From: Kutzneria buriramensis
Lineage (GTDB): Bacteria > Actinomycetota > Actinomycetes > Mycobacteriales > Pseudonocardiaceae
DNA length: 64,000 bases
Direction of reading: 5' to 3'
Assembly: GCF_003387475.1 (NCBI RefSeq)
Contig: NZ_QUNO01000001.1
Location: 434,001 to 498,000 of the forward strand
In this document: positions 1 through 64,000 of the stretch, in pieces
How the letters are laid out: each line of letters starts with the position of its first letter
Numbering within the stretch: position 1 is the stretch's first letter
Translations under genes and position numbers: made by a program
The notes under the pieces: model-generated
Told to the model about the DNA's origin: nothing
Database searches by the model: none
Seen by the model: only the letters and a program-made list of their open reading frames with translations

Positions 1-52
1 CGGCGCGCCACGCGGTCGGGTCGAACAAGTCGGACACGTGTTCATCAGCCAC
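1..52 (-). CDS. menB: Probable MenB N-terminus (1,4-dihydroxy-2-naphthoyl-CoA synthase), partial
   Basis: Only 17 codons are visible, read leftward from a GTG at 52 and cut by the window edge. The peptide ends in DLFDPTAWRA, which resembles the conserved start of actinobacterial MenB proteins, where an FDP..WR segment precedes the crotonase fold. MenB closes the naphthoate ring in menaquinone synthesis, and a divergent menD starts 18 bp away, which supports the call. No catalytic residue is visible, so this rests on a short similarity plus context. Confidence 0.45.
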   Translation of the reverse strand, partial: MADEHVSDLFDPTAWRA

Positions 53-70
53 ACCTGGGAGAATAGGCGG

Positions 71-1708
71 GTGAACCCGTCCACCGCGCAGGCCCGTGTC
101 CTGGTCGACGAACTCGTGCGCAACGACGTGCGGCATGTCGTGCTGTGTCCCGGATCACGCAATGCCGCGCTGGCCATCGCGCTGCACCACGCCTCGGTTG
201 CAGGGCGGCTGACGCTGCACGTCCGCATCGACGAGCGGTCGGCCGGCTTCCTCGCGCTGGGGATCGCCCGCGCCGTGGGAAGGCCGGTGGCCGTCGTGTG
301 CACGTCCGGCACGGCCGTGGCCAACCTGCACCCGGCGATGCTGGAGGCCGCGCACAGCCACGTGCCCCTGATCGCGCTGACCGCGGATCGTCCGATCGAG
401 CTGGTCGGCTCCGGCGCCAGCCAGACCACCGTGCAGCACGGCGTTTTCGGCGCCCTGGTGTCGACCGTGGACTTCCCGATGGCCGAGCGGCGACCCGGGC
501 AGAACGCCCTGTGGCGTGGCATGGTCTGCCGGTCCCTGCGCTCGGACGGACCGGTGCACCTCAACGTGCCGTTCCGTGAGCCGCTGGTGCCCGATGGCGA
601 TCTCGACTGGCCGGAACCGTTGGAGGGACGCGCCGGCCCGTGGACCGCGGTGTCTCCGGTCGCAGAAAGCCGTTCCGGCGCAACGGATATCGGCCACCTC
701 GGTGAGCGCACCCTGGTCGTCGTCGGCGACGTCTCGCCGGAGGTCGCCCGTGCCACGGGTTCCTTCGCGGCCGCGGCCGGTTGGCCGATCATCGTCGAGC
801 CGCTGGGTTTCGCCGCCGGTGAGACGATCGGCACCGGCTCGTTGATGCTGGCCGTCGGCCTGCCCGCGGCGCTGCGGCCGGACTCGCTGCTGGTCGTCGG
901 CCACACCTCGCTGAGCCGGGGCGAGCAGCGGGTCATCCGCGAAACCCCGGTCGTGCACGTGGTTTCCGAGCACCCACAGTGGACCGATCCGCAGCATCGG
1001 GCCGACTACGTCACCGGCCCGCTGGCGGTGCCGCCGCCGAATTTCGGCGACGCGTGGCTTTCTCGTTGGCGGGACGCCGACGCCGGCGTTCGGTCCATTG
1101 TGGACAAGTTTCTGGCCGACGAGCCGTGGCCGACCGGCCTGCACGTCGCGCAGGCACTCGTGGACGCCCTGCCGTACGGGGCAACGCTTTTCCTGGGCTC
1201 GTCGAACCCCGTCCGGGACGTCGACCTGGCCGCTGCGCGCCGCGTCGATCTGCGGATGTTCTCCAACCGCGGGCTCGCCGGCATCGACGGCACCCTGTCC
1301 TGCGCCGTCGGCGCCAGCCTCGACGCCGCGTACGGCTACGCCCTCGTCGGCGACCTGACTTTCCTTCACGACATCAACGGTTTGCTCATCGGTCCCGGCG
1401 AGATCCGGCCCAACCTGGCCGTCGTCGTGCTCAACGACGACGGTGGCGGCATCTTCTCGTTGCTGGAGCAGGGATCCCCGGAGCACGCCGACTCGTTCGA
1501 GCACGTCTTCGGCACCCCGCATGGCGCCGACCTCGCCGCGCTGTGCGCCGGCTACCGGGTGCCGCACGTGCTCGTCTCCGACGCCGCGTCACTGCGGGAG
1601 GCCCTCGCGCCGGCCGACGGCATCCGGGTCATCGAGGTCCGGGCCGATCGCTCTCGGTTGCGAGACCTGCATTCCCGACTGCGCTCCGTGGTCGCGGAGG
1701 CCTGGTGA
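71..1708 (+). CDS. menD: MenD, SEPHCHC synthase
   Basis: Thiamine-diphosphate enzyme of menaquinone synthesis that condenses isochorismate with 2-oxoglutarate to SEPHCHC. The 545-residue product has the N-terminal ThDP-enzyme pyrimidine domain, with the CPGSRN segment near residue 30, the RIDERSAGF segment holding the conserved glutamate, and TSGTAVANLHPA. A central domain follows, then a C-terminal cofactor domain with GDLTFLHDINGL and NDDGGGIF, the diphosphate and magnesium region. The GTG at 71 is preferred to a more upstream start at 38 because residues after it match the family start. It is divergent from probable menB and lies near an isochorismate synthase that would supply its substrate. 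Confidence 0.95.
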   Translation: MNPSTAQARVLVDELVRNDVRHVVLCPGSRNAALAIALHHASVAGRLTLHVRIDERSAGFLALGIARAVGRPVAVVCTSGTAVANLHPAMLEAAHSHVPLIALTADRPIELVGSGASQTTVQHGVFGALVSTVDFPMAERRPGQNALWRGMVCRSLRSDGPVHLNVPFREPLVPDGDLDWPEPLEGRAGPWTAVSPVAESRSGATDIGHLGERTLVVVGDVSPEVARATGSFAAAAGWPIIVEPLGFAAGETIGTGSLMLAVGLPAALRPDSLLVVGHTSLSRGEQRVIRETPVVHVVSEHPQWTDPQHRADYVTGPLAVPPPNFGDAWLSRWRDADAGVRSIVDKFLADEPWPTGLHVAQALVDALPYGATLFLGSSNPVRDVDLAAARRVDLRMFSNRGLAGIDGTLSCAVGASLDAAYGYALVGDLTFLHDINGLLIGPGEIRPNLAVVVLNDDGGGIFSLLEQGSPEHADSFEHVFGTPHGADLAALCAGYRVPHVLVSDAASLREALAPADGIRVIEVRADRSRLRDLHSRLRSVVAEAW

Positions 1709-1810
1709 TCGTTACCACTCTCGCTCCGTAGGAACCTACTAACGTTGGGTAGTGCCCCTCGGGTGCCTCTCCTAGGTTCGGGTTTCCAGGCCCACTAGGG
1801 GAGGTACGCC

Positions 1811-3301
1811 TTGAGATCACCCGCGTTCGTCGCGCTCGCGACCACCGTGGCCGGCCTGCTGCTGGCCGGCACCGCCGCGGCCGGCACCGGTAGCCCCGGC
1901 GGCCAGACCGTCGGCGACCCGTACTACCCGACCGACGGCAACACCGGTTACGACGTAGGCCACTACGACTTACGCCTTCAGTACCAGCCGGCCAGCGACC
2001 AGCTCAGCGGCACCGCGACCATTCTCGCCACCGCCACGCAGGACCTGTCCCAGTTCTCGTTCGACTTCGGCCTGCACACCGATTCCGTCCTGGTCAACAA
2101 CTTCCCGGCCACCTACACCAGCACCGGCTCCAAGCTCGTGATCACGCCGGCGGCCACGCTGCCCAAGGGCAGCCCGATCACCGTCGTCGTTCGCTACGAC
2201 GGGATTCCGTCGCAGGTCACCATCAACGGCGAGAAGGACTGGCTGCGCACTCCCGACGGCGCGCAGGCCGTGCAGGAGCCGCACATCGCCGCCTTCTGGT
2301 ATCCCGCCAACGACCACCCGACCGACAAGGCCACCTACGACGTCTCCGTCGCCGTGCCCGACGGCACGCAGGTCGTGTCCAACGGCGTGCTGGTCAGCTC
2401 GCGCAGCCAGCTCGGGCAGACGCGGTGGAACTGGCGCAGCACCAAGCCGCAGGCCACGTACCTGACGTTCATCGCCATCGGCAAGTACGACATCCGGCAG
2501 GGCACGGGTCCCGACGGCTTGCCCGTGACCACCGCGTACGGGGCGAACCTCGGCGCCAACCACGACGCCGCCGTCGCCAGCGTCGAGCGCACGCCCGAGG
2601 TGCTCGCCTGGGAGTCCACCGTGTTCGGGCCGTACCCGTTCGAGGCCGAGGGCGGCGTCGTGCCCGGCGTCCAGTTCGGCTTCGCGCTGGAGAACCAGAC
2701 CCGGCCCGTGTACGACCCGCGGTTCTTCCGGTCCGGCAGCGACCTGTCCGTGATCGTCCACGAGAACGCCCACCAGTGGTTCGGCGATGCCGTGTCCGTG
2801 CACCGGTGGAGCGACATCTGGCTGAACGAGGGCTTCGCCTCGTATGCCGAGTGGCTGTGGTCGGAGAAGGAGGGCGAGGGCACCGCCCAGCAGCTCTTCG
2901 ACTACTACTACAACTCCGTGCCGGCCTCGGACCCGCAGTGGCAGACCCTGCCCGGCGACCCCGGCGCCGACAACCAGTTCAGCGACTTCGCCGTCTACAC
3001 GCGCGGGGCGCTCACCCTGCACGCGCTGCGCACAACCGTCGGCGACGACGCCTTCTTCGCCATCCTCAAGGCGTGGGTCGCCGCTCGGAAGTACAGCGAC
3101 GGCACCATCGACCAGTTCATCGGCATCGCCGAGAAGGTGTCCGGCAAGCCCCTGCACGACCTGTTCCAGCAGTGGCTGTTCACCCCGGCGCGGCCCACCC
3201 TGTCCGCCCCGGTCGCCGCTGCCCGCGTCGCCCCCTCGGTGCCCAAGTCCGTCGCCGAGATCGACCGCACCAACGCCCTCCTGGCCACGTCCAAGCACTG
3301 A
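1811..3301 (+). CDS. Secreted M1-family zinc aminopeptidase
   Basis: Zinc metallopeptidase of the M1 (aminopeptidase N-like) family, 496 residues. The first 25 or so residues form a signal peptide: Arg, a hydrophobic stretch, then an AAAG cleavage region. The zinc site is HENAH at 317-321 with the third ligand Glu340 in NEGFA, giving the exact HEXXH-18-E spacing. An FALEN segment near 291-295 corresponds to the exopeptidase GAMEN motif with Leu for Met. The start is TTG, with GGGGAGG about seven bases upstream. It is shorter than classical PepN and lacks the large C-terminal helical domain, as in many secreted actinobacterial members. A strong hairpin terminator follows. Confidence 0.9.
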   Translation: MRSPAFVALATTVAGLLLAGTAAAGTGSPGGQTVGDPYYPTDGNTGYDVGHYDLRLQYQPASDQLSGTATILATATQDLSQFSFDFGLHTDSVLVNNFPATYTSTGSKLVITPAATLPKGSPITVVVRYDGIPSQVTINGEKDWLRTPDGAQAVQEPHIAAFWYPANDHPTDKATYDVSVAVPDGTQVVSNGVLVSSRSQLGQTRWNWRSTKPQATYLTFIAIGKYDIRQGTGPDGLPVTTAYGANLGANHDAAVASVERTPEVLAWESTVFGPYPFEAEGGVVPGVQFGFALENQTRPVYDPRFFRSGSDLSVIVHENAHQWFGDAVSVHRWSDIWLNEGFASYAEWLWSEKEGEGTAQQLFDYYYNSVPASDPQWQTLPGDPGADNQFSDFAVYTRGALTLHALRTTVGDDAFFAILKAWVAARKYSDGTIDQFIGIAEKVSGKPLHDLFQQWLFTPARPTLSAPVAAARVAPSVPKSVAEIDRTNALLATSKH

Positions 3302-3306
3302 CTTCT

Positions 3307-3342
3307 GCAGCGGCGCTCGCCCTCCCGGGTGAGCGCCGCTGC
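3307..3342 (+). terminator. Rho-independent-type hairpin after the M1 peptidase
   Basis: Perfect 12-bp inverted repeat (3307-3318 with 3331-3342), 12-nt loop, starting 6 bp after the stop codon. The downstream tract is CTTTGTC rather than a long T run, as is common in high-GC actinomycetes. Confidence 0.8.
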
Positions 3343-3406
3343 TTTGTCACCACTGGATGTGTTCTGCGCCGGAGAAGGACGGATTTTGCACCCGTCCACC
3401 TACCCG

Positions 3407-3575
3407 CCGATGGGCGCTTGCCGTCCGCAAGTGGCCCCGTCACCCGCCTGTCCGCGATGGCGCTTGCCATCTGGGTGACGTACCCGCTCACCCGCCACCA
3501 CCTCATGCCGATGGCACTCGCCTTCCACCGGCGACCGCGGCCCTGCCACAACCACCGATGGCCTCTGCCTTCCAC
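3407..3575 (+). repeat. Four degenerate ~50-bp direct repeats
   Basis: Four near copies of a CGATGGCGCTTGCC-like core begin at about 3408, 3455, 3509 and 3555, spaced 46-54 bp. The third and fourth copies continue with CTTCCAC. No convincing reading frame covers this stretch between the peptidase terminator and the gene at 3911. It lies directly before the DnaA-box cluster. Confidence 0.45.
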
Positions 3576-3589
3576 AGGTGATCGACACC

Positions 3590-3663
3590 TTGTCAACACC
3601 CGCCCCCCGAGTTGTCCACAGCCCCGGCCAGTTATCCACAGCCTTACCCACAACTGATCCACA
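3590..3663 (+). other. Cluster of DnaA-box-like 9-mers
   Basis: Five same-strand 9-mers: TTGTCAACA (3590), TTGTCCACA (3612), TTATCCACA (3632), TTACCCACA (3644) and TGATCCACA (3655). The second and third are exact matches to the actinobacterial and E. coli DnaA-box consensus; the others differ at one or two positions. Start-to-start spacings are 22, 20, 12 and 11 bp, near one or two helical turns. No dnaA or dnaN is nearby, so a DnaA titration or control site is more likely than oriC. Confidence 0.5.
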
Positions 3664-3910
3664 CCGCCCCACCTCGGATAGGCTGGGCCTGGGACGACCC
3701 CCCGGGATAGGGCGGGGGCTGTTTTCGTGCCGGGCGGGCCTGGATTGGCTCGGCGGCCCTGGATTGGCTCGGCGGGAGCTGGATCGCCGAGCGCAGCCAA
3801 GGTCAACGGCGGGTCGTCCGCTCGAATCCGTGGTGATTTCCCCGATGTTCCGCCCGTGCCCGGTCCGCCGACCATTGGCCCGAAGAGCCGATGCGGACGG
3901 AAGGCGGACC

Positions 3911-4333
3911 ATGAGGGGCATCCACGAGCGACTGCTCACCGAGACGCTCGTGCCGGAGCTGGCGCCGGGTGAGCGCCTGGAACTGCTCGGCCAGGCCAGC
4001 GTCAGCACGACCTCGATGCGCGAGCAGATCGGCATCGCGGTGGCGACGGCGGTGCTGACCGGCGGCATGATGGCGGGGACGGTGGCGCCGTCGACGATCT
4101 ACCTGGCGCTGACCGACCACCGCCTGCTGCTGGTCCAGCCGGGCGTGACGCTCCGGAGATCGAAGGTGATCGCGAGCATCCCGCGTCGCCTGATCATGCT
4201 GAGCGGCCTCAAACGTGGCCCACTGAAGGTGCGGTTCAAGCTGGCAGTGGACGGCGAGCCGCTAGTGATCAACGTCGCCTTCATCTTCGCCAAGGCGGAC
4301 GGGATGCGCTTCGCGGAGGCCCTCGCCGGCTAG
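3911..4333 (+). CDS. Small PH-like-domain protein, function unknown
   Basis: A 140-residue protein without a recognised name. After a helical start comes GERLELLGQASV, a hydrophobic segment near residues 38-60 rich in Gly, Ala and Thr, then a beta-rich part (YLALTDHRLLLVQPG) typical of bacterial PH-like domains, where strands end in a T..R....... L pattern. The ATG at 3911 is chosen because codon use and protein character change there; upstream sequence in frame is repeat and DnaA-box DNA. The stop overlaps the end of the convergent isochorismate synthase by 4 bp. The PH-like assignment is from pattern only. Confidence 0.6.
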   Translation: MRGIHERLLTETLVPELAPGERLELLGQASVSTTSMREQIGIAVATAVLTGGMMAGTVAPSTIYLALTDHRLLLVQPGVTLRRSKVIASIPRRLIMLSGLKRGPLKVRFKLAVDGEPLVINVAFIFAKADGMRFAEALAG

Positions 4334-5574
4334 TCGGCACGCTCCAGGGCGTCGCGGATCGGGATCATCTTCGCGGCGGCCTCGGCGACCTCGGTGTCGG
4401 GATCGGAATCGGGCACGACACCGCCGCCGGCGAACAGCCGCACGGTGGACCCGGCGACCTGCGCGCACCGCAGCGCGATGCCGACCTCGCCGTCGCCGTT
4501 GGCGTCGACCCAGCCGACGGGCCCGGCGTACCGGCCGCGGTCCATGCCCTCCAACTCGGTGATGGTGGCCACGGCCTTCGCCCGCGGAGTGCCGCCGACA
4601 GCGGCGGTGGGATGCACGGCCCCGGCCAGCCGCAGCAGCGACGACTCGCCGGCCAGCTCGCCGGCGACATCGCTGGCCAAGTGCATGACGTTCGGCAGTC
4701 GCAGCACGTGCGGACGCGGCGACACGGACATCGAGGAACAGAACGGTCGAAGCGCCTCGGCCAGCGACTCGACGGCGTAGGTGTGCTCGCCCTGGTTCTT
4801 GGCCGACGCCAGCAGCTCCTGCGCCAGCTCGTCAGCGTCCACGCCGGCGTGCGGCCACATCGTGCCGGCGAGCACCCGGGAGTACACCCGTGAGTCCTGC
4901 CGGCGCATCAGCATCTCCGGCGTCGCGCCGACGAGTCCGTCCACCGAGAAGACCCAGCAGCTCGGATACTTCGCCGACAGGCCGTGCAGCAGGAACCGCG
5001 GATCGACGGTCTCCTCGACGCTGGCCACGAGGTCATGCGCGAGCACGACCTTGTCCAGCTCTCCGGCCCGCATCCGCTTGACCGCCTGCTCCACCGCGTC
5101 CCGGTAGTCGGTGACCGACAGCTCACCCTCGGAGTAGCGGATCGTGGACGGCTTGCGCACCGGCTCGACCGCGTGGAACGGCCCCTCCGCCGGCTCGCCG
5201 ATCTCCGTCACCCACGTGATGCCGTCCCGGCGGCCGACCAGCACCTGCGGCACGACCAGCACGGACGAGCCGGGGTCGTCGGCGAACGCCATGCTGACGA
5301 ACGCCACCGGCCCGGAGCCGGGCAGCCCGACCTCGTCCGCGCAGTCGATGCCCGCGGCGTAATCCCGCCACCAGCGGTCGGCCTGCTCGAACCGGTCCGC
5401 GCCGGACGGCTCGAACCGGGCGGCCTCGCCCCAGCCGACCAGCCCCTCACCACGCATCACCCAGGCCAGCGCCTCCTCGGCGGAGGGCAGCAGCCGCAGC
5501 AGATCCTCGTCGGTGCGCACCACGCGGCTGCGGGCTCGCAAACCGGTGGCGCGGGGATTCGGAGCGGTCATCAC
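4330..5574 (-). CDS. menF: Isochorismate synthase (MenF/EntC type)
   Basis: Converts chorismate to isochorismate, the substrate of MenD. The 414-residue protein has the chorismate-binding fold in its C-terminal half, with KVVLAHD near the middle, GATPEML (substrate pocket), RVLAGT, HLASDVAGEL, the conserved HPTAAVGGTPR signature, and the GRYAGPVGWVDANGDGE signature. The start may be GTG at 5574 or the next codon, ATG at 5571. The 4-bp tail-to-tail overlap with the preceding gene leaves no room for a terminator. Menaquinone use is inferred from menD, menG and menJ nearby; a salicylate or siderophore role is not excluded. Confidence 0.88.
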   Translation of the reverse strand: MMTAPNPRATGLRARSRVVRTDEDLLRLLPSAEEALAWVMRGEGLVGWGEAARFEPSGADRFEQADRWWRDYAAGIDCADEVGLPGSGPVAFVSMAFADDPGSSVLVVPQVLVGRRDGITWVTEIGEPAEGPFHAVEPVRKPSTIRYSEGELSVTDYRDAVEQAVKRMRAGELDKVVLAHDLVASVEETVDPRFLLHGLSAKYPSCWVFSVDGLVGATPEMLMRRQDSRVYSRVLAGTMWPHAGVDADELAQELLASAKNQGEHTYAVESLAEALRPFCSSMSVSPRPHVLRLPNVMHLASDVAGELAGESSLLRLAGAVHPTAAVGGTPRAKAVATITELEGMDRGRYAGPVGWVDANGDGEVGIALRCAQVAGSTVRLFAGGGVVPDSDPDTEVAEAAAKMIPIRDALERAD

Positions 5575-5637
5575 GCCTTCGAGCGTAGAGCGCGGTCCGC
5601 CGGACCGTGACCCGGAGCGGGCCTACACTCGGGCGCT

Positions 5638-6144
5638 GTGGTGGAGAACGCAGTCGCGGCCCGACCGGTCGAGCAGGCCGGTCCGAACCGGACACGCTGG
5701 GCGTTCCTCGGTCTGGACCGGCTGCCGGCGGCCCGTCGTCGCTGGCTGATCGCCGTGGTGACGGCCGCGTCGCTGGTCACGGCCATGGGCCTGCTGCTGA
5801 TCGCCGGGGCCTGGCGCGACGACCACGCCATCGAGTCCCGGCTGGGCAAGGCGGACGCCGACGTGCAGTCCGTGGCCTTCGACCGAACTGTCGTGAGGTT
5901 CACCACTCCCGACGGCACGACCCACATTCCGTACAACGGCGTGCTCTACCCGCAGGACCTCCAGGCGGGTCAGCGGGTGCAGATCGAGTACGACACGGCG
6001 CACCCGGACGAGCTGGTCCGCGTGGCCGGGCGCGACTACCGCCTGTCGTTCCTGCCGGTCGGCATGCTGTTCGCCATCACGTGGGCAGTCGCGGCTGGAC
6101 TGGTCTGGTGGCTGCGACGTCCAAGGACTCCTGCCACCACGTGA
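5638..6144 (+). CDS. DUF3592-type membrane protein
   Basis: A 168-residue protein with two transmembrane helices, about residues 35-57 (LIAVVTAASLVTAMGLLLIA) and near 137-160, flanking an extracytoplasmic beta-rich segment with FTTPDGTTHIPYNG and GQRVQIEYDTAHPDELVRV. That layout is typical of DUF3592. In M. tuberculosis a conserved membrane protein (Rv0556) holds the same place between menD and the mannosyltransferase, so this is its likely counterpart. It starts with GTG, divergent from the isochorismate synthase. Its last 68 bp overlap the 3' end of the convergent phosphatase gene. Confidence 0.75.
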   Translation: MVENAVAARPVEQAGPNRTRWAFLGLDRLPAARRRWLIAVVTAASLVTAMGLLLIAGAWRDDHAIESRLGKADADVQSVAFDRTVVRFTTPDGTTHIPYNGVLYPQDLQAGQRVQIEYDTAHPDELVRVAGRDYRLSFLPVGMLFAITWAVAAGLVWWLRRPRTPATT

Positions 6145-6946
6145 GCACCTCGTCCGCAACGCCCGGCGCCGCGACCAGCAGGCCGTCCAAGGGCAGCGGA
6201 TCGCCCTCGCCGCGCCGGTCGAGCACCACGGCGCCGGATTCCACGGCCAGCGCGACCGCGCCGGCGACGTCCCACTCGTGATAGCCGTGCAGCACGGCCG
6301 CGGCGGCATGGCCGAGCGCGACCTGTGCGACCGACAGCGCCGCGGAACCGAGCACGCGCACGCCGGTGCGCGCCTTGGCCGCACGGGCGATGAAGCTGTC
6401 CATGCCGGGCCACGGGCCGGTCTTGGTCCACTCCGTGCACATCACGGCCCCGGCGACCTCGGTCTTGTCCACCAGCTTGACCGGCGTGCCGTTGGCCCGG
6501 GTGCCACGGCCGCGCGCGGCGGCGTAGATCTGCGCGCGGTACGGGTCGGCGACCACGCCGACCACCGGTCCGTGCACGTCGAGCAGCGCGAGGCTGTAGG
6601 CGCACCACGGGATGCCGGCGACGTAGTTGGTGGTGCCGTCCACCGGGTCGACCACCCAGCGGTACGGCGCGTCGTTGATCTCCTCGTCGGCGCCGAACGC
6701 GTCGCCGTGCACGGGGATGCCGGGGAACTCGCTGGCCAGCACGCGGCGGGTGTGGCGCTCCAGGGTGCGGTCGGTGTCGGTGACCCAGTCGAACGGGGAG
6801 TCCTTGGACTCCGGCCGCGCGCCGCGGCCGGCCGTCGCCGTGATCACGTCGGACGCGTCGTTGGCCAGGCGACCGGCGACCTCCAGCGCCCGGGACAGCA
6901 GCCCGGGGTCCACCGGCTGAATCGATCGGGAGGACAAGAGGGTCAC
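6077..6946 (-). CDS. Inositol monophosphatase family protein
   Basis: Magnesium-dependent sugar-phosphate phosphatase of the IMPase/FBPase superfamily, 289 residues. The metal site WVVDPVDGTTNY (DPxDGTxN motif) and the second signature WDVAGAVALAVESGA are intact, and the N-terminal DWVTDTDR provides the usual (V)T..D segment. Members act on inositol-1-phosphate, histidinol phosphate or PAP; the sequence alone does not separate these. Next to GT4 mannosyltransferases, inositol phosphate for phosphatidylinositol mannosides is a reasonable guess. The C-terminal end overlaps the convergent DUF3592 gene by 68 bp. Confidence 0.85.
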   Translation of the reverse strand: MTLLSSRSIQPVDPGLLSRALEVAGRLANDASDVITATAGRGARPESKDSPFDWVTDTDRTLERHTRRVLASEFPGIPVHGDAFGADEEINDAPYRWVVDPVDGTTNYVAGIPWCAYSLALLDVHGPVVGVVADPYRAQIYAAARGRGTRANGTPVKLVDKTEVAGAVMCTEWTKTGPWPGMDSFIARAAKARTGVRVLGSAALSVAQVALGHAAAAVLHGYHEWDVAGAVALAVESGAVVLDRRGEGDPLPLDGLLVAAPGVADEVLTWWQESLDVAATRPVQPRLPT

Positions 6947-7102
6947 GCCACCCGAGCGTGAACGCGCTCGGTGTCGCCGACGAGAATCAGAGGTGACGTC
7001 CCGGAGATCACCAGATCAAGTCTGCGGGCCGCCCGGGCCGGGCGGAATCCCTGACCTGAGGAGTTCGGGCACCGTTCGCCATCCGGTCACCCTCCGTACG
7101 GG

Positions 7103-8248
7103 ATGGGCGCGGACGCTGGGCGGGTGCGCGTCGCGATCGTCACCGAGAGCTTCCTGCCGCAGGTCAACGGGGTGACCAACTCCGTCGTCCAGGTGCTGGC
7201 GCACCTGCGCCGGTACGGTATCCAGAGCCTGGTCGTCGCGCCCGGGGCGGGTCCCGACCGCCATGAGGACACCCCGGTGGTGCGGCTGCCGGCCGTCGAC
7301 TTCCCGTTCGTCAGCTCGCTGCCCGTGGGCGTGCCGACCCGCAAGGTGCTCACCGCGCTGGCCGACTTCAAGCCGGACCTGGTGCACCTGGCCTCACCGT
7401 TCGTGGTCGGCGCCCGCGGGCTGTCGGCGGCCCGCAAGCTCGGCCTGCCGACCATCGCTGTCTATCAGACCGACATCGCCGGCTTCGCCGGTTCGTACGG
7501 ACTCGGGCTCGGCGCCAGAACCGCCTGGCGTTGGACCAAACGCCTGCACTCGCTGGCCACCCGCACCCTCGCGCCGTCCAGCTGGGCGGTCCGCGAGCTG
7601 CGGGAGCGCGGGGTGCCGCGGGTGCACCGGTGGGGCCGGGGCGTTGACGTGGAGCGATACGATCCCACCAAGCGGGACGAGGCGCTGCACGCCCAGTTGG
7701 CGCCCAACGGCGAGCTGCTGGTCGGCTTCGTGGGGCGGCTCGCGCCGGAGAAGCGGGTCGACCGGCTCGCCGCGCTGAACGAGGCGCCGGGGGTGCGGCT
7801 GGTCGTCGTCGGCGCCGGCCCCGACGAGCAGGTGCTGCGGGACAAGCTGCCGGGGGCCGCGTTCCTGGGCATGAAGACCGGCGAGGAGCTGGCCCAGGTT
7901 TACGCGAGCCTGGACCTGTTCGTGCACACCGGGCCGCACGAGACGTTCTGCCAGACCGTGCAGGAGGCGCTGGCGTCCGGGCTGCCGGCGGTCGCACCGG
8001 ACGCCGGTGGGCCGTCCGACCTGATCGACCACGGCCGTACCGGCTTCCTGCTGCCGCCGTGGGCCGACGACGAGTTCGCCGCCGGCCTGCGGCGAAGCGT
8101 GGATCTGCTGCGCGATGACGCCACCAGGGCCGCATTCGGTGCGGCCGCGCGTCGATCCGTGCAGGCCCGAACCTGGCCGGCGGTCTGCGACGAGCTGCTC
8201 GGGCACTACGCCGAGCTGCTCGACCAGCCGGAGTCTCGGTGCGCGTAG
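7103..8248 (+). CDS. GT4 mannosyltransferase (MgtA/PimB-like)
   Basis: GT-B glycosyltransferase of family 4, 381 residues. The N-terminal domain carries RVAIVTESFLPQVNGVTNSV, a hallmark of MgtA-like GDP-mannose-dependent alpha-mannosyltransferases. The C-terminal domain has FVGRLAPEKRVD, GAGPDE and the donor-binding E-x7-E region (HETFCQTVQEALASGLP). M. tuberculosis MgtA (Rv0557) lies in the same order between the DUF3592-like gene and menG, suggesting lipoglycan assembly at the inner membrane face. ATG 7103 is used, but GTG 7124 gives a start closer to the conserved VRVAIV. It overlaps the next glycosyltransferase gene by 10 bp. Confidence 0.88.
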   Translation: MGADAGRVRVAIVTESFLPQVNGVTNSVVQVLAHLRRYGIQSLVVAPGAGPDRHEDTPVVRLPAVDFPFVSSLPVGVPTRKVLTALADFKPDLVHLASPFVVGARGLSAARKLGLPTIAVYQTDIAGFAGSYGLGLGARTAWRWTKRLHSLATRTLAPSSWAVRELRERGVPRVHRWGRGVDVERYDPTKRDEALHAQLAPNGELLVGFVGRLAPEKRVDRLAALNEAPGVRLVVVGAGPDEQVLRDKLPGAAFLGMKTGEELAQVYASLDLFVHTGPHETFCQTVQEALASGLPAVAPDAGGPSDLIDHGRTGFLLPPWADDEFAAGLRRSVDLLRDDATRAAFGAAARRSVQARTWPAVCDELLGHYAELLDQPESRCA

Positions 8249-9348
8249 TCCAGCTCGCCAATTTCTATGGACCACGATCCGGCGGGCTGCGCACCGCGTT
8301 GCACCACCTCGGCGCCGGCTACGTGCTGCGCGGGCACGAGGTCTACCTCGTTGTTCCGGGTGATACCCCGTCGAGTGAACGCCTGGCCAACGGCGTCCGG
8401 CGCATCACGCTGCGTGCACCGGTTTTGCCCGGCACCGGCGGTTACCGCGCCGTCGACCCGTGGCGGGTGCGGGCGCTGCTCGACCAGCTCCGGCCGGACC
8501 GGCTGGAGGTCTCCGACCGCCTCACGCTGCGGGGGATGGGGCACTGGGCCCGCGACCACGACGTGCCCAGCGTCGTGATCTCGCACGAGCGGCTCGACCG
8601 GCTGCTGGAGCAGTTCCTGGTGCCGCACCGGCCGGCCGCGCGGGGCGCGGACTGGGCGAACCGGCGGATGGCCGCCAGCTACGACACCGTCGTCTGCACC
8701 ACCGACTTCGCCCGCGAGGAGTTCGACCGCATCGGCGCCACCAACGTGCGCCGCGTCCCCCTCGGCGTCGACCTGCGCGAATTCACGCCTTGGCGGCGTG
8801 ACACGGCAGTAAGGGGTGATCTCGTTCGCGGCGCCAGCACGTTGATCGTCCACTGCGGCCGGCTGTCGCCCGAGAAGCACGTGGAACGCAGCGTCGACAC
8901 CGTCGCCGAGCTGTACGAATCCGGCTACGACGTGCGCCTGGTCATCGCCGGCGACGGCCCGCGCCGCGAGGCCCTCGAACGCCGCGCCGCCGGCCTGCCC
9001 ATCACCTTCCTCGGGTTCGTGTCGTCGCGGCCGCAGGTCGCCACCCTGCTCGCCTCCGCCGACGTGTCGCTCGCCCCCGGCCCGCACGAGACGTTCGGGC
9101 TCGCGGCGCTGGAGGCCCTCGCCTCCGGCACCCCCGTCGTCGTGTCCGCCTCTTCCGCATTGCGAGAAATCGTCGCCCCCGGCTGCGGCGCCGCCGTCTC
9201 CGACCACGCGCCCGCCTTCGCCTCCGCCGTCGCCGACCTGCTCGCCGACCCCGAGGCCGACCGCCGGGCCGCCGCCCGGGCCCGGGCCGAGGAGTTCCCC
9301 TGGCCCGCCGCCGTCGACGGGATGCTGGCCGCCCTGCGCGCGGGGTGA
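8239..9348 (+). CDS. GT4 glycosyltransferase
   Basis: A second GT-B family 4 enzyme, 369 residues, starting at GTG 8239 inside the end of the preceding gene and so translationally coupled. It has the N-terminal FYGPRSGGLRTAL glycine-rich loop, HCGRLSPEKHVE, IAGDGPRREALE and the PHETFGLAALEALASGTP donor-site region. It resembles actinobacterial mannosyltransferases such as those acting on phosphatidylinositol mannosides, but acceptor and donor cannot be read from the sequence. It has no counterpart at this place in the M. tuberculosis locus, so it is an addition here, perhaps by duplication and divergence. Confidence 0.85.
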   Translation: MRVVQLANFYGPRSGGLRTALHHLGAGYVLRGHEVYLVVPGDTPSSERLANGVRRITLRAPVLPGTGGYRAVDPWRVRALLDQLRPDRLEVSDRLTLRGMGHWARDHDVPSVVISHERLDRLLEQFLVPHRPAARGADWANRRMAASYDTVVCTTDFAREEFDRIGATNVRRVPLGVDLREFTPWRRDTAVRGDLVRGASTLIVHCGRLSPEKHVERSVDTVAELYESGYDVRLVIAGDGPRREALERRAAGLPITFLGFVSSRPQVATLLASADVSLAPGPHETFGLAALEALASGTPVVVSASSALREIVAPGCGAAVSDHAPAFASAVADLLADPEADRRAAARARAEEFPWPAAVDGMLAALRAG

Positions 9349-9362
9349 CATAGGCTCCCGTC

Positions 9363-10052
9363 ATGTCGCGAGCCGGCTTGGACAAGAACCCGCGCGAGGT
9401 CGCCGAGATGTTCGACGGCGTGGCCAAGGGCTACGACCTGACGAACTCCGTGATGACGCTCGGGTTCGACCGGCGGTGGCGCGAGTGGACCCGCAAGGTC
9501 CTCGACGCCAAGGCCGGGGAGAAGATCCTCGACCTCGCCGCCGGCACCGCCGTGTCCACCGTCGAGTTCGGCAGCGCCGGCGCCTGGTGCGTCGCCGCCG
9601 ATTTCTCCCTCGGCATGCTGCGTTCCGGCGCCCGCCGCCCCGTCCCCAAGATCGCCGCCGACGCCCTGCACCTCCCGTTCGCCTCCGGCGTCTTCGACGC
9701 CGCCACCGTCTCCTTCGGGCTGCGCAACTTCCAGGGCACCGTCGACGCCCTCCGCGAGATGGCCCGCGTGGTCCGCCCCGGCGGCCGCCTCGTCATCTGC
9801 GAACTCTCCAAGCCCAGCTGGAAACCCCTCCGCCAGCTCTACAACAACGTCGCCCTCCGGGCCCTGCCCGTGATCGCCCGCCCCGTCGCCTCCAACTCCG
9901 ACGCCTACAGCTACCTCGCCGAGTCCATCCGCGACTGGCACGACCAGCGCACCCTCGCCGAGCTCATCGCCGAGGCCGGCTGGGAGGACGTCGCCTGGAT
10001 GAACCTCACCGGCGGCATGGCCGCCCTCCACCGCGCCACCAAACCGGCCTAG
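9363..10052 (+). CDS. menG: Demethylmenaquinone methyltransferase MenG (UbiE family)
   Basis: SAM-dependent methyltransferase for the last step of menaquinone synthesis, 229 residues. It begins with [20 protein letters not shown], the UbiE/COQ5 signature. SAM motif I is [11 protein letters not shown], motif [15 protein letters not shown] and motif [17 protein letters not shown]. The ATG at 9363 is 14 bp after the glycosyltransferase stop, so it is likely in the same transcript. The conserved order after MgtA-like GT matches M. tuberculosis. A large perfect hairpin follows the gene. Confidence 0.95.
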
Positions 10053-10104
10053 CAGCCTCCCTCCCACTCTCTCGGCGCCCACCCACCCCTGCATGCGCTT
10101 TTCC

Positions 10105-10256
10105 GCCACATGCGCTTCCTACTTGCGTCCCAGTGACAAGTAGGAAGCGCATGTGGCATCACCCGCTACTGCCGAGGGGCCTCAGCCGCCGAGCGCCCCG
10201 GTGCCACATGCGCTTCCTAGATGTCACCAGACGCCAAATGGGAAGCGCATGTGGCA
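10105..10256 (+). repeat. Pair of REP-like hairpins with a shared core
   Basis: Two inverted repeats share the core CACATGCGCTTCC. Hairpin 1 pairs 10105-10125 with 10137-10157 (21 bp perfect, 11-nt loop). Hairpin 2 pairs 10202-10217 with 10241-10256 (16 bp perfect, 23-nt spacer). A partial fifth copy of the core (GCATGCGCTT) begins at 10091. Hairpin 1 could terminate menG, but the shared core in four arms is what dispersed palindromic elements look like. Confidence 0.7.
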
Positions 10257-10279
10257 ACAAAAGGGTGTGGTTGGTGGGG

Positions 10280-10308
10280 TTTTCCACAGGGGTGCGGAGT
10301 TATCCACA
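10280..10308 (+). other. Two DnaA-box-like 9-mers
   Basis: TTTTCCACA (10280-10288) and the perfect box TTATCCACA (10300-10308) lie on the same strand, 20 bp apart start to start, between the REP-like hairpins and the next gene. The 20-bp phase equals that in the larger cluster at 3612/3632. Confidence 0.35.
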
Positions 10309-10341
10309 GGTTGGAGATTGGTGGTGGCGTCGCGCGCGCGT

Positions 10342-11310
10342 ATGCCGATCATTGGGAGAGTGACGAGACACAACACCCTCGATGACGGCCGGTTGTTGGC
10401 GTTGTTCCCCGACGCCGTGGCGTGTTGGACGGACCTGGTACGCCTCGGCGTCGACCAGTCGCTGCCGGCTCGCCGCTGCCGACCGGGCGGCGGCTGGACC
10501 AGGCTGCTGACGGGTGTCTACCTGCTGACCGGGGGTGCGCCGAATCGTCGGCAGATGGTGAGAGCCGCGTTGCTACGTGCCGGACCAAACGCAGTCATCA
10601 CCGGTGTGGAGGCGGCCAGGCGACACGGTGTCCGCCGCGTTCCGGCTGAAGGTCCGGTGCACGTGCTGGTCGAGCCCGACAGCCGGCTGGGCAGCCAGTC
10701 GTTCATGCTGGTCGAACGTTCGAAGCGGCGATGGTCGACGACAGTCGTGGACGGGATTCCGCTGGTCAGCGCGGCGCGTGCGCTTGTCGACGCGGCAAGG
10801 CGGGAAGGCCGGCTGGACGTCGTGCGGTCGATGATCGCCGACGGGCTTCAGCGAAATGTGTGCACGATCGCCGGTCTCACCACGGAACTGGCGCACCTCC
10901 GGCTCCGCGGTTCGGCCTTGCCGCGGATGGTGCTCACGGAGGTCGATGACGGTGTCCGGTCGGCGGCGGAGGCTTGGGCGCGCCGGCTGGTCCTGCGCAG
11001 TCGGCTGCCCGCCCCCGCGTGGAACGTGGAGCTGCGGGACGAGCAGGGACGGTCTCTGGCGGTCGTGGACGCCTGGTGGGAAGACGTCGGCCTGGCCTGG
11101 GAGATCGACTCGAGGGAGTTCCACCTGGCCCCGGCCGACCACGAGCGAACCACGCGCCGGCACTCGGCCCTCACGGCCGCCGGCGTCCTGGTCGTGCACA
11201 CGGTGCCGTCGCGCTTGCACAAGGACCCGGCCGGTGTCCTGCGTGACCTCTGCGGTGCCTATGACAGCGCAGTGACTCGGTCGGCGAGGGTGTCGGGCGC
11301 CCACAGCTAG
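10342..11310 (+). CDS. AbiEi-antitoxin-like / DUF559-like hypothetical protein
   Basis: A 322-residue protein of a family common in actinobacteria. The N-terminal half resembles type IV antitoxin (AbiEi-like) winged-helix proteins: an L..G.....R.L..GVYLL segment, then ITGVEAARRHGVR and a V.LV...SR segment. The C-terminal half, with AVVDAWWEDVGLAWEIDSREFHL, resembles the D...E-x-D core of DUF559/very-short-patch-repair-like nucleases. ATG 10342 is chosen because the upstream in-frame sequence is repeat DNA; GTG 10360 is possible. No partner toxin lies beside it. A nuclease or antitoxin role is only family-based. Confidence 0.65.
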   Translation: MPIIGRVTRHNTLDDGRLLALFPDAVACWTDLVRLGVDQSLPARRCRPGGGWTRLLTGVYLLTGGAPNRRQMVRAALLRAGPNAVITGVEAARRHGVRRVPAEGPVHVLVEPDSRLGSQSFMLVERSKRRWSTTVVDGIPLVSAARALVDAARREGRLDVVRSMIADGLQRNVCTIAGLTTELAHLRLRGSALPRMVLTEVDDGVRSAAEAWARRLVLRSRLPAPAWNVELRDEQGRSLAVVDAWWEDVGLAWEIDSREFHLAPADHERTTRRHSALTAAGVLVVHTVPSRLHKDPAGVLRDLCGAYDSAVTRSARVSGAHS

Positions 11311-11347
11311 ACTCGGTTCGACCTGCACGTGAACGAGGGAGTCCGGC

Positions 11348-12628
11348 ATGACCACGCCCAGCCGAGGCCAGGCCGGCGACGACGCCGACGTGATCGTGGT
11401 GGGGGCCGGGCCTGCCGGTTCGACCGCCGCGACGTACCTGGCGCGGGCCGGGCTGGACGTGCTGTTGCTGGAGAAGAGCACCTTCCCGCGGGAGAAGGTG
11501 TGCGGCGACGGGCTGACGCCGCGCGGCGTGAAGCAGCTGATCGACCTGGGCATCGACACCCGGGAAGAGGCGGGCTGGCTGCACAACAAGGGCCTGCGGG
11601 TGATCGCGGGCCGCACGAAGCTGGACCTGCCGTGGCCGGAGCTGGCGAGCTTCCCGCCCTACGGCGTGGTGCGCCCCCGCCAGGACTTCGACGAGATGCT
11701 GGCCCGCAACGCCCAGAAGTCGGGCGCCCGGCTGCACGAGGCGACGACGATCACGGGCGCGATCACGAACGACCGCACGGGCCGGATCGAGGGCGTGAAG
11801 TCCAAGGACGGCAAGACGTTCCGCGCGCCGATCGTGCTGGCCTGCGACGGGGTGTCGGCCCGGCTGGCGCTGTCGATGGGCATCGAGAAGCGCGACGACC
11901 GGCCGATGGGGGTGGCGGTCCGCCGCTACTACCGCAGCCCCCGCACGCACGACGACTACCTCGAGTCGCACCTGGAGCTGTGGGACCGCTCGGACCCGGC
12001 GAAGCCGGTGCTGATGCCGGGCTACGGCTGGATCTTCGGTATGGGCGACGGCACGGTCAACGTGGGCCTGGGCATCCTGTCCACCTCAAAGGCCTACGGC
12101 CGCACGGACTACCGCGCGCTGATGAAGACGTGGCTGGACGGCACGCCGGAGGAGTGGGGCTTCCGCGACGAGAACGCGATCGGCAAGGTCGGCGGCGCCG
12201 CGCTGCCGATGGGCTTCAACCGCACCCCGCACTACCGCAACGGCCTGCTGCTGGTGGGCGACGCGGGCGGCACGGTGAACCCGTTCAACGGCGAGGGCAT
12301 CGGCTACGCCATGGAGTCGGCGCGGCTGGCGGCGGAGTGCGTGGTGCAGGCGATGGCCCGCCCGGCCGGCATGTCCCGCGAACACGCCCTGCACGCCTAC
12401 CCGACCCGCCTGCGCGAGGCGCTGGGCAGCTACTACCGCCTGGGCAACATCTTCTCGAAGCTGATCGGCAACCCGACGATCATGCGCACGGCCACCCGCT
12501 ACGGCATGCCGCAGGAGCGGCTGATGAAGCTGGTGCTGAAGCTGCTGGCCGGCCTGTACGACGAGAAGGACGGCGACGCCATGGACCGCGTGATCACGCT
12601 GGCCACGAGGCTCGCCCCGGCGGTCTGA
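11348..12628 (+). CDS. menJ: Geranylgeranyl reductase family flavoprotein (MenJ-like)
   Basis: FAD-dependent reductase of 426 residues. The dinucleotide fold VIVVGAGPAGSTAATYLARAG is at residues 15-35; EKSTFPREKVCGDGLTP is the family signature, and LLVGDAGGTVNPFNGEGIGYAME binds the FAD ribityl-phosphate region. In M. tuberculosis the homologue MenJ (Rv0561c) saturates one isoprene unit of menaquinone-9. The present gene lies close to menG and opens the way into the nuo operon, consistent with menaquinone side-chain saturation. Geranylgeranyl lipid reduction is an alternative. A strong terminator follows. Confidence 0.9.
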   Translation: MTTPSRGQAGDDADVIVVGAGPAGSTAATYLARAGLDVLLLEKSTFPREKVCGDGLTPRGVKQLIDLGIDTREEAGWLHNKGLRVIAGRTKLDLPWPELASFPPYGVVRPRQDFDEMLARNAQKSGARLHEATTITGAITNDRTGRIEGVKSKDGKTFRAPIVLACDGVSARLALSMGIEKRDDRPMGVAVRRYYRSPRTHDDYLESHLELWDRSDPAKPVLMPGYGWIFGMGDGTVNVGLGILSTSKAYGRTDYRALMKTWLDGTPEEWGFRDENAIGKVGGAALPMGFNRTPHYRNGLLLVGDAGGTVNPFNGEGIGYAMESARLAAECVVQAMARPAGMSREHALHAYPTRLREALGSYYRLGNIFSKLIGNPTIMRTATRYGMPQERLMKLVLKLLAGLYDEKDGDAMDRVITLATRLAPAV

Positions 12629-12705
12629 GATCATGATCACACCGGACGTCCCACGTCCGGCCGATCACCCTGTGTGACACCCCGTTTGCCCAGCTCGGAG
12701 CCGCG

Positions 12706-12733
12706 AAAAATCCCCTCGCACGAGGGGATTTTT
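12706..12733 (+). terminator. Strong bidirectional intrinsic terminator
   Basis: Perfect 12-bp stem AAAAATCCCCTC / GAGGGGATTTTT (12706-12717 with 12722-12733) with a GCAC loop. The A tract on one side and T tract on the other make it functional in both directions. It isolates menJ from the nuo promoter region. Confidence 0.92.
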
Positions 12734-12869
12734 CATTTCCCGGCCATTGTCGGGGAATTCCCGAAAACACCCGATCGGCGTAGCGGAACGTCACCCTTCA
12801 TGATCTTGAAACCCGCTGGTTGTCAACCCCCTGTAGAGAGCGGGGGGAGGGGGCATACACTCGGCTCGC

Positions 12870-12907
12870 TTGTGAACTGGTTCACAAGCTTGTGAAGAAT
12901 TTCACAA
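12870..12907 (+). promoter_or_regulatory. Two tandem Rex operators upstream of nuoA
   Basis: Two perfect matches to the Rex consensus TTGTGAANNNNTTCACAA: TTGTGAACTGGTTCACAA (12870-12887) and TTGTGAAGAATTTCACAA (12890-12907). Their centres are 20 bp apart, about two turns, so two Rex dimers could bind the same DNA face. In Streptomyces coelicolor Rex represses respiratory genes including nuo when NADH/NAD is low. The sites are about 150-190 bp before nuoA, within a region where a promoter is expected. A TACACT hexamer at 12856-12861 may be the -10. Confidence 0.92.
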
Positions 12908-13057
12908 GGCTGGCAGGCGTCGACGGTGGGAGGTGTCGATGAACCCGCAGGTCGGGGCGGTCGAGGTTAGGTCTGCCTTACCGAGTGTGCGGCGAACGTC
13001 ACCCCTAGGGTTCCGTCACGTGGCCGGTGATCGGCCCCACACGGAGGAGACGAAAAG

Positions 13058-13459
13058 GTGCTGAACGTCGCTGAAGCCGCAGCGGCCCCCTCGGCTCTGG
13101 GGGCCTATGTCCCGTTGGTGTGCCTGTTCGTGCTGGCGGCCGCATTCGCGTTGTTCTCGGTGACGGCGGCGCCGTTCACGGGACCCCGCCGCTACAACAA
13201 GGCCAAGCTGGACGCCTACGAGTGCGGGATCGAACCGTCCCCGCAGCCGATCGTCGGCGGCGGCCGGATGCCGGTGGCGTACTACCTCACCGCGATGCTG
13301 TTCATCCTGTTCGACATCGAGATGGTCTTCCTCTACCCGTTCGCGGTGAACTCCGACGCCCTGGGGCTGTTCGGGGTCGTGGAGATCGTCCTGTTCATCG
13401 CAACCGTCGGGTTCGCCTACGCCTACGTGTGGCGCCGCGGCGGCCTGGACTGGAACTGA
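13058..13459 (+). CDS. nuoA: NADH-quinone oxidoreductase subunit A
   Basis: Membrane subunit of complex I, 133 residues with three transmembrane helices (about 12-32, 80-100, 105-125). The conserved loop [11 protein letters not shown] and the motif [23 protein letters not shown] hold the acidic residues seen in all NuoA. The GTG start at 13058 has GGAGGAGA about ten bases upstream. First gene of the 14-gene operon under the tandem Rex sites. Confidence 0.97.
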
Positions 13460-13475
13460 CCTAGGGAGCGGCGAG

Positions 13476-14087
<612 letters not shown>

Positions 14088-14096
14088 CGCGTTCCC

Positions 14097-14864
14097 GTGA
14101 CTGACGACAAGCCCACCACCACTCCCGAGCCCGGCGGCGTGCAGTCCAGCGCCGACCGCCCGGCCGAGGGCCTGGAGCCCCGCGGGCCGCAGCCCGCGGG
14201 CGGCCCGCTGGTGACCGGTCGCGCCCGCAAGGGCATGTTCCACATCTCCGGCTCCGGCGACACCTCCGGCTTCGGCGGCCTGCGGCTGCCGGCGCACGTG
14301 GCGGCCCCCAGCGAGCGGCCCTTCGGCGGCTGGTTCGACGAGGTCGCCGACGAGCTGTTGGCCGCGATCTCCGACGCCGATCTGCCGGACGACACCGTGC
14401 AGCAGATCACCGTGGACCGCGGCGAGATCACCTTCTACCTGCGCCGCGAGCACCTGCTGGAGGTCGCCCGGATCCTGCGGGACGACCCGGCGCTGCGCTT
14501 CGAACTGTGCAGCTCGGTGTCCGGCGTGGACTACGGCGCGGACGTGCCGCAGCGGCTGCACTCCGTCTACCACCTCACGTCGATGACCTACCGCCGCCGG
14601 ATCCGGCTGGAGGTCTGCGTCGACGTGGACGACGCGCACATGCCGTCCGTGGTCGAGGTCTACCCGACCGCGGACTGGCAGGAGCGCGAGGCCTGGGACA
14701 TGTTCGGGATCGTCTACGACGGCCACCCCGCGCTGACCCGAATCCTGATGCCGGACGACTGGGACGGCCACCCGCAGCGCAAGGACTACCCGCTGGGCGG
14801 CATCCCGGTCGAGTACAAGGGCGCCGAGATCCCGCCGCCCGACCAGCGGAGGTCGTACTCATGA
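14097..14864 (+). CDS. nuoC: NADH-quinone oxidoreductase subunit C
   Basis: Peripheral-arm 30-kDa subunit, 255 residues. After an N-terminal Pro/Gly-rich extension of about 75 residues comes the NuoC fold ending in the signature [29 protein letters not shown] and [11 protein letters not shown]. It has no cofactor and holds NuoB and NuoD together. GTG at 14097; its TGA overlaps the nuoD ATG in an ATGA junction, indicating coupled translation. Confidence 0.96.
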
Positions 14865-16183
14865 GCAGCACCGAAGAGGACATCTACGCGAGCTCGCGGG
14901 AGACCACCGAGGGCACGGTCTTCAACGTGTTCGGCGGTGACTGGGACGAGGTCGTCGAGGACGCGCTCGGCAACGAGCGCATCGTGATGAACCTCGGCCC
15001 CCAGCACCCGTCCACGCACGGCGTGCTGCGGCTGGTGCTGGAGCTGGAGGGCGAGACCGTCACCCAGGGCCGCACCGTCATCGGCTACCTGCACACCGGC
15101 ATCGAGAAGAACGTCGAGTACCGGAACTGGACCCAGGGCGTCACCTTCGTGACGCGGATGGACTACCTGGCGCCGCTGTTCAACGAGGCCGCCTACTGCA
15201 TGGCGGTGGAGAAGCTGCTCGGCGTCGAGGTGCCGGAGCGGGCGCAGGTCGGCCGCGTGCTGCTGATGGAGATCAACCGCATCGGCTCGCACCTGGTGGC
15301 GCTGGCCACCGGCGGCATGGAGCTGGGCGCGCTGACCGGCATGACCGCCGGCTTCCGCGAGCGCGAGGAAGTCCTGCACCTGCTGGAGTACCTGACCGGC
15401 CTGCGGATGAACCACGCGTACATCCGGCCGGGCGGCCTGGCCCAGGACTTCCCGGCCGACGCGGTCGAGACGATCACGGCCTTCGTCAAGCTGATGAAGA
15501 AGCGGCTGCCGGACTACGACAAGCTGCTGACCGGCCAGCCGATCTGGAAGAACCGGCTGGCCGGCATCGGCGTGCTGCCGGTGGACGCCTGCCTGGCGCT
15601 GGGCATGACCGGCCCGATCCTGCGGTCGGCCGGCCTGCCCTGGGACATGCGCAAGGTCGAGCCGTACCTGGGCTACGAGACCTACGACTTCGAGGTGCCC
15701 ACCTCGACCGATGCCGACTGCTACGCCCGCTACCTGCTGCGGCTGGAGGAGATCCACCAGTCGCTGCGGATCATCGAGCAGGCGGTCAAGCGGCTCAAGC
15801 CGGGCCCGGTGATGGTGGCCGACGCCAAGATCGCGTGGCCGGCCCAGCTGACCATCGGCTCGGACGGCATGGGCAACTCGCTCGAGCACGTCCGCAAGAT
15901 CATGGGGCAGTCGATGGAGTCCCTGATCCACCACTTCAAGCTGGTCACCGAGGGCTTCGCGGTGCCGGCCGGCCAGGTGTACGTGCCGGTGGAGTCGCCG
16001 CGCGGCGAGCTGGGCTACCACGTCGTCTCCGACGGCGGCACCCGGCCGATGCGGGTGCACGTGCGGGAGCCAAGTTTCGTGAACCTCCAGTCGATGCCGG
16101 CGATGAGCGAGGGCGGCATGGTCGCCGACGTCATCGCCGCGGTGGCCTCGATCGACCCGGTGATGGGTGGGTGTGACCGGTGA
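14861..16183 (+). CDS. nuoD: NADH-quinone oxidoreductase subunit D
   Basis: 49-kDa quinone-site subunit, 440 residues, related to [NiFe] hydrogenase large subunits. Seen are [22 protein letters not shown] (the quinone-pocket beta hairpin with the conserved His), [14 protein letters not shown], and the C-terminal [17 protein letters not shown]. The ATG at 14861 overlaps the nuoC stop by 4 bp; a longer upstream frame is only antisense-like extension. The TGA overlaps the nuoE GTG start. Confidence 0.97.
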
Positions 16184-16926
16184 CCTCTGATCTGTCCAAC
16201 GACGTCTCCGACGACGTGTTCGGCGCGGACCTCGCGGAGAAGGCCCGGGCGATCATCGCCCGGTACCCGCGGGCCCGCTCGGCGCTGCTGCCGATGCTGC
16301 ACCTCGTGCAGTCGGTCGAGGGCTACGTCAGCGTGGACGGCATCGCGTTCTGCGCCGACCAGCTGGACCTGACCACCGCCGAGGTGAGCGCGGTGGCCAC
16401 CTTCTACACGATGTACAAGCGCAAGCCCTGCGGCGAGCACCTGGTTTCCGTGTGCACCAACACCTTGTGCGCGGCGCTGGGCGGCGACGACATCTACGAC
16501 CGGCTGCGCAAGCACCTCGGCTCGGGCGGCAAGCCGCTGGGCCACGAGGAGACCTCGGGCGAGCCGGGCGAGCCCGGCTCGATCACGCTGGAGCACGCCG
16601 AGTGCCTGGCCGCCTGCGACCTCGGCCCGGTGCTCCAGGTCAACTACGAGTTCTACGACAACCAGACGCCGGAGTCGGCGCTGGACCTGGTCAAGCAGCT
16701 GCAGGCCGGCAAGAAGCCGGACCCCACCAGGGGCGCGCCGCTGACCGACTTCCGCCAGGTGGAGCTGCAGCTGGCCGGCTTCCTGGACGGGCGGGAGTCC
16801 GATGTGGACGGTCCGTCGGCCGCGCCGGAGACGCTGCGCGGAGCCAAGATCGCGCACGAGAAGGGGTGGACCGCGCCGGCGATGCCGGACTCGGTCGAGT
16901 TCCCCGCTCTGCCGGAGAAGAAGTGA
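16180..16926 (+). CDS. nuoE: NADH-quinone oxidoreductase subunit E
   Basis: 24-kDa thioredoxin-like subunit with the [2Fe-2S] cluster N1a, 248 residues. The four ligands lie in [13 protein letters not shown] (two Cys) and [11 protein letters not shown] (two Cys). The last ~85 residues, beyond the usual fold, form a polar tail common in actinobacteria. It starts at GTG 16180 inside the nuoD stop. Confidence 0.96.
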
Positions 16927-16936
16927 GGGGGCGGCA

Positions 16937-18238
<1,302 letters not shown>

Positions 18239-18241
18239 GAC

Positions 18242-20707
18242 ATGACTGTCGCACCTGAGAAGCCTTCTTCGGAGCTCGTCGTGCCGGAGGGCCACGTCAA
18301 GCTCACCATCGACGGGCTGGAGGTGGTGGCCCCCAAGGGAGAGCTGCTGATCCGGACCGCCGAGCGGCTGGGCATCGAGATCCCCCGGTTCTGCGACCAC
18401 CCGCTGCTCGACCCGGCGGGCGCCTGCCGGCAGTGCCTGGTCGAGGTGGAGATGGGCGGCCGGCCGATGCCGAAGCCGCAGGCCAGCTGCACCATGACCG
18501 TCGCCGACGGCATGGTGGTCAAGACCCAGCACACCTCGCCGGTCGCCGACAAGGCCCAGCAGGGCGTGATCGAGCTGCTGCTCATCAACCACCCGCTGGA
18601 CTGCCCGATCTGCGACAAGGGCGGCGAGTGCCCGCTGCAGAACCAGGCGCTGGCCCACGGCCGGGCGGACTCCCGCTTCGTGGAGACCAAGCGGACCTTC
18701 CCCAAGCCGATCCCGATCTCCAGCCAGGTGCTGCTGGACCGGGAGCGGTGCGTGCTGTGCCAGCGCTGCACCCGGTTCTCCAAGCAGATCGCCGGCGACC
18801 CGTTCATCGACCTGCTGGAGCGCGGCTCGCAGCAGCAGATCGGCATCGCCGAGGAGCAGCCGTTCCAGAGCTACTTCTCCGGCAACACCATCCAGATCTG
18901 CCCGGTGGGCGCGCTCACCAGCGCCGCCTACCGGTTCCGCTCCCGCCCGTTCGACCTGGTGTCCACACCGGGCGTCTGCGAGCACTGCTCGTCGGGCTGC
19001 GCGCAGCGCACGGACTGGCGGCGCGGCAAGGTGACGCGCCGGCTGGCCGGCGACGACCCGGCCGTGAACGAGGAGTGGAACTGCGACAAGGGCCGGTTCG
19101 CCTTCCGCTACGCCGTGGCCAACGACCGCCTGCTGCGGCCGATGGTCCGGGACGCGGAGACCGGTGAGCTGGTCGAAGCCTCCTGGACGGACGCGCTGCG
19201 TCGGGCGGCCGAGGGTCTCGCGGCGGCCAAGGCCAACGGCGGCGCGGGTGTGCTGGCCGGCGGCCGGTTGACCGTCGAGGACGCCTACGCGTACGCCAAG
19301 TTCGCGCGGGTGGCCCTGGGCACCAACGACGTCGACTTCCGGGCCCGGGCGCATTCCGCCGAGGAACTGGACTTCCTGTCCGCGCACGTGGTCGGGCACT
19401 CCCCGGAGGACGGCGGAGTCACCTACGCCGACCTGGAGAAGGCGCCGGCCGTGCTGTGCGTCGCCTTCGAGCCGGAGGAGGAGTCGCCGATCGTCTTCCT
19501 GCGGCTGCGCAAGGCCTCCCGCACCGGCAGGACCAAGGTGTTCCACCTCGGCCAGTTCACCAGCGCCGCCGTCGAGAAGACCGGCGGCACGCTGTTGCGG
19601 TGCGTGCCCGGCGGCGAGCCGGCGGCGATCGAGGGCCTGTTCTTCAACTCCGCCACCGCGGAGGCGTTCGAGGCGCTGTCCGGCAGCGGGGCGGTGATCC
19701 TCGCCGGCGAGCGCGCCGCCGAGGTGCCGGGCCTGTTCTCGTCGGTGCTGCGGCTGGCCGAGCGGACCGGCGCCCGCGTGGCGTGGATCCCGCGGCGGGC
19801 CGGCGAGCGCGGCGCGCTGGAGGCCGGCGCCGTGCCGAACCTGTTGCCCGGCGGGCGTCTGGTCACCGACCCGACGCTGCGGAGCGAGGTCGAGCAGGCC
19901 TGGGGCCTGGACGCCGGCGCGCTGCCGGCCGAGCCGGGTCGCGACACCGACGGCATGCTGGCCGCGGCGGCGTCCGGCGAGCTGGCCGGCCTGGTGGTCG
20001 GCGGCGTCGACCCGTACGACCTGGCCGACCCGGAGCTGGCGCTGCGGGCACTGGACAAGGCGTTCGTGGTCAGCCTGGAGCTGCGGCCCAGCGCCGTCAC
20101 CGAGCGGGCCGACGTGGTGCTGCCGATCGCGCCGTCCTCGGAGAAGTCCGGCAGCTACCGCAACTGGGAGAACCGCGAGCGGCCGTTCCGCACCACCCTG
20201 GACGGCACCGGCGCGCTGCCCGACTGCCGGGTGCTGGACACGCTGGCCGTCGAGATGGACGCGGACCTGTTCACGCAGACGCCCGCGGCGTCGGCGGCGA
20301 ACCTGGCCCGGCTGGGCGCGCCGCGCACCGGCCGGCGGGCCGAGCCGCCGGCGGTGGCGGCCCCGCAGGCCCCGAGGGCCGGCGACGGCCAGGTGCTGCT
20401 GGCCAGTTGGCGGCAGCTGATCGACAACGGCTCGCTCCAGGACGACGAGCCCAACCTCGCGGGCACCGCCCGCACCGCGGTGATCCGGGTGTCGCCGGCG
20501 ACCGCCGACAAGCTCGGCGTCGTCGAGGGGCACGCGGCGACCGTGGCCACCGACCGGGGCAGCGTGACGCTGCCGGTCGAGCTGGCCGACCTGCCCGACG
20601 ACGTGGTGTGGCTGCCGGGCAACTCCGGCGGCTCGCGACTGCGCCGGACCCTGGGCGCCGGGCACGGCGCCGCGGTGACCTTGCACGCTGGCGGAGGTGA
20701 CGCATGA
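18242..20707 (+). CDS. nuoG: NADH-quinone oxidoreductase subunit G
   Basis: Large Fe-S subunit, 821 residues. An N-terminal ferredoxin domain binds a [2Fe-2S] cluster ([18 protein letters not shown]), followed by the His/Cys cluster site ([17 protein letters not shown]), two [4Fe-4S] sites ([11 protein letters not shown] and CPVGAL), then CEHCSSGC for the extra cluster and a molybdopterin-oxidoreductase-like body without cofactor role. It starts three bases after nuoF; its TGA overlaps the nuoH ATG. Confidence 0.96.
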
Positions 20708-22047
20708 GGTTCCACGCTGCGCCCAGCCCGAACACGGCCCAGCTGCTGGCGGGTGACCCGTTCTGGCTGGTGCTCATCAAGACCCTGGGGATCTTCGTCT
20801 TCCTGGTCGTGATGACCCTGTTCATGATCTGGTTCGAGCGCCGGGTGGTCGCCCGGATGCAGCACCGGCCCGGCCCCAACCGGGTCGGCCCGTTCGGCCT
20901 GCTCCAGTCCCTGGCCGACGGCCTCAAGCTGGCGTTCAAGGAGGACATCCGGCCGGTCCTGGCCGACAAGTGGGTGTTCTTCCTGGCCCCGGTGATCTCC
21001 GCCGTGCCGGCGTTCCTCGCCTTCTCGGTGATGCCGTTCGGCGGCGAGGTCAACATGTTCGGCTACGACACCGCGATCCAGCTGGCCGACCTGCCGGTCG
21101 GCGTGCTGGTGGTGCTGGCCTGCTCGTCCGTCGGCGTCTACGGCATCGTGCTGTCCGGCTGGTCCTCCGGCTCGCCCTACCCGCTGCTGGGCGCGCTGCG
21201 CTCGGCCGCGCAGGTGATCTCGTACGAGATCGCGATGGGCCTGTCCATCGTCGGCGTGATCCTGCTGTCGCACTCGATGTCCACCGCCGAGATCGTCAAC
21301 TCGCAGCAGGGCCTGTGGTACGTGCTCACGCTGCTGCCGAGCTTCCTGATCTACCTGGTGTCCATGGTCGGCGAGACCAACCGGGCCCCGTTCGACCTCG
21401 CCGAGGCCGAGTCGGAGCTGGTCGGCGGCTTCCACACCGAGTACAGCTCGCTCAAGTTCGCGCTGTTCTTCCTGGCCGAGTACATCAACATGGTCACCGT
21501 CTCGGCCTTCGCCACGACGCTGTTCCTCGGCGGCTGGCACGCGCCGTTCCCCCTCAACCTCATCGCGGGCGGGTACTTCGACACCGGCTGGTGGGGCATG
21601 CTCTGGTTCGTCGGCAAGATGATGGTGCTGCTGTTCGTATTCGTCTGGCTGCGCGGCACCCTGCCCCGCATGCGCTACGACCAGTTCATGCGGCTGGGCT
21701 GGAAGGTCCTGGTGCCGATCAGCCTGGTCTGGATCGTGCTGGTGGTCTGCATCCGCGCGCTGAACGGCCCGCAGGCCAACAGCTGGGGCGGGGTCGGCTT
21801 CGGCGTCGTCATCGCGATCATGATCATCGCGATCCTCGTGGTGGTCGCGCTGATCCCCGAGCGCAAGGCCCCCTCCGACCCGGACCGGGTCATGGTCACC
21901 GGCGGCGGCTACCCGCTGCCGCCGCTGGACCTGAAGGTCCCGAAGGCGCCCAAGCGGCGTCGCCCGGCCGCGCCGGCGGCCGCACCGCAACCCGCTGCCG
22001 TGGCGGCGTCGTCCACCCCGAAGGAGGCCAGCGATGGGGATGCTTGA
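20704..22047 (+). CDS. nuoH: NADH-quinone oxidoreductase subunit H
   Basis: Membrane subunit at the base of the peripheral arm that forms much of the quinone channel, 447 residues with about eight helices. Signature segments are [22 protein letters not shown] and [27 protein letters not shown], with the conserved acidic residues of the coupling region. The last ~60 residues form a Pro/Ala/Lys-rich tail. It overlaps nuoI by 14 bp. Confidence 0.96.
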
Positions 22048-22558
22048 TCCCCTCAAGGGCTTCGGCGTCACCTTCTCGACGATGTTCAAGAAGGTCGTGA
22101 CCGAGCAGTACCCGGAGGACTACCGTCCGACGGCCGCCCGCTACCACGGCCGGCACCAGCTCAACCGGCACCCGGACGGGCTGGAGAAGTGCGTCGGCTG
22201 TGAGCTGTGCGCCTGGGCCTGCCCGGCCGACGCGATCTTCGTGGAGGGCGGCGACAACACCGAGGACGCGCGTTACTCGCCCGGTGAGCGGTACGGCAAG
22301 GACTACCAGATCAACTACCTCCGGTGCATCGGCTGCGGCCTGTGCATCGAGGCCTGCCCGACCCGGTCGCTGACGATGACCAACTTCTACGAGCTGGCCG
22401 ACGACGACCGGCAGCGCCTGATCTTCACCAAGGAAGACCTGATGGCGCCGCTCCTGGCCGGCATGGAGCAGCCGCCGCACCCGATGCGGCTGGGCGAGAC
22501 CGAGCAGGACTACTACGTCAACGGCCCCGAGCTGGCGCGAGGGGAGGCGGCCAAGTGA
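22034..22558 (+). CDS. nuoI: NADH-quinone oxidoreductase subunit I
   Basis: Ferredoxin-like subunit carrying clusters N6a and N6b, 174 residues. Two classical motifs are intact: [12 protein letters not shown] and [12 protein letters not shown]. They pass electrons from NuoG to NuoB. It starts at ATG 22034 within the nuoH end and its stop overlaps the nuoJ GTG by 4 bp. Confidence 0.97.
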
Positions 22559-23403
22559 GCGCGTTGATGCAGTTCGTCATGCAACAGCAGCAGAACACGC
22601 CCGCGCCGGACGTCATCACCACCGGCGAGGCCGTCGGGTTCTGGATCCTCGGCCCGCTGGCCCTGCTGGGCGGCCTGGGCATGCTGTTCGCCCGCAACGC
22701 CGTGCACTCCGCGCTGTTCCTGGTGCTGACGATGCTCAGCCTCGGCGTGCTGTACATGCTCCAGCAGGCCCCGTTCCTCGGTTTCGTGCAGATCATCGTC
22801 TACACCGGCGCCGTGATGATGCTGTTCCTGTTCGTGCTGATGCTGGTCGGCCGGGACAGCTCCGACTCGGTGGTGGAAGTGCTGCGCGGGCAGCGGGTGA
22901 TCGCGGCGATCTTCGGCATCGGCTTCGCCGGCGTCGCGATCAGCGCCCTGCTGCGCGCGCTGAACCAGGTGCCGTCCTCCGGGCTGGCCGAAGCCAACTC
23001 GGGCGGCAACATCAACGCCGTCGGCAAGCTGATCTTCACCGACTACCTGTTCCCGTTCGAGCTGACCTCGGCGCTGCTGATCACCGCCGCGGTCGGCGCG
23101 ATGGTGCTGGCCTTCGTCGGCAAGAGCAAGCAGGCCCACAAGACCCAGCGCGAGCTGGTGATCGAGCGGTTCCGCGGGAACCGGCCCTCGCCGCTGCCCG
23201 GCCCCGGCGTCTTCGCCACCGCCAACTCGGTGGCCACGCCGGCGCTGCTGCCCGACGGCTCCGTCGCTCCCGAGTCGCTGTCCGAGCTGATCGAGGCCAC
23301 CGCGGCCGAGACGTTCGAGCACGACCGGGCCGAGGTCGCCGGCGAGGAGCACCACGCCGACGCGCACGCGCTGACCGGCGACCACGAGGAGGCGACCCGA
23401 TGA
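22555..23403 (+). CDS. nuoJ: NADH-quinone oxidoreductase subunit J
   Basis: Membrane subunit with five helices in its first ~190 residues; [20 protein letters not shown] is the conserved pi-bulge helix linked to proton-path control. The 282-residue length exceeds the E. coli protein because of a hydrophilic, acidic, His-containing tail of about 90 residues, usual in actinobacteria. Start is GTG at 22555; the TGA overlaps the nuoK ATG. Confidence 0.95.
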
Positions 23404-23699
23404 CGCCGACCTACTACCTGCTGCTGTCCGCGCTGCTGTTCAGCATCGGCGCGATCGGCGTGCTGGTGCGGCGCAACGCCATCGTCGTGTTCATGTGCGT
23501 CGAGCTGATGCTCAACGCCGTGAACCTCACGCTGGTCACGTTCGCGCGGATCAACGGCCAGCTCGACGGCCAGGTGATGGCGTTCTTCGTGATGGTCGTG
23601 GCCGCTGCCGAGGTCGTGGTCGGCCTGGCGATCATCATGTCCATCTTCCGGACCCGTCGCTCGGCCTCGGTCGACGACTCGAACCTGCTCAAGTACTAA
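23400..23699 (+). CDS. nuoK: NADH-quinone oxidoreductase subunit K
   Basis: Small three-helix membrane subunit (99 residues) of the MrpC family. Both conserved membrane glutamates are present, in [14 protein letters not shown] and [11 protein letters not shown]. Coupled to nuoJ by an ATGA overlap. Confidence 0.96.
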
Positions 23700-23714
23700 G
23701 GGGCGACCGGGAAA

Positions 23715-25643
23715 ATGACGGATATCTCCGCGGTCGGGTCGTACGCCTGGCTGCTGCTCGTGTTGCCCCTGGTCGGCGCGGTCATCCTGCTGCTGGCCGG
23801 CAAGGCCGCCAACAAGTGGGGCCACCTGCTCGGCTGCGCGACGGTGCTGGCCGCCTTCGTGTACGGCGTGATCCTGTTCTTCGACACCACCGGCCACGAC
23901 GCCGCGCACCGGGTCTCGGAGCTGCACCTGTTCTCCTGGATCCCGGTGCAGGCCCTCCAGGTCGACTTCGGCCTGCGGCTGGACCCGCTGTCGGTGACCT
24001 TCGTGCTGCTGATCACCGGCGTCGGCTCGCTGATCCACATCTACTCCATCGGCTACATGTCGCACGACGACGGCCGGCGGCGGTTCTTCGCCTACCTCAA
24101 CCTGTTCGTCGCGGCGATGCTGCTGCTGGTGCTGGGCAACGGCTTCGTGACGCTGTACTTCGGCTGGGAGGGCGTGGGTCTCGCGTCGTACCTGCTGATC
24201 GGCTGGTACCAGAACCGGCCGTCCGCGGCGACCGCGGCCAAGAAGGCGTTCCTGATGAACCGGGTCGGCGACGTCGGCCTGGCCGTGGCGATCTTCCTGA
24301 TGTTCGCCAACCTCGGCACCACCCAGTACACCGACGTCTTCGCCAAGATCAATACGCTGCCGACCGGCACGGTGCTGGCCATCAGCCTGCTGCTCCTGCT
24401 CGGCGCCTGCGGCAAGTCCGGCCAGTTCCCGCTCCAGGCCTGGTTGCCCGACGCGATGGAGGGCCCGACCCCGGTCTCCGCCCTCATCCACGCGGCAACC
24501 ATGGTCACCGCCGGCGTGTACCTGGTGGCCCGGTCCAACCCGATCTACAACCTCACCGAGGACGGGCGGCTGGTCGTCACCATCATCGGCACGATCACGC
24601 TGCTGATCGGGTGCATCGTCGGCTGCGCCTACGACGACATCAAGAAGGTGCTGGCCTACTCCACGGTCAGCCAGATCGGCTACATGATCCTCGGCGTCGG
24701 CCTCGGCCCGATCGGCTACGCGCTGGGCATCGTGCACCTGCTCACGCACGGCTTCTTCAAGGCGGGGCTCTTCCTCGGGGCCGGCTCGGTCATGCACGGC
24801 ATGAACGACGAGGTCGACATGCGCAAGTTCGGCGGCCTGTACAAGCGGATGCCGATCACGTTCGTCACCTTCGGCCTCGGCTACCTGGCGCTGATCGGCT
24901 TCCCGGGCCTGTCCGGCTACTTCTCCAAGGACGCCATCATCGAGGCGGCGTTCTCCCAGGAGGGCTGGCGCGGCTGGGTGTTCGGCGGGGCCGCCATGCT
25001 GGGCGTGGCGCTGACCGCGTTCTACATGACTCGGCTGATGCTGATGACCTTCTTCGGCAAGGAACGCTGGAAGGACCTCAAGTCCAGCGACGGCAAGGAC
25101 TTCCACCCGCACGAGTCGCCGGCCGTGATGACCGTGCCGATGATCATCCTGGCCATCGGCTCGATCGGTGCCGGCTGGTTCCTCACCAGCGGCAACCGGC
25201 TGGCCGACTGGCTGTCGCCGACCCTGGGCCAGCTCCAGGAGCACGGCGAGGGCCCGATCCCGGGCATCGGCCTGACGGTGATCTCGTTGGCGCTCATGGT
25301 GATCGGCGCCGGTCTGGCCTGGGTGTTCGTGGGCCGCAAGGACGTTCCGGTGGAGAAGCCGGCGAAGGTGTCCTGGCCGGTCCGTGCGGCGCGCGCCGAC
25401 CTGTACGGCAACGCCATCAACGAGGCGCTGTTCGCCAAGCCGGGTGAGGTGCTCACCCGGGGCCTGGTCGTGCTGGACGACAAGGGCGTCGACGGTGCCG
25501 TCACGGGGCTGGCCGGCACGCTCGGCTTCCTGTCCTCGGTGCTGCGGCGCACCCAGACCGGCTTCGTCAGGTCCTACGCGCTGACCATGCTCGGCGGCTC
25601 CGTCCTGGTGGTCGCGGCTCTGCTGATGGTGAGGTTCTCCTGA
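23715..25643 (+). CDS. nuoL: NADH-quinone oxidoreductase subunit L
   Basis: Distal antiporter-like subunit, 642 residues, about sixteen helices including the long lateral helix at the C-terminus. Conserved parts are the charged residue in [15 protein letters not shown] (Glu), [33 protein letters not shown] (Lys) and [17 protein letters not shown] (His/Lys). It begins 15 bp after nuoK and shares one base with nuoM. Confidence 0.96.
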
Positions 25644-27211
25644 TGGGGACTGGGTTGTTGCTCGCCCTGCTGGTGGTGCCGCTGGTCGGCGCGCTGGTGG
25701 TGGCGTTCCTGAAGAACGACGACCGGACGGCCAAGGTCACCGCGCTCGCCGTGACGCTGGTCGAGTTCGTGCTGGCCGTGCTGCTGTGGGTCAGCTACGA
25801 GCCGGGCGGCGCCCGCATCCAGTTCTCCTCGTCGGTGGACTGGATCGGGCAGCTGGGCATCCACCTGTCGTTCGGCGTCGACGGCATCGCGCTGGTGATG
25901 ATCGGCGTGATCGCGCTGCTGGTGCCGATCGTGGTCGGGTCCAGTTGGGCCGACAGGCTGCCGACCGGGCGCTCGGCCGGCGGCTTCCTGTCGCTGATCC
26001 TGGTGCAGGAGGCGTTGATGGTGGGCGTGTTCGCCGCCACCGACGTGTTCCTGTTCTACGTGCTGTTCGAGATCATGCTGATCCCGATGTACTTCCTGAT
26101 CGGCGGCTACGGCGGCCCGCGCCGGCAGTACGCGGCGGTGAAGTTCTTCCTCTACTCGTTCCTCGGCGGCCTGATCATGCTGGCCTCGGCGATCGGCTGC
26201 TACTCGCTGGCCGCCGACAAGCTGGGGCACGGCACCTTCGACTGGGCGCAGCTGGTGACGGTGGTGCGCGAGGCGCCGCTGGGCACCCAGGTGTGGCTGT
26301 TCTTCGGCTTCTTCCTGGCCTTCGCCATCAAGGCGCCGCTGGTGCCGCTGCACACGTGGCTGCCCGACGCCGCCGAGCAGGCGCCGATCGGCGTGGCCGT
26401 GATCCTGGTCGGTGTGCTGGACAAGGTCGGCACCTTCGGTTTCCTGCGCTACCTGCTGCCGATGTTCCCCGACGCCAGCAAGGCGCTCGCGCCGCTGGTG
26501 CTGGTGCTCGGCGTGATCGGCGTGCTGTACGGCTCGCTGCTCGCGGTGGGGCAGAGCGACCTGAAGCGGCTGATCGCGTACGTGTCGATCGCCCACTTCG
26601 GCTTCATCGCGATCGGCATCTTCGCCTTCACCTCGCAGTCCGAGGTCGGCGCGGTGTCGTACATGGTCAACCACTCCATCGCCACCGGCATGCTGATCCT
26701 GGTGATCGGCATGGTGATCGCCCGCGGCGGGTCGACGAAGATCGCCGACTACGGCGGCATGTCGAAGCTGACCCCGGTGCTGGCCGGCCTGTTCCTGGTG
26801 GCGGGTCTGTCCACGCTGTCGCTGCCCGGCACCAACTCGTTCGTCTCGGAGTTCCTGGTGCTGCTGGGCTCGTACCCGACGCAGCCGGTGTACTCGGTGC
26901 TGGCGACCATCGGCATGATCCTGGCCGCGCTGTACGTGCTGTGGCTGTACCAGCGGGTCATGCAGGGTCCGGTGCGGGGCAACGCCCTGGTCGGCGTGTC
27001 CGGCGGTCCGGGCGCGGCCACCGATCCCGAGAAGGCCGCGGTGACCGACCTGAACAAGCGCGAGCTGGTGGTGCTGGCGCCGCTGGTGCTGTTGATCGTG
27101 GTGCTTGGTGTTTATCCGAAGCCCGTGCTCGATGTCGTGGGGCCGTCCGTGACGGCGACCATGCAGGCGGTGGGCGTGGCCGACGCGGTGCCCGCGCAGG
27201 AAGGCAAGTGA
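25643..27211 (+). CDS. nuoM: NADH-quinone oxidoreductase subunit M
   Basis: Antiporter-like proton-pumping subunit, 522 residues, fourteen helices. Signature segments are the Glu in FYVLFEIMLIPMYFLIG, the Lys in AIKAPLVPLHTWLPDAAEQAP and the MVNHSIATGMLIL helix. The ATG uses the last base of the nuoL stop codon. Confidence 0.96.
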   Translation: MGTGLLLALLVVPLVGALVVAFLKNDDRTAKVTALAVTLVEFVLAVLLWVSYEPGGARIQFSSSVDWIGQLGIHLSFGVDGIALVMIGVIALLVPIVVGSSWADRLPTGRSAGGFLSLILVQEALMVGVFAATDVFLFYVLFEIMLIPMYFLIGGYGGPRRQYAAVKFFLYSFLGGLIMLASAIGCYSLAADKLGHGTFDWAQLVTVVREAPLGTQVWLFFGFFLAFAIKAPLVPLHTWLPDAAEQAPIGVAVILVGVLDKVGTFGFLRYLLPMFPDASKALAPLVLVLGVIGVLYGSLLAVGQSDLKRLIAYVSIAHFGFIAIGIFAFTSQSEVGAVSYMVNHSIATGMLILVIGMVIARGGSTKIADYGGMSKLTPVLAGLFLVAGLSTLSLPGTNSFVSEFLVLLGSYPTQPVYSVLATIGMILAALYVLWLYQRVMQGPVRGNALVGVSGGPGAATDPEKAAVTDLNKRELVVLAPLVLLIVVLGVYPKPVLDVVGPSVTATMQAVGVADAVPAQEGK

Positions 27212-27212
27212 C

Positions 27213-28733
27213 GTGCTCTCTCAATTCCTCGCGCAGGCCCAGGGACAGATCAACCCGCCGGACGTGTCGTACGCGGCGATCACGCCGATCCTGATCGTGC
27301 TCGGCGCGGCCTGCCTCGGCGTGCTCATCGAGGCCTTCGTGGCCAAGGAGTCGCGCTGGGCCCTGCAGGTCGGGCTGTGCGTGGTGTCCATCCTGGCCGC
27401 CGGCGTGGCGCTCATCCTGTTCATGAACAGCGACGCCGCCAAGGGCGGGGTCGCCGGGCACACCGGCGTGCTGACGCTGGCCAACGTCATCTCCATCGAC
27501 CAGCCGGCGCTGTTCCTGTGGGGCACGCTGCTGGCGCTGGGGCTGCTCGCGTTGCTGCTGCTGGCCGACAAGACCGTCGACCCCGACGGCGCGCTCCAGA
27601 CCGAGGCGTTCCCGCTGTTCCTGTTCGCGCTGGGCGGCATGATGGTGTTCAGCGCCGCGAACAACCTGCTGACCATGTTCATCGCGCTGGAGGTGCTCAG
27701 CCTCCCGCTGTACCTGATGTGCGGTCTGGCTCGGAAGCGTCGCCTCATCTCGCAGGAAGCGGCGGTCAAGTACTTCCTGCTCGGCGCCTTCGCGTCCGCG
27801 TTCTTCCTGTACGGCCTGGCGCTGCTCTACGGCTACGCCGGCTCGGTGCGGCTGTCCGACATCGCCAACGCCGCCGTCGGCACCAACCGGTCCGACACGC
27901 TGCTGTTCGGCGGTCTCGGCCTGCTCGTCGTCGGCCTGCTGTTCAAGGCCGCCGTCGGTCCGTTCCACACCTGGACCCCGGACGTCTACCAGGGCGCGCC
28001 CACGCCCGTCACCGCCTTCATGGCCGCCTGCACCAAGGTGGCCGCGTTCGGCGGGATCCTGCGGGTGCTCACCGTGGCGTTCCAGTCCACGCAGTGGGAG
28101 TGGCGCGGGGTGCTGTGGGCCGTGTGCATCGTGTCCATGGCCATCGGCGCGATCTTCGGTCTGACCCAGACCGACGTGAAGCGCATGATCGCCTACTCCT
28201 CGGTGGCGCACGCCGGCTTCCTGCTCGTCGGGGCCATCGCCCTCAACACCAACGGCCTCCAGTCGACCCTGTTCTACCTGGTCGCCTACGGCTTCACCAC
28301 GATCGCGTCGTTCGGCGTGATCTCCCTGGTGCGCCGGGGCAACGGCGAGGCCTCCGACCTGTCCGAATGGGCCGGCCTGGCCAAGCGCTCGCCGCTGCTG
28401 GCCGCCGTCTTCACGTTCCTGCTGCTCGCCCTGGCCGGCATCCCGCTCACCAGCGGCTTCGTCGGCAAGTTCGTCGTGTTCTCCGCGGCGTTGCAGGACG
28501 GCATGGCCCCCCTCGTCGTCATCGCCCTGGTCTTCAGCGCCGTCGCCGCGTTCTTCTACCTGCGCGTCGTCGTCCTGATGTACTTCAGCGAGCCCGCCGA
28601 GGACGGCCCCACCGTCACCGTGCCCGGCGCCTTCACCACCGTCGCCATCGGTCTGGGCGTGTTCATCACCCTGCTGCTCGGCGTCGTCCCCGGCTTCGTC
28701 CTGGACTGGGCCAAGGGCGGCTTCCTCGGCTGA
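27213..28733 (+). CDS. nuoN: NADH-quinone oxidoreductase subunit N
   Basis: Third antiporter-like subunit, 506 residues. Seen are the Glu in FIALEVLSLPLYLMCG, the Lys in LFKAAVGPFHTWTPDVYQGAPTPVTAF, and FVGKFVVFSAAL late in the protein. GTG start one base after nuoM. Last gene of the operon, followed by a terminator. Confidence 0.96.
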   Translation: MLSQFLAQAQGQINPPDVSYAAITPILIVLGAACLGVLIEAFVAKESRWALQVGLCVVSILAAGVALILFMNSDAAKGGVAGHTGVLTLANVISIDQPALFLWGTLLALGLLALLLLADKTVDPDGALQTEAFPLFLFALGGMMVFSAANNLLTMFIALEVLSLPLYLMCGLARKRRLISQEAAVKYFLLGAFASAFFLYGLALLYGYAGSVRLSDIANAAVGTNRSDTLLFGGLGLLVVGLLFKAAVGPFHTWTPDVYQGAPTPVTAFMAACTKVAAFGGILRVLTVAFQSTQWEWRGVLWAVCIVSMAIGAIFGLTQTDVKRMIAYSSVAHAGFLLVGAIALNTNGLQSTLFYLVAYGFTTIASFGVISLVRRGNGEASDLSEWAGLAKRSPLLAAVFTFLLLALAGIPLTSGFVGKFVVFSAALQDGMAPLVVIALVFSAVAAFFYLRVVVLMYFSEPAEDGPTVTVPGAFTTVAIGLGVFITLLLGVVPGFVLDWAKGGFLG

Positions 28734-28750
28734 GGACCGTTTCACGCGAC

Positions 28751-28778
28751 AGGGGCGGCTCCGAGCGGGGCCGCCCCT
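28751..28778 (+). terminator. Terminator of the nuo operon
   Basis: Inverted repeat AGGGGCGGC (28751-28759) / GCCGCCCCT (28770-28778), 10-nt loop, followed by TTCGTC. It lies between convergent nuoN and the XRE gene and may serve both. Confidence 0.78.
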
Positions 28779-28786
28779 TCGTCGTC

Positions 28787-29071
28787 TCAGGCCACGAGCC
28801 TGACCACGAGCTTCGCGCCGAGCGCCTGCGCCAGCCGGTCCAGCACCGGAATCGTCGGCATCGTGCCGCCTGCCTCGAACCGTGCGACTGCGGACTGTGT
28901 CATACCGGCGGCCTGCGCCAGTTGCGTTTGCGTCCAGCCCCGCCTCTCGCGCATCTCGCGTACGGACTTGCCGAGCTCGTAGGCCAGCCGAGCAGCCGCG
29001 TGGCCCTCCTCCGCGCCGGGCTCCGCCATCCTCCGGTCACGCAGCTCCCGCCAGCTGCTCCGCTCAGCCAT
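28787..29071 (-). CDS. XRE-family regulator, HigA-like antitoxin
   Basis: A 94-residue protein with one helix-turn-helix at about residues 37-85 (MRERRGWTQTQLAQAAGMTQ, then SAVARFEAGG, then LDRLAQALGAKLVVRL). It is of the type found downstream of HigB/RelE-like toxins as antitoxin and autorepressor. Its start overlaps the end of a short toxin remnant by 8 bp, as in intact higBA operons. The toxin partner appears broken, so the gene may now act as an orphan regulator. Confidence 0.8.
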   Translation of the reverse strand: MAERSSWRELRDRRMAEPGAEEGHAAARLAYELGKSVREMRERRGWTQTQLAQAAGMTQSAVARFEAGGTMPTIPVLDRLAQALGAKLVVRLVA

Positions 29072-29192
29072 CGGTCTCGCTTCCGTCGTCCTCGTCCGGG
29101 GTGCGGAAGGTCGCGGTGGCGAACTGCCCGGCGGTCAGATTCTTCAGCCAGTCGAGGACTTCCGGTTCCAGCTCGACGGTGCCCCAGTTCAT
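29064..29192 (-). pseudogene. Remnant of a HigB/RelE-like toxin
   Basis: A 42-codon frame starting at ATG 29192. Residues 1-29 (MNWGTVELEPEVLDWL and following) match the usual start of actinobacterial HigB-like toxins, and the last residues (DEDDGSETDG) look like such a toxin's acidic end. The intervening catalytic body, roughly 70-80 residues in normal members, is missing in frame. The 8-bp overlap with the antitoxin gene is preserved. It is read as an internally deleted toxin; a functional micro-protein is not excluded. Confidence 0.65.
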
Positions 29193-29374
29193 AGCGCAGA
29201 TGCTATACCCGCACCGTAACAGCGCGGCTCCCCAGAGTGGCGATCGAGCTATCCTGGAGTTCTCCACACCACTACCCAGGCACGACCGATCTCGCGGCGA
29301 TTACGCTGCTGGGGACGTGACACTACTGCTGGGGAAACAGCCAGCAGCCGGGCCGCTGTAGGGGACACATCCAC

Positions 29375-30397
29375 GTGACGGGCAACCAGCACACGCACAC
29401 CGCCTCGGAGCGGGGCATTCGATTCGACTTCGCCGATCCGGCGCTGGCCGACGCGGTGCGGATCGGCCTGGGCAGAGTCGAGAACCTGCTGCGCTCGGTG
29501 GTGCAGAGCGACCTCGAGTTCGTCACGGAGACGGCGCTGCACCTGGTGGACGCGGGGGGCAAACGCTTCCGCCCGCTGTTCACGCTGCTGGCCGCCCAGT
29601 TCGGCGACGCGGACCGCGAGGACGTGACGAAGGCGGCGGCGGTGGTGGAGCTGATCCACCTGGCCACGCTGTACCACGACGACGTGATGGACGAGGCGAC
29701 GATGCGCCGCGGCGCGGTCAGCGCGAACGCCCGCTGGGACAACACGATCGCCATCCTGACCGGCGACTTCCTGTTCGCGCACGCCTCGAAGCTGGTGGCG
29801 GACCTGGGCACGGAGGCGGGCCACATCATGGCCGGCACCTTCAGCCAGCTGGTCACCGGCCAGATGCGCGAGACGATCGGCCCGCCGGCCGGCCAGGACC
29901 CGGTCGCGCACTACCTGAAGGTGATCGACGAGAAGACGGGCTCGCTGATCGCGACGGCCGGCCGGTTCGGCAGCATGTTCGCGGGGGTGAGCCCCGAGCG
30001 GGTGCAGGCGTTGAGCACCTACGGCGACGCCATCGGCAAGGCCTTCCAGATCTCCGACGACATCATCGACATCGCCTCCCCGTCGTCGGAATCCGGCAAG
30101 ACGCCCGGAACGGACCTGCGCGAGGGTGTGCGCACGCTGCCCATGCTGTACGCGCTGACCGACCCGGACCCGCAGGGCGACCGGCTGCGCGAGCTGCTGG
30201 CCGGCCCGATCGCCGACGACAACCTGGTGGAGGAGGCGCTGAAACTGCTGCGCGAGTCGGCCGGCCTGGAGCAGGCCCGCCAGACCCTCGCCGGTTACGC
30301 GGACCGCGCCCGCTCCGAGCTGGCCGTCCTTCCCGCAGGTCCGGCGCGTGACGCGCTGGATTCCCTCACCGACTACATGGTCGCCCGCACATACTGA
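29375..30397 (+). CDS. hepT: Long-chain trans-polyprenyl diphosphate synthase
   Basis: Prenyltransferase that extends the isoprenoid chain, most likely for menaquinone; 340 residues. GGKRFRP near residue 61-67 binds isopentenyl diphosphate, DDVMD at 102-106 is the first aspartate-rich motif and DDIID at 228-232 the second. The residues before the first motif (LATLYH) are of the long-chain type. Start is GTG 29375. It matches M. tuberculosis GrcC1 (Rv0562), which also follows menJ, though here nuo intervenes. Chain length cannot be stated from sequence. Confidence 0.9.
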   Translation: MTGNQHTHTASERGIRFDFADPALADAVRIGLGRVENLLRSVVQSDLEFVTETALHLVDAGGKRFRPLFTLLAAQFGDADREDVTKAAAVVELIHLATLYHDDVMDEATMRRGAVSANARWDNTIAILTGDFLFAHASKLVADLGTEAGHIMAGTFSQLVTGQMRETIGPPAGQDPVAHYLKVIDEKTGSLIATAGRFGSMFAGVSPERVQALSTYGDAIGKAFQISDDIIDIASPSSESGKTPGTDLREGVRTLPMLYALTDPDPQGDRLRELLAGPIADDNLVEEALKLLRESAGLEQARQTLAGYADRARSELAVLPAGPARDALDSLTDYMVARTY

Positions 30398-30507
30398 AAC
30401 GCTCACCCGTTAGTGTCATGCTGCCCTGGACGGGCAAGGGGGCCCGAACGGGCCGCCGGCCGTTAGCCTGCCGCAAGGGCCAGCAGGCACTAGGAGGGTG
30501 TAGTCCG

Positions 30508-32406
30508 GTGATGTGGGTGTTCGGGCAGGTGTGGTTGCTCTGCCTGCTGTCGTTCGTGATCGGCGGGGTGCTGGACGCCGTGCTGTTCTCACGACCGCTG
30601 CGCAAGCAGGTGCGGCAGCTGGAGATCCAGCTCGCCAAGGCGAAGCGCGCGGAGGCCGCGCCGCCGCCGGCGATGCCGGTGCCGGCGGAGAGCGACGTCG
30701 AGCGGACGAGCATCGTCGACGAGCACCCGTCGCCGGCCTCGGGCTGGGACCCGGACCGACTACCGTCCTGGGAGCGCGGCCCCGAGTCGCCCCGCACGCT
30801 GGTCGCCCCGCAGCCGGAGCACGACCTCGGCTACGACCGCCCGGACCGTCCGGAGCCGCAGTTCACGCCGTACGAGCCGGAGGCGACCCGGTACGAGCCG
30901 CCGGCCGCCGAGCCGCCCCAGTTCCCGGAGCCGGCCACCGTCGAGCCCCAGGCCGACCGCCCGCAGCTGGCCGCCGACCGCACCCGCTTCGAGCCGCTGG
31001 ACGCCGAGCCCCACGTCGAGGCCGACTACCACGTCGAGGCCGGCTACCACGCCGAGCACGGGGCCGACCAGGACAACGAGCCGGCGCCGGCCGCGGAGCC
31101 CGAGCCGGAGCCCGTGGCGGCCCAGGAGCAGCCGCCCGCCGACGAGCAGCCGACCCAGATCCAGGCGCCGGTCCCGGCCGCTCCGCCGATCCCCAACCCC
31201 AGCCCGGCCGAGATGACGGCGGCGATCAACCGGCTGGTCGGCGAGGCGAACGCGGCGGAGACCACCAGCATCCTGCCGCCGGCGCTGGATCCCGAGGACA
31301 TGGAGCTGGCCGACCACGGCCCGGTCACGCCGGCCCGCGGCCAGCTCGCGCACGTGCCGACCGCCGACCTCGAGGACGAGCACCTGGTCGACGACGTCGT
31401 CGACGACGACCTGACGGAATCCGAGCGCGAGGCGGCCGCCGAGACCACCGGCCCGGTCGCGGTGTCGGTGATCGCCGCGGCGCAGAAGGCGGTGCAGGAG
31501 CGCCGCCTGGCCGGCGAGCTGGCCGAGGAGGAGCCCGCGCCGGAACCCGAGCCCGAGGCCGCGTCCCGGCACAGCCTGTTCGAGCAGCCCGCGGAGCCGG
31601 CCGACGGCGTGTACGACCTGCCGGAGAACGAGCCCGCGCCGGAGCCGGAGCCGGAACCCGAGGTGCAGCTGGAGGCGCTGGCCGAGCCGATCCGGCTGGA
31701 CCCGAACCAGTTCGGCAAGCCGATCCCGCCCGGCGCTCTCACCCCGCCCGGCAGCGTCACGCCGCCGGAGCCGGCCGAATCGGCCACGCCGCTGCCGACC
31801 CGCCCGCCGCGCCCCGAGCCGGCCCCCATGGAGGCGGTCGCCCGCCCGCGCTCGCTGTTCGAGCCGGTGCTCGACCCCGACGGGGACGACCCGTACGACG
31901 ACCTGGACGGCTTCGCGCCCATCCAGGAGCCGACGACCCGGTCGTTCACGTCGACCGACTCGGTGCCGTTCACCCCGATCCTGGCCCCGGAGTTGCTGGC
32001 CGCCGAGCAGCCGAAGCCGCCGCCCGCGTCCACCTCGGCCGGCCTGCCCAAGCGCACGGTGAGCAGCTCGTGGCCGCGCGGCGGCAACGGCCTGTCCGCC
32101 GGGCCGGAGCCGTTCGACCCGGCCCCCTTCCGGCCGCGTCAGGCGTTCAGCACGATCCCCCGCAACACCGACGCCGCGCCGATCCGCCGCCCGTCCAGCG
32201 GCGGCCCGCGCACCCCGTTCGGCCCCGGCTCGGCGCTGCCCAAGCCGGACGGCTCCGCGCCTTCGGACGACTTCCAGGTCAAGGCCGTCATCGGCTCGCG
32301 GACCTATCACACGGCCAGCAGCGGCGGCTTCGCCGGCGCGAAGGCCGAGGTCTGGTTCCGCAGCGCCGAAGAGGCCGAGCGCGCCGGCTTCAACCCGGCC
32401 GACTAG
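30508..32406 (+). CDS. Membrane-anchored acidic Pro/Glu/Ala-rich protein with sunset-like C-terminal domain
   Basis: A 632-residue protein. An N-terminal transmembrane helix (about residues 3-22, VFGQVWLLCLLSFVIGGVL) is followed by a short basic helix and then about 550 residues of low-complexity sequence rich in Pro, Glu and Ala, probably disordered. The last 45 residues (KAVIGSRTYHT, then AEVWFRSAEEAERAGFNPA) match the small sunset-like domain that often ends actinobacterial surface or division proteins. AGGAGG at 30492-30497 precedes the GTG at 30508 (ATG 30511 also possible). The function is unknown; topology suggests a scaffold at the membrane. Confidence 0.75.
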   Translation: MMWVFGQVWLLCLLSFVIGGVLDAVLFSRPLRKQVRQLEIQLAKAKRAEAAPPPAMPVPAESDVERTSIVDEHPSPASGWDPDRLPSWERGPESPRTLVAPQPEHDLGYDRPDRPEPQFTPYEPEATRYEPPAAEPPQFPEPATVEPQADRPQLAADRTRFEPLDAEPHVEADYHVEAGYHAEHGADQDNEPAPAAEPEPEPVAAQEQPPADEQPTQIQAPVPAAPPIPNPSPAEMTAAINRLVGEANAAETTSILPPALDPEDMELADHGPVTPARGQLAHVPTADLEDEHLVDDVVDDDLTESEREAAAETTGPVAVSVIAAAQKAVQERRLAGELAEEEPAPEPEPEAASRHSLFEQPAEPADGVYDLPENEPAPEPEPEPEVQLEALAEPIRLDPNQFGKPIPPGALTPPGSVTPPEPAESATPLPTRPPRPEPAPMEAVARPRSLFEPVLDPDGDDPYDDLDGFAPIQEPTTRSFTSTDSVPFTPILAPELLAAEQPKPPPASTSAGLPKRTVSSSWPRGGNGLSAGPEPFDPAPFRPRQAFSTIPRNTDAAPIRRPSSGGPRTPFGPGSALPKPDGSAPSDDFQVKAVIGSRTYHTASSGGFAGAKAEVWFRSAEEAERAGFNPAD

Positions 32407-32415
32407 GCGTCACGA

Positions 32416-32455
32416 CGAAGCAGGCCCCTGGCGATCTCGCCGGGGGCCTGCTTCG
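32416..32455 (+). terminator. Bidirectional terminator
   Basis: Perfect 13-bp stem (32416-32428 with 32443-32455; core GCAGGCCCC/GGGGCCTGC) and 14-nt loop between two convergent genes. Confidence 0.85.
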
Positions 32456-32467
32456 CGTCCACGGATT

Positions 32468-35451
<2,984 letters not shown>

Positions 35452-35591
35452 GTCACGCCACGACCGGCTGGCGGCGCCGGCTTGGCGCTATCTCACGAGC
35501 GTAGTCGTCGGGCACGGGGTGTTCTCGCAGTCTTTGGTGATCATTGTTCACCGTCGGCTCGGCGCGGCGCTCCCACCAGGTGTTAACGGTA

Positions 35592-35606
35592 CTTACCGGC
35601 GGTAAG
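35592..35606 (-). promoter_or_regulatory. Palindrome upstream of korA, candidate operator
   Basis: CTTACC GGC GGTAAG (35592-35606) in the 222-bp gap between korA and the enoyl-CoA hydratase gene. It is the only clear dyad there. A regulator is not identified; TetR-like binding is a guess. Confidence 0.35.
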
Positions 35607-35673
35607 GTGAAACGTCGTTGTGCGGTGCACGTCACAGTAATGTGTGTCGCTGTCCGACATGTGGGAAATGCCA

Positions 35674-36420
35674 TCAATTGCCGCCGATCCGACGCCGCAG
35701 CGCCGCCAGCCGCTCGGTGAACGCCGGCGAGTCGATCGAGGCCAGCTGCGGGCCCAGCTCCAGCTCCACCGCGTCGGCGTGCGCGACGGTCGCCGCCGTC
35801 GCCCGCATGGTGCGCTTGGCCGCGATCACCAGCTCCCGCGGCGCCTGCGCCGCCTGGCTCGCGAGTTGCACCGCGCGCTCGACGACGTCGTCGGCGACGT
35901 CGAGCACCAGCCCCGCCGCCAGGGCGGCGTTCGCGTCGCAGACCCGACTGAACAGCGTCATGGCGGCGGCCTGCTGCGGGCCGACGATCCGTTGCAGCAT
36001 CCAGGTCATGCCACCGCCGGGGTGGATGCCCAGTTGCAGGAACCGGGCGTCGAACCGCGCCTTCTCTCCCGCGAGTCGTACGTCACAGGCCAGCGCGAGG
36101 TTCAGGCCCGCGCCGACTGCCGCGCCGTTGACCGCCGCGACCGTCGGCAGCGCGCAGTTGGCCACCGCGAGGAAACCCGCGTAGATGCTGCGCAGGCCCT
36201 CCTCGCGGGCCTCGCCGAGCGCCGTCAGATCGGCGCCCGCGCAGAACGCCGGCGGCGTCCCCGTCACGACGAGCGCGCCGACCTGCTCGTCCGCCTCGCA
36301 GGCCCGGACCGCCTCCGCCAGCTCGGCGGCCAGGCCCAGGTTCAGCGCGTTGCGGCGGTCGGGGTCGTGCACCGTCACCACCGCGACCCGGTCGCGGCGG
36401 TCGACAAGGATCTGACTCAT
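35674..36420 (-). CDS. Enoyl-CoA hydratase/isomerase family protein
   Basis: Crotonase-fold protein of 248 residues. The oxyanion-hole segments are FCAGADLTALGE and AAVNGAAVGAGLNLALACDVRLA. In the second, the position of the first catalytic Glu of true hydratases is replaced (GAGLN region), and the second region reads HPGGGMTWMLQRIVG, with Gly where many hydratases have Glu, so the exact reaction is open. ATG 36420 begins MSQILVDRRDRVAVVTV, a typical start. No operon partner is evident. Confidence 0.85.
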   Translation of the reverse strand: MSQILVDRRDRVAVVTVHDPDRRNALNLGLAAELAEAVRACEADEQVGALVVTGTPPAFCAGADLTALGEAREEGLRSIYAGFLAVANCALPTVAAVNGAAVGAGLNLALACDVRLAGEKARFDARFLQLGIHPGGGMTWMLQRIVGPQQAAAMTLFSRVCDANAALAAGLVLDVADDVVERAVQLASQAAQAPRELVIAAKRTMRATAATVAHADAVELELGPQLASIDSPAFTERLAALRRRIGGN

Positions 36421-36430
36421 GGCGGCGAGG

Positions 36431-36877
36431 CTAGTGCTCCGGAGTGGGAGGCCGGTCGAGAAGCGTTGAAAGGACCACCGTGGAGATCGTCCGGTCCACG
36501 ATGTCCAGGCCGCGCAGGCGCTCCAACACCGTCTCGAGGTGGTGGATGTTGGCCGCGCGCAGGTGCACGATCGCGTCCGCCGCTCCCGAGACGGTGTAGG
36601 CGGCCACCACCTCCGGCAGCGGCTCCAGTCGGCCGCGGATCTCCGTCGGCGGGATGTTGCCCTTGCAGTGCACCTCGACGAAGGCCTCCGTGCCCCAGCC
36701 CAGGGCCTCCGGGTCGACCACCGCCGTGAAGCCGCGCAGGACGCCCAGATCCAGCAACTTGTCCACCCGGCGCTTCACCGCCGGGGCGCTCAGGCCCACC
36801 GCGTTGCCGATCTCCGCGTAACTCGATCGGGCGTCGGTGACGAGGCACGAAACGATTCGCTGGTCGATGGCGTCCAT
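36431..36877 (-). CDS. Lrp/AsnC family transcriptional regulator
   Basis: A 148-residue regulator. Residues 1-55 carry the winged helix-turn-helix (MDAIDQRIVSCLVTDARSSY, AEIGNAVGLSAPAVKRRVDK), followed by the RAM effector domain (FVEVHCKG, AAYTVSGAADAIVHLRAAN). ATG 36877 gives the standard start; an in-frame ATG at 36886 would add three residues. It is divergent from ddaH with 75 bp between, as is M. tuberculosis Rv2324 from the DDAH-like Rv2323c. It probably controls ddaH and itself in response to an amino acid. Confidence 0.9.
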   Translation of the reverse strand: MDAIDQRIVSCLVTDARSSYAEIGNAVGLSAPAVKRRVDKLLDLGVLRGFTAVVDPEALGWGTEAFVEVHCKGNIPPTEIRGRLEPLPEVVAAYTVSGAADAIVHLRAANIHHLETVLERLRGLDIVDRTISTVVLSTLLDRPPTPEH

Positions 36878-36893
36878 ACGCAACATTCTGCAC

Positions 36894-36907
36894 CATTGGA
36901 CGCAATG
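36894..36907 (+). promoter_or_regulatory. Inverted repeat between lrp-type gene and ddaH
   Basis: CATTG GACG CAATG (36894-36907), flanked on each side by TGCA, lies just upstream of the Lrp start and at about -20 to -10 relative to the ddaH -35. Size and dyad fit an Lrp-family half-site pair. Confidence 0.45.
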
Positions 36908-36915
36908 CAGCGGCG

Positions 36916-36945
36916 TTGATCGATGGTCCCCCCACCACTTACATT
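36916..36945 (+). promoter_or_regulatory. Putative promoter for a leaderless ddaH transcript
   Basis: TTGATC (36916-36921), 18-bp spacer, TACATT (36940-36945). Transcription would begin about 7 bp later, at the ATG 36953, and no ribosome-binding site is visible. Confidence 0.45.
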
Positions 36946-36952
36946 TCGATCC

Positions 36953-37822
36953 ATGTCCGCCACGCTCGACGCGCCGCTCCCGACCGCGGAGCAGATCGCC
37001 CAGGTCCGGGTGCCGACCACCCGTCGGTACCTGATGTGCCGCCCGGAGTACTTCACCGTCGAGTACTCGATCAACCCGTGGATGGATCCCGAGCGTCCGG
37101 TGGACACCCGGGTCGCCGTCGAGCAGTGGACCGCGCTGAAGGACGCCTACGAGGCGCTGGGGCACAAGGTCGAGCTCATCGACCCCGAGCCCGGGCTGCC
37201 CGACATGGTGTTCGCCGCGAACTCCGGCACCGTCGTCAACGGCGTCGTGCTCGGCTCCCGGTTCCGCGCCGAGCAGCGGGCCGCCGAGGCCGACCACTTC
37301 CGGCGCTGGTTCCTGCGCAACGGCTACCGCGACGTCGTGATGCCCACCTGCGTCAACGAGGCCGAGGGCGACTTCACCTGGACCGGCACCGTGCTGTTGG
37401 CCGGCACCGGCTTCCGCACCGACCCCGGCGCCCATGCTGAGGCCCAGGAGGTCCTCGGCGTGCCGGTCGTGTCCCTCCAGCTCGTCGACCCGCGCTACTA
37501 CCACCTCGACACCGCGCTGTTCGTCCTCGACGACCGCTCCGCGCGGCCCGAGATCTGCTACTACCCCGAGGCCTTCTCACCGGGGTCGCAGCGGGTGCTC
37601 CGCCATCTGTTCCCCGACGCCGTCATCGCCACCGCCGCCGACGCCGAATGCCTCGGCCTCAACGGAGTCTCCGACGGTCACAACGTCGTGCTGCCCACAG
37701 AGGCCACCGCCCTCGGCGACCGCCTCGCCGCCCGCGGCTACCAGCCCGTGTACGTCGACGTCTCCGAGCTCCGCAAGTCCGGCGGCGGCCCCAAGTGCTG
37801 CACCATGGAGCTCCGGGACTGA
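36953..37822 (+). CDS. ddaH: Dimethylarginine dimethylaminohydrolase-like amidinohydrolase
   Basis: Amidinotransferase-fold hydrolase, 289 residues, of the DDAH/arginine deiminase superfamily. Seen are MVFAANSGTVVNG (substrate Asp/Asn region), EGDFTWTG (catalytic Glu/Asp loop), the His in YYHLDTALFVLDD, and the nucleophilic Cys near the C-terminus in GGGPKCCTMELRD. It hydrolyses guanidino groups of methylarginine or arginine-like substrates. The divergent Lrp-type regulator suggests arginine or ornithine catabolism, as in the M. tuberculosis Rv2323c-Rv2324 pair. Arginine deiminase or ornithine-forming activity is an alternative. Confidence 0.85.
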   Translation: MSATLDAPLPTAEQIAQVRVPTTRRYLMCRPEYFTVEYSINPWMDPERPVDTRVAVEQWTALKDAYEALGHKVELIDPEPGLPDMVFAANSGTVVNGVVLGSRFRAEQRAAEADHFRRWFLRNGYRDVVMPTCVNEAEGDFTWTGTVLLAGTGFRTDPGAHAEAQEVLGVPVVSLQLVDPRYYHLDTALFVLDDRSARPEICYYPEAFSPGSQRVLRHLFPDAVIATAADAECLGLNGVSDGHNVVLPTEATALGDRLAARGYQPVYVDVSELRKSGGGPKCCTMELRD

Positions 37823-37854
37823 TCACGACCTCGCCGGTGGTGGGGCCGCCCCGA

Positions 37855-38252
37855 TCAGCCCCAGCACCGGCGCCTCCACCACTGCTCGTCGGCCGGCGCG
37901 GACGGGTTCGGCCAGGTTCTGGCGAGGTAGATCTCGTCCAGAGGCGTGACCATCGCCCGCAGTTCTCGTGCGGCCCGGGTGGCAGGGCGTGGAGCGCGAT
38001 CTCCAGAACGTCGCGTTCGTCGTCGAAAGGGAACAGGCTGCACAGCTGGCAGCCGCAGCCGCCGGACAGTTCGAGCGCGGGCCGGTGGGCCACTCGGGTC
38101 CATCGGAGCAGGGCTCGTGCCACCGCGCCGGGCCACAGGCGTTCGCGTTCCAGGCGGGTCACCGCCGCCGCGAGCTTTCGCGTACCGCGGGGAAGGCCGG
38201 GCGCATGGGTGACCCCTGGGTTGGGGTTCGGCGCGGGCCGCCTACGCGGCAT
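37855..38252 (-). pseudogene. Small Cys-containing hypothetical protein, apparently frameshifted
   Basis: Two overlapping minus-strand frames together look like one protein. Frame 1 from 38252 gives RWTRVAHRPALELSGGCGCQ, LCSLFPFDDERDVLEIALHALP. Frame 2 then gives RAARELRAMVTPLDEIYLAR and ends WWRRRCWG at 37855. The join falls in CTGCCACCCGGGCC near 37976-37990 and needs one extra base. The combined order (GCxC, FPFDDERD, RELR..V.PLDE, WWRRR) is what I recall for a short actinobacterial family of unknown function. A true mutation, sequencing error or -1 frameshifting are all possible. Confidence 0.5.
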
Positions 38253-38268
38253 CGTCTCCTGGGTGTTG

Positions 38269-39255
38269 ATGTGCCATGGGTTCAGCGTGCCGGGTCCGGC
38301 GCGACCGCGTCATCCGAGTTTCCGGCTGATCGAGGAGTTCCGTACGGCGCGAGACGATCGCGGCCTGCGGTGCTGGCTGTCGGAGCTGATCGGTGAGGCG
38401 CGGTCGGAGGCGCTGCTCACGGACGAGTCCTTCGGGGATCGGGCCCGGCGCGGCCTGGAACTGTTGGACAGCAAGGAGTCACGACGGCTGCTGTGGGCGG
38501 CGGGCAACCCGGCGCGGCAGCCCGACGTCGGCCGTTTCATGCGCAAGTGGCTGATCGTCTCCGCGGTGGCGCTGCTGCTCCTCGTCGGCAGCGGCGTCGG
38601 CCTGTACGTGCTGATGAACTCCCGAACCTTCCAGCTGTTCGGCGGCCTGACCTATCGCGTGGACACCGACGAGAAGGTCGTGGCGCTGACGTTCGACGAC
38701 GGCCCCTCGGACAAGGGGCCGTCGATCGAGAAGGCGCTGGCCGGCCTGCGCGTGCCGGCGACGTTCTTCCTCATCGGCTCCGAGATGGAGAAGCACCCGG
38801 GCGTGGCGGAGCGGCTGGTGGCGCAGGGCGACCAGCTCGGCAACCACTCGTACTCGCACACCCGCATGGTGTTCGTGGGCGCGGACTTCGTGGCCTCGGA
38901 GATCGAACGGACCGATGCCCTGATCCGGCGGGCGGGTTACGGCGGCGAGATCGTGTTCCGGCCGCCGTACAGCAAGAAGATCTACCAGCTGCCGAAGTAC
39001 CTGGCCGACCATGGCCGCAAGACGATCACCTGGGACGTGGAGCCGGACTCCGACTCAGGCGACCCGGCCTCGGACAACCCGAACGCCATCGCCAGCACGA
39101 CCCTGGACCAGGTGCGGCCGGGTTCGATCATCCTGCTGCACCCGTGGAACGCCGACCACGACGCGGACCTCGCGGCGCTGCCCAGGATCGTGGACGGCTT
39201 GCGGGCCAAGGGCTACCGCTTCGTCACGGTCAATGATCTGCTGACCACGCACTGA
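38269..39255 (+). CDS. Membrane-anchored polysaccharide deacetylase (CE4)
   Basis: NodB-fold carbohydrate deacetylase. From ATG 38269 it has 328 residues: ~90 polar residues, a transmembrane helix (IVSAVALLLLVGSGVGLYVL), then the CE4 domain. Motifs are ALTFDDGPSD (catalytic Asp and metal Asp), NHSYSHTRM (HxxxH metal ligands), FRPPYS, WDVEPDSD and the final LLHPW. Starting at ATG 38539 would give 238 residues with the helix at the N-terminus, the usual form; the upstream stretch also shows coding-like GC3. It probably modifies peptidoglycan or another envelope glycan. Confidence 0.82.
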   Translation: MCHGFSVPGPARPRHPSFRLIEEFRTARDDRGLRCWLSELIGEARSEALLTDESFGDRARRGLELLDSKESRRLLWAAGNPARQPDVGRFMRKWLIVSAVALLLLVGSGVGLYVLMNSRTFQLFGGLTYRVDTDEKVVALTFDDGPSDKGPSIEKALAGLRVPATFFLIGSEMEKHPGVAERLVAQGDQLGNHSYSHTRMVFVGADFVASEIERTDALIRRAGYGGEIVFRPPYSKKIYQLPKYLADHGRKTITWDVEPDSDSGDPASDNPNAIASTTLDQVRPGSIILLHPWNADHDADLAALPRIVDGLRAKGYRFVTVNDLLTTH

Positions 39256-39260
39256 CCACA

Positions 39261-39288
39261 GTGGACGGCGCCGGGAGGCGCCGTCCAC
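39261..39288 (+). terminator. Bidirectional terminator
   Basis: Perfect 12-bp stem GTGGACGGCGCC (39261-39272) / GGCGCCGTCCAC (39277-39288) with a GGGA tetraloop, between the convergent deacetylase and ATP-grasp genes. Confidence 0.85.
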
Positions 39289-39297
39289 CGACGGTCC

Positions 39298-40746
39298 TCA
39301 CGCCGTGACGGCGGCCTGCTCCACGGCGGCCATCAGTTCCTCGACGTCCGGCTCGACGACGGCCTGCGCCGGCTCCAGCCGCCCCAGCCCGGTGCACCAG
39401 TCCTGGTCCGCCAGGGCGAACGCGGACACCACCAGCGGCGCGGCGGCCCGACCCGGGCGCACCATGTCCTGGAACATGTCCAGTTCCAGCCGGCCGCCGA
39501 TGCGGCCGGGCTTGAGCCGGAGCGTCCCATGTGGAACCTCGTCCTCGTGCGCCCACCGGCACGCCCACTCGGTCCACACGATCGGCCGCTCCACCTCGTG
39601 CGTGGGCGACACGGCCTTCACGTTGGCCCCGATGGAGCTGATCCGGCTGGTGTCGGCGGCGTGCACGAGCATGTCCTCGAACTCCATCGAGGAGATGCCG
39701 ATGTCGTACCCCGCCACCAGCGCCACGTGCACGAGCGCGATCGGCACCTGTGGCAGCGCGTCCTCGAAGCACGTCATGGCGCCGCCGTAGCGGGTGTTGA
39801 TCTCGGTGGGGCGGAAGCCGTCGGCGGTGGCGACGCCGTCCAGGGTGAAGGTGCCCCGGTAGCCGACGGTGGTGCGCAGCTGCTCGCCGACCCGGCGGGC
39901 CAGGTTGCGCATCTCGTCACGGATCTGCGAGGGCGGGTCGTAGAAGCTGGCGCAGCCGGCGTAGAGGAAGCGCGCCGACTCGGTGCGCCGCGGCACGACC
40001 ATCTCGATCGGACGCAGCACGGCGGTGCCGTCCGGGAACACGATGCCGTGCACCGACACCGGGATCCCCTCCAGGAACGGCATCACCCGGATGAAGTCGC
40101 ACTTGGGCGCGAGGTGCCGGAACACCCGCCTGGCCTCGGACCGGGTCCGCACCCGGCGCACGAAGTTCGCCCCGCCGTTGATCGCCGGCCCGTCCCCGGA
40201 CCACACCACGCCCCAGCCGCTGTCCAGCCGCTTGGACGCCTCCCACAGCGAGGAGAACGACTCGCCGGCGGCGTCGAACACGACGGCCGGCGCGTGCGGC
40301 GCGGACAGGTCCCGCCACAGCGAGTCGATGGTGGTCTTGTTCTCCAGCGCCACCCATTCGGGCCGCCGATAGTTGATCACCGTGCGGCCGTCGACCTCGG
40401 GCAGCGCCATGTAGTGCGACCCGACCACCAGCGCGTCGCCCTCGGGGTCGAACTCGCGCAGCGCCCCGGCCAGCTCCGGGGCGGGACTACTCAGCGCTTC
40501 CTCAAGGCCCATCTGTTCCGTGGCGATCAGACCGCTGATGCCCAGCGGCAGCCAGGTGGCCACCTGCGGGTCGTACAGCGGCGCGGAATCATCGGTGCTG
40601 ATCACGAGCGTGCGATCGACGCCCAGATGCTGCAGTTCCTGCACACGCCGGTACAGCCGGGTGCCACCGGCGAGGACGACCTTGCGGCCGCCGAACAGAC
40701 CACGGAGGCGCTCGGAGAGCGCGCGAGACTGATGATCCATAGTCAT
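39298..40746 (-). CDS. ATP-grasp family protein
   Basis: A 482-residue protein. The N-terminal domain has KVVLAGGTRLYRRVQELQ and a D-rich segment; the central part, VVFDAAGESF, GWGVVWSGDGPAINGGANFV, CDFIRVMPFLEGIPVSVHGIVF and FTLDGVATADGFRPTEINTRYGG, fits an ATP-grasp core with the metal-binding E-x-N-x-R. This fold joins a carboxylate to an amine or thiol through acyl phosphate; the substrate is unknown. ATG 40746 is chosen since the upstream in-frame sequence lacks conservation-like features. Next upstream on the same strand is a 127-residue partner 109 bp away. Confidence 0.75.
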   Translation of the reverse strand: MTMDHQSRALSERLRGLFGGRKVVLAGGTRLYRRVQELQHLGVDRTLVISTDDSAPLYDPQVATWLPLGISGLIATEQMGLEEALSSPAPELAGALREFDPEGDALVVGSHYMALPEVDGRTVINYRRPEWVALENKTTIDSLWRDLSAPHAPAVVFDAAGESFSSLWEASKRLDSGWGVVWSGDGPAINGGANFVRRVRTRSEARRVFRHLAPKCDFIRVMPFLEGIPVSVHGIVFPDGTAVLRPIEMVVPRRTESARFLYAGCASFYDPPSQIRDEMRNLARRVGEQLRTTVGYRGTFTLDGVATADGFRPTEINTRYGGAMTCFEDALPQVPIALVHVALVAGYDIGISSMEFEDMLVHAADTSRISSIGANVKAVSPTHEVERPIVWTEWACRWAHEDEVPHGTLRLKPGRIGGRLELDMFQDMVRPGRAAAPLVVSAFALADQDWCTGLGRLEPAQAVVEPDVEELMAAVEQAAVTA

Positions 40747-40855
40747 GGACTCACTTAGCTGAAGTGCCTTGAGGGCCGGCGAGCGCCGGATGCTCCGAAG
40801 CATAGAGCCCGCCGCGTGGTCGCCGAAAGCACGGTCTGGCAACGGTATTGGGGCC

Positions 40856-41239
40856 TCAGCGGGAGATCAGCCGGTCCGCCCGCTCGGTCGGCATCAACAT
40901 CACCATCCGGTTCACGCTGCCGGGCGCCTTCAGCCACGTGCCGGGGTCGGCCAGCACGTCGTCGATCTCGATGTCGCCCAGCTCGGGGGCGTCGTCGAAG
41001 ATCGCGTTGCACGGCTCCCTGATCTCCACCAGGTCGCGGTCGATGAGGTCGCGGACCACCCGGCGGAACCGCGGGATCAGCTCCTTGATCGCCTCCTCGT
41101 CGGTGCCGGGGATCCAGACCGTGCCGCACCGCTCGGAGTGTCCGAGGAAATCGGAGATCACCCCGTTGAGGTAGGCCTCCTCGATTGTGTTGATCATGAC
41201 CCAGTACTCTTCGGGCCCGAGTTCCTCCCAGAAGCTCAC
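40856..41239 (-). CDS. Conserved hypothetical acidic protein
   Basis: A 127-residue soluble, mainly alpha-helical acidic protein (FWEELGPEEYWVMINTIEEA at the start; ELIPRFRRVVRDLIDRDLVE mid-way). No motif is recognised. GTG 41239 is preceded by GGAGGCG, a strong ribosome-binding site, which decides the start. It lies upstream of the ATP-grasp gene on the same strand and diverges from the NuoB-like gene over 126 bp. A regulatory or partner role for one of the two neighbours is possible but not shown. Confidence 0.65.
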   Translation of the reverse strand: MSFWEELGPEEYWVMINTIEEAYLNGVISDFLGHSERCGTVWIPGTDEEAIKELIPRFRRVVRDLIDRDLVEIREPCNAIFDDAPELGDIEIDDVLADPGTWLKAPGSVNRMVMLMPTERADRLISR

Positions 41240-41365
41240 GCCGCCTCCTTCGTCGGCAGCGTGAGCGCCGCTACTGTGTTCGACGGTTCGCTCGCAGGCT
41301 CGCTCACGGGCCCATCTTCGCCGTCGGCACAAGCCCCGCCAGTGGCACGTCTAGGCTTGGTCTTC

Positions 41366-41791
41366 GTGACCACGACGACGTCGACCGTTCGGCTGAACTG
41401 GGGCACCCGGTACGAGGTGACGGTGCTCGACCTGGGCTTGGCCTGCTGCGGCGTCGAGGTGATGGCCGCGCTGCACGGACGCGGCGAGGACGCCCCGGAA
41501 CCGGTGCCGACCGGCGCGCCGGAGGTGGTGCACGTGCTGGTGGTGTCCGGAACCGTTACCGACGTGATGCTGCCGGCGGTGCTGGCGACGTACGAGGCGA
41601 TGCCCGAGCCCAAGCGCGTGCTGTCGGTCGGCGCGTGCAGCAACACCGGCGGCCCGTACTGGGATTCCTACTGCGTCACCAAGGGAATCGACCAGATGCT
41701 GCCGGTCGACGTCGCGGTGCCGGGCTGCCCGCCGCGGCCTGAGGCGTTGCTCGACGGGCTGCGTGCGCTGCACCGGATGGTGGCCTCATGA
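41366..41791 (+). CDS. Stand-alone NuoB-like Fe-S subunit
   Basis: A second NuoB homologue, 141 residues, about 60 shorter than the operon copy at 13476. It keeps all N2-cluster ligands: tandem Cys in GLACCGVEVM, Cys in SVGACSNTGG and Cys in [15 protein letters not shown]. The loop corresponding to [19 protein letters not shown] is replaced. GTG 41366 is used. It is followed by NuoC-like and NuoI-like genes in ATGA overlaps, while NuoD-, H- and antiporter-type subunits are absent nearby. Confidence 0.82.
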   Translation: MTTTTSTVRLNWGTRYEVTVLDLGLACCGVEVMAALHGRGEDAPEPVPTGAPEVVHVLVVSGTVTDVMLPAVLATYEAMPEPKRVLSVGACSNTGGPYWDSYCVTKGIDQMLPVDVAVPGCPPRPEALLDGLRALHRMVAS

Positions 41792-42369
41792 GTGCCGCAT
41801 CGGGCGAACTCGCGGCACGAATGGCGGACCTGCAGCCGTCGGCCGTCACCAGGGCCGCGTTCGGTCAGTCCATCGTGACAATTCCGCTCAACGACTGGGT
41901 GAACGCCGCGATGCTGGCCCGTGACGAGCTCGGCTGCGCGTTGTTCGACTGGCTCGGCGCGGAGGACGCCGGACGGCCGGGCGCGGTGGGCGAGCGGCAC
42001 ACGGTGCTGCTGCACGTTGTCGACCCGTCGAACCGGGACGGCCTGCTGCTGCGTACCGAGGTGGGCGTGGGCGAGGAGTTGCCGAGCGTCGCGCACGTGT
42101 GGGCCGGCGCGGCGTGGCATGAGCGCGAGGCGGCCGAGATGTTCGGCATCGCGCTGGCCGGCGCTCCGGCGGAACGGCTGTTGCTGTCGGAGACGTTCGC
42201 CGGGCACCCGCTGCGCAAGGACTTCGTGCTCGCGTCCCGGGTCGTGCGGCCCTGGCCGGGCGCGTTGGAGCCCGGCGAGTCGACCGCCGCGCCGAGCCGC
42301 CGCCGGCTCGCGCCGCCCGGGGTGCCCGACGCCACGTGGGGACCGCGTCGAGAGGAGGACCCGTCATGA
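41788..42369 (+). CDS. Stand-alone NuoC-like subunit
   Basis: A 193-residue protein whose central part, [16 protein letters not shown] and [12 protein letters not shown], is the NuoC 30-kDa signature. The N-terminal half ([30 protein letters not shown]) fits the same fold. It overlaps its NuoB-like and NuoI-like neighbours by 4 bp each, so the three are translationally coupled. It differs strongly from the nuo operon copy, so recent duplication is unlikely. Confidence 0.8.
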
Positions 42370-42851
42370 CCGAGCGCCCCCTTCCTCCTCGTACCCGCGG
42401 TGTCATCGCGCTGCTAGAGGCCAACTGCACCGTCTGCATGATCTGTGCGCGGGAGTGCCCCGACTGGTGCATCCACATCGACTCGCACACCGAGACCGTC
42501 CAGCAGGAGGGGGCCGCCCGCCCGCGGCAGCTCAACGTGCTGGACCGCTTCGCCATCGACTACGGCCAGTGCCTGTACTGCGGCATCTGCGTCGAGGTCT
42601 GTCCCTTCGACGCGCTGCACTGGGCGCCCGAGCACGACTACCCCGGTACCGGTGACAACGCGGTCGCCGAACTCGTGCACGAGCGCGTTGACCTGGGCAA
42701 ATGGGTCGACCAGGTGCCGCCGCCCCCGCCGCTGGACGCGGCGGCCGAACCCGCGCCCGAGGCCGCGCCGGGACGTCCGTCACGCGGGGCGCCCGGAACT
42801 GGGACCAGGCCCGGAGCGTTGTCTGGAAGGACGCGACGACCCGGAGGCTGA
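42366..42851 (+). CDS. Stand-alone NuoI-like 2x[4Fe-4S] ferredoxin
   Basis: A 161-residue protein with two cluster motifs, [15 protein letters not shown] and [16 protein letters not shown], in the arrangement of NuoI. The C-terminal ~55 residues are Pro/Ala-rich and probably disordered. It ends the NuoB/C/I-like trio; htpX follows 5 bp later with its own ribosome-binding site, so it may share the transcript. Confidence 0.85.
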
Positions 42852-42856
42852 GCAAG

Positions 42857-43720
42857 GTGCACAAGCACGTCAACGGGTTGAAGACGGCGCTGCTGCTCGG
42901 CGCGCTCAGCGGTCTGATCCTGCTGATCGGCCAGTTCTTCGGCCGGACCGGGCTGCTGATCGGCCTGCTGGTGGCCGTGGGCATGAACGCCTACGCGTAC
43001 TTCAACTCCGACAAGCTGGCGCTGCGTGCCATGCACGCGCGGCCGGTGTCGCAGGTGGAGCAGCCCGCGATGTACCGGATCGTGCGCGAGCTGGCCACGT
43101 CCGCGCGGCAGCCCATGCCGCGGCTCTACATCAGCCCCACCCAGGCGCCCAACGCGTTCGCCACCGGCCGCAACCCGGCCAACGCCGCCGTCTGCTGCAC
43201 CGTCGGCATCCTCGAGCTGCTCGACGAGCGTGAGCTGCGAGCCGTGCTCGGGCACGAGCTGTCGCACGTCTACAACCGCGACATCCTCATCTCGTGCGTC
43301 GCCGGCGCCCTGGCCAGCGTCGTCACCGTGCTGGCCAACCTGGCGATGTTCGCCGGCATCTTCGGCGGCAACGACGACGACCGCCCCAACCCCGTCGCCC
43401 TGCTCCTGATCGCGCTCGTCGCCCCGCTGGCCGCCGGCATCGTGCAGATGTCCGTCAGCCGCTCCCGCGAGTTCCAGGCCGACCAGTCCGGGGCCCAGCT
43501 CACCGGCGACCCCCTCGGCCTCGCGGCCGCGCTGCGGAAGCTGGAGCACGGCACCCAGGCCGCCCCGCTGCCGCCCGAGCCGTCGCTGGTGTCCCAGTCG
43601 CACCTGATGATCGCGAGCCCGTTCCGCGCCGGCGAGGCCGGCGCGCGGCTGTTCTCCACGCACCCGCCGATCCAGGAGCGCATCCGCCGCCTCGAAGAGA
43701 TGGCCCGCCACCCCTTCTGA
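42857..43720 (+). CDS. htpX: HtpX-family M48 membrane metalloprotease
   Basis: Zinc protease of the membrane quality-control type, 287 residues. Two N-terminal helices (about 8-25 and 30-50), the zinc motif [11 protein letters not shown], two more helices after it, then [13 protein letters not shown] which gives the third zinc ligand Glu. GTG 42857 has GGAGG eight bases upstream. Its place after the Fe-S trio is probably incidental, though HtpX could help with damaged membrane proteins. Confidence 0.92.
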
Positions 43721-43780
43721 GGCCGGGACGCAAGGCAGTTGGTTGTCCGGTCCCGCCGTCCGCTGTCGTCGCCGGACACG

Positions 43781-43822
43781 AAACGGCCGCCGGACCCGGT
43801 GCGGGTCGGCGGCCGTTTCGCT
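43781..43822 (+). terminator. Bidirectional terminator between htpX and rmlA
   Basis: Long stem CGAAACGGCCGCC...GGCGGCCGTTTCG (43781-43799 with 43805-43822, one bulged G) and 5-nt loop. Confidence 0.85.
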
Positions 43823-43836
43823 GGTCGAGGCGGGGA

Positions 43837-44730
43837 TCAGGCGGGCGTCGCCGGCGTCGCGCCGGCCGAGACCGCGACCTCCATCACGTACTGGCCGTAG
43901 CCCGACTTCGACAGCTTCTGGCCCAGCGTGTAGCAGGAGTCGGCGTCGATGTAGCCCATCCGCAGCGCGATCTCCTCCAGACACGCGATGCGCACGCCCT
44001 GCCGGTGCTCCAGCACCTGCACGAACTGGCCCGCTTCCAGCAGCGAGTCGTGCGTGCCGGTGTCCAGCCAGGCGAAGCCGCGGCCCAGGTCCACCAGCCG
44101 CGCCTTGTCCTTCTCCAGGTAGATCCGGTTGACGTCGGTGATCTCCAGCTCGCCCCGCGCCGACGGCTGGAGGTTCTTGGAGATCTCCACCACGTCGTTG
44201 TCGTAGAAGTACAGGCCGGTGATCGCCTTGTTCGACCGCGGCCTGGCCGGCTTCTCCTCCAGCGACACCAGCTTGCCGGTCGAGTCCACCTCGCCGACGC
44301 CGTAGCGCTCCGGGTCCCGCACCGGGTAGCCGAACAGCACGCAGCCGTCGATGCCCGCCGCGTGCTTCTGGAGCATCGAGGCGAAACCCTGGCCGTAGAA
44401 GATGTTGTCGCCCAGCACCAGGGCGACGTCGTCGCCGGCGACGAACTCCTCGCCGATGATGAACGCCTCGGCCAGGCCGTTCGGCTGCGCCTGCTCGGCG
44501 TAGCTCAGCGACAGCCCGAACTGGCTGCCGTCACCCAGCAGGCGCCGGAAGCTCGGCAGGTCGGCCGGGGTCGAGATGATCAGCACCTCGCGAATGCCGG
44601 CCAGCATCAGCACCGACAGCGGGTAGAAGATCATCGGCTTGTCGTAGACCGGAAGCAGCTGCTTCGACACGGCCTGCGTGATCGGGTGCAACCGGGTGCC
44701 ACTGCCCCCGGCCAGGATGATGCCCTTCAT
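43837..44730 (-). CDS. rmlA: Glucose-1-phosphate thymidylyltransferase
   Basis: First enzyme of dTDP-L-rhamnose synthesis, making dTDP-glucose; 297 residues, the normal length. The start [18 protein letters not shown] is the nucleotidyltransferase P-loop signature, and [27 protein letters not shown] and [16 protein letters not shown] are typical RmlA segments with the metal-binding Asp. Rhamnose is needed in the arabinogalactan linker or in glycosylated products. The other rml genes are not in the window. Confidence 0.95.
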
Positions 44731-44742
44731 GGACCGGTCCCC

Positions 44743-45234
44743 CTAGCGGTAGTTGGTGAACTGGAGGGCGATCTCGAAGTCCTTCGACTTCAACAGCGCG
44801 ATCACCGCCTGCAGGTCGTCCTTCTTCTTGGCCGACACCCGCAGCTGATCGCCCTGGATCTGCGCCTGCACGCCCTTCGGGCCCTCGTCACGAATGGCCT
44901 TCGAGATCTTCTTGGCCTTGTCCGACTCGATGCCCTGCACGATCTTGCCCGTGACCTTGTAGATCTTGCCGGACACCGCGGGCTCGCCCACCTCGAACGC
45001 CTTCAGCGAGATGTTGCGCTTGATCAGCTTCTCCTTGAAGACCTCGACCGCCGCCGTGCAGCGCTCCTCGGTCTCCGCCTGGATGGTGATCCCCTCCTCG
45101 CCCGCCCAGGCCACCGACGCACCGGTGCCCCGGAAGTCGAAGCGTGTCGACAGCTCCTTGCCGGCCTGGTTCACCGCGTTGTCGACCTCCTGCCGGTCGA
45201 CCTTGCTCACCACGTCGAACGACGGGTCCGCCAC
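44743..45234 (-). CDS. yajQ: YajQ-family nucleotide-binding protein
   Basis: A 163-residue member of UPF0234/YajQ, two ferredoxin-like folds reported to bind nucleotides, in some bacteria cyclic di-GMP. Start [20 protein letters not shown] and end [16 protein letters not shown]-like ([16 protein letters not shown]) are family hallmarks. GTG 45234 is chosen since it gives the conserved start. The 12-bp gap to rmlA suggests one transcript with it. Confidence 0.93.
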
Positions 45235-45365
45235 GAGTCCTGCACCTCCGCCACACGGGTCCGGTAGACCCACGGAGGCTACCCGGAGGGATACCGGTTG
45301 GAGACCGCCCCCACGGGTTATGTATAGTTCTGCCCACGGACGCCACCACCGGTCCGCGAAGCCGA

Positions 45366-45446
45366 GCCAGGTTGCCCGAGTGGCCAAAGGGAGCTGACTG
45401 TAAATCAGCCGCGAAAGCTTCGGAGGTTCAAATCCTTCACCTGGCA
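45366..45446 (+). tRNA. tRNA-Tyr (GUA)
   Basis: An 81-nt class II tRNA with long variable arm. Acceptor GCCAGGT (45366-45372) pairs with ACCTGGC (45439-45445), discriminator A at 45446, CCA not encoded. The anticodon stem GCTGA/TCAGC encloses loop CTGTAAA, giving anticodon GTA; the T arm is GGAGG-TTCAAAT-CCTTC. The 3' part from 45398 on is identical to a second copy at 62536, the far end of an integrated element that regenerates the tRNA. Confidence 0.96.
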
Positions 45447-45448
45447 CG
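45398..45448 (+). repeat. attL, 51-bp direct repeat in tRNA-Tyr
   Basis: Runs from the anticodon loop (CTGTAAATCAG) to two bases past the tRNA end and is identical over 51 bp to 62536-62586. Sequences diverge directly on both sides. Tyrosine recombinases of AICEs commonly use the anticodon-to-3' end of a tRNA as attB. Confidence 0.93.
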
Positions 45449-45454
45449 TGCACT

Positions 45455-45500
45455 GAGAACGGCCCGGTGACCTGCAACAACAGGTCACCGGGCCGTTCTC
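45455..45500 (+). terminator. Hairpin terminator behind tRNA-Tyr, brought by the element
   Basis: Perfect 20-bp stem (45455-45474 with 45481-45500; GAGAACGGCCCGG...CCGGGCCGTTCTC) with a CAACAA loop, 8 bp after the tRNA. It lies inside the element and could also stop transcripts leaving int. Confidence 0.9.
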
Positions 45501-45568
45501 TTACTGTCCGGCTGCGTCCGCCGGAGTCCGGTCATCTACGGGTGGTTCTGCCAAATGCCTGCCCAAGT

Positions 45569-46945
45569 TCAGGCGGCGTCGTTGCCCTTGGGCTTGGGCG
45601 TGAGTAGAGCCTCGACCCGGTCAAGCGCGGCCTGCTCGCCGCCGTCGAAGCACTTCGCGTACGTGTGCAGCAGCACGCGCAGGCTGTTGCCCGCCCACTG
45701 AGCCACCCGGGTGGGCTCAACGCCAGCGTTGAGCCACGTCGACAGGCACGCGTGACGAAGGTCATAAGGTCGCTTGGCCAGCGGTGAGGCGAACACCTCG
45801 GGTGTGAATGCCTTCTCTCGTGCCTTCGCCCAAGCGTTGCTGTAGACCGTGCTGCCAAGCCTGCCGCCACGCGCTCCACGGAATAGGTAGCCCTCCCGAG
45901 TGGTGCCGTACCTCTTGATGTGTTGCCGGAGCATGCCCGTCAGTTCAGGACAACACGGGACTGTCCGGCTGTCGGTCTCCGCACGGTGTTTCAGGCTCCG
46001 CTCTTCGTTCGCCGTACCGCTATCCGTCCATTGGGCCGCAACTTCTGGAGCGGCCTTCTCAAGGTGGATGGTGCCCCAGCGTCCCTCAGGCAGCGTGAGA
46101 ACCTCCTCCCGCAGGTTCAGGGCCTCTTCGGGCCGGAGACCAGCGAAGTAGATCGCGGCGAAGAACGCTACGAGACGCTTGTCCACCTCCTCCATGGCGA
46201 GCAACAGCGTTCTGGCCTGCACCGGGTTGGCCACGGACCGCCGGTCGACCTGTGCGAGCGTTGCCTTGGTTTTCTTCGTCTTCACCTCATCGAGCGGGTT
46301 GCCGTCCAGCAGCTTCTGCTCGATCGCGATTCCGATCATGTTCCGCAGTGTCGTGCGTCGCAGGCGGATTGTGTTGAGCGAAGCCCTTGCTCCGCCCACG
46401 TTCAGCTCAAACGAGGCGAGTAGCTTTCGGAGCACTTCCGGGTTGCCTAGGTCGCCAACTGGTCGACTCGTTCGCTTCAACCATGCAATCGTTGCCGTGA
46501 GATCCGCCGGAGTTTCAAGAATGGCGTTCTGTGGGTTGAGCGTCCAGCGCAGTGCCCGGTTGAGCGCGTCGACGCTCGGTGCGCCGCGTTCGGTCGACAC
46601 CATGGCGCGCGTTATCGGGATGAGGGAGTCCACGGTGCTTCGTCGAGACTTTGGGGCCAACTCCCACCATCTCGCATCCATGTATCTAGACGCGAATTCG
46701 TAGCAGGACATGCTCGGTGTTTCGGTGCGGAGCATCTTGAGGGGAAGCCCCTCGGTTGTGTCGAACGCCTCGCCGTCACGTGCGGCTGTCACCAGCTTCG
46801 AACGGAAGCTCTCGGCGAGAGCGTTCGTCGCGAACGGCTCTTTGAACTCCTTCCCGTCGACCGTCCACCGAACGTAGTGGGTCGTCTTTCGTTGGCCCTT
46901 GTAGACGAACGTCTTGCGGATGGTGACCTTGTAACTCGTTCCCAT
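45569..46945 (-). CDS. int: Tyrosine recombinase / integrase
   Basis: Site-specific recombinase of 458 residues from ATG 46945. The N-terminal arm- and core-binding parts precede the catalytic domain with Arg271 (YFAGLRPEEALNL), Arg397 (RPYDLRHACLSTWLNAG) and nucleophile Tyr429 (LLHTYAKC); the usual HxxR His is Tyr and the AGHS His is Asn, both common in actinobacterial integrases. Its end faces attL 120 bp away. The ATG shares one base with the xis stop (TGATG), so the two are coupled. Confidence 0.93.
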   Translation of the reverse strand: MGTSYKVTIRKTFVYKGQRKTTHYVRWTVDGKEFKEPFATNALAESFRSKLVTAARDGEAFDTTEGLPLKMLRTETPSMSCYEFASRYMDARWWELAPKSRRSTVDSLIPITRAMVSTERGAPSVDALNRALRWTLNPQNAILETPADLTATIAWLKRTSRPVGDLGNPEVLRKLLASFELNVGGARASLNTIRLRRTTLRNMIGIAIEQKLLDGNPLDEVKTKKTKATLAQVDRRSVANPVQARTLLLAMEEVDKRLVAFFAAIYFAGLRPEEALNLREEVLTLPEGRWGTIHLEKAAPEVAAQWTDSGTANEERSLKHRAETDSRTVPCCPELTGMLRQHIKRYGTTREGYLFRGARGGRLGSTVYSNAWAKAREKAFTPEVFASPLAKRPYDLRHACLSTWLNAGVEPTRVAQWAGNSLRVLLHTYAKCFDGGEQAALDRVEALLTPKPKGNDAA

Positions 46946-47133
46946 CAGGCGGCCACCTCGCAAGAGTCGTACCACGTGTCAACGTCTCGGCGGTCAATCC
47001 GGAGTTGCCCGTTGGGCAGCTTCCGGCAACGTGGTCCGAGTCCCTTCGCCTTCCACTCGTAGAACGTTGACCGCGACACCTTCGCTTCCTTGCAGAACTC
47101 AGCCACCGTCAGCAGCTCTCGGCGCGTGCTCAT
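46945..47133 (-). CDS. xis: Excisionase-like HTH protein
   Basis: A 62-residue protein with a MerR/excisionase-type winged helix: LLTVAEFCKEAKVSRSTFYE, then WKAKGLGPRCRKLPNGQLRI, then DRRDVDTWYDSC. Length and position directly before int are typical of AICE xis, which directs excision. Start and stop share bases with its neighbours, so it is co-translated with rep and int. Confidence 0.88.
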   Translation of the reverse strand: MSTRRELLTVAEFCKEAKVSRSTFYEWKAKGLGPRCRKLPNGQLRIDRRDVDTWYDSCEVAA

Positions 47134-48740
47134 CAGCTGTCCCCCTGCGTCGCGGTCGGGTTGGTGAAGTCCGTAACTGGTGTAACTGCCGTAACCTCGC
47201 TGGCCAGGCGGTTACACGTGCCCCCGCTGGTTACAGATGGATCCGTAACCGGCGGCGGCGTGGCCGAGTCACCGGTTACGGATGAATCTGTAACCGCTCC
47301 GCTGTCCGTAACCGTCTGACCTGCTCGGTTACGGCAGTTACGGGAGTTACGGACTTTGGCGGGCAGGTAGCGCGACCATGCGTCGGTCAGCCCCGTCTGC
47401 GCTTGGCCGCCGGTCGTCTCGTAGGTGACGTAACCGCGCGCCTTGCTGCCCGTGGCCGTGTCGAATGTGACGGAGCGGACGCCATAGCGCGCCAACTCAG
47501 CGGCCAGCTTGCGAGCGTTGAGCGGCTTGCTGTCGCCCATGTCTGCCCACTGCGATTCGTCGAGTGCGCACAGCGCCGAGAGGATTTCCGCGCTGGCGAG
47601 CCGATCGGTGTCGCGTTCGGTGAACAGGCCGTAGAGGTCGGCCAGCAGCAGCACGCCGGTCGACAGTTCGGCGTCGGCGGCTGTGTCGACGACGAAGTGA
47701 GTGCAGGCCGCGCGGGTCTTCTCCGGCCAGTCGCCGCCTGCTTCGTCGGCCAGGGCGAGCAGTGGGCGCCAGATCTCCGCCGCGCGGTTCCGCACGCCGT
47801 CGGGCCGCTCCGGTCGGGCGGTGGCCACCTTGTCGGCGACGCTATTCGCCCACCCTGCCAGTTCCTCGCGGAGTGGCCGGGCCTCGCGCTCGACATCCTC
47901 CTCCATGAAATCTTCAATTTGTTCGTCTTCGCTGGCCTTGCGCATGTGGATGGTGATGGCGCGGGTCGTGATGGTGGCCGGCATTCGCCCGGCGATACCG
48001 GCCAGCGCGACCGGCGCGTACACGGGAAACCGCTGCACCTTCATTGCCTTCGCGTCGCCAACGCACCGGGACACAGTGGCGGTGCGCTTGTATCCGGCGT
48101 TGAGTAGGCCGCGAAGGTCTTCGTTGTTGCCGCCTCCCTTGCTGGTGAATACGGCGTCAATCTCGTCAAACAGCAGCGTCACCGGTTCGTCGAGTAGCAG
48201 CCGGAAGATCGCGGCCGTGGTGATGGAGATGGTCATTTCCGGTTTGTGGACGAGGTATTGGCCGATCTCCAAAACGCGCGTCTTGCCGCTGCCCGGTTCG
48301 GCTGAGGACAGGATCAGCCGGGGCGTGACGTACAGCCGGTCGGCGATGTGGGTGTGGGCGTACCACAAGGCCACGACTGTGGCGCAGTGCTCGTTGGGGA
48401 AGCGGATGAACCTGTTCAGGAACGTCACCACGCTGTCGAGCACCTGGTTGCCGGGCCGCTTGACCGAGCCCGGCGGCGGAGCGCCCAGCCAGGATGCGAT
48501 CGGCGTGTCCGGCATGGCTTCTGGGAGCTCCGGGTCTGGCGCGTGGCCGGCGTCGTCCGGCTGCGCGGCACTGCGCGCGGCCAGCCATCGGGTCTGGCAG
48601 TCCTCCGAGCAAAAGTGGTCGGACACCGACAGCGGTCCGCCGCAGGTGTGGCAGCGGGCGGGCGTGGTCGTGATGATGTCCGTGTCGGTGCCGATGACGT
48701 CGTCGATCGCGGTGAGTGTGGTGTCGACTGTGGTCGTCAT
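47133..48740 (-). CDS. Rep-like P-loop ATPase with N-terminal zinc finger (DUF3631-like)
   Basis: A 535-residue protein. Residues 30-48 form a zinc finger (CHTCGG...FCSEDC), Walker A is EPGSGKTR (about 148-155) and Walker B LLFDEIDAVF (189-198), within a DUF3631-like domain (NAGYKRTATVSRCVGD, ALAGIAGRMPATI, TRAITIHMRK). Such proteins occupy the replication-gene place in AICEs of the pMEA type. The last ~60 residues are Val-Thr-Asp repeats forced by a GTAAC repeat array in the DNA. ATG 48740 has GGAGA upstream. A replication-initiator role is inferred from position. Confidence 0.75.
   Translation of the reverse strand: MTTTVDTTLTAIDDVIGTDTDIITTTPARCHTCGGPLSVSDHFCSEDCQTRWLAARSAAQPDDAGHAPDPELPEAMPDTPIASWLGAPPPGSVKRPGNQVLDSVVTFLNRFIRFPNEHCATVVALWYAHTHIADRLYVTPRLILSSAEPGSGKTRVLEIGQYLVHKPEMTISITTAAIFRLLLDEPVTLLFDEIDAVFTSKGGGNNEDLRGLLNAGYKRTATVSRCVGDAKAMKVQRFPVYAPVALAGIAGRMPATITTRAITIHMRKASEDEQIEDFMEEDVEREARPLREELAGWANSVADKVATARPERPDGVRNRAAEIWRPLLALADEAGGDWPEKTRAACTHFVVDTAADAELSTGVLLLADLYGLFTERDTDRLASAEILSALCALDESQWADMGDSKPLNARKLAAELARYGVRSVTFDTATGSKARGYVTYETTGGQAQTGLTDAWSRYLPAKVRNSRNCRNRAGQTVTDSGAVTDSSVTGDSATPPPVTDPSVTSGGTCNRLASEVTAVTPVTDFTNPTATQGDS
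47173..47350. repeat. Intragenic iteron-like array of GTAAC/GTTAC motifs
   Basis: Twelve copies of GTAAC or its complement GTTAC in 178 bp, at 47173, 47182, 47191, 47211, 47230, 47245, 47275, 47290, 47308, 47328, 47337 and 47346. Many extend to CCGTAAC or GTTACGG. They lie inside the 3' end of the Rep-like gene. An origin of replication with iterons within the initiator gene is the leading reading. Confidence 0.65.
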
Positions 48741-48759
48741 CGGGTCTCCTGGTGTTCGG

Positions 48760-49215
48760 TCATGCGGCGGCGTGGCCTTCGCAGGGCGGATCGCTGTAAC
48801 CGGTGCGGACCCACCGAGCAGCGGCGACGGGGTCGAACGGCGGGATCGGACGCCGTGGCGGAGCGGCGCGACGGCGTTCAAGTTCGGCGTGCGCCGGCCC
48901 GGTGGCCGACCACTCGTGAGCGGCGGACAGCTCGCAGGCGGCTGCCTTGAACCGCTCGGCGACGGCCCGGTCGATGGCGTCCAACTCGGCACGCAGTCGG
49001 CGAGCGGTCGCGGCCGAGGTGGCCTCACTGAGCCACGCCAACGCGCTGGTCACGACGGCCGCCCACTTGCGCGGGTCGTCGTCGGCCAGCCTTGACCAGT
49101 CGGGGCTACCGGCCAGCGGGATCGGCCCCGCCTGGGTGGCGGCGGCCAGCAGCGGCGCAGCCCAGCGGCGTACGGCCTGCGGCGTGCGCTCGATCGCAGC
49201 GCGGGTGTAGTGCAT
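48760..49215 (-). CDS. DUF2742-like AICE protein
   Basis: A 151-residue, mostly helical protein. LADDDPRKWAAVVTSALAWL resembles the conserved core of DUF2742 proteins found in actinobacterial prophages and AICEs. The C-terminal part is Arg/Pro-rich. ATG 49215 overlaps no neighbour; the Rep-like gene starts 19 bp downstream. Function unknown. Confidence 0.65.
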   Translation of the reverse strand: MHYTRAAIERTPQAVRRWAAPLLAAATQAGPIPLAGSPDWSRLADDDPRKWAAVVTSALAWLSEATSAATARRLRAELDAIDRAVAERFKAAACELSAAHEWSATGPAHAELERRRAAPPRRPIPPFDPVAAARWVRTGYSDPPCEGHAAA

Positions 49216-49415
49216 GGTGATCAGCCCTTTCGACGCGAGCCATCACGTCGGCGTCGATTACGGTGAGTGGCTGGTTTGCGGCGAGCGGCGCCGCGCGGGG
49301 AGGCATGGGGGACCCTCTCCCGCGCGGCGTTTCCCGGTGTTTTCGCAGGTCGGGAGCGTGTGGCTCCCCACCTCCCCGTTACGGGGTTTGCCCTGCTCAA
49401 CTGCGGGGAGTCGGG

Positions 49416-49445
49416 GCGGGGAGGGCGTTGGGGAGCCCTCCCCGC
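49416..49445 (-). terminator. Hairpin after traB
   Basis: GCGGGGAGGGC (49416-49426) / GCCCTCCCCGC (49435-49445), 8-nt loop, in a 261-bp gap that is otherwise rich in GGGGAG/CTCCCC runs and has no convincing gene. It may separate transfer from replication genes. Confidence 0.55.
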
Positions 49446-49476
49446 ACTAGGCGTGACTCCCCGGCTTTCTCCCCGC

Positions 49477-51744
49477 CTACTCCCCGCCGTTCTCGTCACG
49501 CTCGGTGAGCGCGTCGCGGACGTCGGTCAGCCGCACGGTCATCACTCCGCCGTGCGCCTTGTACGGCTCGACCCCGACGATGCCCAACGCGTCGGACAGC
49601 TCCTTCGCGGTCATGCCCTCGTAGGCGTCCGGGCACAGCTCGGCCAGCCGCTGACGGATGACCTCGGTGCGCACGCGGGTCTCTTCCTTCATCGCCTCGT
49701 CCACATCGGCCAGCAGGTCCCGCGCGGGCGCGGCCGGCTCGGTGCTGCCCGAGGTGTGCCGCCGGCCGCGCAGCTGCTTGGCGCGGTCGGCGATCTCGGT
49801 CGCGCCGTCGCCGTCGATGAAGTGCGTGCGGATGGTGATCGAGGACTGCCCCGCAGGCAGCGGGACACCGTCCCCGGCGACCACGAGCGTGCCCTTGTCC
49901 AGGCCCTGGCGCAGCTTGTGCGGTGCCGCGCCACCGTTGATGGCCTTGTCGCCCAACGCCATCCGCGCTTCAGCCTCGGTGCCCACGACCAGCGACGCGC
50001 GGATGTGCGCGCCTTCGCGGACCAGCTTGGGCAGGTTCTGATCGGTCGGGTTCTGCGTGCCCTGCCACAGGATCACGTTCACCGCGCGCCCCTGGTTGTG
50101 CAGCTTGCGCGCGGCCATGAAGTACCGCGAGGTGTTCTTCGACCCGCCGTAAGGGCGCTTGTCCTCGCCGATGGCCGGGCACATGAACGCCTGCTGCGCC
50201 TCGTCGACGACCAGCACGATCGGGTGGAAGCCCGCGGCGGAGCGGGCAAGGTCGCGGGTGACGCCGTTCTTGTGGGTCTCCGGGTCGACCGCTTCCAGCC
50301 GACGTTCCATCTCGGCCACGCCCCACTCCAGCATGAGCGTGGCCAGGATGACGTGCTCATCGGTTGGCCCCTCGATCAGGGTCGTGGCCAACTCGTCGAA
50401 CATGTGCCAGTCGCCGATGCCCTTGAGGTCGGCGATGTGGAACTCCACGGTCCGGTCGAGGGCCAGCCACAGAGCCAGCGCCCGCAACGCGGCCGTCTTG
50501 CCCTGGTTGGACAGACCCGTGCAGAGCAAGTGCCGCTGCAACAACGAGATCGCGGCTGCCTCGCCCCGCAGGTCCTCACCCCAGGGCGCCCGCCCGGTGT
50601 ACATGTCGGCGGTCATCGACTCGTCGATCACCAGCGGGGACGGGCCGATCGGCTCGTCCAACGCGCCCGAGTCGGCGATCCACAGCCGCACCGTGCGCGC
50701 GGCCTGCGGCTTGGTCATGAACAGTTCGTGCTCATGCCGGTTGAGGTTCTCCGCCAGCTTCGCGCGCCGCGCCAGCACCTCATCGGTGGCGACACCGGAC
50801 GGGAGGGTGACGTCCACTTCGACGCCCCGCCCGGCGATGACGATCGGACCGAGCAGCGACGCGCCCGCGTCGCCCATGTCCTTGATGGCCTTGCGCAGCT
50901 CGGCGATGCCCAGGTCCCGCAACGCGGTGACCACAATGGACGGGGTGATCGGCACACCGACGTCGCTGCCGGTGTTCTGCTTGGCCAGCCACTTCGGGGC
51001 GATCTCGGCCTTGCGCCCGATGTTCCACAGCAGCCCCACACCCACGCACGGCGCGGCGATCAGCACCGGCATGGCCAGCACCGATACCAGCCACGCCGTG
51101 AACCGCACGGCCTGAATCGCGGCGGTGATCGGACCGAGAACCGCGGCTATGTCCCCCTCAGCGATCGCGAGCACGATGCCCAGCGCGAACAGGAATACCG
51201 TCAGCGACAAGGTGCTGATCACGGTCGCCTTGACCACGACGGCGGGGGCCTGGAGCATCGCCATCCGCCTGCGGTGCCGGCGTTCACGGGCCAGCTCGGC
51301 CCGCTGCTCCCACTCGGCCACCCGTTCCAGGTCTCCGGCAGCCTCGGCCGCGCGCATCATCCGTTCGTAGCGGGAGTTGGTTTTGGCCTCCCACACCCGC
51401 ACAGCGACCCGGGACGCTCCGACGGGGACGTAGAGGAACAGACTGCGGGCAACTGCCTTGCCGGCTCTGCGGGTCCGGTCGTGGGTGGCGACCACCCGCA
51501 CGACTCGGACCACCTGGCCCGGTGCGCGCCGGGCGACCTGCTGTGCCGCCATCCGTAGGTCCACGGCGGCGGACTCGGACGGCGTGACAATCTCGCTGTC
51601 GTAGATCTTCGGGGCCAGCGCCTTGCCCGGGTCTGTGGCATCGCTGACCTGCGGCCGCAGCACGCGAACGTTGTCCGGCCTGGCGTCCTGGATCGAGGTG
51701 TTGTCGTCCGGGCTTGGGGACCCGGTCACGGTGGTGGTGCTCAT
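49477..51744 (-). CDS. traB: TraB-type FtsK/SpoIIIE DNA translocase
   Basis: Conjugative DNA pump of 755 residues. Two transmembrane segments lie at about 171-197 and 214-240. Walker A is TGLSNQGKT (409-417), Walker B IVLVVDEAQ (509-517), with the FtsK-like ADLKGIGDW between them. The C-terminal ~80 residues (AELCPDAYEGMTAKELSDAL, GVEPYKAHGGVMTVRLTDVR) form a winged helix like the domain that recognises clt repeats in Streptomyces TraB. AICEs move double-stranded DNA between hyphae with this single protein. It is 12 bp after the Spd-like gene. Confidence 0.9.
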   Translation of the reverse strand: MSTTTVTGSPSPDDNTSIQDARPDNVRVLRPQVSDATDPGKALAPKIYDSEIVTPSESAAVDLRMAAQQVARRAPGQVVRVVRVVATHDRTRRAGKAVARSLFLYVPVGASRVAVRVWEAKTNSRYERMMRAAEAAGDLERVAEWEQRAELARERRHRRRMAMLQAPAVVVKATVISTLSLTVFLFALGIVLAIAEGDIAAVLGPITAAIQAVRFTAWLVSVLAMPVLIAAPCVGVGLLWNIGRKAEIAPKWLAKQNTGSDVGVPITPSIVVTALRDLGIAELRKAIKDMGDAGASLLGPIVIAGRGVEVDVTLPSGVATDEVLARRAKLAENLNRHEHELFMTKPQAARTVRLWIADSGALDEPIGPSPLVIDESMTADMYTGRAPWGEDLRGEAAAISLLQRHLLCTGLSNQGKTAALRALALWLALDRTVEFHIADLKGIGDWHMFDELATTLIEGPTDEHVILATLMLEWGVAEMERRLEAVDPETHKNGVTRDLARSAAGFHPIVLVVDEAQQAFMCPAIGEDKRPYGGSKNTSRYFMAARKLHNQGRAVNVILWQGTQNPTDQNLPKLVREGAHIRASLVVGTEAEARMALGDKAINGGAAPHKLRQGLDKGTLVVAGDGVPLPAGQSSITIRTHFIDGDGATEIADRAKQLRGRRHTSGSTEPAAPARDLLADVDEAMKEETRVRTEVIRQRLAELCPDAYEGMTAKELSDALGIVGVEPYKAHGGVMTVRLTDVRDALTERDENGGE

Positions 51745-51756
51745 CGCGGGGGTTCC

Positions 51757-52608
51757 TTACTGCTCGGTGCTGTGTTGCAGGTGGGCCAGCGCCGCGCCGA
51801 AACCGAGCACGACAACCGGCAGGCAGGCGACGAACGTGGTGATTGGCCACGGGGCGTGGGTGACCCCGCCGGCGGACATCAGGTGGTAGGCGACCTGTCC
51901 GAGGCCACCCAGGACCAGCGACCCGATTGCGGACGTGCGGGCGAACCGCTGCGCCCGGCGACTGCCGACCCGCGCGAGCCAGACCCGCATGGCATAGGCG
52001 GCGTAGGTCTCAACGCCGATGGGCAGGGTGATCGCGGAGTTGAGCGTCAAGCCGTCGGCGATGCCGGGCAGCGGGTGGACCAGGCCGAACCCGGTCATCT
52101 CGCCGAGTCCGACCCACCCGGACCAGATGGCCACGAACGCGCCGACCGCGAGCAGCAGCAGCGGCCAGCGCCGCACCTTGTGGGCGGGCTCGGCCGGCGG
52201 AACGGTCGGCGGCGTGCCCGGGTCTGCGTCGGTGCTGACCTGCGGCGTCACCTCGGTCGGGTTGTCGGCCGGCGACTCCTCCAGTTGCCGGTCGATGTCC
52301 GGGTCCGCGCTGGTCTCGCTGGCGGGCTCGGCCGGCTCGTCGTCGGTGTCCGGCTCGCTGCCGGCGTCGGTGCCGGTCGGGTCGGGCACCAGGTGCAACG
52401 GCCGCTCCGGCGGGGTCGCCGGCTCAGTTGGGGCGGTCGGGTCGAACCCGGTCTCGGCCAGCGCGGCCAGCACCGTGTTGGCCTTGTCCGCGCCGATCCG
52501 GAACCGCTGCTTGATCTTGTTGCGGGACGGGAGCTGTCCCAGCTCAGTGGCCCAATCGCGGACGGCGGGCACCAACTCGTCAACCGGGCGCGGGAATGCG
52601 CTACTCAT
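51757..52608 (-). CDS. Spd-like transfer-associated membrane protein
   Basis: A 283-residue protein. Residues 1-55 look like a small helical DNA-binding-type domain ([20 protein letters not shown]); 60-150 are an acidic Pro/Glu/Asp linker; the rest has four transmembrane helices (from [20 protein letters not shown]). This form precedes traB in many AICEs and plasmids, where spd genes affect plasmid spread within the mycelium. GAGGAGG lies nine bases before ATG 52608. The Spd name is by position and topology only. Confidence 0.7.
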
Positions 52609-52772
52609 CGGGTCCGCCTCCTCGCGGTCGTGGTGTGGCAGCGAGCCTGATAGGTGCCGCAATGGACACGCTCATTGCCGGTGGCCGTCGACACGACCAC
52701 CGTCGGCGCACCACATCCGGCACAGTCCCGCTTGCTGCCGTCCGGGTTCGGGATGCCTGTGATGCCGCTCAT
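52605..52772 (-). CDS. Small Cys-containing zinc-ribbon-like protein
   Basis: A 55-residue protein with RDCAGCGAPTVVV and a later Cys pair (VHC, ARC), so one zinc site is plausible. GGAAGGAGG seven bases upstream of ATG 52772 is a strong ribosome-binding site. It overlaps the genes on both sides by 4 bp in ATGA junctions. Function unknown. Confidence 0.65.
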   Translation of the reverse strand: MSGITGIPNPDGSKRDCAGCGAPTVVVSTATGNERVHCGTYQARCHTTTARRRTR

Positions 52773-53098
52773 CGCCGTGCCTCCTTCCGGCCATTGCGGA
52801 CGGTCGCGGGGCCGGAGGTCAGCCGGGCGATTGACGCTCCGGCGAACAGCGCGGGCACTGCCAGTACAGCCAGCAGTAGGCGCGGACTCGGGTCGTGAGC
52901 AGCCACCGCCCACTGCACGCCGACGACGACCGCGCCGACCAGCAACGTCCGTAGCGGCGATCCGGCAGACCGAGCGATGACGATCGGTCGTGTGGCGGCG
53001 GTGCGGGCACGACGCCAGGCCAGCCGGGCGCCCATTCCCACCACAAGCAGGGCCACGCCGACCGCGAGCACGATCAACAAGTTGGTGTTCGCGGTCAT
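52769..53098 (-). CDS. Small membrane protein of the transfer operon
   Basis: 109 residues with three hydrophobic helices (about 6-28, 47-68, 72-95) and basic loops. It has no recognised domain. Start TGATG-couples to the upstream gene and its end overlaps the next by 4 bp. Probably a Spd-type accessory of mycelial spread. Confidence 0.65.
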   Translation of the reverse strand: MTANTNLLIVLAVGVALLVVGMGARLAWRRARTAATRPIVIARSAGSPLRTLLVGAVVVGVQWAVAAHDPSPRLLLAVLAVPALFAGASIARLTSGPATVRNGRKEARR

Positions 53099-53355
53099 CA
53101 GGCACCTCCGGAGGCGGCGTTGTAGGCGTGGGTGGTCGTGCCGTAGTAGGTCGGCCCCGGTCGTGGCTGCCGGGTGCCGGAGGCACGTGCGGCGTGTCGG
53201 GCAGCGTCACCGGCCTCCGCGAACCTGTCGCCCAGTTCGGCGGCCAGTGCGGCGCTCGTGGTCAAGATCCGCATGAACAGCGTGAGGATCGTCAGCAGCG
53301 CGTATGCGATCACTGCGGTCGTGGTCAGGTTGGCGAGGGATGCTCGGGTGTTCAC
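53098..53355 (-). CDS. Small single-TM protein
   Basis: 85 residues from GTG 53355: one helix at about 10-32 (TTTAVIAYALLTILTLFMRI), then a polar tail ending YYGTTTHAYNAASGGA. It overlaps its neighbours by 1 and 4 bp. No family recognised. Confidence 0.6.
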   Translation of the reverse strand: MNTRASLANLTTTAVIAYALLTILTLFMRILTTSAALAAELGDRFAEAGDAARHAARASGTRQPRPGPTYYGTTTHAYNAASGGA

Positions 53356-53615
53356 GCGGCGGCTCCCAGCTGCACGACGCCGTAGTTGCCGGTGGCGTTG
53401 AAGCAGGTCTCGGCCGGCTCGGCGCTGCCGGGCAGCGGGTACCTGCGGGATCCGACGCACTGCGGCCGGTTCTGGCCGTAGCCGGGCACCGGGTGCTCAG
53501 GCAGGCGGCCGGTCGTGGTCAGCGTGTAGTGCTCGGTCAGGCAGGTGGGGCAGGTGCCCCATAGCAACGCGTCGGACCGGATGGCCGTCGTGGGCATAGT
53601 GAGGATGCGAGACAC
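53352..53615 (-). CDS. Small zinc-ribbon-like protein
   Basis: 87 residues from ATG 53615 (or ATG 53597). CPTCLTEHY and two later Cys (PQC, ETC) could bind zinc. Co-translated with the small TM protein after it through a 4-bp overlap. Function unknown. Confidence 0.6.
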   Translation of the reverse strand: MSRILTMPTTAIRSDALLWGTCPTCLTEHYTLTTTGRLPEHPVPGYGQNRPQCVGSRRYPLPGSAEPAETCFNATGNYGVVQLGAAA

Positions 53616-53631
53616 TGTGTGTCCCTTCTGG

Positions 53632-54024
53632 TCAGTGATCAGTAGGGGTGTGATCCCGGTCCGGCAGTCGCTTCTTGGCCGGAGGGCTGTCGGGCCGGGG
53701 CGGTTCCTGGGGTGTTGAGCGAAATCTGGGCGGATGCTGGCCAGTCCTGGCCAGTGGCGTCACGTCCTCTGGTGTCGGGACGTTGTCGCTGGTTGTGTGG
53801 CGCGTGGACCCGGGCACACCGCATGTCTGGGTCTGGGGGTGGGCTCCGGTCTGGTAGCCGAGGACGCGTCGGCCGGAACCCGCCTTGAGTGGTGTGACTG
53901 GTTGGGTGATTCCGGCCTGGGGCGGGCGCCCCCCATCGCCTGCCCGGGTTTTGGGTGGGTGCTGGTTCGAGTGACCTTGGGGATCATCGAGCCGGTACCC
54001 ACCTGGGGGCGTCGGATGTGCCAT
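53632..54024 (-). CDS. Pro/Thr/His-rich hypothetical protein
   Basis: A 130-codon frame of polar low-complexity composition without any domain or membrane segment. Its ATG shares one base with the stop of the preceding gene (TGATG), which favours translation; codon third positions are less GC-biased than those of neighbours, which speaks against. It may be a spacer holding a regulatory or clt site. Confidence 0.35.
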   Translation of the reverse strand: MAHPTPPGGYRLDDPQGHSNQHPPKTRAGDGGRPPQAGITQPVTPLKAGSGRRVLGYQTGAHPQTQTCGVPGSTRHTTSDNVPTPEDVTPLARTGQHPPRFRSTPQEPPRPDSPPAKKRLPDRDHTPTDH

Positions 54025-54488
54025 CAGAACGGCACCATCGCGGTGACCAGTGCGACGGCGAGCACCACCAGGCCGAGCACGAGCAGGTTGACCGCGCGAC
54101 GGATGCGGATGAACTTGCGGCAGGCGATCTGCGCCAGGCTCCGCACGTCGTACACGACGTCAACGGGGTGCGCCGTCTTGTAGTACTTCAGCAGCTCGTA
54201 CGGCTCGCTGGTCAGCGAGTGCAGCCAACTGCCCGGGGCAGCGCCGTTCAGGTTGGGGCGGAGAGCCGCGAGCAGCAGAAGCACGCTCAGCCCGATCGGC
54301 AGAGCCGACGTCCACAGGGCAACCGTCGCGACCGGCGGCAGGCTCCGCCCGGTCAGGGCGATGATGCCGGCCAGGGCAGCACCGACCAGAGACAACAGCG
54401 TTGTGGCCTTGCTGTCCGCGCGTCGCAGTTCATCGCGGACCTGGTCGCGGGCGGCCAGCAAGCCAGTGGGGATCGTGGGCTCGGTCAT
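54024..54488 (-). CDS. Pycsar-effector-like two-TM protein (DUF5706-like)
   Basis: 154 residues. Residues 8-30 (LLAARDQVRDELRRADSKAT) match the conserved helix of the Pycsar TM effector family, followed by a helix pair (TLLSLVGAALAGIIALTG; VALWTSALPIGLSVLLLLAA), a cytoplasmic segment with YELLKYYKTAHPVDVVYDV, and a last helix near the C-terminus. In phage defence, PycTM opens or disrupts the membrane on cCMP or cUMP. In actinobacterial mobile elements such proteins occur without a known cyclase. It sits in the transfer operon with 1-bp overlaps. Confidence 0.65.
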   Translation of the reverse strand: MTEPTIPTGLLAARDQVRDELRRADSKATTLLSLVGAALAGIIALTGRSLPPVATVALWTSALPIGLSVLLLLAALRPNLNGAAPGSWLHSLTSEPYELLKYYKTAHPVDVVYDVRSLAQIACRKFIRIRRAVNLLVLGLVVLAVALVTAMVPF

Positions 54489-54811
54489 TACGCGGCCTCG
54501 TTCCCGGCCTGCGTGGTCGTGGTGGTCGTCAGGTCGCTGTGGACGCTCAGCACGCGCACGGCGTTGCCGAGGGTGCGCTGCGCGATACGGCGGTCCCGGC
54601 GGGCGCGGGCGGAGCCGTCGAGCAGGGACGTCGTGGGTTCAGGGCGCGGCTCACGCAGCTGCGCGAACTCGCTGGAAAGCTTCGGGTGGCTGATCAGGTA
54701 GTGGTACTCGGCGTCCAGCGTGGTCAAGGTGCCGGACGCGTCGATCGCGGCGATGTCGTCGGCGGTCGGCTCGGTGATGTCGTCGATGCCGGGGAAGTCG
54801 TTGACGTGCAT
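54488..54811 (-). CDS. First gene of the transfer operon, hypothetical
   Basis: 107 residues: an acidic start (DFPGIDDITEPTADDIAAID) resembling small AICE proteins of the DUF6284 kind, then a basic C-terminal half (ARARRDRRIAQRTLGNAVRV). ATG 54811 is favoured; GGGAG lies about 11 bases upstream. Its TAA overlaps the next ATG. The structured element at 54853-54937 is in its leader. Confidence 0.55.
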   Translation of the reverse strand: MHVNDFPGIDDITEPTADDIAAIDASGTLTTLDAEYHYLISHPKLSSEFAQLREPRPEPTTSLLDGSARARRDRRIAQRTLGNAVRVLSVHSDLTTTTTTQAGNEAA

Positions 54812-54852
54812 GGGGTTGGTGCTCCCTGTGTCGAAGTGGATGGGCACCGGGC

Positions 54853-54937
54853 GGTGCCGTTGGTTCCCGAACCTCCGCCGTCCCGCCGAACCGGCGGGCC
54901 ACCCGCGCAAGCGGGTGTGGTGCGGAGGAACGGCACC
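54853..54937. other. 85-nt multi-helix structured element
   Basis: Nested inverted repeats: outer helix GGTGCCGTT (54853-54861) / AACGGCACC (54929-54937); inner helix CCTCCGC (54872-54878) / GCGGAGG (54922-54928); inside it two hairpins, CCCGCCG-AAC-CGGCGGG (54882-54898) and CACCCGC-GCAA-GCGGGTG (54900-54917). A further GGTT-CCCG-AACC hairpin (54862-54873) can form in the left bulge. All pairs are Watson-Crick. It lies 42 bp upstream of the transfer operon start. RNA leader, antisense RNA or DNA cruciform (replication or transfer site) are possible. Confidence 0.6.
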
Positions 54938-55589
54938 CGACGGGGTGCGTCTGGTGTTGGGGTGCTCTCCGGTGCCGTCGTATCGGTCCACCGGAGAGCC
55001 AGCCGCAATCGCGGCTGAGAGCGGTCGGCCCCCTCGTCCCTTAAGGCAGGGCTGGTAGGCGGGCCGCTCGAACGCTGTGGAGGAGTCAAAGAACGACTGC
55101 GATACGTCCACGGCGGATAGGTGCATGGGTTGAGGTGTCGCGGCGGTTTCCCGTCCGGACCATGCACACGCAGCGAGTTGGGCAACCGTCTCCACATCGA
55201 CGCACACAGCCGAAAGCCCTTGTGCGGCAGGAAAGGCTTAAGCACCTTGCAGGATCGGCCCGAACGTGTCGGGTGATGTCCCTCCGGTTTGGACGGACCT
55301 AGCGCCCACGTCGGTCGTGGTCGCCGTGCGGTCTGCCCCCGTTGTCAGCCCCTATGCCCAGTCGCTGAATCCAGGAACGTATGCAGTTCTCAAAGAACGA
55401 CCGGGCGGTGGACCTCCTCCGGGGAGGTGATCCGGTTCACTCCGGTTCAACGCGAGTCAGAACGTAACAAGTCGAGCCAACTCGAGTCAACAGGTGTTGT
55501 GAAACTCGTCGCATCCGCCCAGGTAAATGGCCATGTACCGGGTTTGGGGTAGTCCAGCCAGGCGGGTCACTGGTACGGTGTGAGTCACG
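54938..55589. promoter_or_regulatory. Divergent control region between transfer operon and cargo
   Basis: No convincing gene. It contains two copies of TCAAAGAACGAC (near 55087 and 55390), a group of CGAGTCA/ACTCGAGT motifs at about 55450-55495, and a TACGGT hexamer at 55574-55579 that could be a -10 for the GntR-kinase gene. These are plausible operators for element-encoded regulators. Confidence 0.4.
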
Positions 55590-55619
55590 TTGGCTCGTCA
55601 GAGGGAGGCGTTGACTCAG

Positions 55620-56459
55620 ATGGACTCGGACCTCGGGAACGTCCCAAGTTCGGGCAAGGCGACATCACAAGCCCTGGCGCACCACCTGCGCACGGAGATC
55701 GAAGCTGGCCGGCTCGCCCATCGCGCGCCCCTGCCGACGTCGAAGCAGCTCGCCAAGCAGTACGACACGTCGCCGGCGACGGTCAGCCGGGCGATGGACA
55801 TCCTCGCGGCGGAAGGGCTGATCATCGGCAAGCCGCGTGCGGGTCGCATCGTCAACTACCCGCCGCCTGAGGAGCGAAGTGCGCCGAGCAGGCCAAAAGT
55901 GCTGCTCATCGGTGGTTATGCGGGGAGTGGCAAGACCGAGCTCGGCCGGATCCTCGCCCGGCTCACGCACTGGCCGATGCTCGACAAGGACACGACCACG
56001 CGCGCGGTCGTCGAGCAGGCATTGGAGCTGCTCGGCCACTCGCCGCATGATCGTGAGTCGGACCTGTACCGCACCTCCATCCGGCCAGCCGAGTACGAAG
56101 CGCTCATCGCCGGCATGATGGAGAACGTCGAATGTGGCACCTCTGCCATCGTCACCGCGCCGTTCGCCCTCGAACTGGCGGACAAGACGTGGTGCGACCG
56201 GACGGCCGCGAACCTCGCGCGCCTAGGCGCTGACCTGCACGTCATCTGGGTTCGGACCGACGCCGAGTCGATGCGCCGGTACATCCGTCACCGTGGCGCG
56301 GCGCGCGACGCCGCCAAGCTCGCGGACTGGGATGCCTGGGTGGCGGGCCTCAACCTGGCGTTCGAGCCGGCGATCGAGCACACCGTTATCAACAACTCGT
56401 CTGACGCTCGGCCATTGCAGGAACAGGCTGAGCAGCTGCTCGCTACCGTGACGGCGTGA
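55620..56459 (+). CDS. GntR-type wHTH fused to P-loop kinase (AAA_33-like)
   Basis: 279 residues. The N-terminal ~70 form a GntR winged helix (SQALAHHLRTEIEAGRLAHR, SKQLAKQYDTSPATVSRAMD, AAEGLIIGKPRAGRIV). The rest is a kinase: Walker A GGYAGSGKTELGR, then LDKDTTTR, TAPFALELADKTW and an IWVRTDAESMRRYIRHRG lid. It resembles Zeta-toxin or small-molecule kinases. ATG 55620 has GGGAGG 11 bases upstream; TTG 55590 would be a leaderless option. It may sense and phosphorylate one ligand. The stop overlaps the dehydrogenase GTG by 4 bp. Confidence 0.78.
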   Translation: MDSDLGNVPSSGKATSQALAHHLRTEIEAGRLAHRAPLPTSKQLAKQYDTSPATVSRAMDILAAEGLIIGKPRAGRIVNYPPPEERSAPSRPKVLLIGGYAGSGKTELGRILARLTHWPMLDKDTTTRAVVEQALELLGHSPHDRESDLYRTSIRPAEYEALIAGMMENVECGTSAIVTAPFALELADKTWCDRTAANLARLGADLHVIWVRTDAESMRRYIRHRGAARDAAKLADWDAWVAGLNLAFEPAIEHTVINNSSDARPLQEQAEQLLATVTA

Positions 56460-57397
56460 GCATCCTGTTGCGTGTGCTGGTCAGCAACGAGGCAGAGGAC
56501 CAGGTCGGCGTCAGCCTGCTCGACCAGGTGTCTGGCGTCGAAGTCATCACCTACGACCCGACCGCTACCAGACTGTCTGACCAGCAGCGCACCGCCGATG
56601 TCTTTCTGCCGCCTTACCGGGGCAGCGAGCGCCCGATCCCGCTGGTCAAGCAGTTGCCGAACCTTCGCCTCGTGCAGCTGCTCAGCGCTGGCATCGACGA
56701 GTGGAGTCCGCACGTCCCGCACAGCGTGATGCTGGCGAACGCTCGCGGCGCCCATGCCGGCCCGGTCAGCGAGTGGATTCTCTCCGCGATCTTGACCACG
56801 TACCGCCGCTGGCCTGCGCTTATTCGCTACCAGGACCAGCACACCTGGGCTCACCGGCGACCAGGCACCGACTTCGAGACGTTGAGCGGCAAGCGCGTGC
56901 TCGTGCTCGGGGCCGGCGCAATCGGAACCGCGGTGACTCGCTTGCTGCCGCCGTTCGGCGCGACCGCCACCCTGGTTGGCCGGACCGCCCGTGACAGCGT
57001 GCGTGGAGTCGATGAACTCCCCGAGATGGTCAGCGAGCACGACGTCGTGGTCGTCATCTGCCCACTCACTCCCGACACCGAGGGCCTGATCGACGCCAAG
57101 ATCCTGGCCGCGATGCCGGACGGCGCACTACTCGTCAACGCCGGCCGGGGCCGCATCGTCGACACCGACGCCTTGGTGGCCGAGCTGGCCGCGCAGCGCC
57201 TGCGCGCCGCGCTCGACGTCACCGATCCTGAGCCTCTGCCGGCGGACCACCCACTGTGGAGCTGCTCAGGCCTCATCGTCAGCCCGCACTCAGCGCGGAC
57301 CGTGCCAGGCACCAACCGACTCTGCTACGAGGTCGCAGCCGAACAGGTCGCCGCGCTGGCACGGGGAGAGACCCCGTCGAACGTCGCGGCTCGCTAA
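56456..57397 (+). CDS. D-2-hydroxyacid dehydrogenase family protein
   Basis: NAD(P)-dependent oxidoreductase, 313 residues. The Rossmann motif is VLVLGAGAIGTAVTRLL; catalytic Arg lies in VNAGRGRIVD, Glu in DVTDPEPLPADHPLW and His in VSPHSARTV, so the active site is complete. Members reduce 2-ketoacids or oxidise D-2-hydroxyacids, including 3-phosphoglycerate. Translational coupling with the GntR-kinase suggests both act on one metabolite, the kinase product or substrate. The compound is unknown. Confidence 0.85.
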   Translation: MSILLRVLVSNEAEDQVGVSLLDQVSGVEVITYDPTATRLSDQQRTADVFLPPYRGSERPIPLVKQLPNLRLVQLLSAGIDEWSPHVPHSVMLANARGAHAGPVSEWILSAILTTYRRWPALIRYQDQHTWAHRRPGTDFETLSGKRVLVLGAGAIGTAVTRLLPPFGATATLVGRTARDSVRGVDELPEMVSEHDVVVVICPLTPDTEGLIDAKILAAMPDGALLVNAGRGRIVDTDALVAELAAQRLRAALDVTDPEPLPADHPLWSCSGLIVSPHSARTVPGTNRLCYEVAAEQVAALARGETPSNVAAR

Positions 57398-57408
57398 CGC
57401 GGCCGTCC

Positions 57409-57621
57409 TCACGGTTCCAAGCGCGGGATGCACGTGTGCACGGCGATCATGTCGCACACAGCCTGGTACATCTGCCGACCGTCCCGAGCCTCGACGTCCT
57501 TCAGGTAGTCGTTCGCACCGGACACGTCCCCGACGGTCAGGAACCCAAGGCAGAAGTGGAAGTGCGTCAGCGTTCGGTTGGCCCGCTCCTGCTGCTCGGT
57601 CTCCTGCTGGCTCGCAGTCAT
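57409..57621 (-). CDS. Small hypothetical protein
   Basis: 70 residues, helical, with HFHFCLGFLTVGDVSGANDY and two other Cys near the end (AVCDMIAVHTCIP). Overlaps the upstream gene by an ATGA junction. Transcribed toward the dehydrogenase gene, 11 bp away. No family recognised. Confidence 0.6.
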   Translation of the reverse strand: MTASQQETEQQERANRTLTHFHFCLGFLTVGDVSGANDYLKDVEARDGRQMYQAVCDMIAVHTCIPRLEP

Positions 57622-58022
57622 CGCTGGTCCCTGTCTGAGCCAGTAAGACCGGCGGACACGACGGCCGGGGAGCCCATCGCGTCCGCCGGGGTGTGGAGCC
57701 GGCCGCGCCGACCGAGTGCGCGCGGGGTCGGCACGGCCGGAGTCGAGGTGCGATGCAGGATCCGGTGCAGCCAACAGGGCCGGCGGTGCCGGTGCGGATC
57801 GATCCGCTGCTCCAGGTCCCGCAACGACTCGCGGGCGGCCAGGAACGCTGAACATCGGGCGCAATGCGGGCCGGGCGGAGTCTCCATCGGCGCGAGCATG
57901 ATCACCGCACCGCACACCGCCTCTGGCTCCGGGCGATGCGCGGTGAACTCCTCATCGGTCACGGCGTGGTCGACGCGATCGGTGCTCGTCAACCACGTCG
58001 TGAAGATCTTCTCCCCGGGCAT
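57618..58022 (-). CDS. Hypothetical protein with Cys pair
   Basis: 134 residues from ATG 58022 (GTG 58040 possible). The middle GPHCARCSAFLAARESLRDL looks like a knuckle common in small AICE proteins (HxxR-type TTSTDRVDHAVTDEEF start). The C-terminal third is Arg/Pro-rich. Divergent from the HTH-DUF5919-like gene over 77 bp, so the HTH protein may control it. Confidence 0.6.
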   Translation of the reverse strand: MPGEKIFTTWLTSTDRVDHAVTDEEFTAHRPEPEAVCGAVIMLAPMETPPGPHCARCSAFLAARESLRDLEQRIDPHRHRRPCWLHRILHRTSTPAVPTPRALGRRGRLHTPADAMGSPAVVSAGLTGSDRDQR

Positions 58023-58062
58023 ACCTCGACCTTCGACCACCGAGCGCTACCTATCCCATACC

Positions 58063-58086
58063 GAGATGGGTATCTCACCGCGAGAT
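58063..58086. promoter_or_regulatory. Candidate operator between 58022 and 58100
   Basis: GAGAT GGGT ATCTC (58063-58076), then a third GAGAT at 58082-58086 in direct orientation, just before the HTH gene start. A TAGCCT at 58088-58093 could be its -10. Autoregulation by the HTH protein is likely. Confidence 0.45.
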
Positions 58087-58099
58087 GTAGCCTGGTTGG

Positions 58100-58933
58100 A
58101 TGACCGACCCGAAGGGCGTGGCGCTCCCTGACTGGGCATGGCAGCGTCCCGAAGTCCGTGACGCGCTCCGCGCCCGCGACATGGCCGCGCTGTTCAAGGC
58201 GGTGCAGCAGTACAGCGGTGCCAGCCAAACTCGCATCGGCCGCGCTACCGGCCTGCTTCAGGGCCGTGTCAGCGAGATCATCGCCGGTACCCGCAAGGTC
58301 ACCACGCTTGAGCTCTTCGAGCGCATCGCCGACGGCGTCCAGATGCCCGACGACGCGCGAATGCTGCTCGGACTCGCACCCCAGGACCCTGCTGGGCTCG
58401 ATCACCTCAGTGCCTCCGGTCGGGCCGAGCTGATCGCGGTCTACCCGTCTCAGTCCGCCGCCCTGCCCGAAATCCGCGATCTTGCCGGCAAGGCCACCAC
58501 TGTGGACGTGCTGGCCGTACGCGGCCTGGGCATCCTAGGAATGAACGACTCGGTCCTTCGCCCCAGCGTGCGCAAGGCGACCCCAGTCGTCCGCGTGCTG
58601 CTGCTCGATCCCGACAGCGAAGCAGCCCACCGCAGGGCCTCCGAAATCGGCGAGTCGTACACGACGTTCAGCGGCGGCATCCGTATGTCAATCGAGCGCC
58701 TCCGCGAACTCGCCGCCGACGGCGTGCAAGTCGAAGCGCATACCTACGCGCTGCTGCCCACCTGGCGCGTCATCGGCCTAGACAGCACTCTGTTCGTGTC
58801 CGCGTTCGGCGAGACCCACGAAGGCCACACCTCGCCGATGTACCGAATCGCCGGATCGCCGCATGGCGCACTGCACCGCGGCTTCCGTAGGTTCAGCGAC
58901 GAGCTGCGTCGCACCGCGCGGCGCGTGGTCTGA
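58100..58933 (+). CDS. HTH protein with DUF5919/PLD-like C-terminal domain
   Basis: 277 residues. An XRE-like helix-turn-helix spans about 30-75 (YSGASQTRIGRATGLLQGRV, SEIIAGTRKVTTLELFERIA). The C-terminal 180 residues (VDVLAVRGLGILGMNDSVLR, VRVLLLDPDSEAAHRRASEI, MSIERLRELA, EAHTYALLPTWRVIGLDSTL) match DUF5919-type domains, thought to be ligand sensors related to phospholipase-D-like folds without the HKD motif. Thirteen bases later begins the CYTH gene, so the two probably form one operon. Confidence 0.78.
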   Translation: MTDPKGVALPDWAWQRPEVRDALRARDMAALFKAVQQYSGASQTRIGRATGLLQGRVSEIIAGTRKVTTLELFERIADGVQMPDDARMLLGLAPQDPAGLDHLSASGRAELIAVYPSQSAALPEIRDLAGKATTVDVLAVRGLGILGMNDSVLRPSVRKATPVVRVLLLDPDSEAAHRRASEIGESYTTFSGGIRMSIERLRELAADGVQVEAHTYALLPTWRVIGLDSTLFVSAFGETHEGHTSPMYRIAGSPHGALHRGFRRFSDELRRTARRVV

Positions 58934-58946
58934 CCGGGAGGCGGCC

Positions 58947-59513
58947 GTGACGGTCGAGGCAGAACTCAAGGCACGACTGCGCAACCCTGAGCAGGTGCGC
59001 CAACGCCTCGCTGAGCGAGCACCCGCCGAGCACTCCGTCTACGCCGATCACTACTTCGATTACCCGGACCGCCGGCTCAGCGCCGCCGGCTACGAGGTGC
59101 GGCTCCGTACGATCACCGACGATGCCGGCAATTCGGGGTCGTTGCTGACGTTCAAAGAACCGGCAGTGGACGCAGCCAGCGGCTCGAAGCCGGAGCATGA
59201 GACGCCCGTAGATGACCCGAACGTGGTCACGAAGCTGGTCACCGTGCTGGGGTTGGTCGAGTTGATCGCATTCGAGAAGCGGTGTACCAACTTTCGGTTC
59301 ACTGAGCACGGCCGAGACCTTGTGGCCACAGTGGTTGAGGTGCCGGAGTTGGACGGTGAGACCTTCGTTGAAGTCGAGACGCTGACCACCAACGACGATG
59401 TGGATGACGCGTTGGTCGTAGTGCGCTGCATGCTGAACGAGTTGGGAGTCAGTGCTACCGAGTTGACCACTGAGACGTATACGGGAGCGGTGGCAGCGAA
59501 GCGGCATGTTTGA
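58947..59513 (+). CDS. CYTH-domain protein (class IV adenylate cyclase-like)
   Basis: 188 residues forming one CYTH tunnel fold. The start VEAELKARL has the ExExK signature (EAELK); YFDYPDRRLSAAGYEVRLRT supplies paired basic residues, LTFKEP and FEKRCTNFRF further Lys/Arg, and VVEVPELDGETFVEVET the acidic metal ligands. CYTH enzymes are class IV adenylate cyclases (CyaB), thiamine or inorganic triphosphatases; which applies here is open. GTG 58947 is fixed by GGGAGG five bases upstream. Confidence 0.82.
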   Translation: MTVEAELKARLRNPEQVRQRLAERAPAEHSVYADHYFDYPDRRLSAAGYEVRLRTITDDAGNSGSLLTFKEPAVDAASGSKPEHETPVDDPNVVTKLVTVLGLVELIAFEKRCTNFRFTEHGRDLVATVVEVPELDGETFVEVETLTTNDDVDDALVVVRCMLNELGVSATELTTETYTGAVAAKRHV

Positions 59514-59525
59514 CCCTCACATACG

Positions 59526-59541
59526 GGGCCAGTGCTGGCCC
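59526..59541 (+). terminator. Hairpin after the CYTH gene
   Basis: GGGCCAG-TG-CTGGCCC (59526-59541), 12 bp past the stop. Short stem, no T tract; moderate support. The remaining sequence to 59900 shows nothing recognisable and drops in GC. Confidence 0.45.
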
Positions 59542-59900
59542 ATGGGACCGAGCCACCGGGTGGTGGCCAACGACGTGCCCACATGAAGCGTTGGGAGGGG
59601 TTGCCCCCGGCGGTCCGACCCCTACTCCACCGTCCTGAACAGGGTAAATAAGGTCGAGCGGATCCTTAGCTCAGCATCCAGCAGACCTTCGCGGTTGCGT
59701 GATGCTGACGCCAGTCGTCGGAGTATTCGGGCAGCGGTGGCGGACCGTGTTACACAGGGTTAGTCATGGTTACATTCTGTTGTTTCCGATAACCTAGCAG
59801 TAGGGTGTACCGTAAGGCTGGGTTTAGTGTCTCCTTTGACGGTGTCGGTGCGGAGTTGTCCTCGTCGGCAATCAGCTATTGCGTATGAGGTAGACCGGGG

Positions 59901-60524
59901 ATGGATGTTCCAAACGATGGTCGATTCAAAAGGGGAGACATTGTTTTGGTTCATTGGAGAGGTGTGCGAATACCGGCGCGTGTTATTTGTTGTGTGGAGT
60001 CTCAATCCTATCGACTGGAACAACGCTGGTTTGAGATGCGCCAAAAGGGATCACTTGCGGCTAATCTTGAAATTAAACCTCCCAACGAGTCGAAGAGGCA
60101 CGCGGTTAGGGTTACCTTGAACCGCCCGCAACGGGAAAGTATTATCTGGCGGTTTCGCTTCTTCCATGCTGGCATGCCGCTGTATGAAGAGTTCTTGGCG
60201 AATGATGTCCAACTTCATGCGCGCGACCCTTCCTGGGATCCGTTTGGCATTATGCCCTATGCTTCTCCTGAGGTGCACCGTAAACGTGGCACCTATCTAC
60301 CTGGTGAATACTATGAACCTGACGATCCCGTTTGGGTTTGGGAAGAAAATCGTTGGCATCCAGCGGTGGTGGTTGCCGTTGAGCGCTGGGTTTCCGTACG
60401 TTATCTCGACAACTTTCGAGATCGTAAGCGAAATTGCTCTAAGAGTTATCGCACATGGCAGATCTGGCCGGTAATCGGCGAGTTGTCAGAGGTCTTTAGA
60501 GCCGATATTGAGCGCTTTCTGTAG
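59901..60524 (+). CDS. AT-richer orphan protein with two SH3/Tudor-like segments
   Basis: 207 residues, not recognised. Two segments look like related small beta barrels: RGDIVLVHWRGVRIPARVIC near residue 11-30 and DPVWVWEENRWHPAVVVAVE followed by WVSVRYLDN near 140-170, the pattern of Agenet/Tudor/SH3-like domains. Between them is a basic, aromatic-rich region (RFRFFHAGMPLYEEFL). GC is about 50 percent and codons end often in A or T, unlike all neighbours, indicating recent transfer from a lower-GC source. Confidence 0.6.
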   Translation: MDVPNDGRFKRGDIVLVHWRGVRIPARVICCVESQSYRLEQRWFEMRQKGSLAANLEIKPPNESKRHAVRVTLNRPQRESIIWRFRFFHAGMPLYEEFLANDVQLHARDPSWDPFGIMPYASPEVHRKRGTYLPGEYYEPDDPVWVWEENRWHPAVVVAVERWVSVRYLDNFRDRKRNCSKSYRTWQIWPVIGELSEVFRADIERFL

Positions 60525-60944
60525 ATCGCGCCTTGGTGCTCAAGGGTATGTCGATTGGCCGGCAAGTTCTTGGGCGTCAATTGGCGCTGCCACTCTGGCC
60601 CCCCTTCATGTGTGATCCACTGCTCGGGTCTAGACCGCAACTCGTCCTGCAAGGCCCTCTCGAACATATGGTCACGATTAGGCAACGAAAACTGCATTCT
60701 AATGTCTTCTCACGTCTTCTGTGTTACGTGAGCGCGCGTTTTTTGGGCCATTGGTTCCGGAGTCTGCGCTGCTCAGGCGCTGTTTTTCGTGAAGGAAAGC
60801 AGCTTTGGAGGACTGTAAGGCCGGGAGGATGACGGCAAGTAGGAACGCGATCTAGCGTATCTGCCCGTAGCGGTTACATCCGTTAGTCCGTTCTGTCGAC
60901 TACCCCGATTGGGATAGTGCGGCAATTACTGAAGCGGAACGCGC
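60525..60944. other. Gap without supported gene
   Basis: 420 bp, GC still low at first and rising to the right. Short frames exist on both strands but none has a ribosome-binding site, domain or consistent codon use. Confidence 0.5.
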
Positions 60945-60973
60945 GGAGGCCCCGGGTGCAACCGGGGGCCTCC
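60945..60973 (+). terminator. Hairpin upstream of duplicated gene copy A
   Basis: GGAGGCCCCGG (60945-60955) / CCGGGGGCCTCC (60962-60973), one bulged G, TGCAA-type loop. A closely similar hairpin (61805-61835) precedes copy B, so it belongs to the duplicated unit. Confidence 0.7.
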
Positions 60974-61035
60974 AGCGACACGCCATACGCACCTTCCGAC
61001 CCTCTCCAGTGGATCAAGAACGAGGTACTGGGTCA

Positions 61036-61401
61036 GTGACGATACGACACATGCGGCCGCTGAAAAGGTCAGCAGTGGCAAGCACCCCGCCGGAAGTGGC
61101 TGGCGGCACATTGATGCAGCCACGGGTCAGCGCTGATGAAGCCCGGGAAGGCGATCCGACGACGATGCTAGGCATGGCTGATCGAGTCCTTTGGGGCGGC
61201 CGCCGCTGCAGGCACCTGCTTCTTATCGTCGGACTAGTGATCGTCGGGATCGTCGCTGTCCTCGTGATTGCGCCATCACTGGCTCTGTACCTCGGTTGTG
61301 CAGGGGGTGGAGGTCGCCTCGTGCGGCGGTCGCTGGTTCGGAGTAACGCGCCACCGGCGGTGTCACTCCGAGTAGTCAAGTTTCCTGGGGTCTTAGGTTA
61401 G
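61036..61401 (+). CDS. Single-TM small protein, copy A
   Basis: 121 residues from GTG 61036. A polar start (VTIRHMRP, then DPTTMLGMADRVLWGGRRCR) is followed by a strong transmembrane helix (HLLLIVGLVIVGIVAVLVIA) and a basic end. It is paralogous to copy B at 61895. Base differences between the copies over the helix fall mainly in third codon positions, which supports this strand and frame as coding. The C-terminus beyond residue ~100 differs. Function unknown. Confidence 0.6.
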   Translation: MTIRHMRPLKRSAVASTPPEVAGGTLMQPRVSADEAREGDPTTMLGMADRVLWGGRRCRHLLLIVGLVIVGIVAVLVIAPSLALYLGCAGGGGRLVRRSLVRSNAPPAVSLRVVKFPGVLG

Positions 61402-61568
61402 TTTCCTGGTTGGATTCCTGGCACCGACCGCGTGAGCCGAGCATGATCCAGATCGTTGAATGCACTTCGCGGCGTGAGAGGAAGGCCGTTGTGGGCGGTA
61501 CGAAGGGGAGTCCTCACGGCGGGAGGACCGCCGGAGGCGTGACCCCGTCGTCGGGCGTCGGGCGTGTC

Positions 61569-61637
61569 TTGTCCACAGGTTGTCACCCTTGGTCACCGTG
61601 TCACCCTTTGGTCACGGTCGCCGTGTCACGAGTGACC
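61569..61637. repeat. DnaA box followed by six GTCAC/GTGAC motifs
   Basis: TTGTCCACA at 61569-61577, then GTCAC at 61582, 61592, 61600, 61611, 61625 and GTGAC at 61632. Several extend to GTCACC or GGTCAC. Such a cluster on a conjugative element could be a second replication site, a clt-like TraB target, or an operator. Confidence 0.45.
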
Positions 61638-61773
61638 GACGGGTATTTCCTCTTCTTCCGGTGCCGGCTGGGGCGCGCAGGTCGAGTAGCTTGTGGCGCG
61701 CGATGGCCCTCGGTGCGCGTCGGCTGTGCCGGAATCGTCGAAGCATTCCGTTCGGCTGACTAGCTGATTGGGC

Positions 61774-61800
61774 GTTCTGCCCCCTGCTCGGGGGCAGAAC
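61774..61800 (+). terminator. Hairpin terminator
   Basis: GTTCTGCCCCC (61774-61784) / GGGGGCAGAAC (61790-61800), perfect 11-bp stem, TGCTC loop. Sequence from 61402 to here has no supported gene besides the repeat cluster at 61569. Confidence 0.75.
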
Positions 61801-61804
61801 GAAC

Positions 61805-61835
61805 GGAGGCCCCCCGGTTGCGTCGGGGGGCCTCC
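61805..61835 (+). terminator. Hairpin upstream of duplicated gene copy B
   Basis: GGAGGCCCCCCG (61805-61816) / CGGGGGGCCTCC (61824-61835), perfect 12-bp stem. Four bases after the previous hairpin, so two stems stand in tandem. Confidence 0.75.
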
Positions 61836-61894
61836 AGCAACACGCCGTACACATCCCCGACCGTCTCAGTGATCAAGAAAGTGGTACAGCGCCA

Positions 61895-62215
61895 GTGACG
61901 ATACGACACACGCGACCGGCGAACAGGTCGACAGTCACAACGACCTCGCCGGACGTGGCCGGAGGCACGTTGACCCAGTCCCGGGTCAGGCCCGACGCCG
62001 AGGAGGACGATCCAACAACCATGCTCGGCATCGTGGATCGAGTTCTCCGGGACGGGCGCCGCTGCTGGCACCTACTTCTCATCGTTGGTCTAGTGATCGC
62101 CGGGGTTACCGTTGTTCTGGTGATTGCGCCATCGGTCGCCTTGTACCTCGGGTGCGCGTGGGGCGGTGGTCGCCTCATGCGACGTCGGCACGAGCAGAGC
62201 CTCGACAAGTCGTAG
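61895..62215 (+). CDS. Single-TM small protein, copy B
   Basis: 106 residues from GTG 61895, paralogue of copy A: VTIRHTRP start, DPTTMLGIVDRVLRDGRRCW, then the helix HLLLIVGLVIAGVTVVLVIA and a short basic tail (RLMRRRHEQSLDKS). The unit of hairpin, about 60 bp of leader and gene was duplicated some 860 bp apart. Near the right end of the element; function unknown. Confidence 0.62.
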   Translation: MTIRHTRPANRSTVTTTSPDVAGGTLTQSRVRPDAEEDDPTTMLGIVDRVLRDGRRCWHLLLIVGLVIAGVTVVLVIAPSVALYLGCAWGGGRLMRRRHEQSLDKS

Positions 62216-62535
62216 GCAGCGAGACAGGGGTGCGGACTCACACGTCGTCTCAGTTGCCTGTTGTCCCTCCGCGTGCACTCAAGTTCGGCGTGGTTCGCAC
62301 CCCGGCCTGACCTGCTGTGGAGCGGCAGGTTGGACTCGAACAGATGGCCGCGAGCGGTGGTTCGCAGACCTCGAAAGCGTGTGAGGGAGACCCTCCTGCG
62401 TTGGCTGGGTGTCTTACGCAAGGTGGGGAGAGCTAGCCGCGCTGCCGGCGACCAGGTGGCTGTTGTGCCGGATACCCGCCCAAGTTGGCGGGGGATCACG
62501 GATAACCGCAGCTCAGGGTGGGTCTGTGCGGCGGT
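62216..62535. other. Gap without supported gene before attR
   Basis: 320 bp at the right end of the element. No frame with ribosome-binding site or recognisable product, and no clear repeat. Confidence 0.5.
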
Positions 62536-62586
62536 CTGTAAATCAGCCGCGAAAGCTTCGGAGGTTCAAATCCTTCACCTGGCACG
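62536..62586 (+). repeat. attR, 51-bp direct repeat (tRNA-Tyr 3' half)
   Basis: Identical to 45398-45448. It carries the anticodon loop, variable arm, T arm and 3' acceptor strand of tRNA-Tyr without the 5' half, so it is not a functional tRNA. Right boundary of the element. Confidence 0.93.
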
Positions 62587-62596
62587 CGCGGGATGG

Positions 62597-62634
62597 GCGG
62601 GCTATGTCTGCGTTAAAGCGCAGACATAGCCCGC
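62597..62634 (+). terminator. Original tRNA-Tyr terminator, displaced
   Basis: GCGGGCTATGTCTGCG (62597-62612) / CGCAGACATAGCCCGC (62619-62634), perfect 16-bp stem, loop TTAAAG, then TTGTCGTGTTTT. At 10 bp past attR it would follow the tRNA directly once the element leaves. Confidence 0.9.
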
Positions 62635-63189
62635 TTGTCGTGTTTTCTGGGGCTCTCGCCCCAGGCCCCAAGGCAGGGGGCTCCGCCCCCTGCACCCCCG
62701 ATCCCCGTTGAGGCTTTGTCTTCTGTGACGGTGGCTTGGTGCCGTGGTTGGGTGGCCTCGGCCTTCGGCCTGGCCTGCGGTAGGGGGCCGTGATCGGGGA
62801 TCTGCCGGTGGGGCGGGTTGTCGATCGGCGATTGGTGTGGCCGCCGCAGGCGCGGGGGTACTCGGCCTTCGGCCTGGCCTGCGTGGGGGCTGTGGTGGGT
62901 CGGTGATCCGTGTGGGCTGCGGTGGTGCGGGAATGTTTGGCTGTGGTCTTTGGCCTGGTCTTTCGTGGCTGACTTGCGACGCCGAGAATCGGCAATCAGC
63001 CGGCGCGGGCGGGCGGCGTCTACTCGCGACACTCGAGAACGGTGCGGCGACGCGGCCAGTGGGCGGCACGTAGCTGCTGCCGGCTTCGCGGGTCGGCTTC
63101 CGACGGGCGGTCATCCCTCGGCGCTTTGCTTCGGGTCTTGCCAACCAGGGCCGACGGCAGCCGCCTTTGTTGTCAGGGGGTGACGAAGG
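62635..63189. other. Chromosomal gap with small hairpins and a 23-bp repeat
   Basis: No supported gene. Holds GGGGC/GCCCC and GCAGGGGGC/GCCCCCTGC hairpins near 62650-62695 and a 23-bp direct repeat at 62757-62779 and 62861-62883 with core CTCGGCCTTCGGCC, itself able to fold. Long Arg/Pro-rich minus frames here are composition artefacts. Confidence 0.5.
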
Positions 63190-63384
63190 TCATGCGGGTG
63201 TCGACGGCCTGAGGGTGGAGAGGAAGGCGTGCCAGGCGGGGGTGGGGAAACTGAGGGTGGGGCCGGCGGGGTTCTTGGAGTCGCGGACGGCGAGGCTGGC
63301 TGTAGCGAACAGGACCTCTACGCAATTGGCGCCGGCGGCGCTGCTGTAGGAACTCCTCACCCAACGGCCGGTCGGTCGACTCAT
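63190..63384 (-). CDS. DUF397 domain protein
   Basis: 64 residues with the DUF397 pattern RSSYSSAAGANCVEV, then AVRDSKNPAGPTLSF and WHAFLSTL. In actinomycetes these small proteins pair with HTH-DUF5753 regulators and may act as their partners. Its ATG overlaps the stop of the regulator by 4 bp. Confidence 0.88.
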   Translation of the reverse strand: MSRPTGRWVRSSYSSAAGANCVEVLFATASLAVRDSKNPAGPTLSFPTPAWHAFLSTLRPSTPA

Positions 63385-64000
63385 CTACTCCCCTTGAGCG
63401 TTTCCCTGAGAACAGAACGCGTCTCCTCACAGGGCAGCGCCGACCGACAGAGCCGCTCGAAGCAGTCCGCGAGCCTGGCGGTATCGGCCTCGTCGTCGAA
63501 CAACCGCTCCGACCCGTACACCTGTGAGGAGAACACCACAGGCGAGCTGCGGCCGCCGAATTTGAACACGGTGAAGCCGCCGGCCCGAGCGGGATTGCTT
63601 GGCGTTGAGCTGAGAAGTAACCGAATCGTGATCCGGGGATCTTCGGTCAGGCGCAGCAGATGGGTCAGCTGCTCCCGCGCCACCGCCTCGTCGCCGACGG
63701 CGGCGCGAAGGGTCTCCTCGCCGAGCACGAACCGCAGTCGGGCCGGGCCGGCGGGACCGAGCACCTGGGCCTGGCGCTCCTCGCGGAATGCGACGCGGGC
63801 CTCGAACTCCTCGTCGGACGGTTGCCACCACACGCCCACGCCTTCGGCGATCAGTGCCCGAAGGTACGACGGCGACTGGGCCAGGCCGGGTACTACGGCG
63901 GGCTCGTAGGCGCAGATCTCGACTGCGGCGGCCTCCAGCTCGGCGAACTGGGTGAACGCGTCCGGCAGGACGTCCGAAGTGGACGGGCGCCGGCGTCGCC
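63381..64000 (-). CDS. HTH-DUF5753 transcriptional regulator, partial
   Basis: C-terminal ~205 residues; the N-terminal helix-turn-helix is beyond the window edge. Visible is DUF5753: FAELEAAAVEICAYEPAVVP, GLAQSPSYLRALI, REERQAQVLGPAGPARLRFV and the end DEADTARLADCFERLCRSAL. These regulators control development or secondary metabolism in actinomycetes, typically with a DUF397 gene next to them. Confidence 0.85.
   Translation of the reverse strand, partial: RRRRPSTSDVLPDAFTQFAELEAAAVEICAYEPAVVPGLAQSPSYLRALIAEGVGVWWQPSDEEFEARVAFREERQAQVLGPAGPARLRFVLGEETLRAAVGDEAVAREQLTHLLRLTEDPRITIRLLLSSTPSNPARAGGFTVFKFGGRSSPVVFSSQVYGSERLFDDEADTARLADCFERLCRSALPCEETRSVLRETLKGSR

Follow-up and report, generated by a model that had tools for sequence, protein, structure and literature searches.

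What kind of element occupies the tRNA-Tyr gene of this Kutzneria buriramensis genome, and how would it be copied and moved? In the window (the whole 64,000-nucleotide stretch analyzed), a 17.2-kb element was found in tRNA-Tyr, bounded by an exact 51-bp repeat, with the identity between both copies ending exactly there on either side (Table 1). A search of the whole 11.97-Mb, 65-contig assembly located this core nowhere else, indicating that neither a free circle nor a second attB had been assembled. Moreover, the arm-type sites at 45549 and 62466 were the sole matching pair at ≤5 mismatches in the 64 kb scanned, and a similar pair also flanked the element of a congener, G006. The only longer direct repeat listed within 19 kb was the local duplication at 61 to 62 kb, and an Rfam scan across the element matched only the tRNA, with nothing at 60.5 to 62.5 kb. 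Six genomes of the same genus revealed three uninterrupted sites with both flanks contiguous (G001, G004, and G005), a different but related element between the same exact 51-bp repeats (G006), a decayed remnant of ∼2.4 kb with a degenerate int (G002), and one site on a fragment that was not interpretable but was counted among the six (G003); base-for-base inspection of the alignment covered G001, G005, and G006. The first-pass annotation had proposed that tRNA-Tyr harbors a complete AICE flanked by exact 51-bp att repeats, which was borne out by the repeat identity and by the empty sites, whose absence from relatives it had named as grounds for refutation.

Table 1. Features of the tRNA-Tyr element (positions in the window)
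Feature	Position	Strand	Evidence or remark
tRNA-Tyr(GTA), host integration site	45366..45447	+	ARAGORN; Rfam tRNA, 54.6 bits
attL core (51 bp, same sequence as attR), 3' part of tRNA-Tyr	45398..45448	+	repeat search; empty attB in G001, G004, G005
Left arm-type site, candidate Int/Xis binding	45549..45569	+	sequence pair with 62466
int, tyrosine recombinase (R281 K329 Y404 R407 N430 Y439)	45569..46975	-	PF00589, 27.4 bits (cutoff, 27.1)
xis, 62-aa HTH excisionase-like protein	46945..47133	-	HTH_17, 4.9e-9
repAM (DUF3631), AAA+ replication initiator, 535 aa	47133..48740	-	PF12307, 180 bits; model with AAA+ core
Mirror-ordered array, twelve GTAAC/GTTAC sites, candidate origin	47173..47350	.	codons 464-523 of repAM
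DUF2742 protein of replication region	48760..49215	-	PF10888, 33.2 bits
CGGGGAG repeats (8), candidate clt/TRS	49296..49486	.	at and directly 3' of traB stop
traB, FtsK/SpoIIIE DNA translocase	49477..51744	-	PF01580, 24.2 bits; phrog_1358, 3.3e-22
Membrane protein, Spd-like by position only	51757..52608	-	no family match; 67% identical relative in G006 element
Three small transfer-region genes (52769-53098, 53098-53460, 53352-53615)	52769..53615	-	latter two with G006 relatives
Cargo: membrane protein of the Pycsar effector family (PycTM, orphan)	54024..54488	-	PF18967, 41.3 bits; PADLOC PycTM, 1.5e-12
Small conserved gene upstream of PycTM	54488..54808	-	78% identical relative in G006 element
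GntR regulator fused to P-loop kinase-like domain	55590..56459	+	PF00392, PF13671; 84% identical in G006
D-2-hydroxyacid dehydrogenase	56456..57397	+	PF02826, 158 bits; 87% identical in G006
XRE-type regulator of XRE-CYTH pair, cargo	58100..58933	+	PF13560, 24.8 bits, below cutoff of 27
CYTH-domain protein (class IV cyclase/triphosphatase-like), cargo	58908..59513	+	PF01928, 58.5 bits; cyaB model, 44.5, below cutoff of 57.95
207-aa protein, low-GC DNA, cargo	59901..60524	+	relatives not detected
Local duplication, two related small ORFs (61009-61401, 61895-62215)	61009..62215	+	77-79% identical blocks
Right arm-type site, direct repeat of left one, 4 mismatches	62466..62486	+	sequence match
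attR core, 51 bp	62536..62586	+	repeat search

The AICE screen of Ghinet et al. 2011 (PMC3218068) combines a tyrosine (PF00589) or serine integrase, a RepSA, RepAM (PF12307), or Prim-Pol protein, and an FtsK/SpoIIIE protein (PF01580). All three components were found here, the match of the transfer protein to PF01580 lying just above the cutoff of 24, and insertion was site specific, as seen from the direct repeats and from relatives in which the site is empty. Judged by its genes, the element falls into the established Int-Tyr/RepAM/FtsK class of AICEs and adds another to those with RepAM. Everything announced between the repeats (int, xis, a Rep-like ATPase, TraB, and small transfer genes) was recovered, the ATPase being DUF3631 and TraB being of the FtsK/SpoIIIE family. 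A replication ATPase is indeed present, but as RepAM it belongs to an initiator type already described for AICEs, which makes the element pMEA300 type rather than pSAM2 type and less unusual than had been implied; its replication gene, by Pfam, is DUF3631 and not the RepSA initiator of pSAM2-type elements. As a whole, a complete Int-Tyr/RepAM/FtsK-TraB AICE with a cycle of excision, replication, transfer, and reinsertion is a quite likely reading, and the 17-kb element probably replicates itself and passes from one soil bacterium to another. In this cycle, Int and Xis would excise the element as a circle, and RepAM, acting as a self-loading AAA+ initiator helicase, would bind the twelve mirrored sites near the 3' end of repAM as two facing hexamers and open it. 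TraB would bind the repeats directly 3' of its own gene, a candidate clt, and, with Spd-like proteins, move double-stranded DNA through the mycelium, after which Int would reinsert the element at tRNA-Tyr.

The first step of this cycle depends on an integrase whose catalytic residues had been described as intact, the element being considered probably still mobile. Int has R281, K329, Y404, R407, and Y439, but position 430 is Asn, whereas 27 of the 30 Int loci compared have His there (the present one counted among the 30, and tRNA-Tyr present in 27 of the same loci), so both statements went too far. An element that entered by Int and is now stranded, its excision blocked by N430 or other decay, is rather unlikely but has to be taken seriously, considering this residue, the decayed remnant that occupies this site in G002, and the absence of circle and attB from the assembly. 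Against this, the element of G006, whose int likewise carries N430, is delimited by exact att repeats and has another traB and another cargo, and the arm sites and the int, xis, repAM, and traB reading frames of the present element are intact.

The predicted model of RepAM comprises an AAA+ core, a winged-helix-like order of elements at 361 to 438, and a disordered tail whose codons carry the array. Foldseek ranked RuvB, ORC, NrS-1, and PriRep1 chains first, with an MCM chain at rank 17, whereas the best 50 rows of a VIA structure comparison were all MCM or MCM-containing complexes; thus, the term MCM-like is owed to this second aligner alone. With MCM helicases, only the fold would be shared, at 10 to 16% identity; sequence searches of RepAM found no MCM match, and a RepAM profile matched none of the PDB sequences. 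The gaps between the twelve sites of the array are 9, 9, 20, 19, 15, 30, 15, 18, 20, 9, and 9. The same layout, with other site letters, was detected after many RepAM genes, including those of two circular Streptomyces plasmids, and many array-bearing RepAM were only ∼33% identical to the present one. No cluster above shuffles was found in 14 of 20 low-scoring RepAM loci (L125, one of the six with a cluster, has only five sites), the 14 including L123, whose RepAM is 76% identical to the present one, and 45 of 79 DUF3631 genes of viral records were without an array. Because the RepAM/traB loci are related to one another and in some cases come from the same genome, these counts are not independent. 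A mere coding repeat is unlikely, since, with outlying end sites trimmed, 8 of 32 arrays extend beyond the stop codon; without trimming, the count was 9 of 29 (three by one outlying site only), three of the 32 having been dropped for lack of the RY[LC]P motif. Measured from that motif, the position of the first site ranges from −12 to +38 nt. On the RepAM tree, where G019b was labeled "none" because its array fell outside the scanned stretch and the branches of the present RepAM, G006, and G019b are long, the labels for iteron letters clustered (6 changes versus a shuffled mean of 10.4), indicating that array letters follow RepAM clades; nothing beyond that was drawn from the tree.

Taken from sequence and predicted structure, the array hints at an origin for two self-loading helicase hexamers, contrary to the published rolling-circle prediction, and hence that such elements start DNA copying otherwise than assumed. 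We tentatively propose, with less than even confidence, that RepAM elements, which are plasmid-like, widespread in actinobacteria, and assumed to be rolling-circle replicons, may instead rely on an AAA+ helicase of MCM-like type. Two facing hexamers of this helicase would load themselves onto a mirror origin of twelve sites within the disordered C-terminal codons of its own gene; the layout would be kept while letters and helicase specificity change together, and a separately exchanged pair of TraB and 3' repeats would set transfer specificity. The present genome and G006 would form a natural swap experiment, with site and integrase alike and traB and repeats different. No report of a mirrored RepAM origin was found in the literature searched, where DUF3631 is mentioned by 1 paper out of 5.39 million. 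However, te Poele and colleagues are said to have placed the pMEA300 origin inside repAM (in Microbiology, in 2006); if so, the origin location is already known for one element, and what is added here is the layout, how widely it occurs, and the interpretation of RepAM as a helicase.

By the published account, RepAM would instead start rolling-circle replication as in pMEA300-type AICEs, the array being a nicking origin or control site; Ghinet et al. 2011 (PMC3218068) predict RepAM to be a rolling-circle initiator, with putative pC194-like nick sites. This is unlikely, considering that no His-hydrophobic-His (HUH) or other His-x-His pair of a rolling-circle initiator was among the invariant or near-invariant columns of 13 and 41 RepAM (by eye, with a poorly aligned N terminus), that Walker A Gly-Lys and Walker B-like Asp-Glu are invariant in these alignments, that the model is an AAA+ core, and that the array has the dyad expected for two facing hexamers. 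It is very improbable that the array is a clt recognized by TraB rather than an origin, even though TraB is reported to recognize 8-bp repeats at clt: the array accompanies RepAM, 31 of 34 cluster-bearing viral records (many of them fragments) had no FtsK/SpoIIIE match, and many traB genes have, on their 3' side, a repeat cluster of their own with a different sequence.

Those repeats directly 3' of traB are a candidate clt. A GGGA-core motif was chosen on 32 loci and was therefore tested only on 20 held-out loci, which were hand-picked from places not yet represented by a locus and came partly from first-set genomes. It was found in 23 of the 32 loci (in L111 with just 2 copies) and in 13 of the 20 (L266, with a misplaced stop, scored as a miss); it failed in 9 and 7 of these loci, respectively, other repeats occurring there in some, and in both Streptomyces plasmids, which carry CTCCCCA (6) and GGTGTCA (7) repeats at that place. 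In a motif-free 7-mer count, the stretch 3' of traB beat all others in just 3 of the 20 held-out loci.

Aligned with the G006 element, the present one differs in two cargo slots (PycTM; XRE-CYTH to attR) between shared ends, and neither PycTM nor CYTH was matched in G006. No match was found in the plasmid collection for PycTM or for the 207-aa protein, which also had none in the other 199 of 200 genomes of the order and gave an uninformative single-sequence model (pLDDT 33). The cargo, of putative function, comprises the orphan PycTM, the XRE-CYTH pair, and the orphan 207-aa protein. Pycsar defense consists of a PycTM or PycTIR effector and an adjacent class III nucleotide cyclase. The effector is represented here by PycTM (PF18967; PADLOC), and a Pfam search of 20 element proteins found no adjacent class III cyclase, the only cyclase-like protein being CYTH. 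It is highly doubtful that PycTM and CYTH form a Pycsar-like defense with a class IV cyclase replacing class III: both are on this element and unmatched in its sister, but they lie 4.4 kb apart on opposite strands, the three other CYTH-bearing genomes among 394 of the class had no PycTM match, and XRE is the neighbor of CYTH in 7 of the 10 CYTH loci inspected, a set for which four of eight plasmid matches were retrieved. A single defense system was thus rejected as the main reading because of this lack of co-occurrence and the XRE neighborhood. DUF3631 is found on IMG/VR records as well, but a prophage or phage satellite rather than a conjugative element is extremely improbable: the element carries an FtsK-type TraB and Spd-like genes, and a PHROGs scan of ten of its proteins matched integrase and FtsK-like only.

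Among known elements, pMEA300, pMEA100, and pSE211, as described in the sections available from Ghinet et al. 2011 (PMC3218068), are alike in tyrosine integrase, DUF3631 RepAM, and FtsK/SpoIIIE Tra; the present element, compared by description, differs in cargo and in its tRNA-Tyr site with an N430 Int, and no mirrored array is mentioned in those sections for the 3' end of repAM in such AICEs. With RepAM as the query, the plasmid collection yielded three records, none named pMEA300. With pSAM2, the element shares int and FtsK-like Tra; its cargo is unlike that of pSAM2-type elements, as the first-pass annotation had stated, and its replicon differs too, being RepAM rather than RepSA. The circular Streptomyces plasmids NZ_CP108827.1 and NZ_CP108973.1 (13.5 and 14.3 kb) carry int, HTH, DUF3631, FtsK/TraB, DUF6284, and Spd-type genes in similar order, with an array at the repAM 3' end as here and RepAM 42 to 43% identical over 68%; they differ in having been deposited as circular plasmids, in a primase/polymerase gene, and in other repeats 3' of traB. 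In Streptomyces pSVH1, pIJ101, and pJV1, an FtsK-like TraB recognizes the 8-bp repeats of clt by a C-terminal HTH, whereas the repeat letters here are CGGGGAG. SaPI Rep and SCCmec Cch2 (PMC7581432) are self-loading initiator helicases with a DNA-binding C-terminal domain and iterons directly 3' of the gene, apparently bound as two hexamers, and PriRep1 structures were among the Foldseek matches of the RepAM model. In contrast to these helicases, RepAM belongs to another family by sequence (DUF3631), and its array lies inside or across the 3' end of rep, in mirror order.

The two 51-bp cores at the ends of the element match exactly, the sequences diverge beyond them on both outer sides, and the core is found at these two places and no others in the 11.97-Mb assembly. 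The GC content of the element was 66.5%, compared with 70.5% in the window to its left, and a stretch of 51 to 57% occurs within it at 59.5 to 61 kb. Immediately after the tRNA-Tyr gene lies a perfect 20-bp inverted repeat, almost the same in the element of the same-genus genome G006, which is probably a terminator brought by the left end of the element. To the right of attR, ~1.9 kb did not align with the flanks of same-genus relatives and includes part of a DUF5753 protein without its HTH; this stretch is an insertion or deletion separate from the element.

Window coordinates of the element and neighboring features
Feature	Position	Strand
tRNA-Tyr	45366-45447	
attL core	45398-45448	
Inverted repeat	45455-45500	
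21-bp sites (start)	45549; 62466	
int	45569-46975	-
repAM	47133-48740	-
traB	49477-51744	-
Variable slot 1	53701-54539	
Variable slot 2	57634-62462	
XRE-CYTH	58100-59513	
207-aa protein gene	59901-60524	
Duplicated block	61012-62184	
attR core	62536-62586	
Unaligned stretch	62705-64615	
DUF5753 part	63381-63839	

The left flank was searched for in 60 genomes, including ours, and matched in 59, with the site being interpretable in five of the six same-genus genomes (that of G003 was not readable). Three of the six (G001, G004, and G005) showed contiguous flanks at a single core, confirmed by base-for-base reading in G001 and G005. Empty tRNA-Tyr sites, whose absence from relatives would count against the whole element reported in the first-pass annotation, thus exist, and that reading stands. 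G006 carries an element of ~15.9 kb bounded by the same exact 51-bp repeats, and G002 retains ~2.4 kb at the site, where int is degenerate and a second core shows 4 mismatches. Outside the genus, G011 has its own version of the core, with 6 differences relative to ours, in two identical copies separated by 16.7 kb; an int homologue adjoins the second copy.

Int matches were detected in 126 of 249 family genomes, and tRNA-Tyr was present in 27 of the 30 Int loci taken (ours counted in both). R281, K329, Y404, R407, and Y439 were kept in all 30, while position 430, which we take to be the H333 position of lambda Int, was H in 27 and N in three, namely, ours, G006, and G027, whose Int match has an internal stop. 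Because of N430, the putative mobility of the element is slightly doubtful. A 21-bp site occurs in direct orientation near both ends; allowing as many as 5 mismatches, no other copy was found in the 64 kb. A comparable pair flanks the G006 element.

Our element and that of G006 differ in two slots. The first encodes PycTM in ours and a DUF3307 protein in G006; the second holds XRE-CYTH, a 207-aa protein, and a duplicated small gene in ours and a GntR/UTRA regulator in G006. Scanning 20 proteins of the element revealed no class III cyclase. CYTH relatives were rare (4/394 class genomes, ours counted), and PycTM had no match in the three other CYTH-bearing genomes. XRE adjoined CYTH in 7 of the 10 CYTH loci examined; this arrangement, in which CYTH directly follows XRE, recurs on plasmids as well as in genomes from other genera (L044, L047, L048, L049, L055, L056, and L057). 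XRE-CYTH forms a portable two-gene cassette; as a guess, it combines a regulator and an enzyme that together act on nucleotides or polyphosphate. The 207-aa protein (DNA of 51 to 57% GC) had no detectable relative, and its gene is possibly a recent import. The duplicated block comprises two ~310-bp copies, 77 to 79% identical, each with a small ORF.

The ATPase of the element is a DUF3631 protein, i.e., RepAM, which Ghinet et al. (PMC3218068) treat as an AICE marker and as a predicted rolling-circle initiator; DUF3631 was found in 92/249 family genomes, ours counted. A 260-bp stretch inside repAM contains 13 GTAAC/GTTAC sites, compared with a maximum of 3 in 60 simulated 64-kb sequences, and 12 of them are mirror ordered over codons 464 to 523 (gaps 9,9,20,19,15,30,15,18,20,9,9). 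RepAM relatives of ~33% identity (e.g., L058, L063, L064, and L066) have gaps of 9,9,21,18,14,31,14,18,21,9,9 with CGTCCC replacing CGTAAC, and L124 has CGGTAA with gaps of 9,9,23,18,12,45,12,18,23,9,9. When a single window rule was applied to 53 RepAM loci, clusters above shuffles were obtained in 24/30 high-scoring and 6/20 low-scoring loci, plus ours, G006, and G019, against 3/53 control stretches further up the same genes; control 3' ends reached at least 8 sites in 0/30 int and 1/20 traB genes. Of the 32 arrays with at least 8 sites, all except L084 and L128 were mirrored with opposite orientation, and 90% of sites were mirrored versus 41% after gap and orientation permutation.

Among 80 RepAM genes on IMG/VR records, one running off its record was excluded, and 34 of the remaining 79 had clusters exceeding those of shuffles; several of these were mirrored and used unrelated letters (L236, AGGGGC, gaps 9,42,54,42,9; L216 and L223, TCTACA or GCTACA, gaps 8,43,17,43,8). 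FtsK/SpoIIIE matches were absent in 31 of these 34 records, many of which are fragments; the array thus tracks RepAM, not transfer. Many short records (within L169 to L248, many of 8 to 12 kb) combine DUF3631 with a 3'-end repeat cluster and lack an FtsK match; they are possibly phage satellites or small plasmids sharing the same replicon. A RepAM search of a plasmid collection returned three records, including two small circular Streptomyces plasmids (NZ_CP108827.1 and NZ_CP108973.1), on both of which the densest 6-mer cluster record-wide lies at the repAM 3' end, with 13 and 12 CCGCTA sites (shuffles, ≤5) and end gaps of 9,9 and 9,9 on one and 28,9 and 9,9 on the other. These arrays are an independent check, and its outcome favors the RepAM-array reading.

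The FtsK-like TraB has a C-terminal part that can be aligned among relatives. CGGGGAG occurs eight times around and after the traB stop (shuffles, ≤4), and G006, whose TraB is 32% identical overall to ours, bears a different repeat, CAGGGACC, at the equivalent place. A GGGA-core motif was more frequent just 3' of traB than in any other window of the same locus for 23 of the 32 loci on which it was itself selected and for 13 of 20 new loci (mean in the latter, 5.9 versus 0.37 per window). Some of the seven misses had CTAAC or CGAGTTA repeats (e.g., L265, 7 copies), and the motif also failed 3' of traB on both Streptomyces plasmids, where CTCCCCA (6) and GGTGTCA (7) repeats occupy the same place; the place is thus more constant than the letters, and repeats just 3' of traB are candidate clt sites. 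The traB loci with CTAAC, CGAGTTA, or GGTGTCA there instead of GGGA-core repeats (L256, L257, L263, L265, L267, and L270) perhaps represent other TraB specificity classes.

Beyond the element itself, what most deserves a specialist's attention is the more general pattern of candidate RepAM origins and AICE clt sites; the element is a real, whole AICE of an already known kind.
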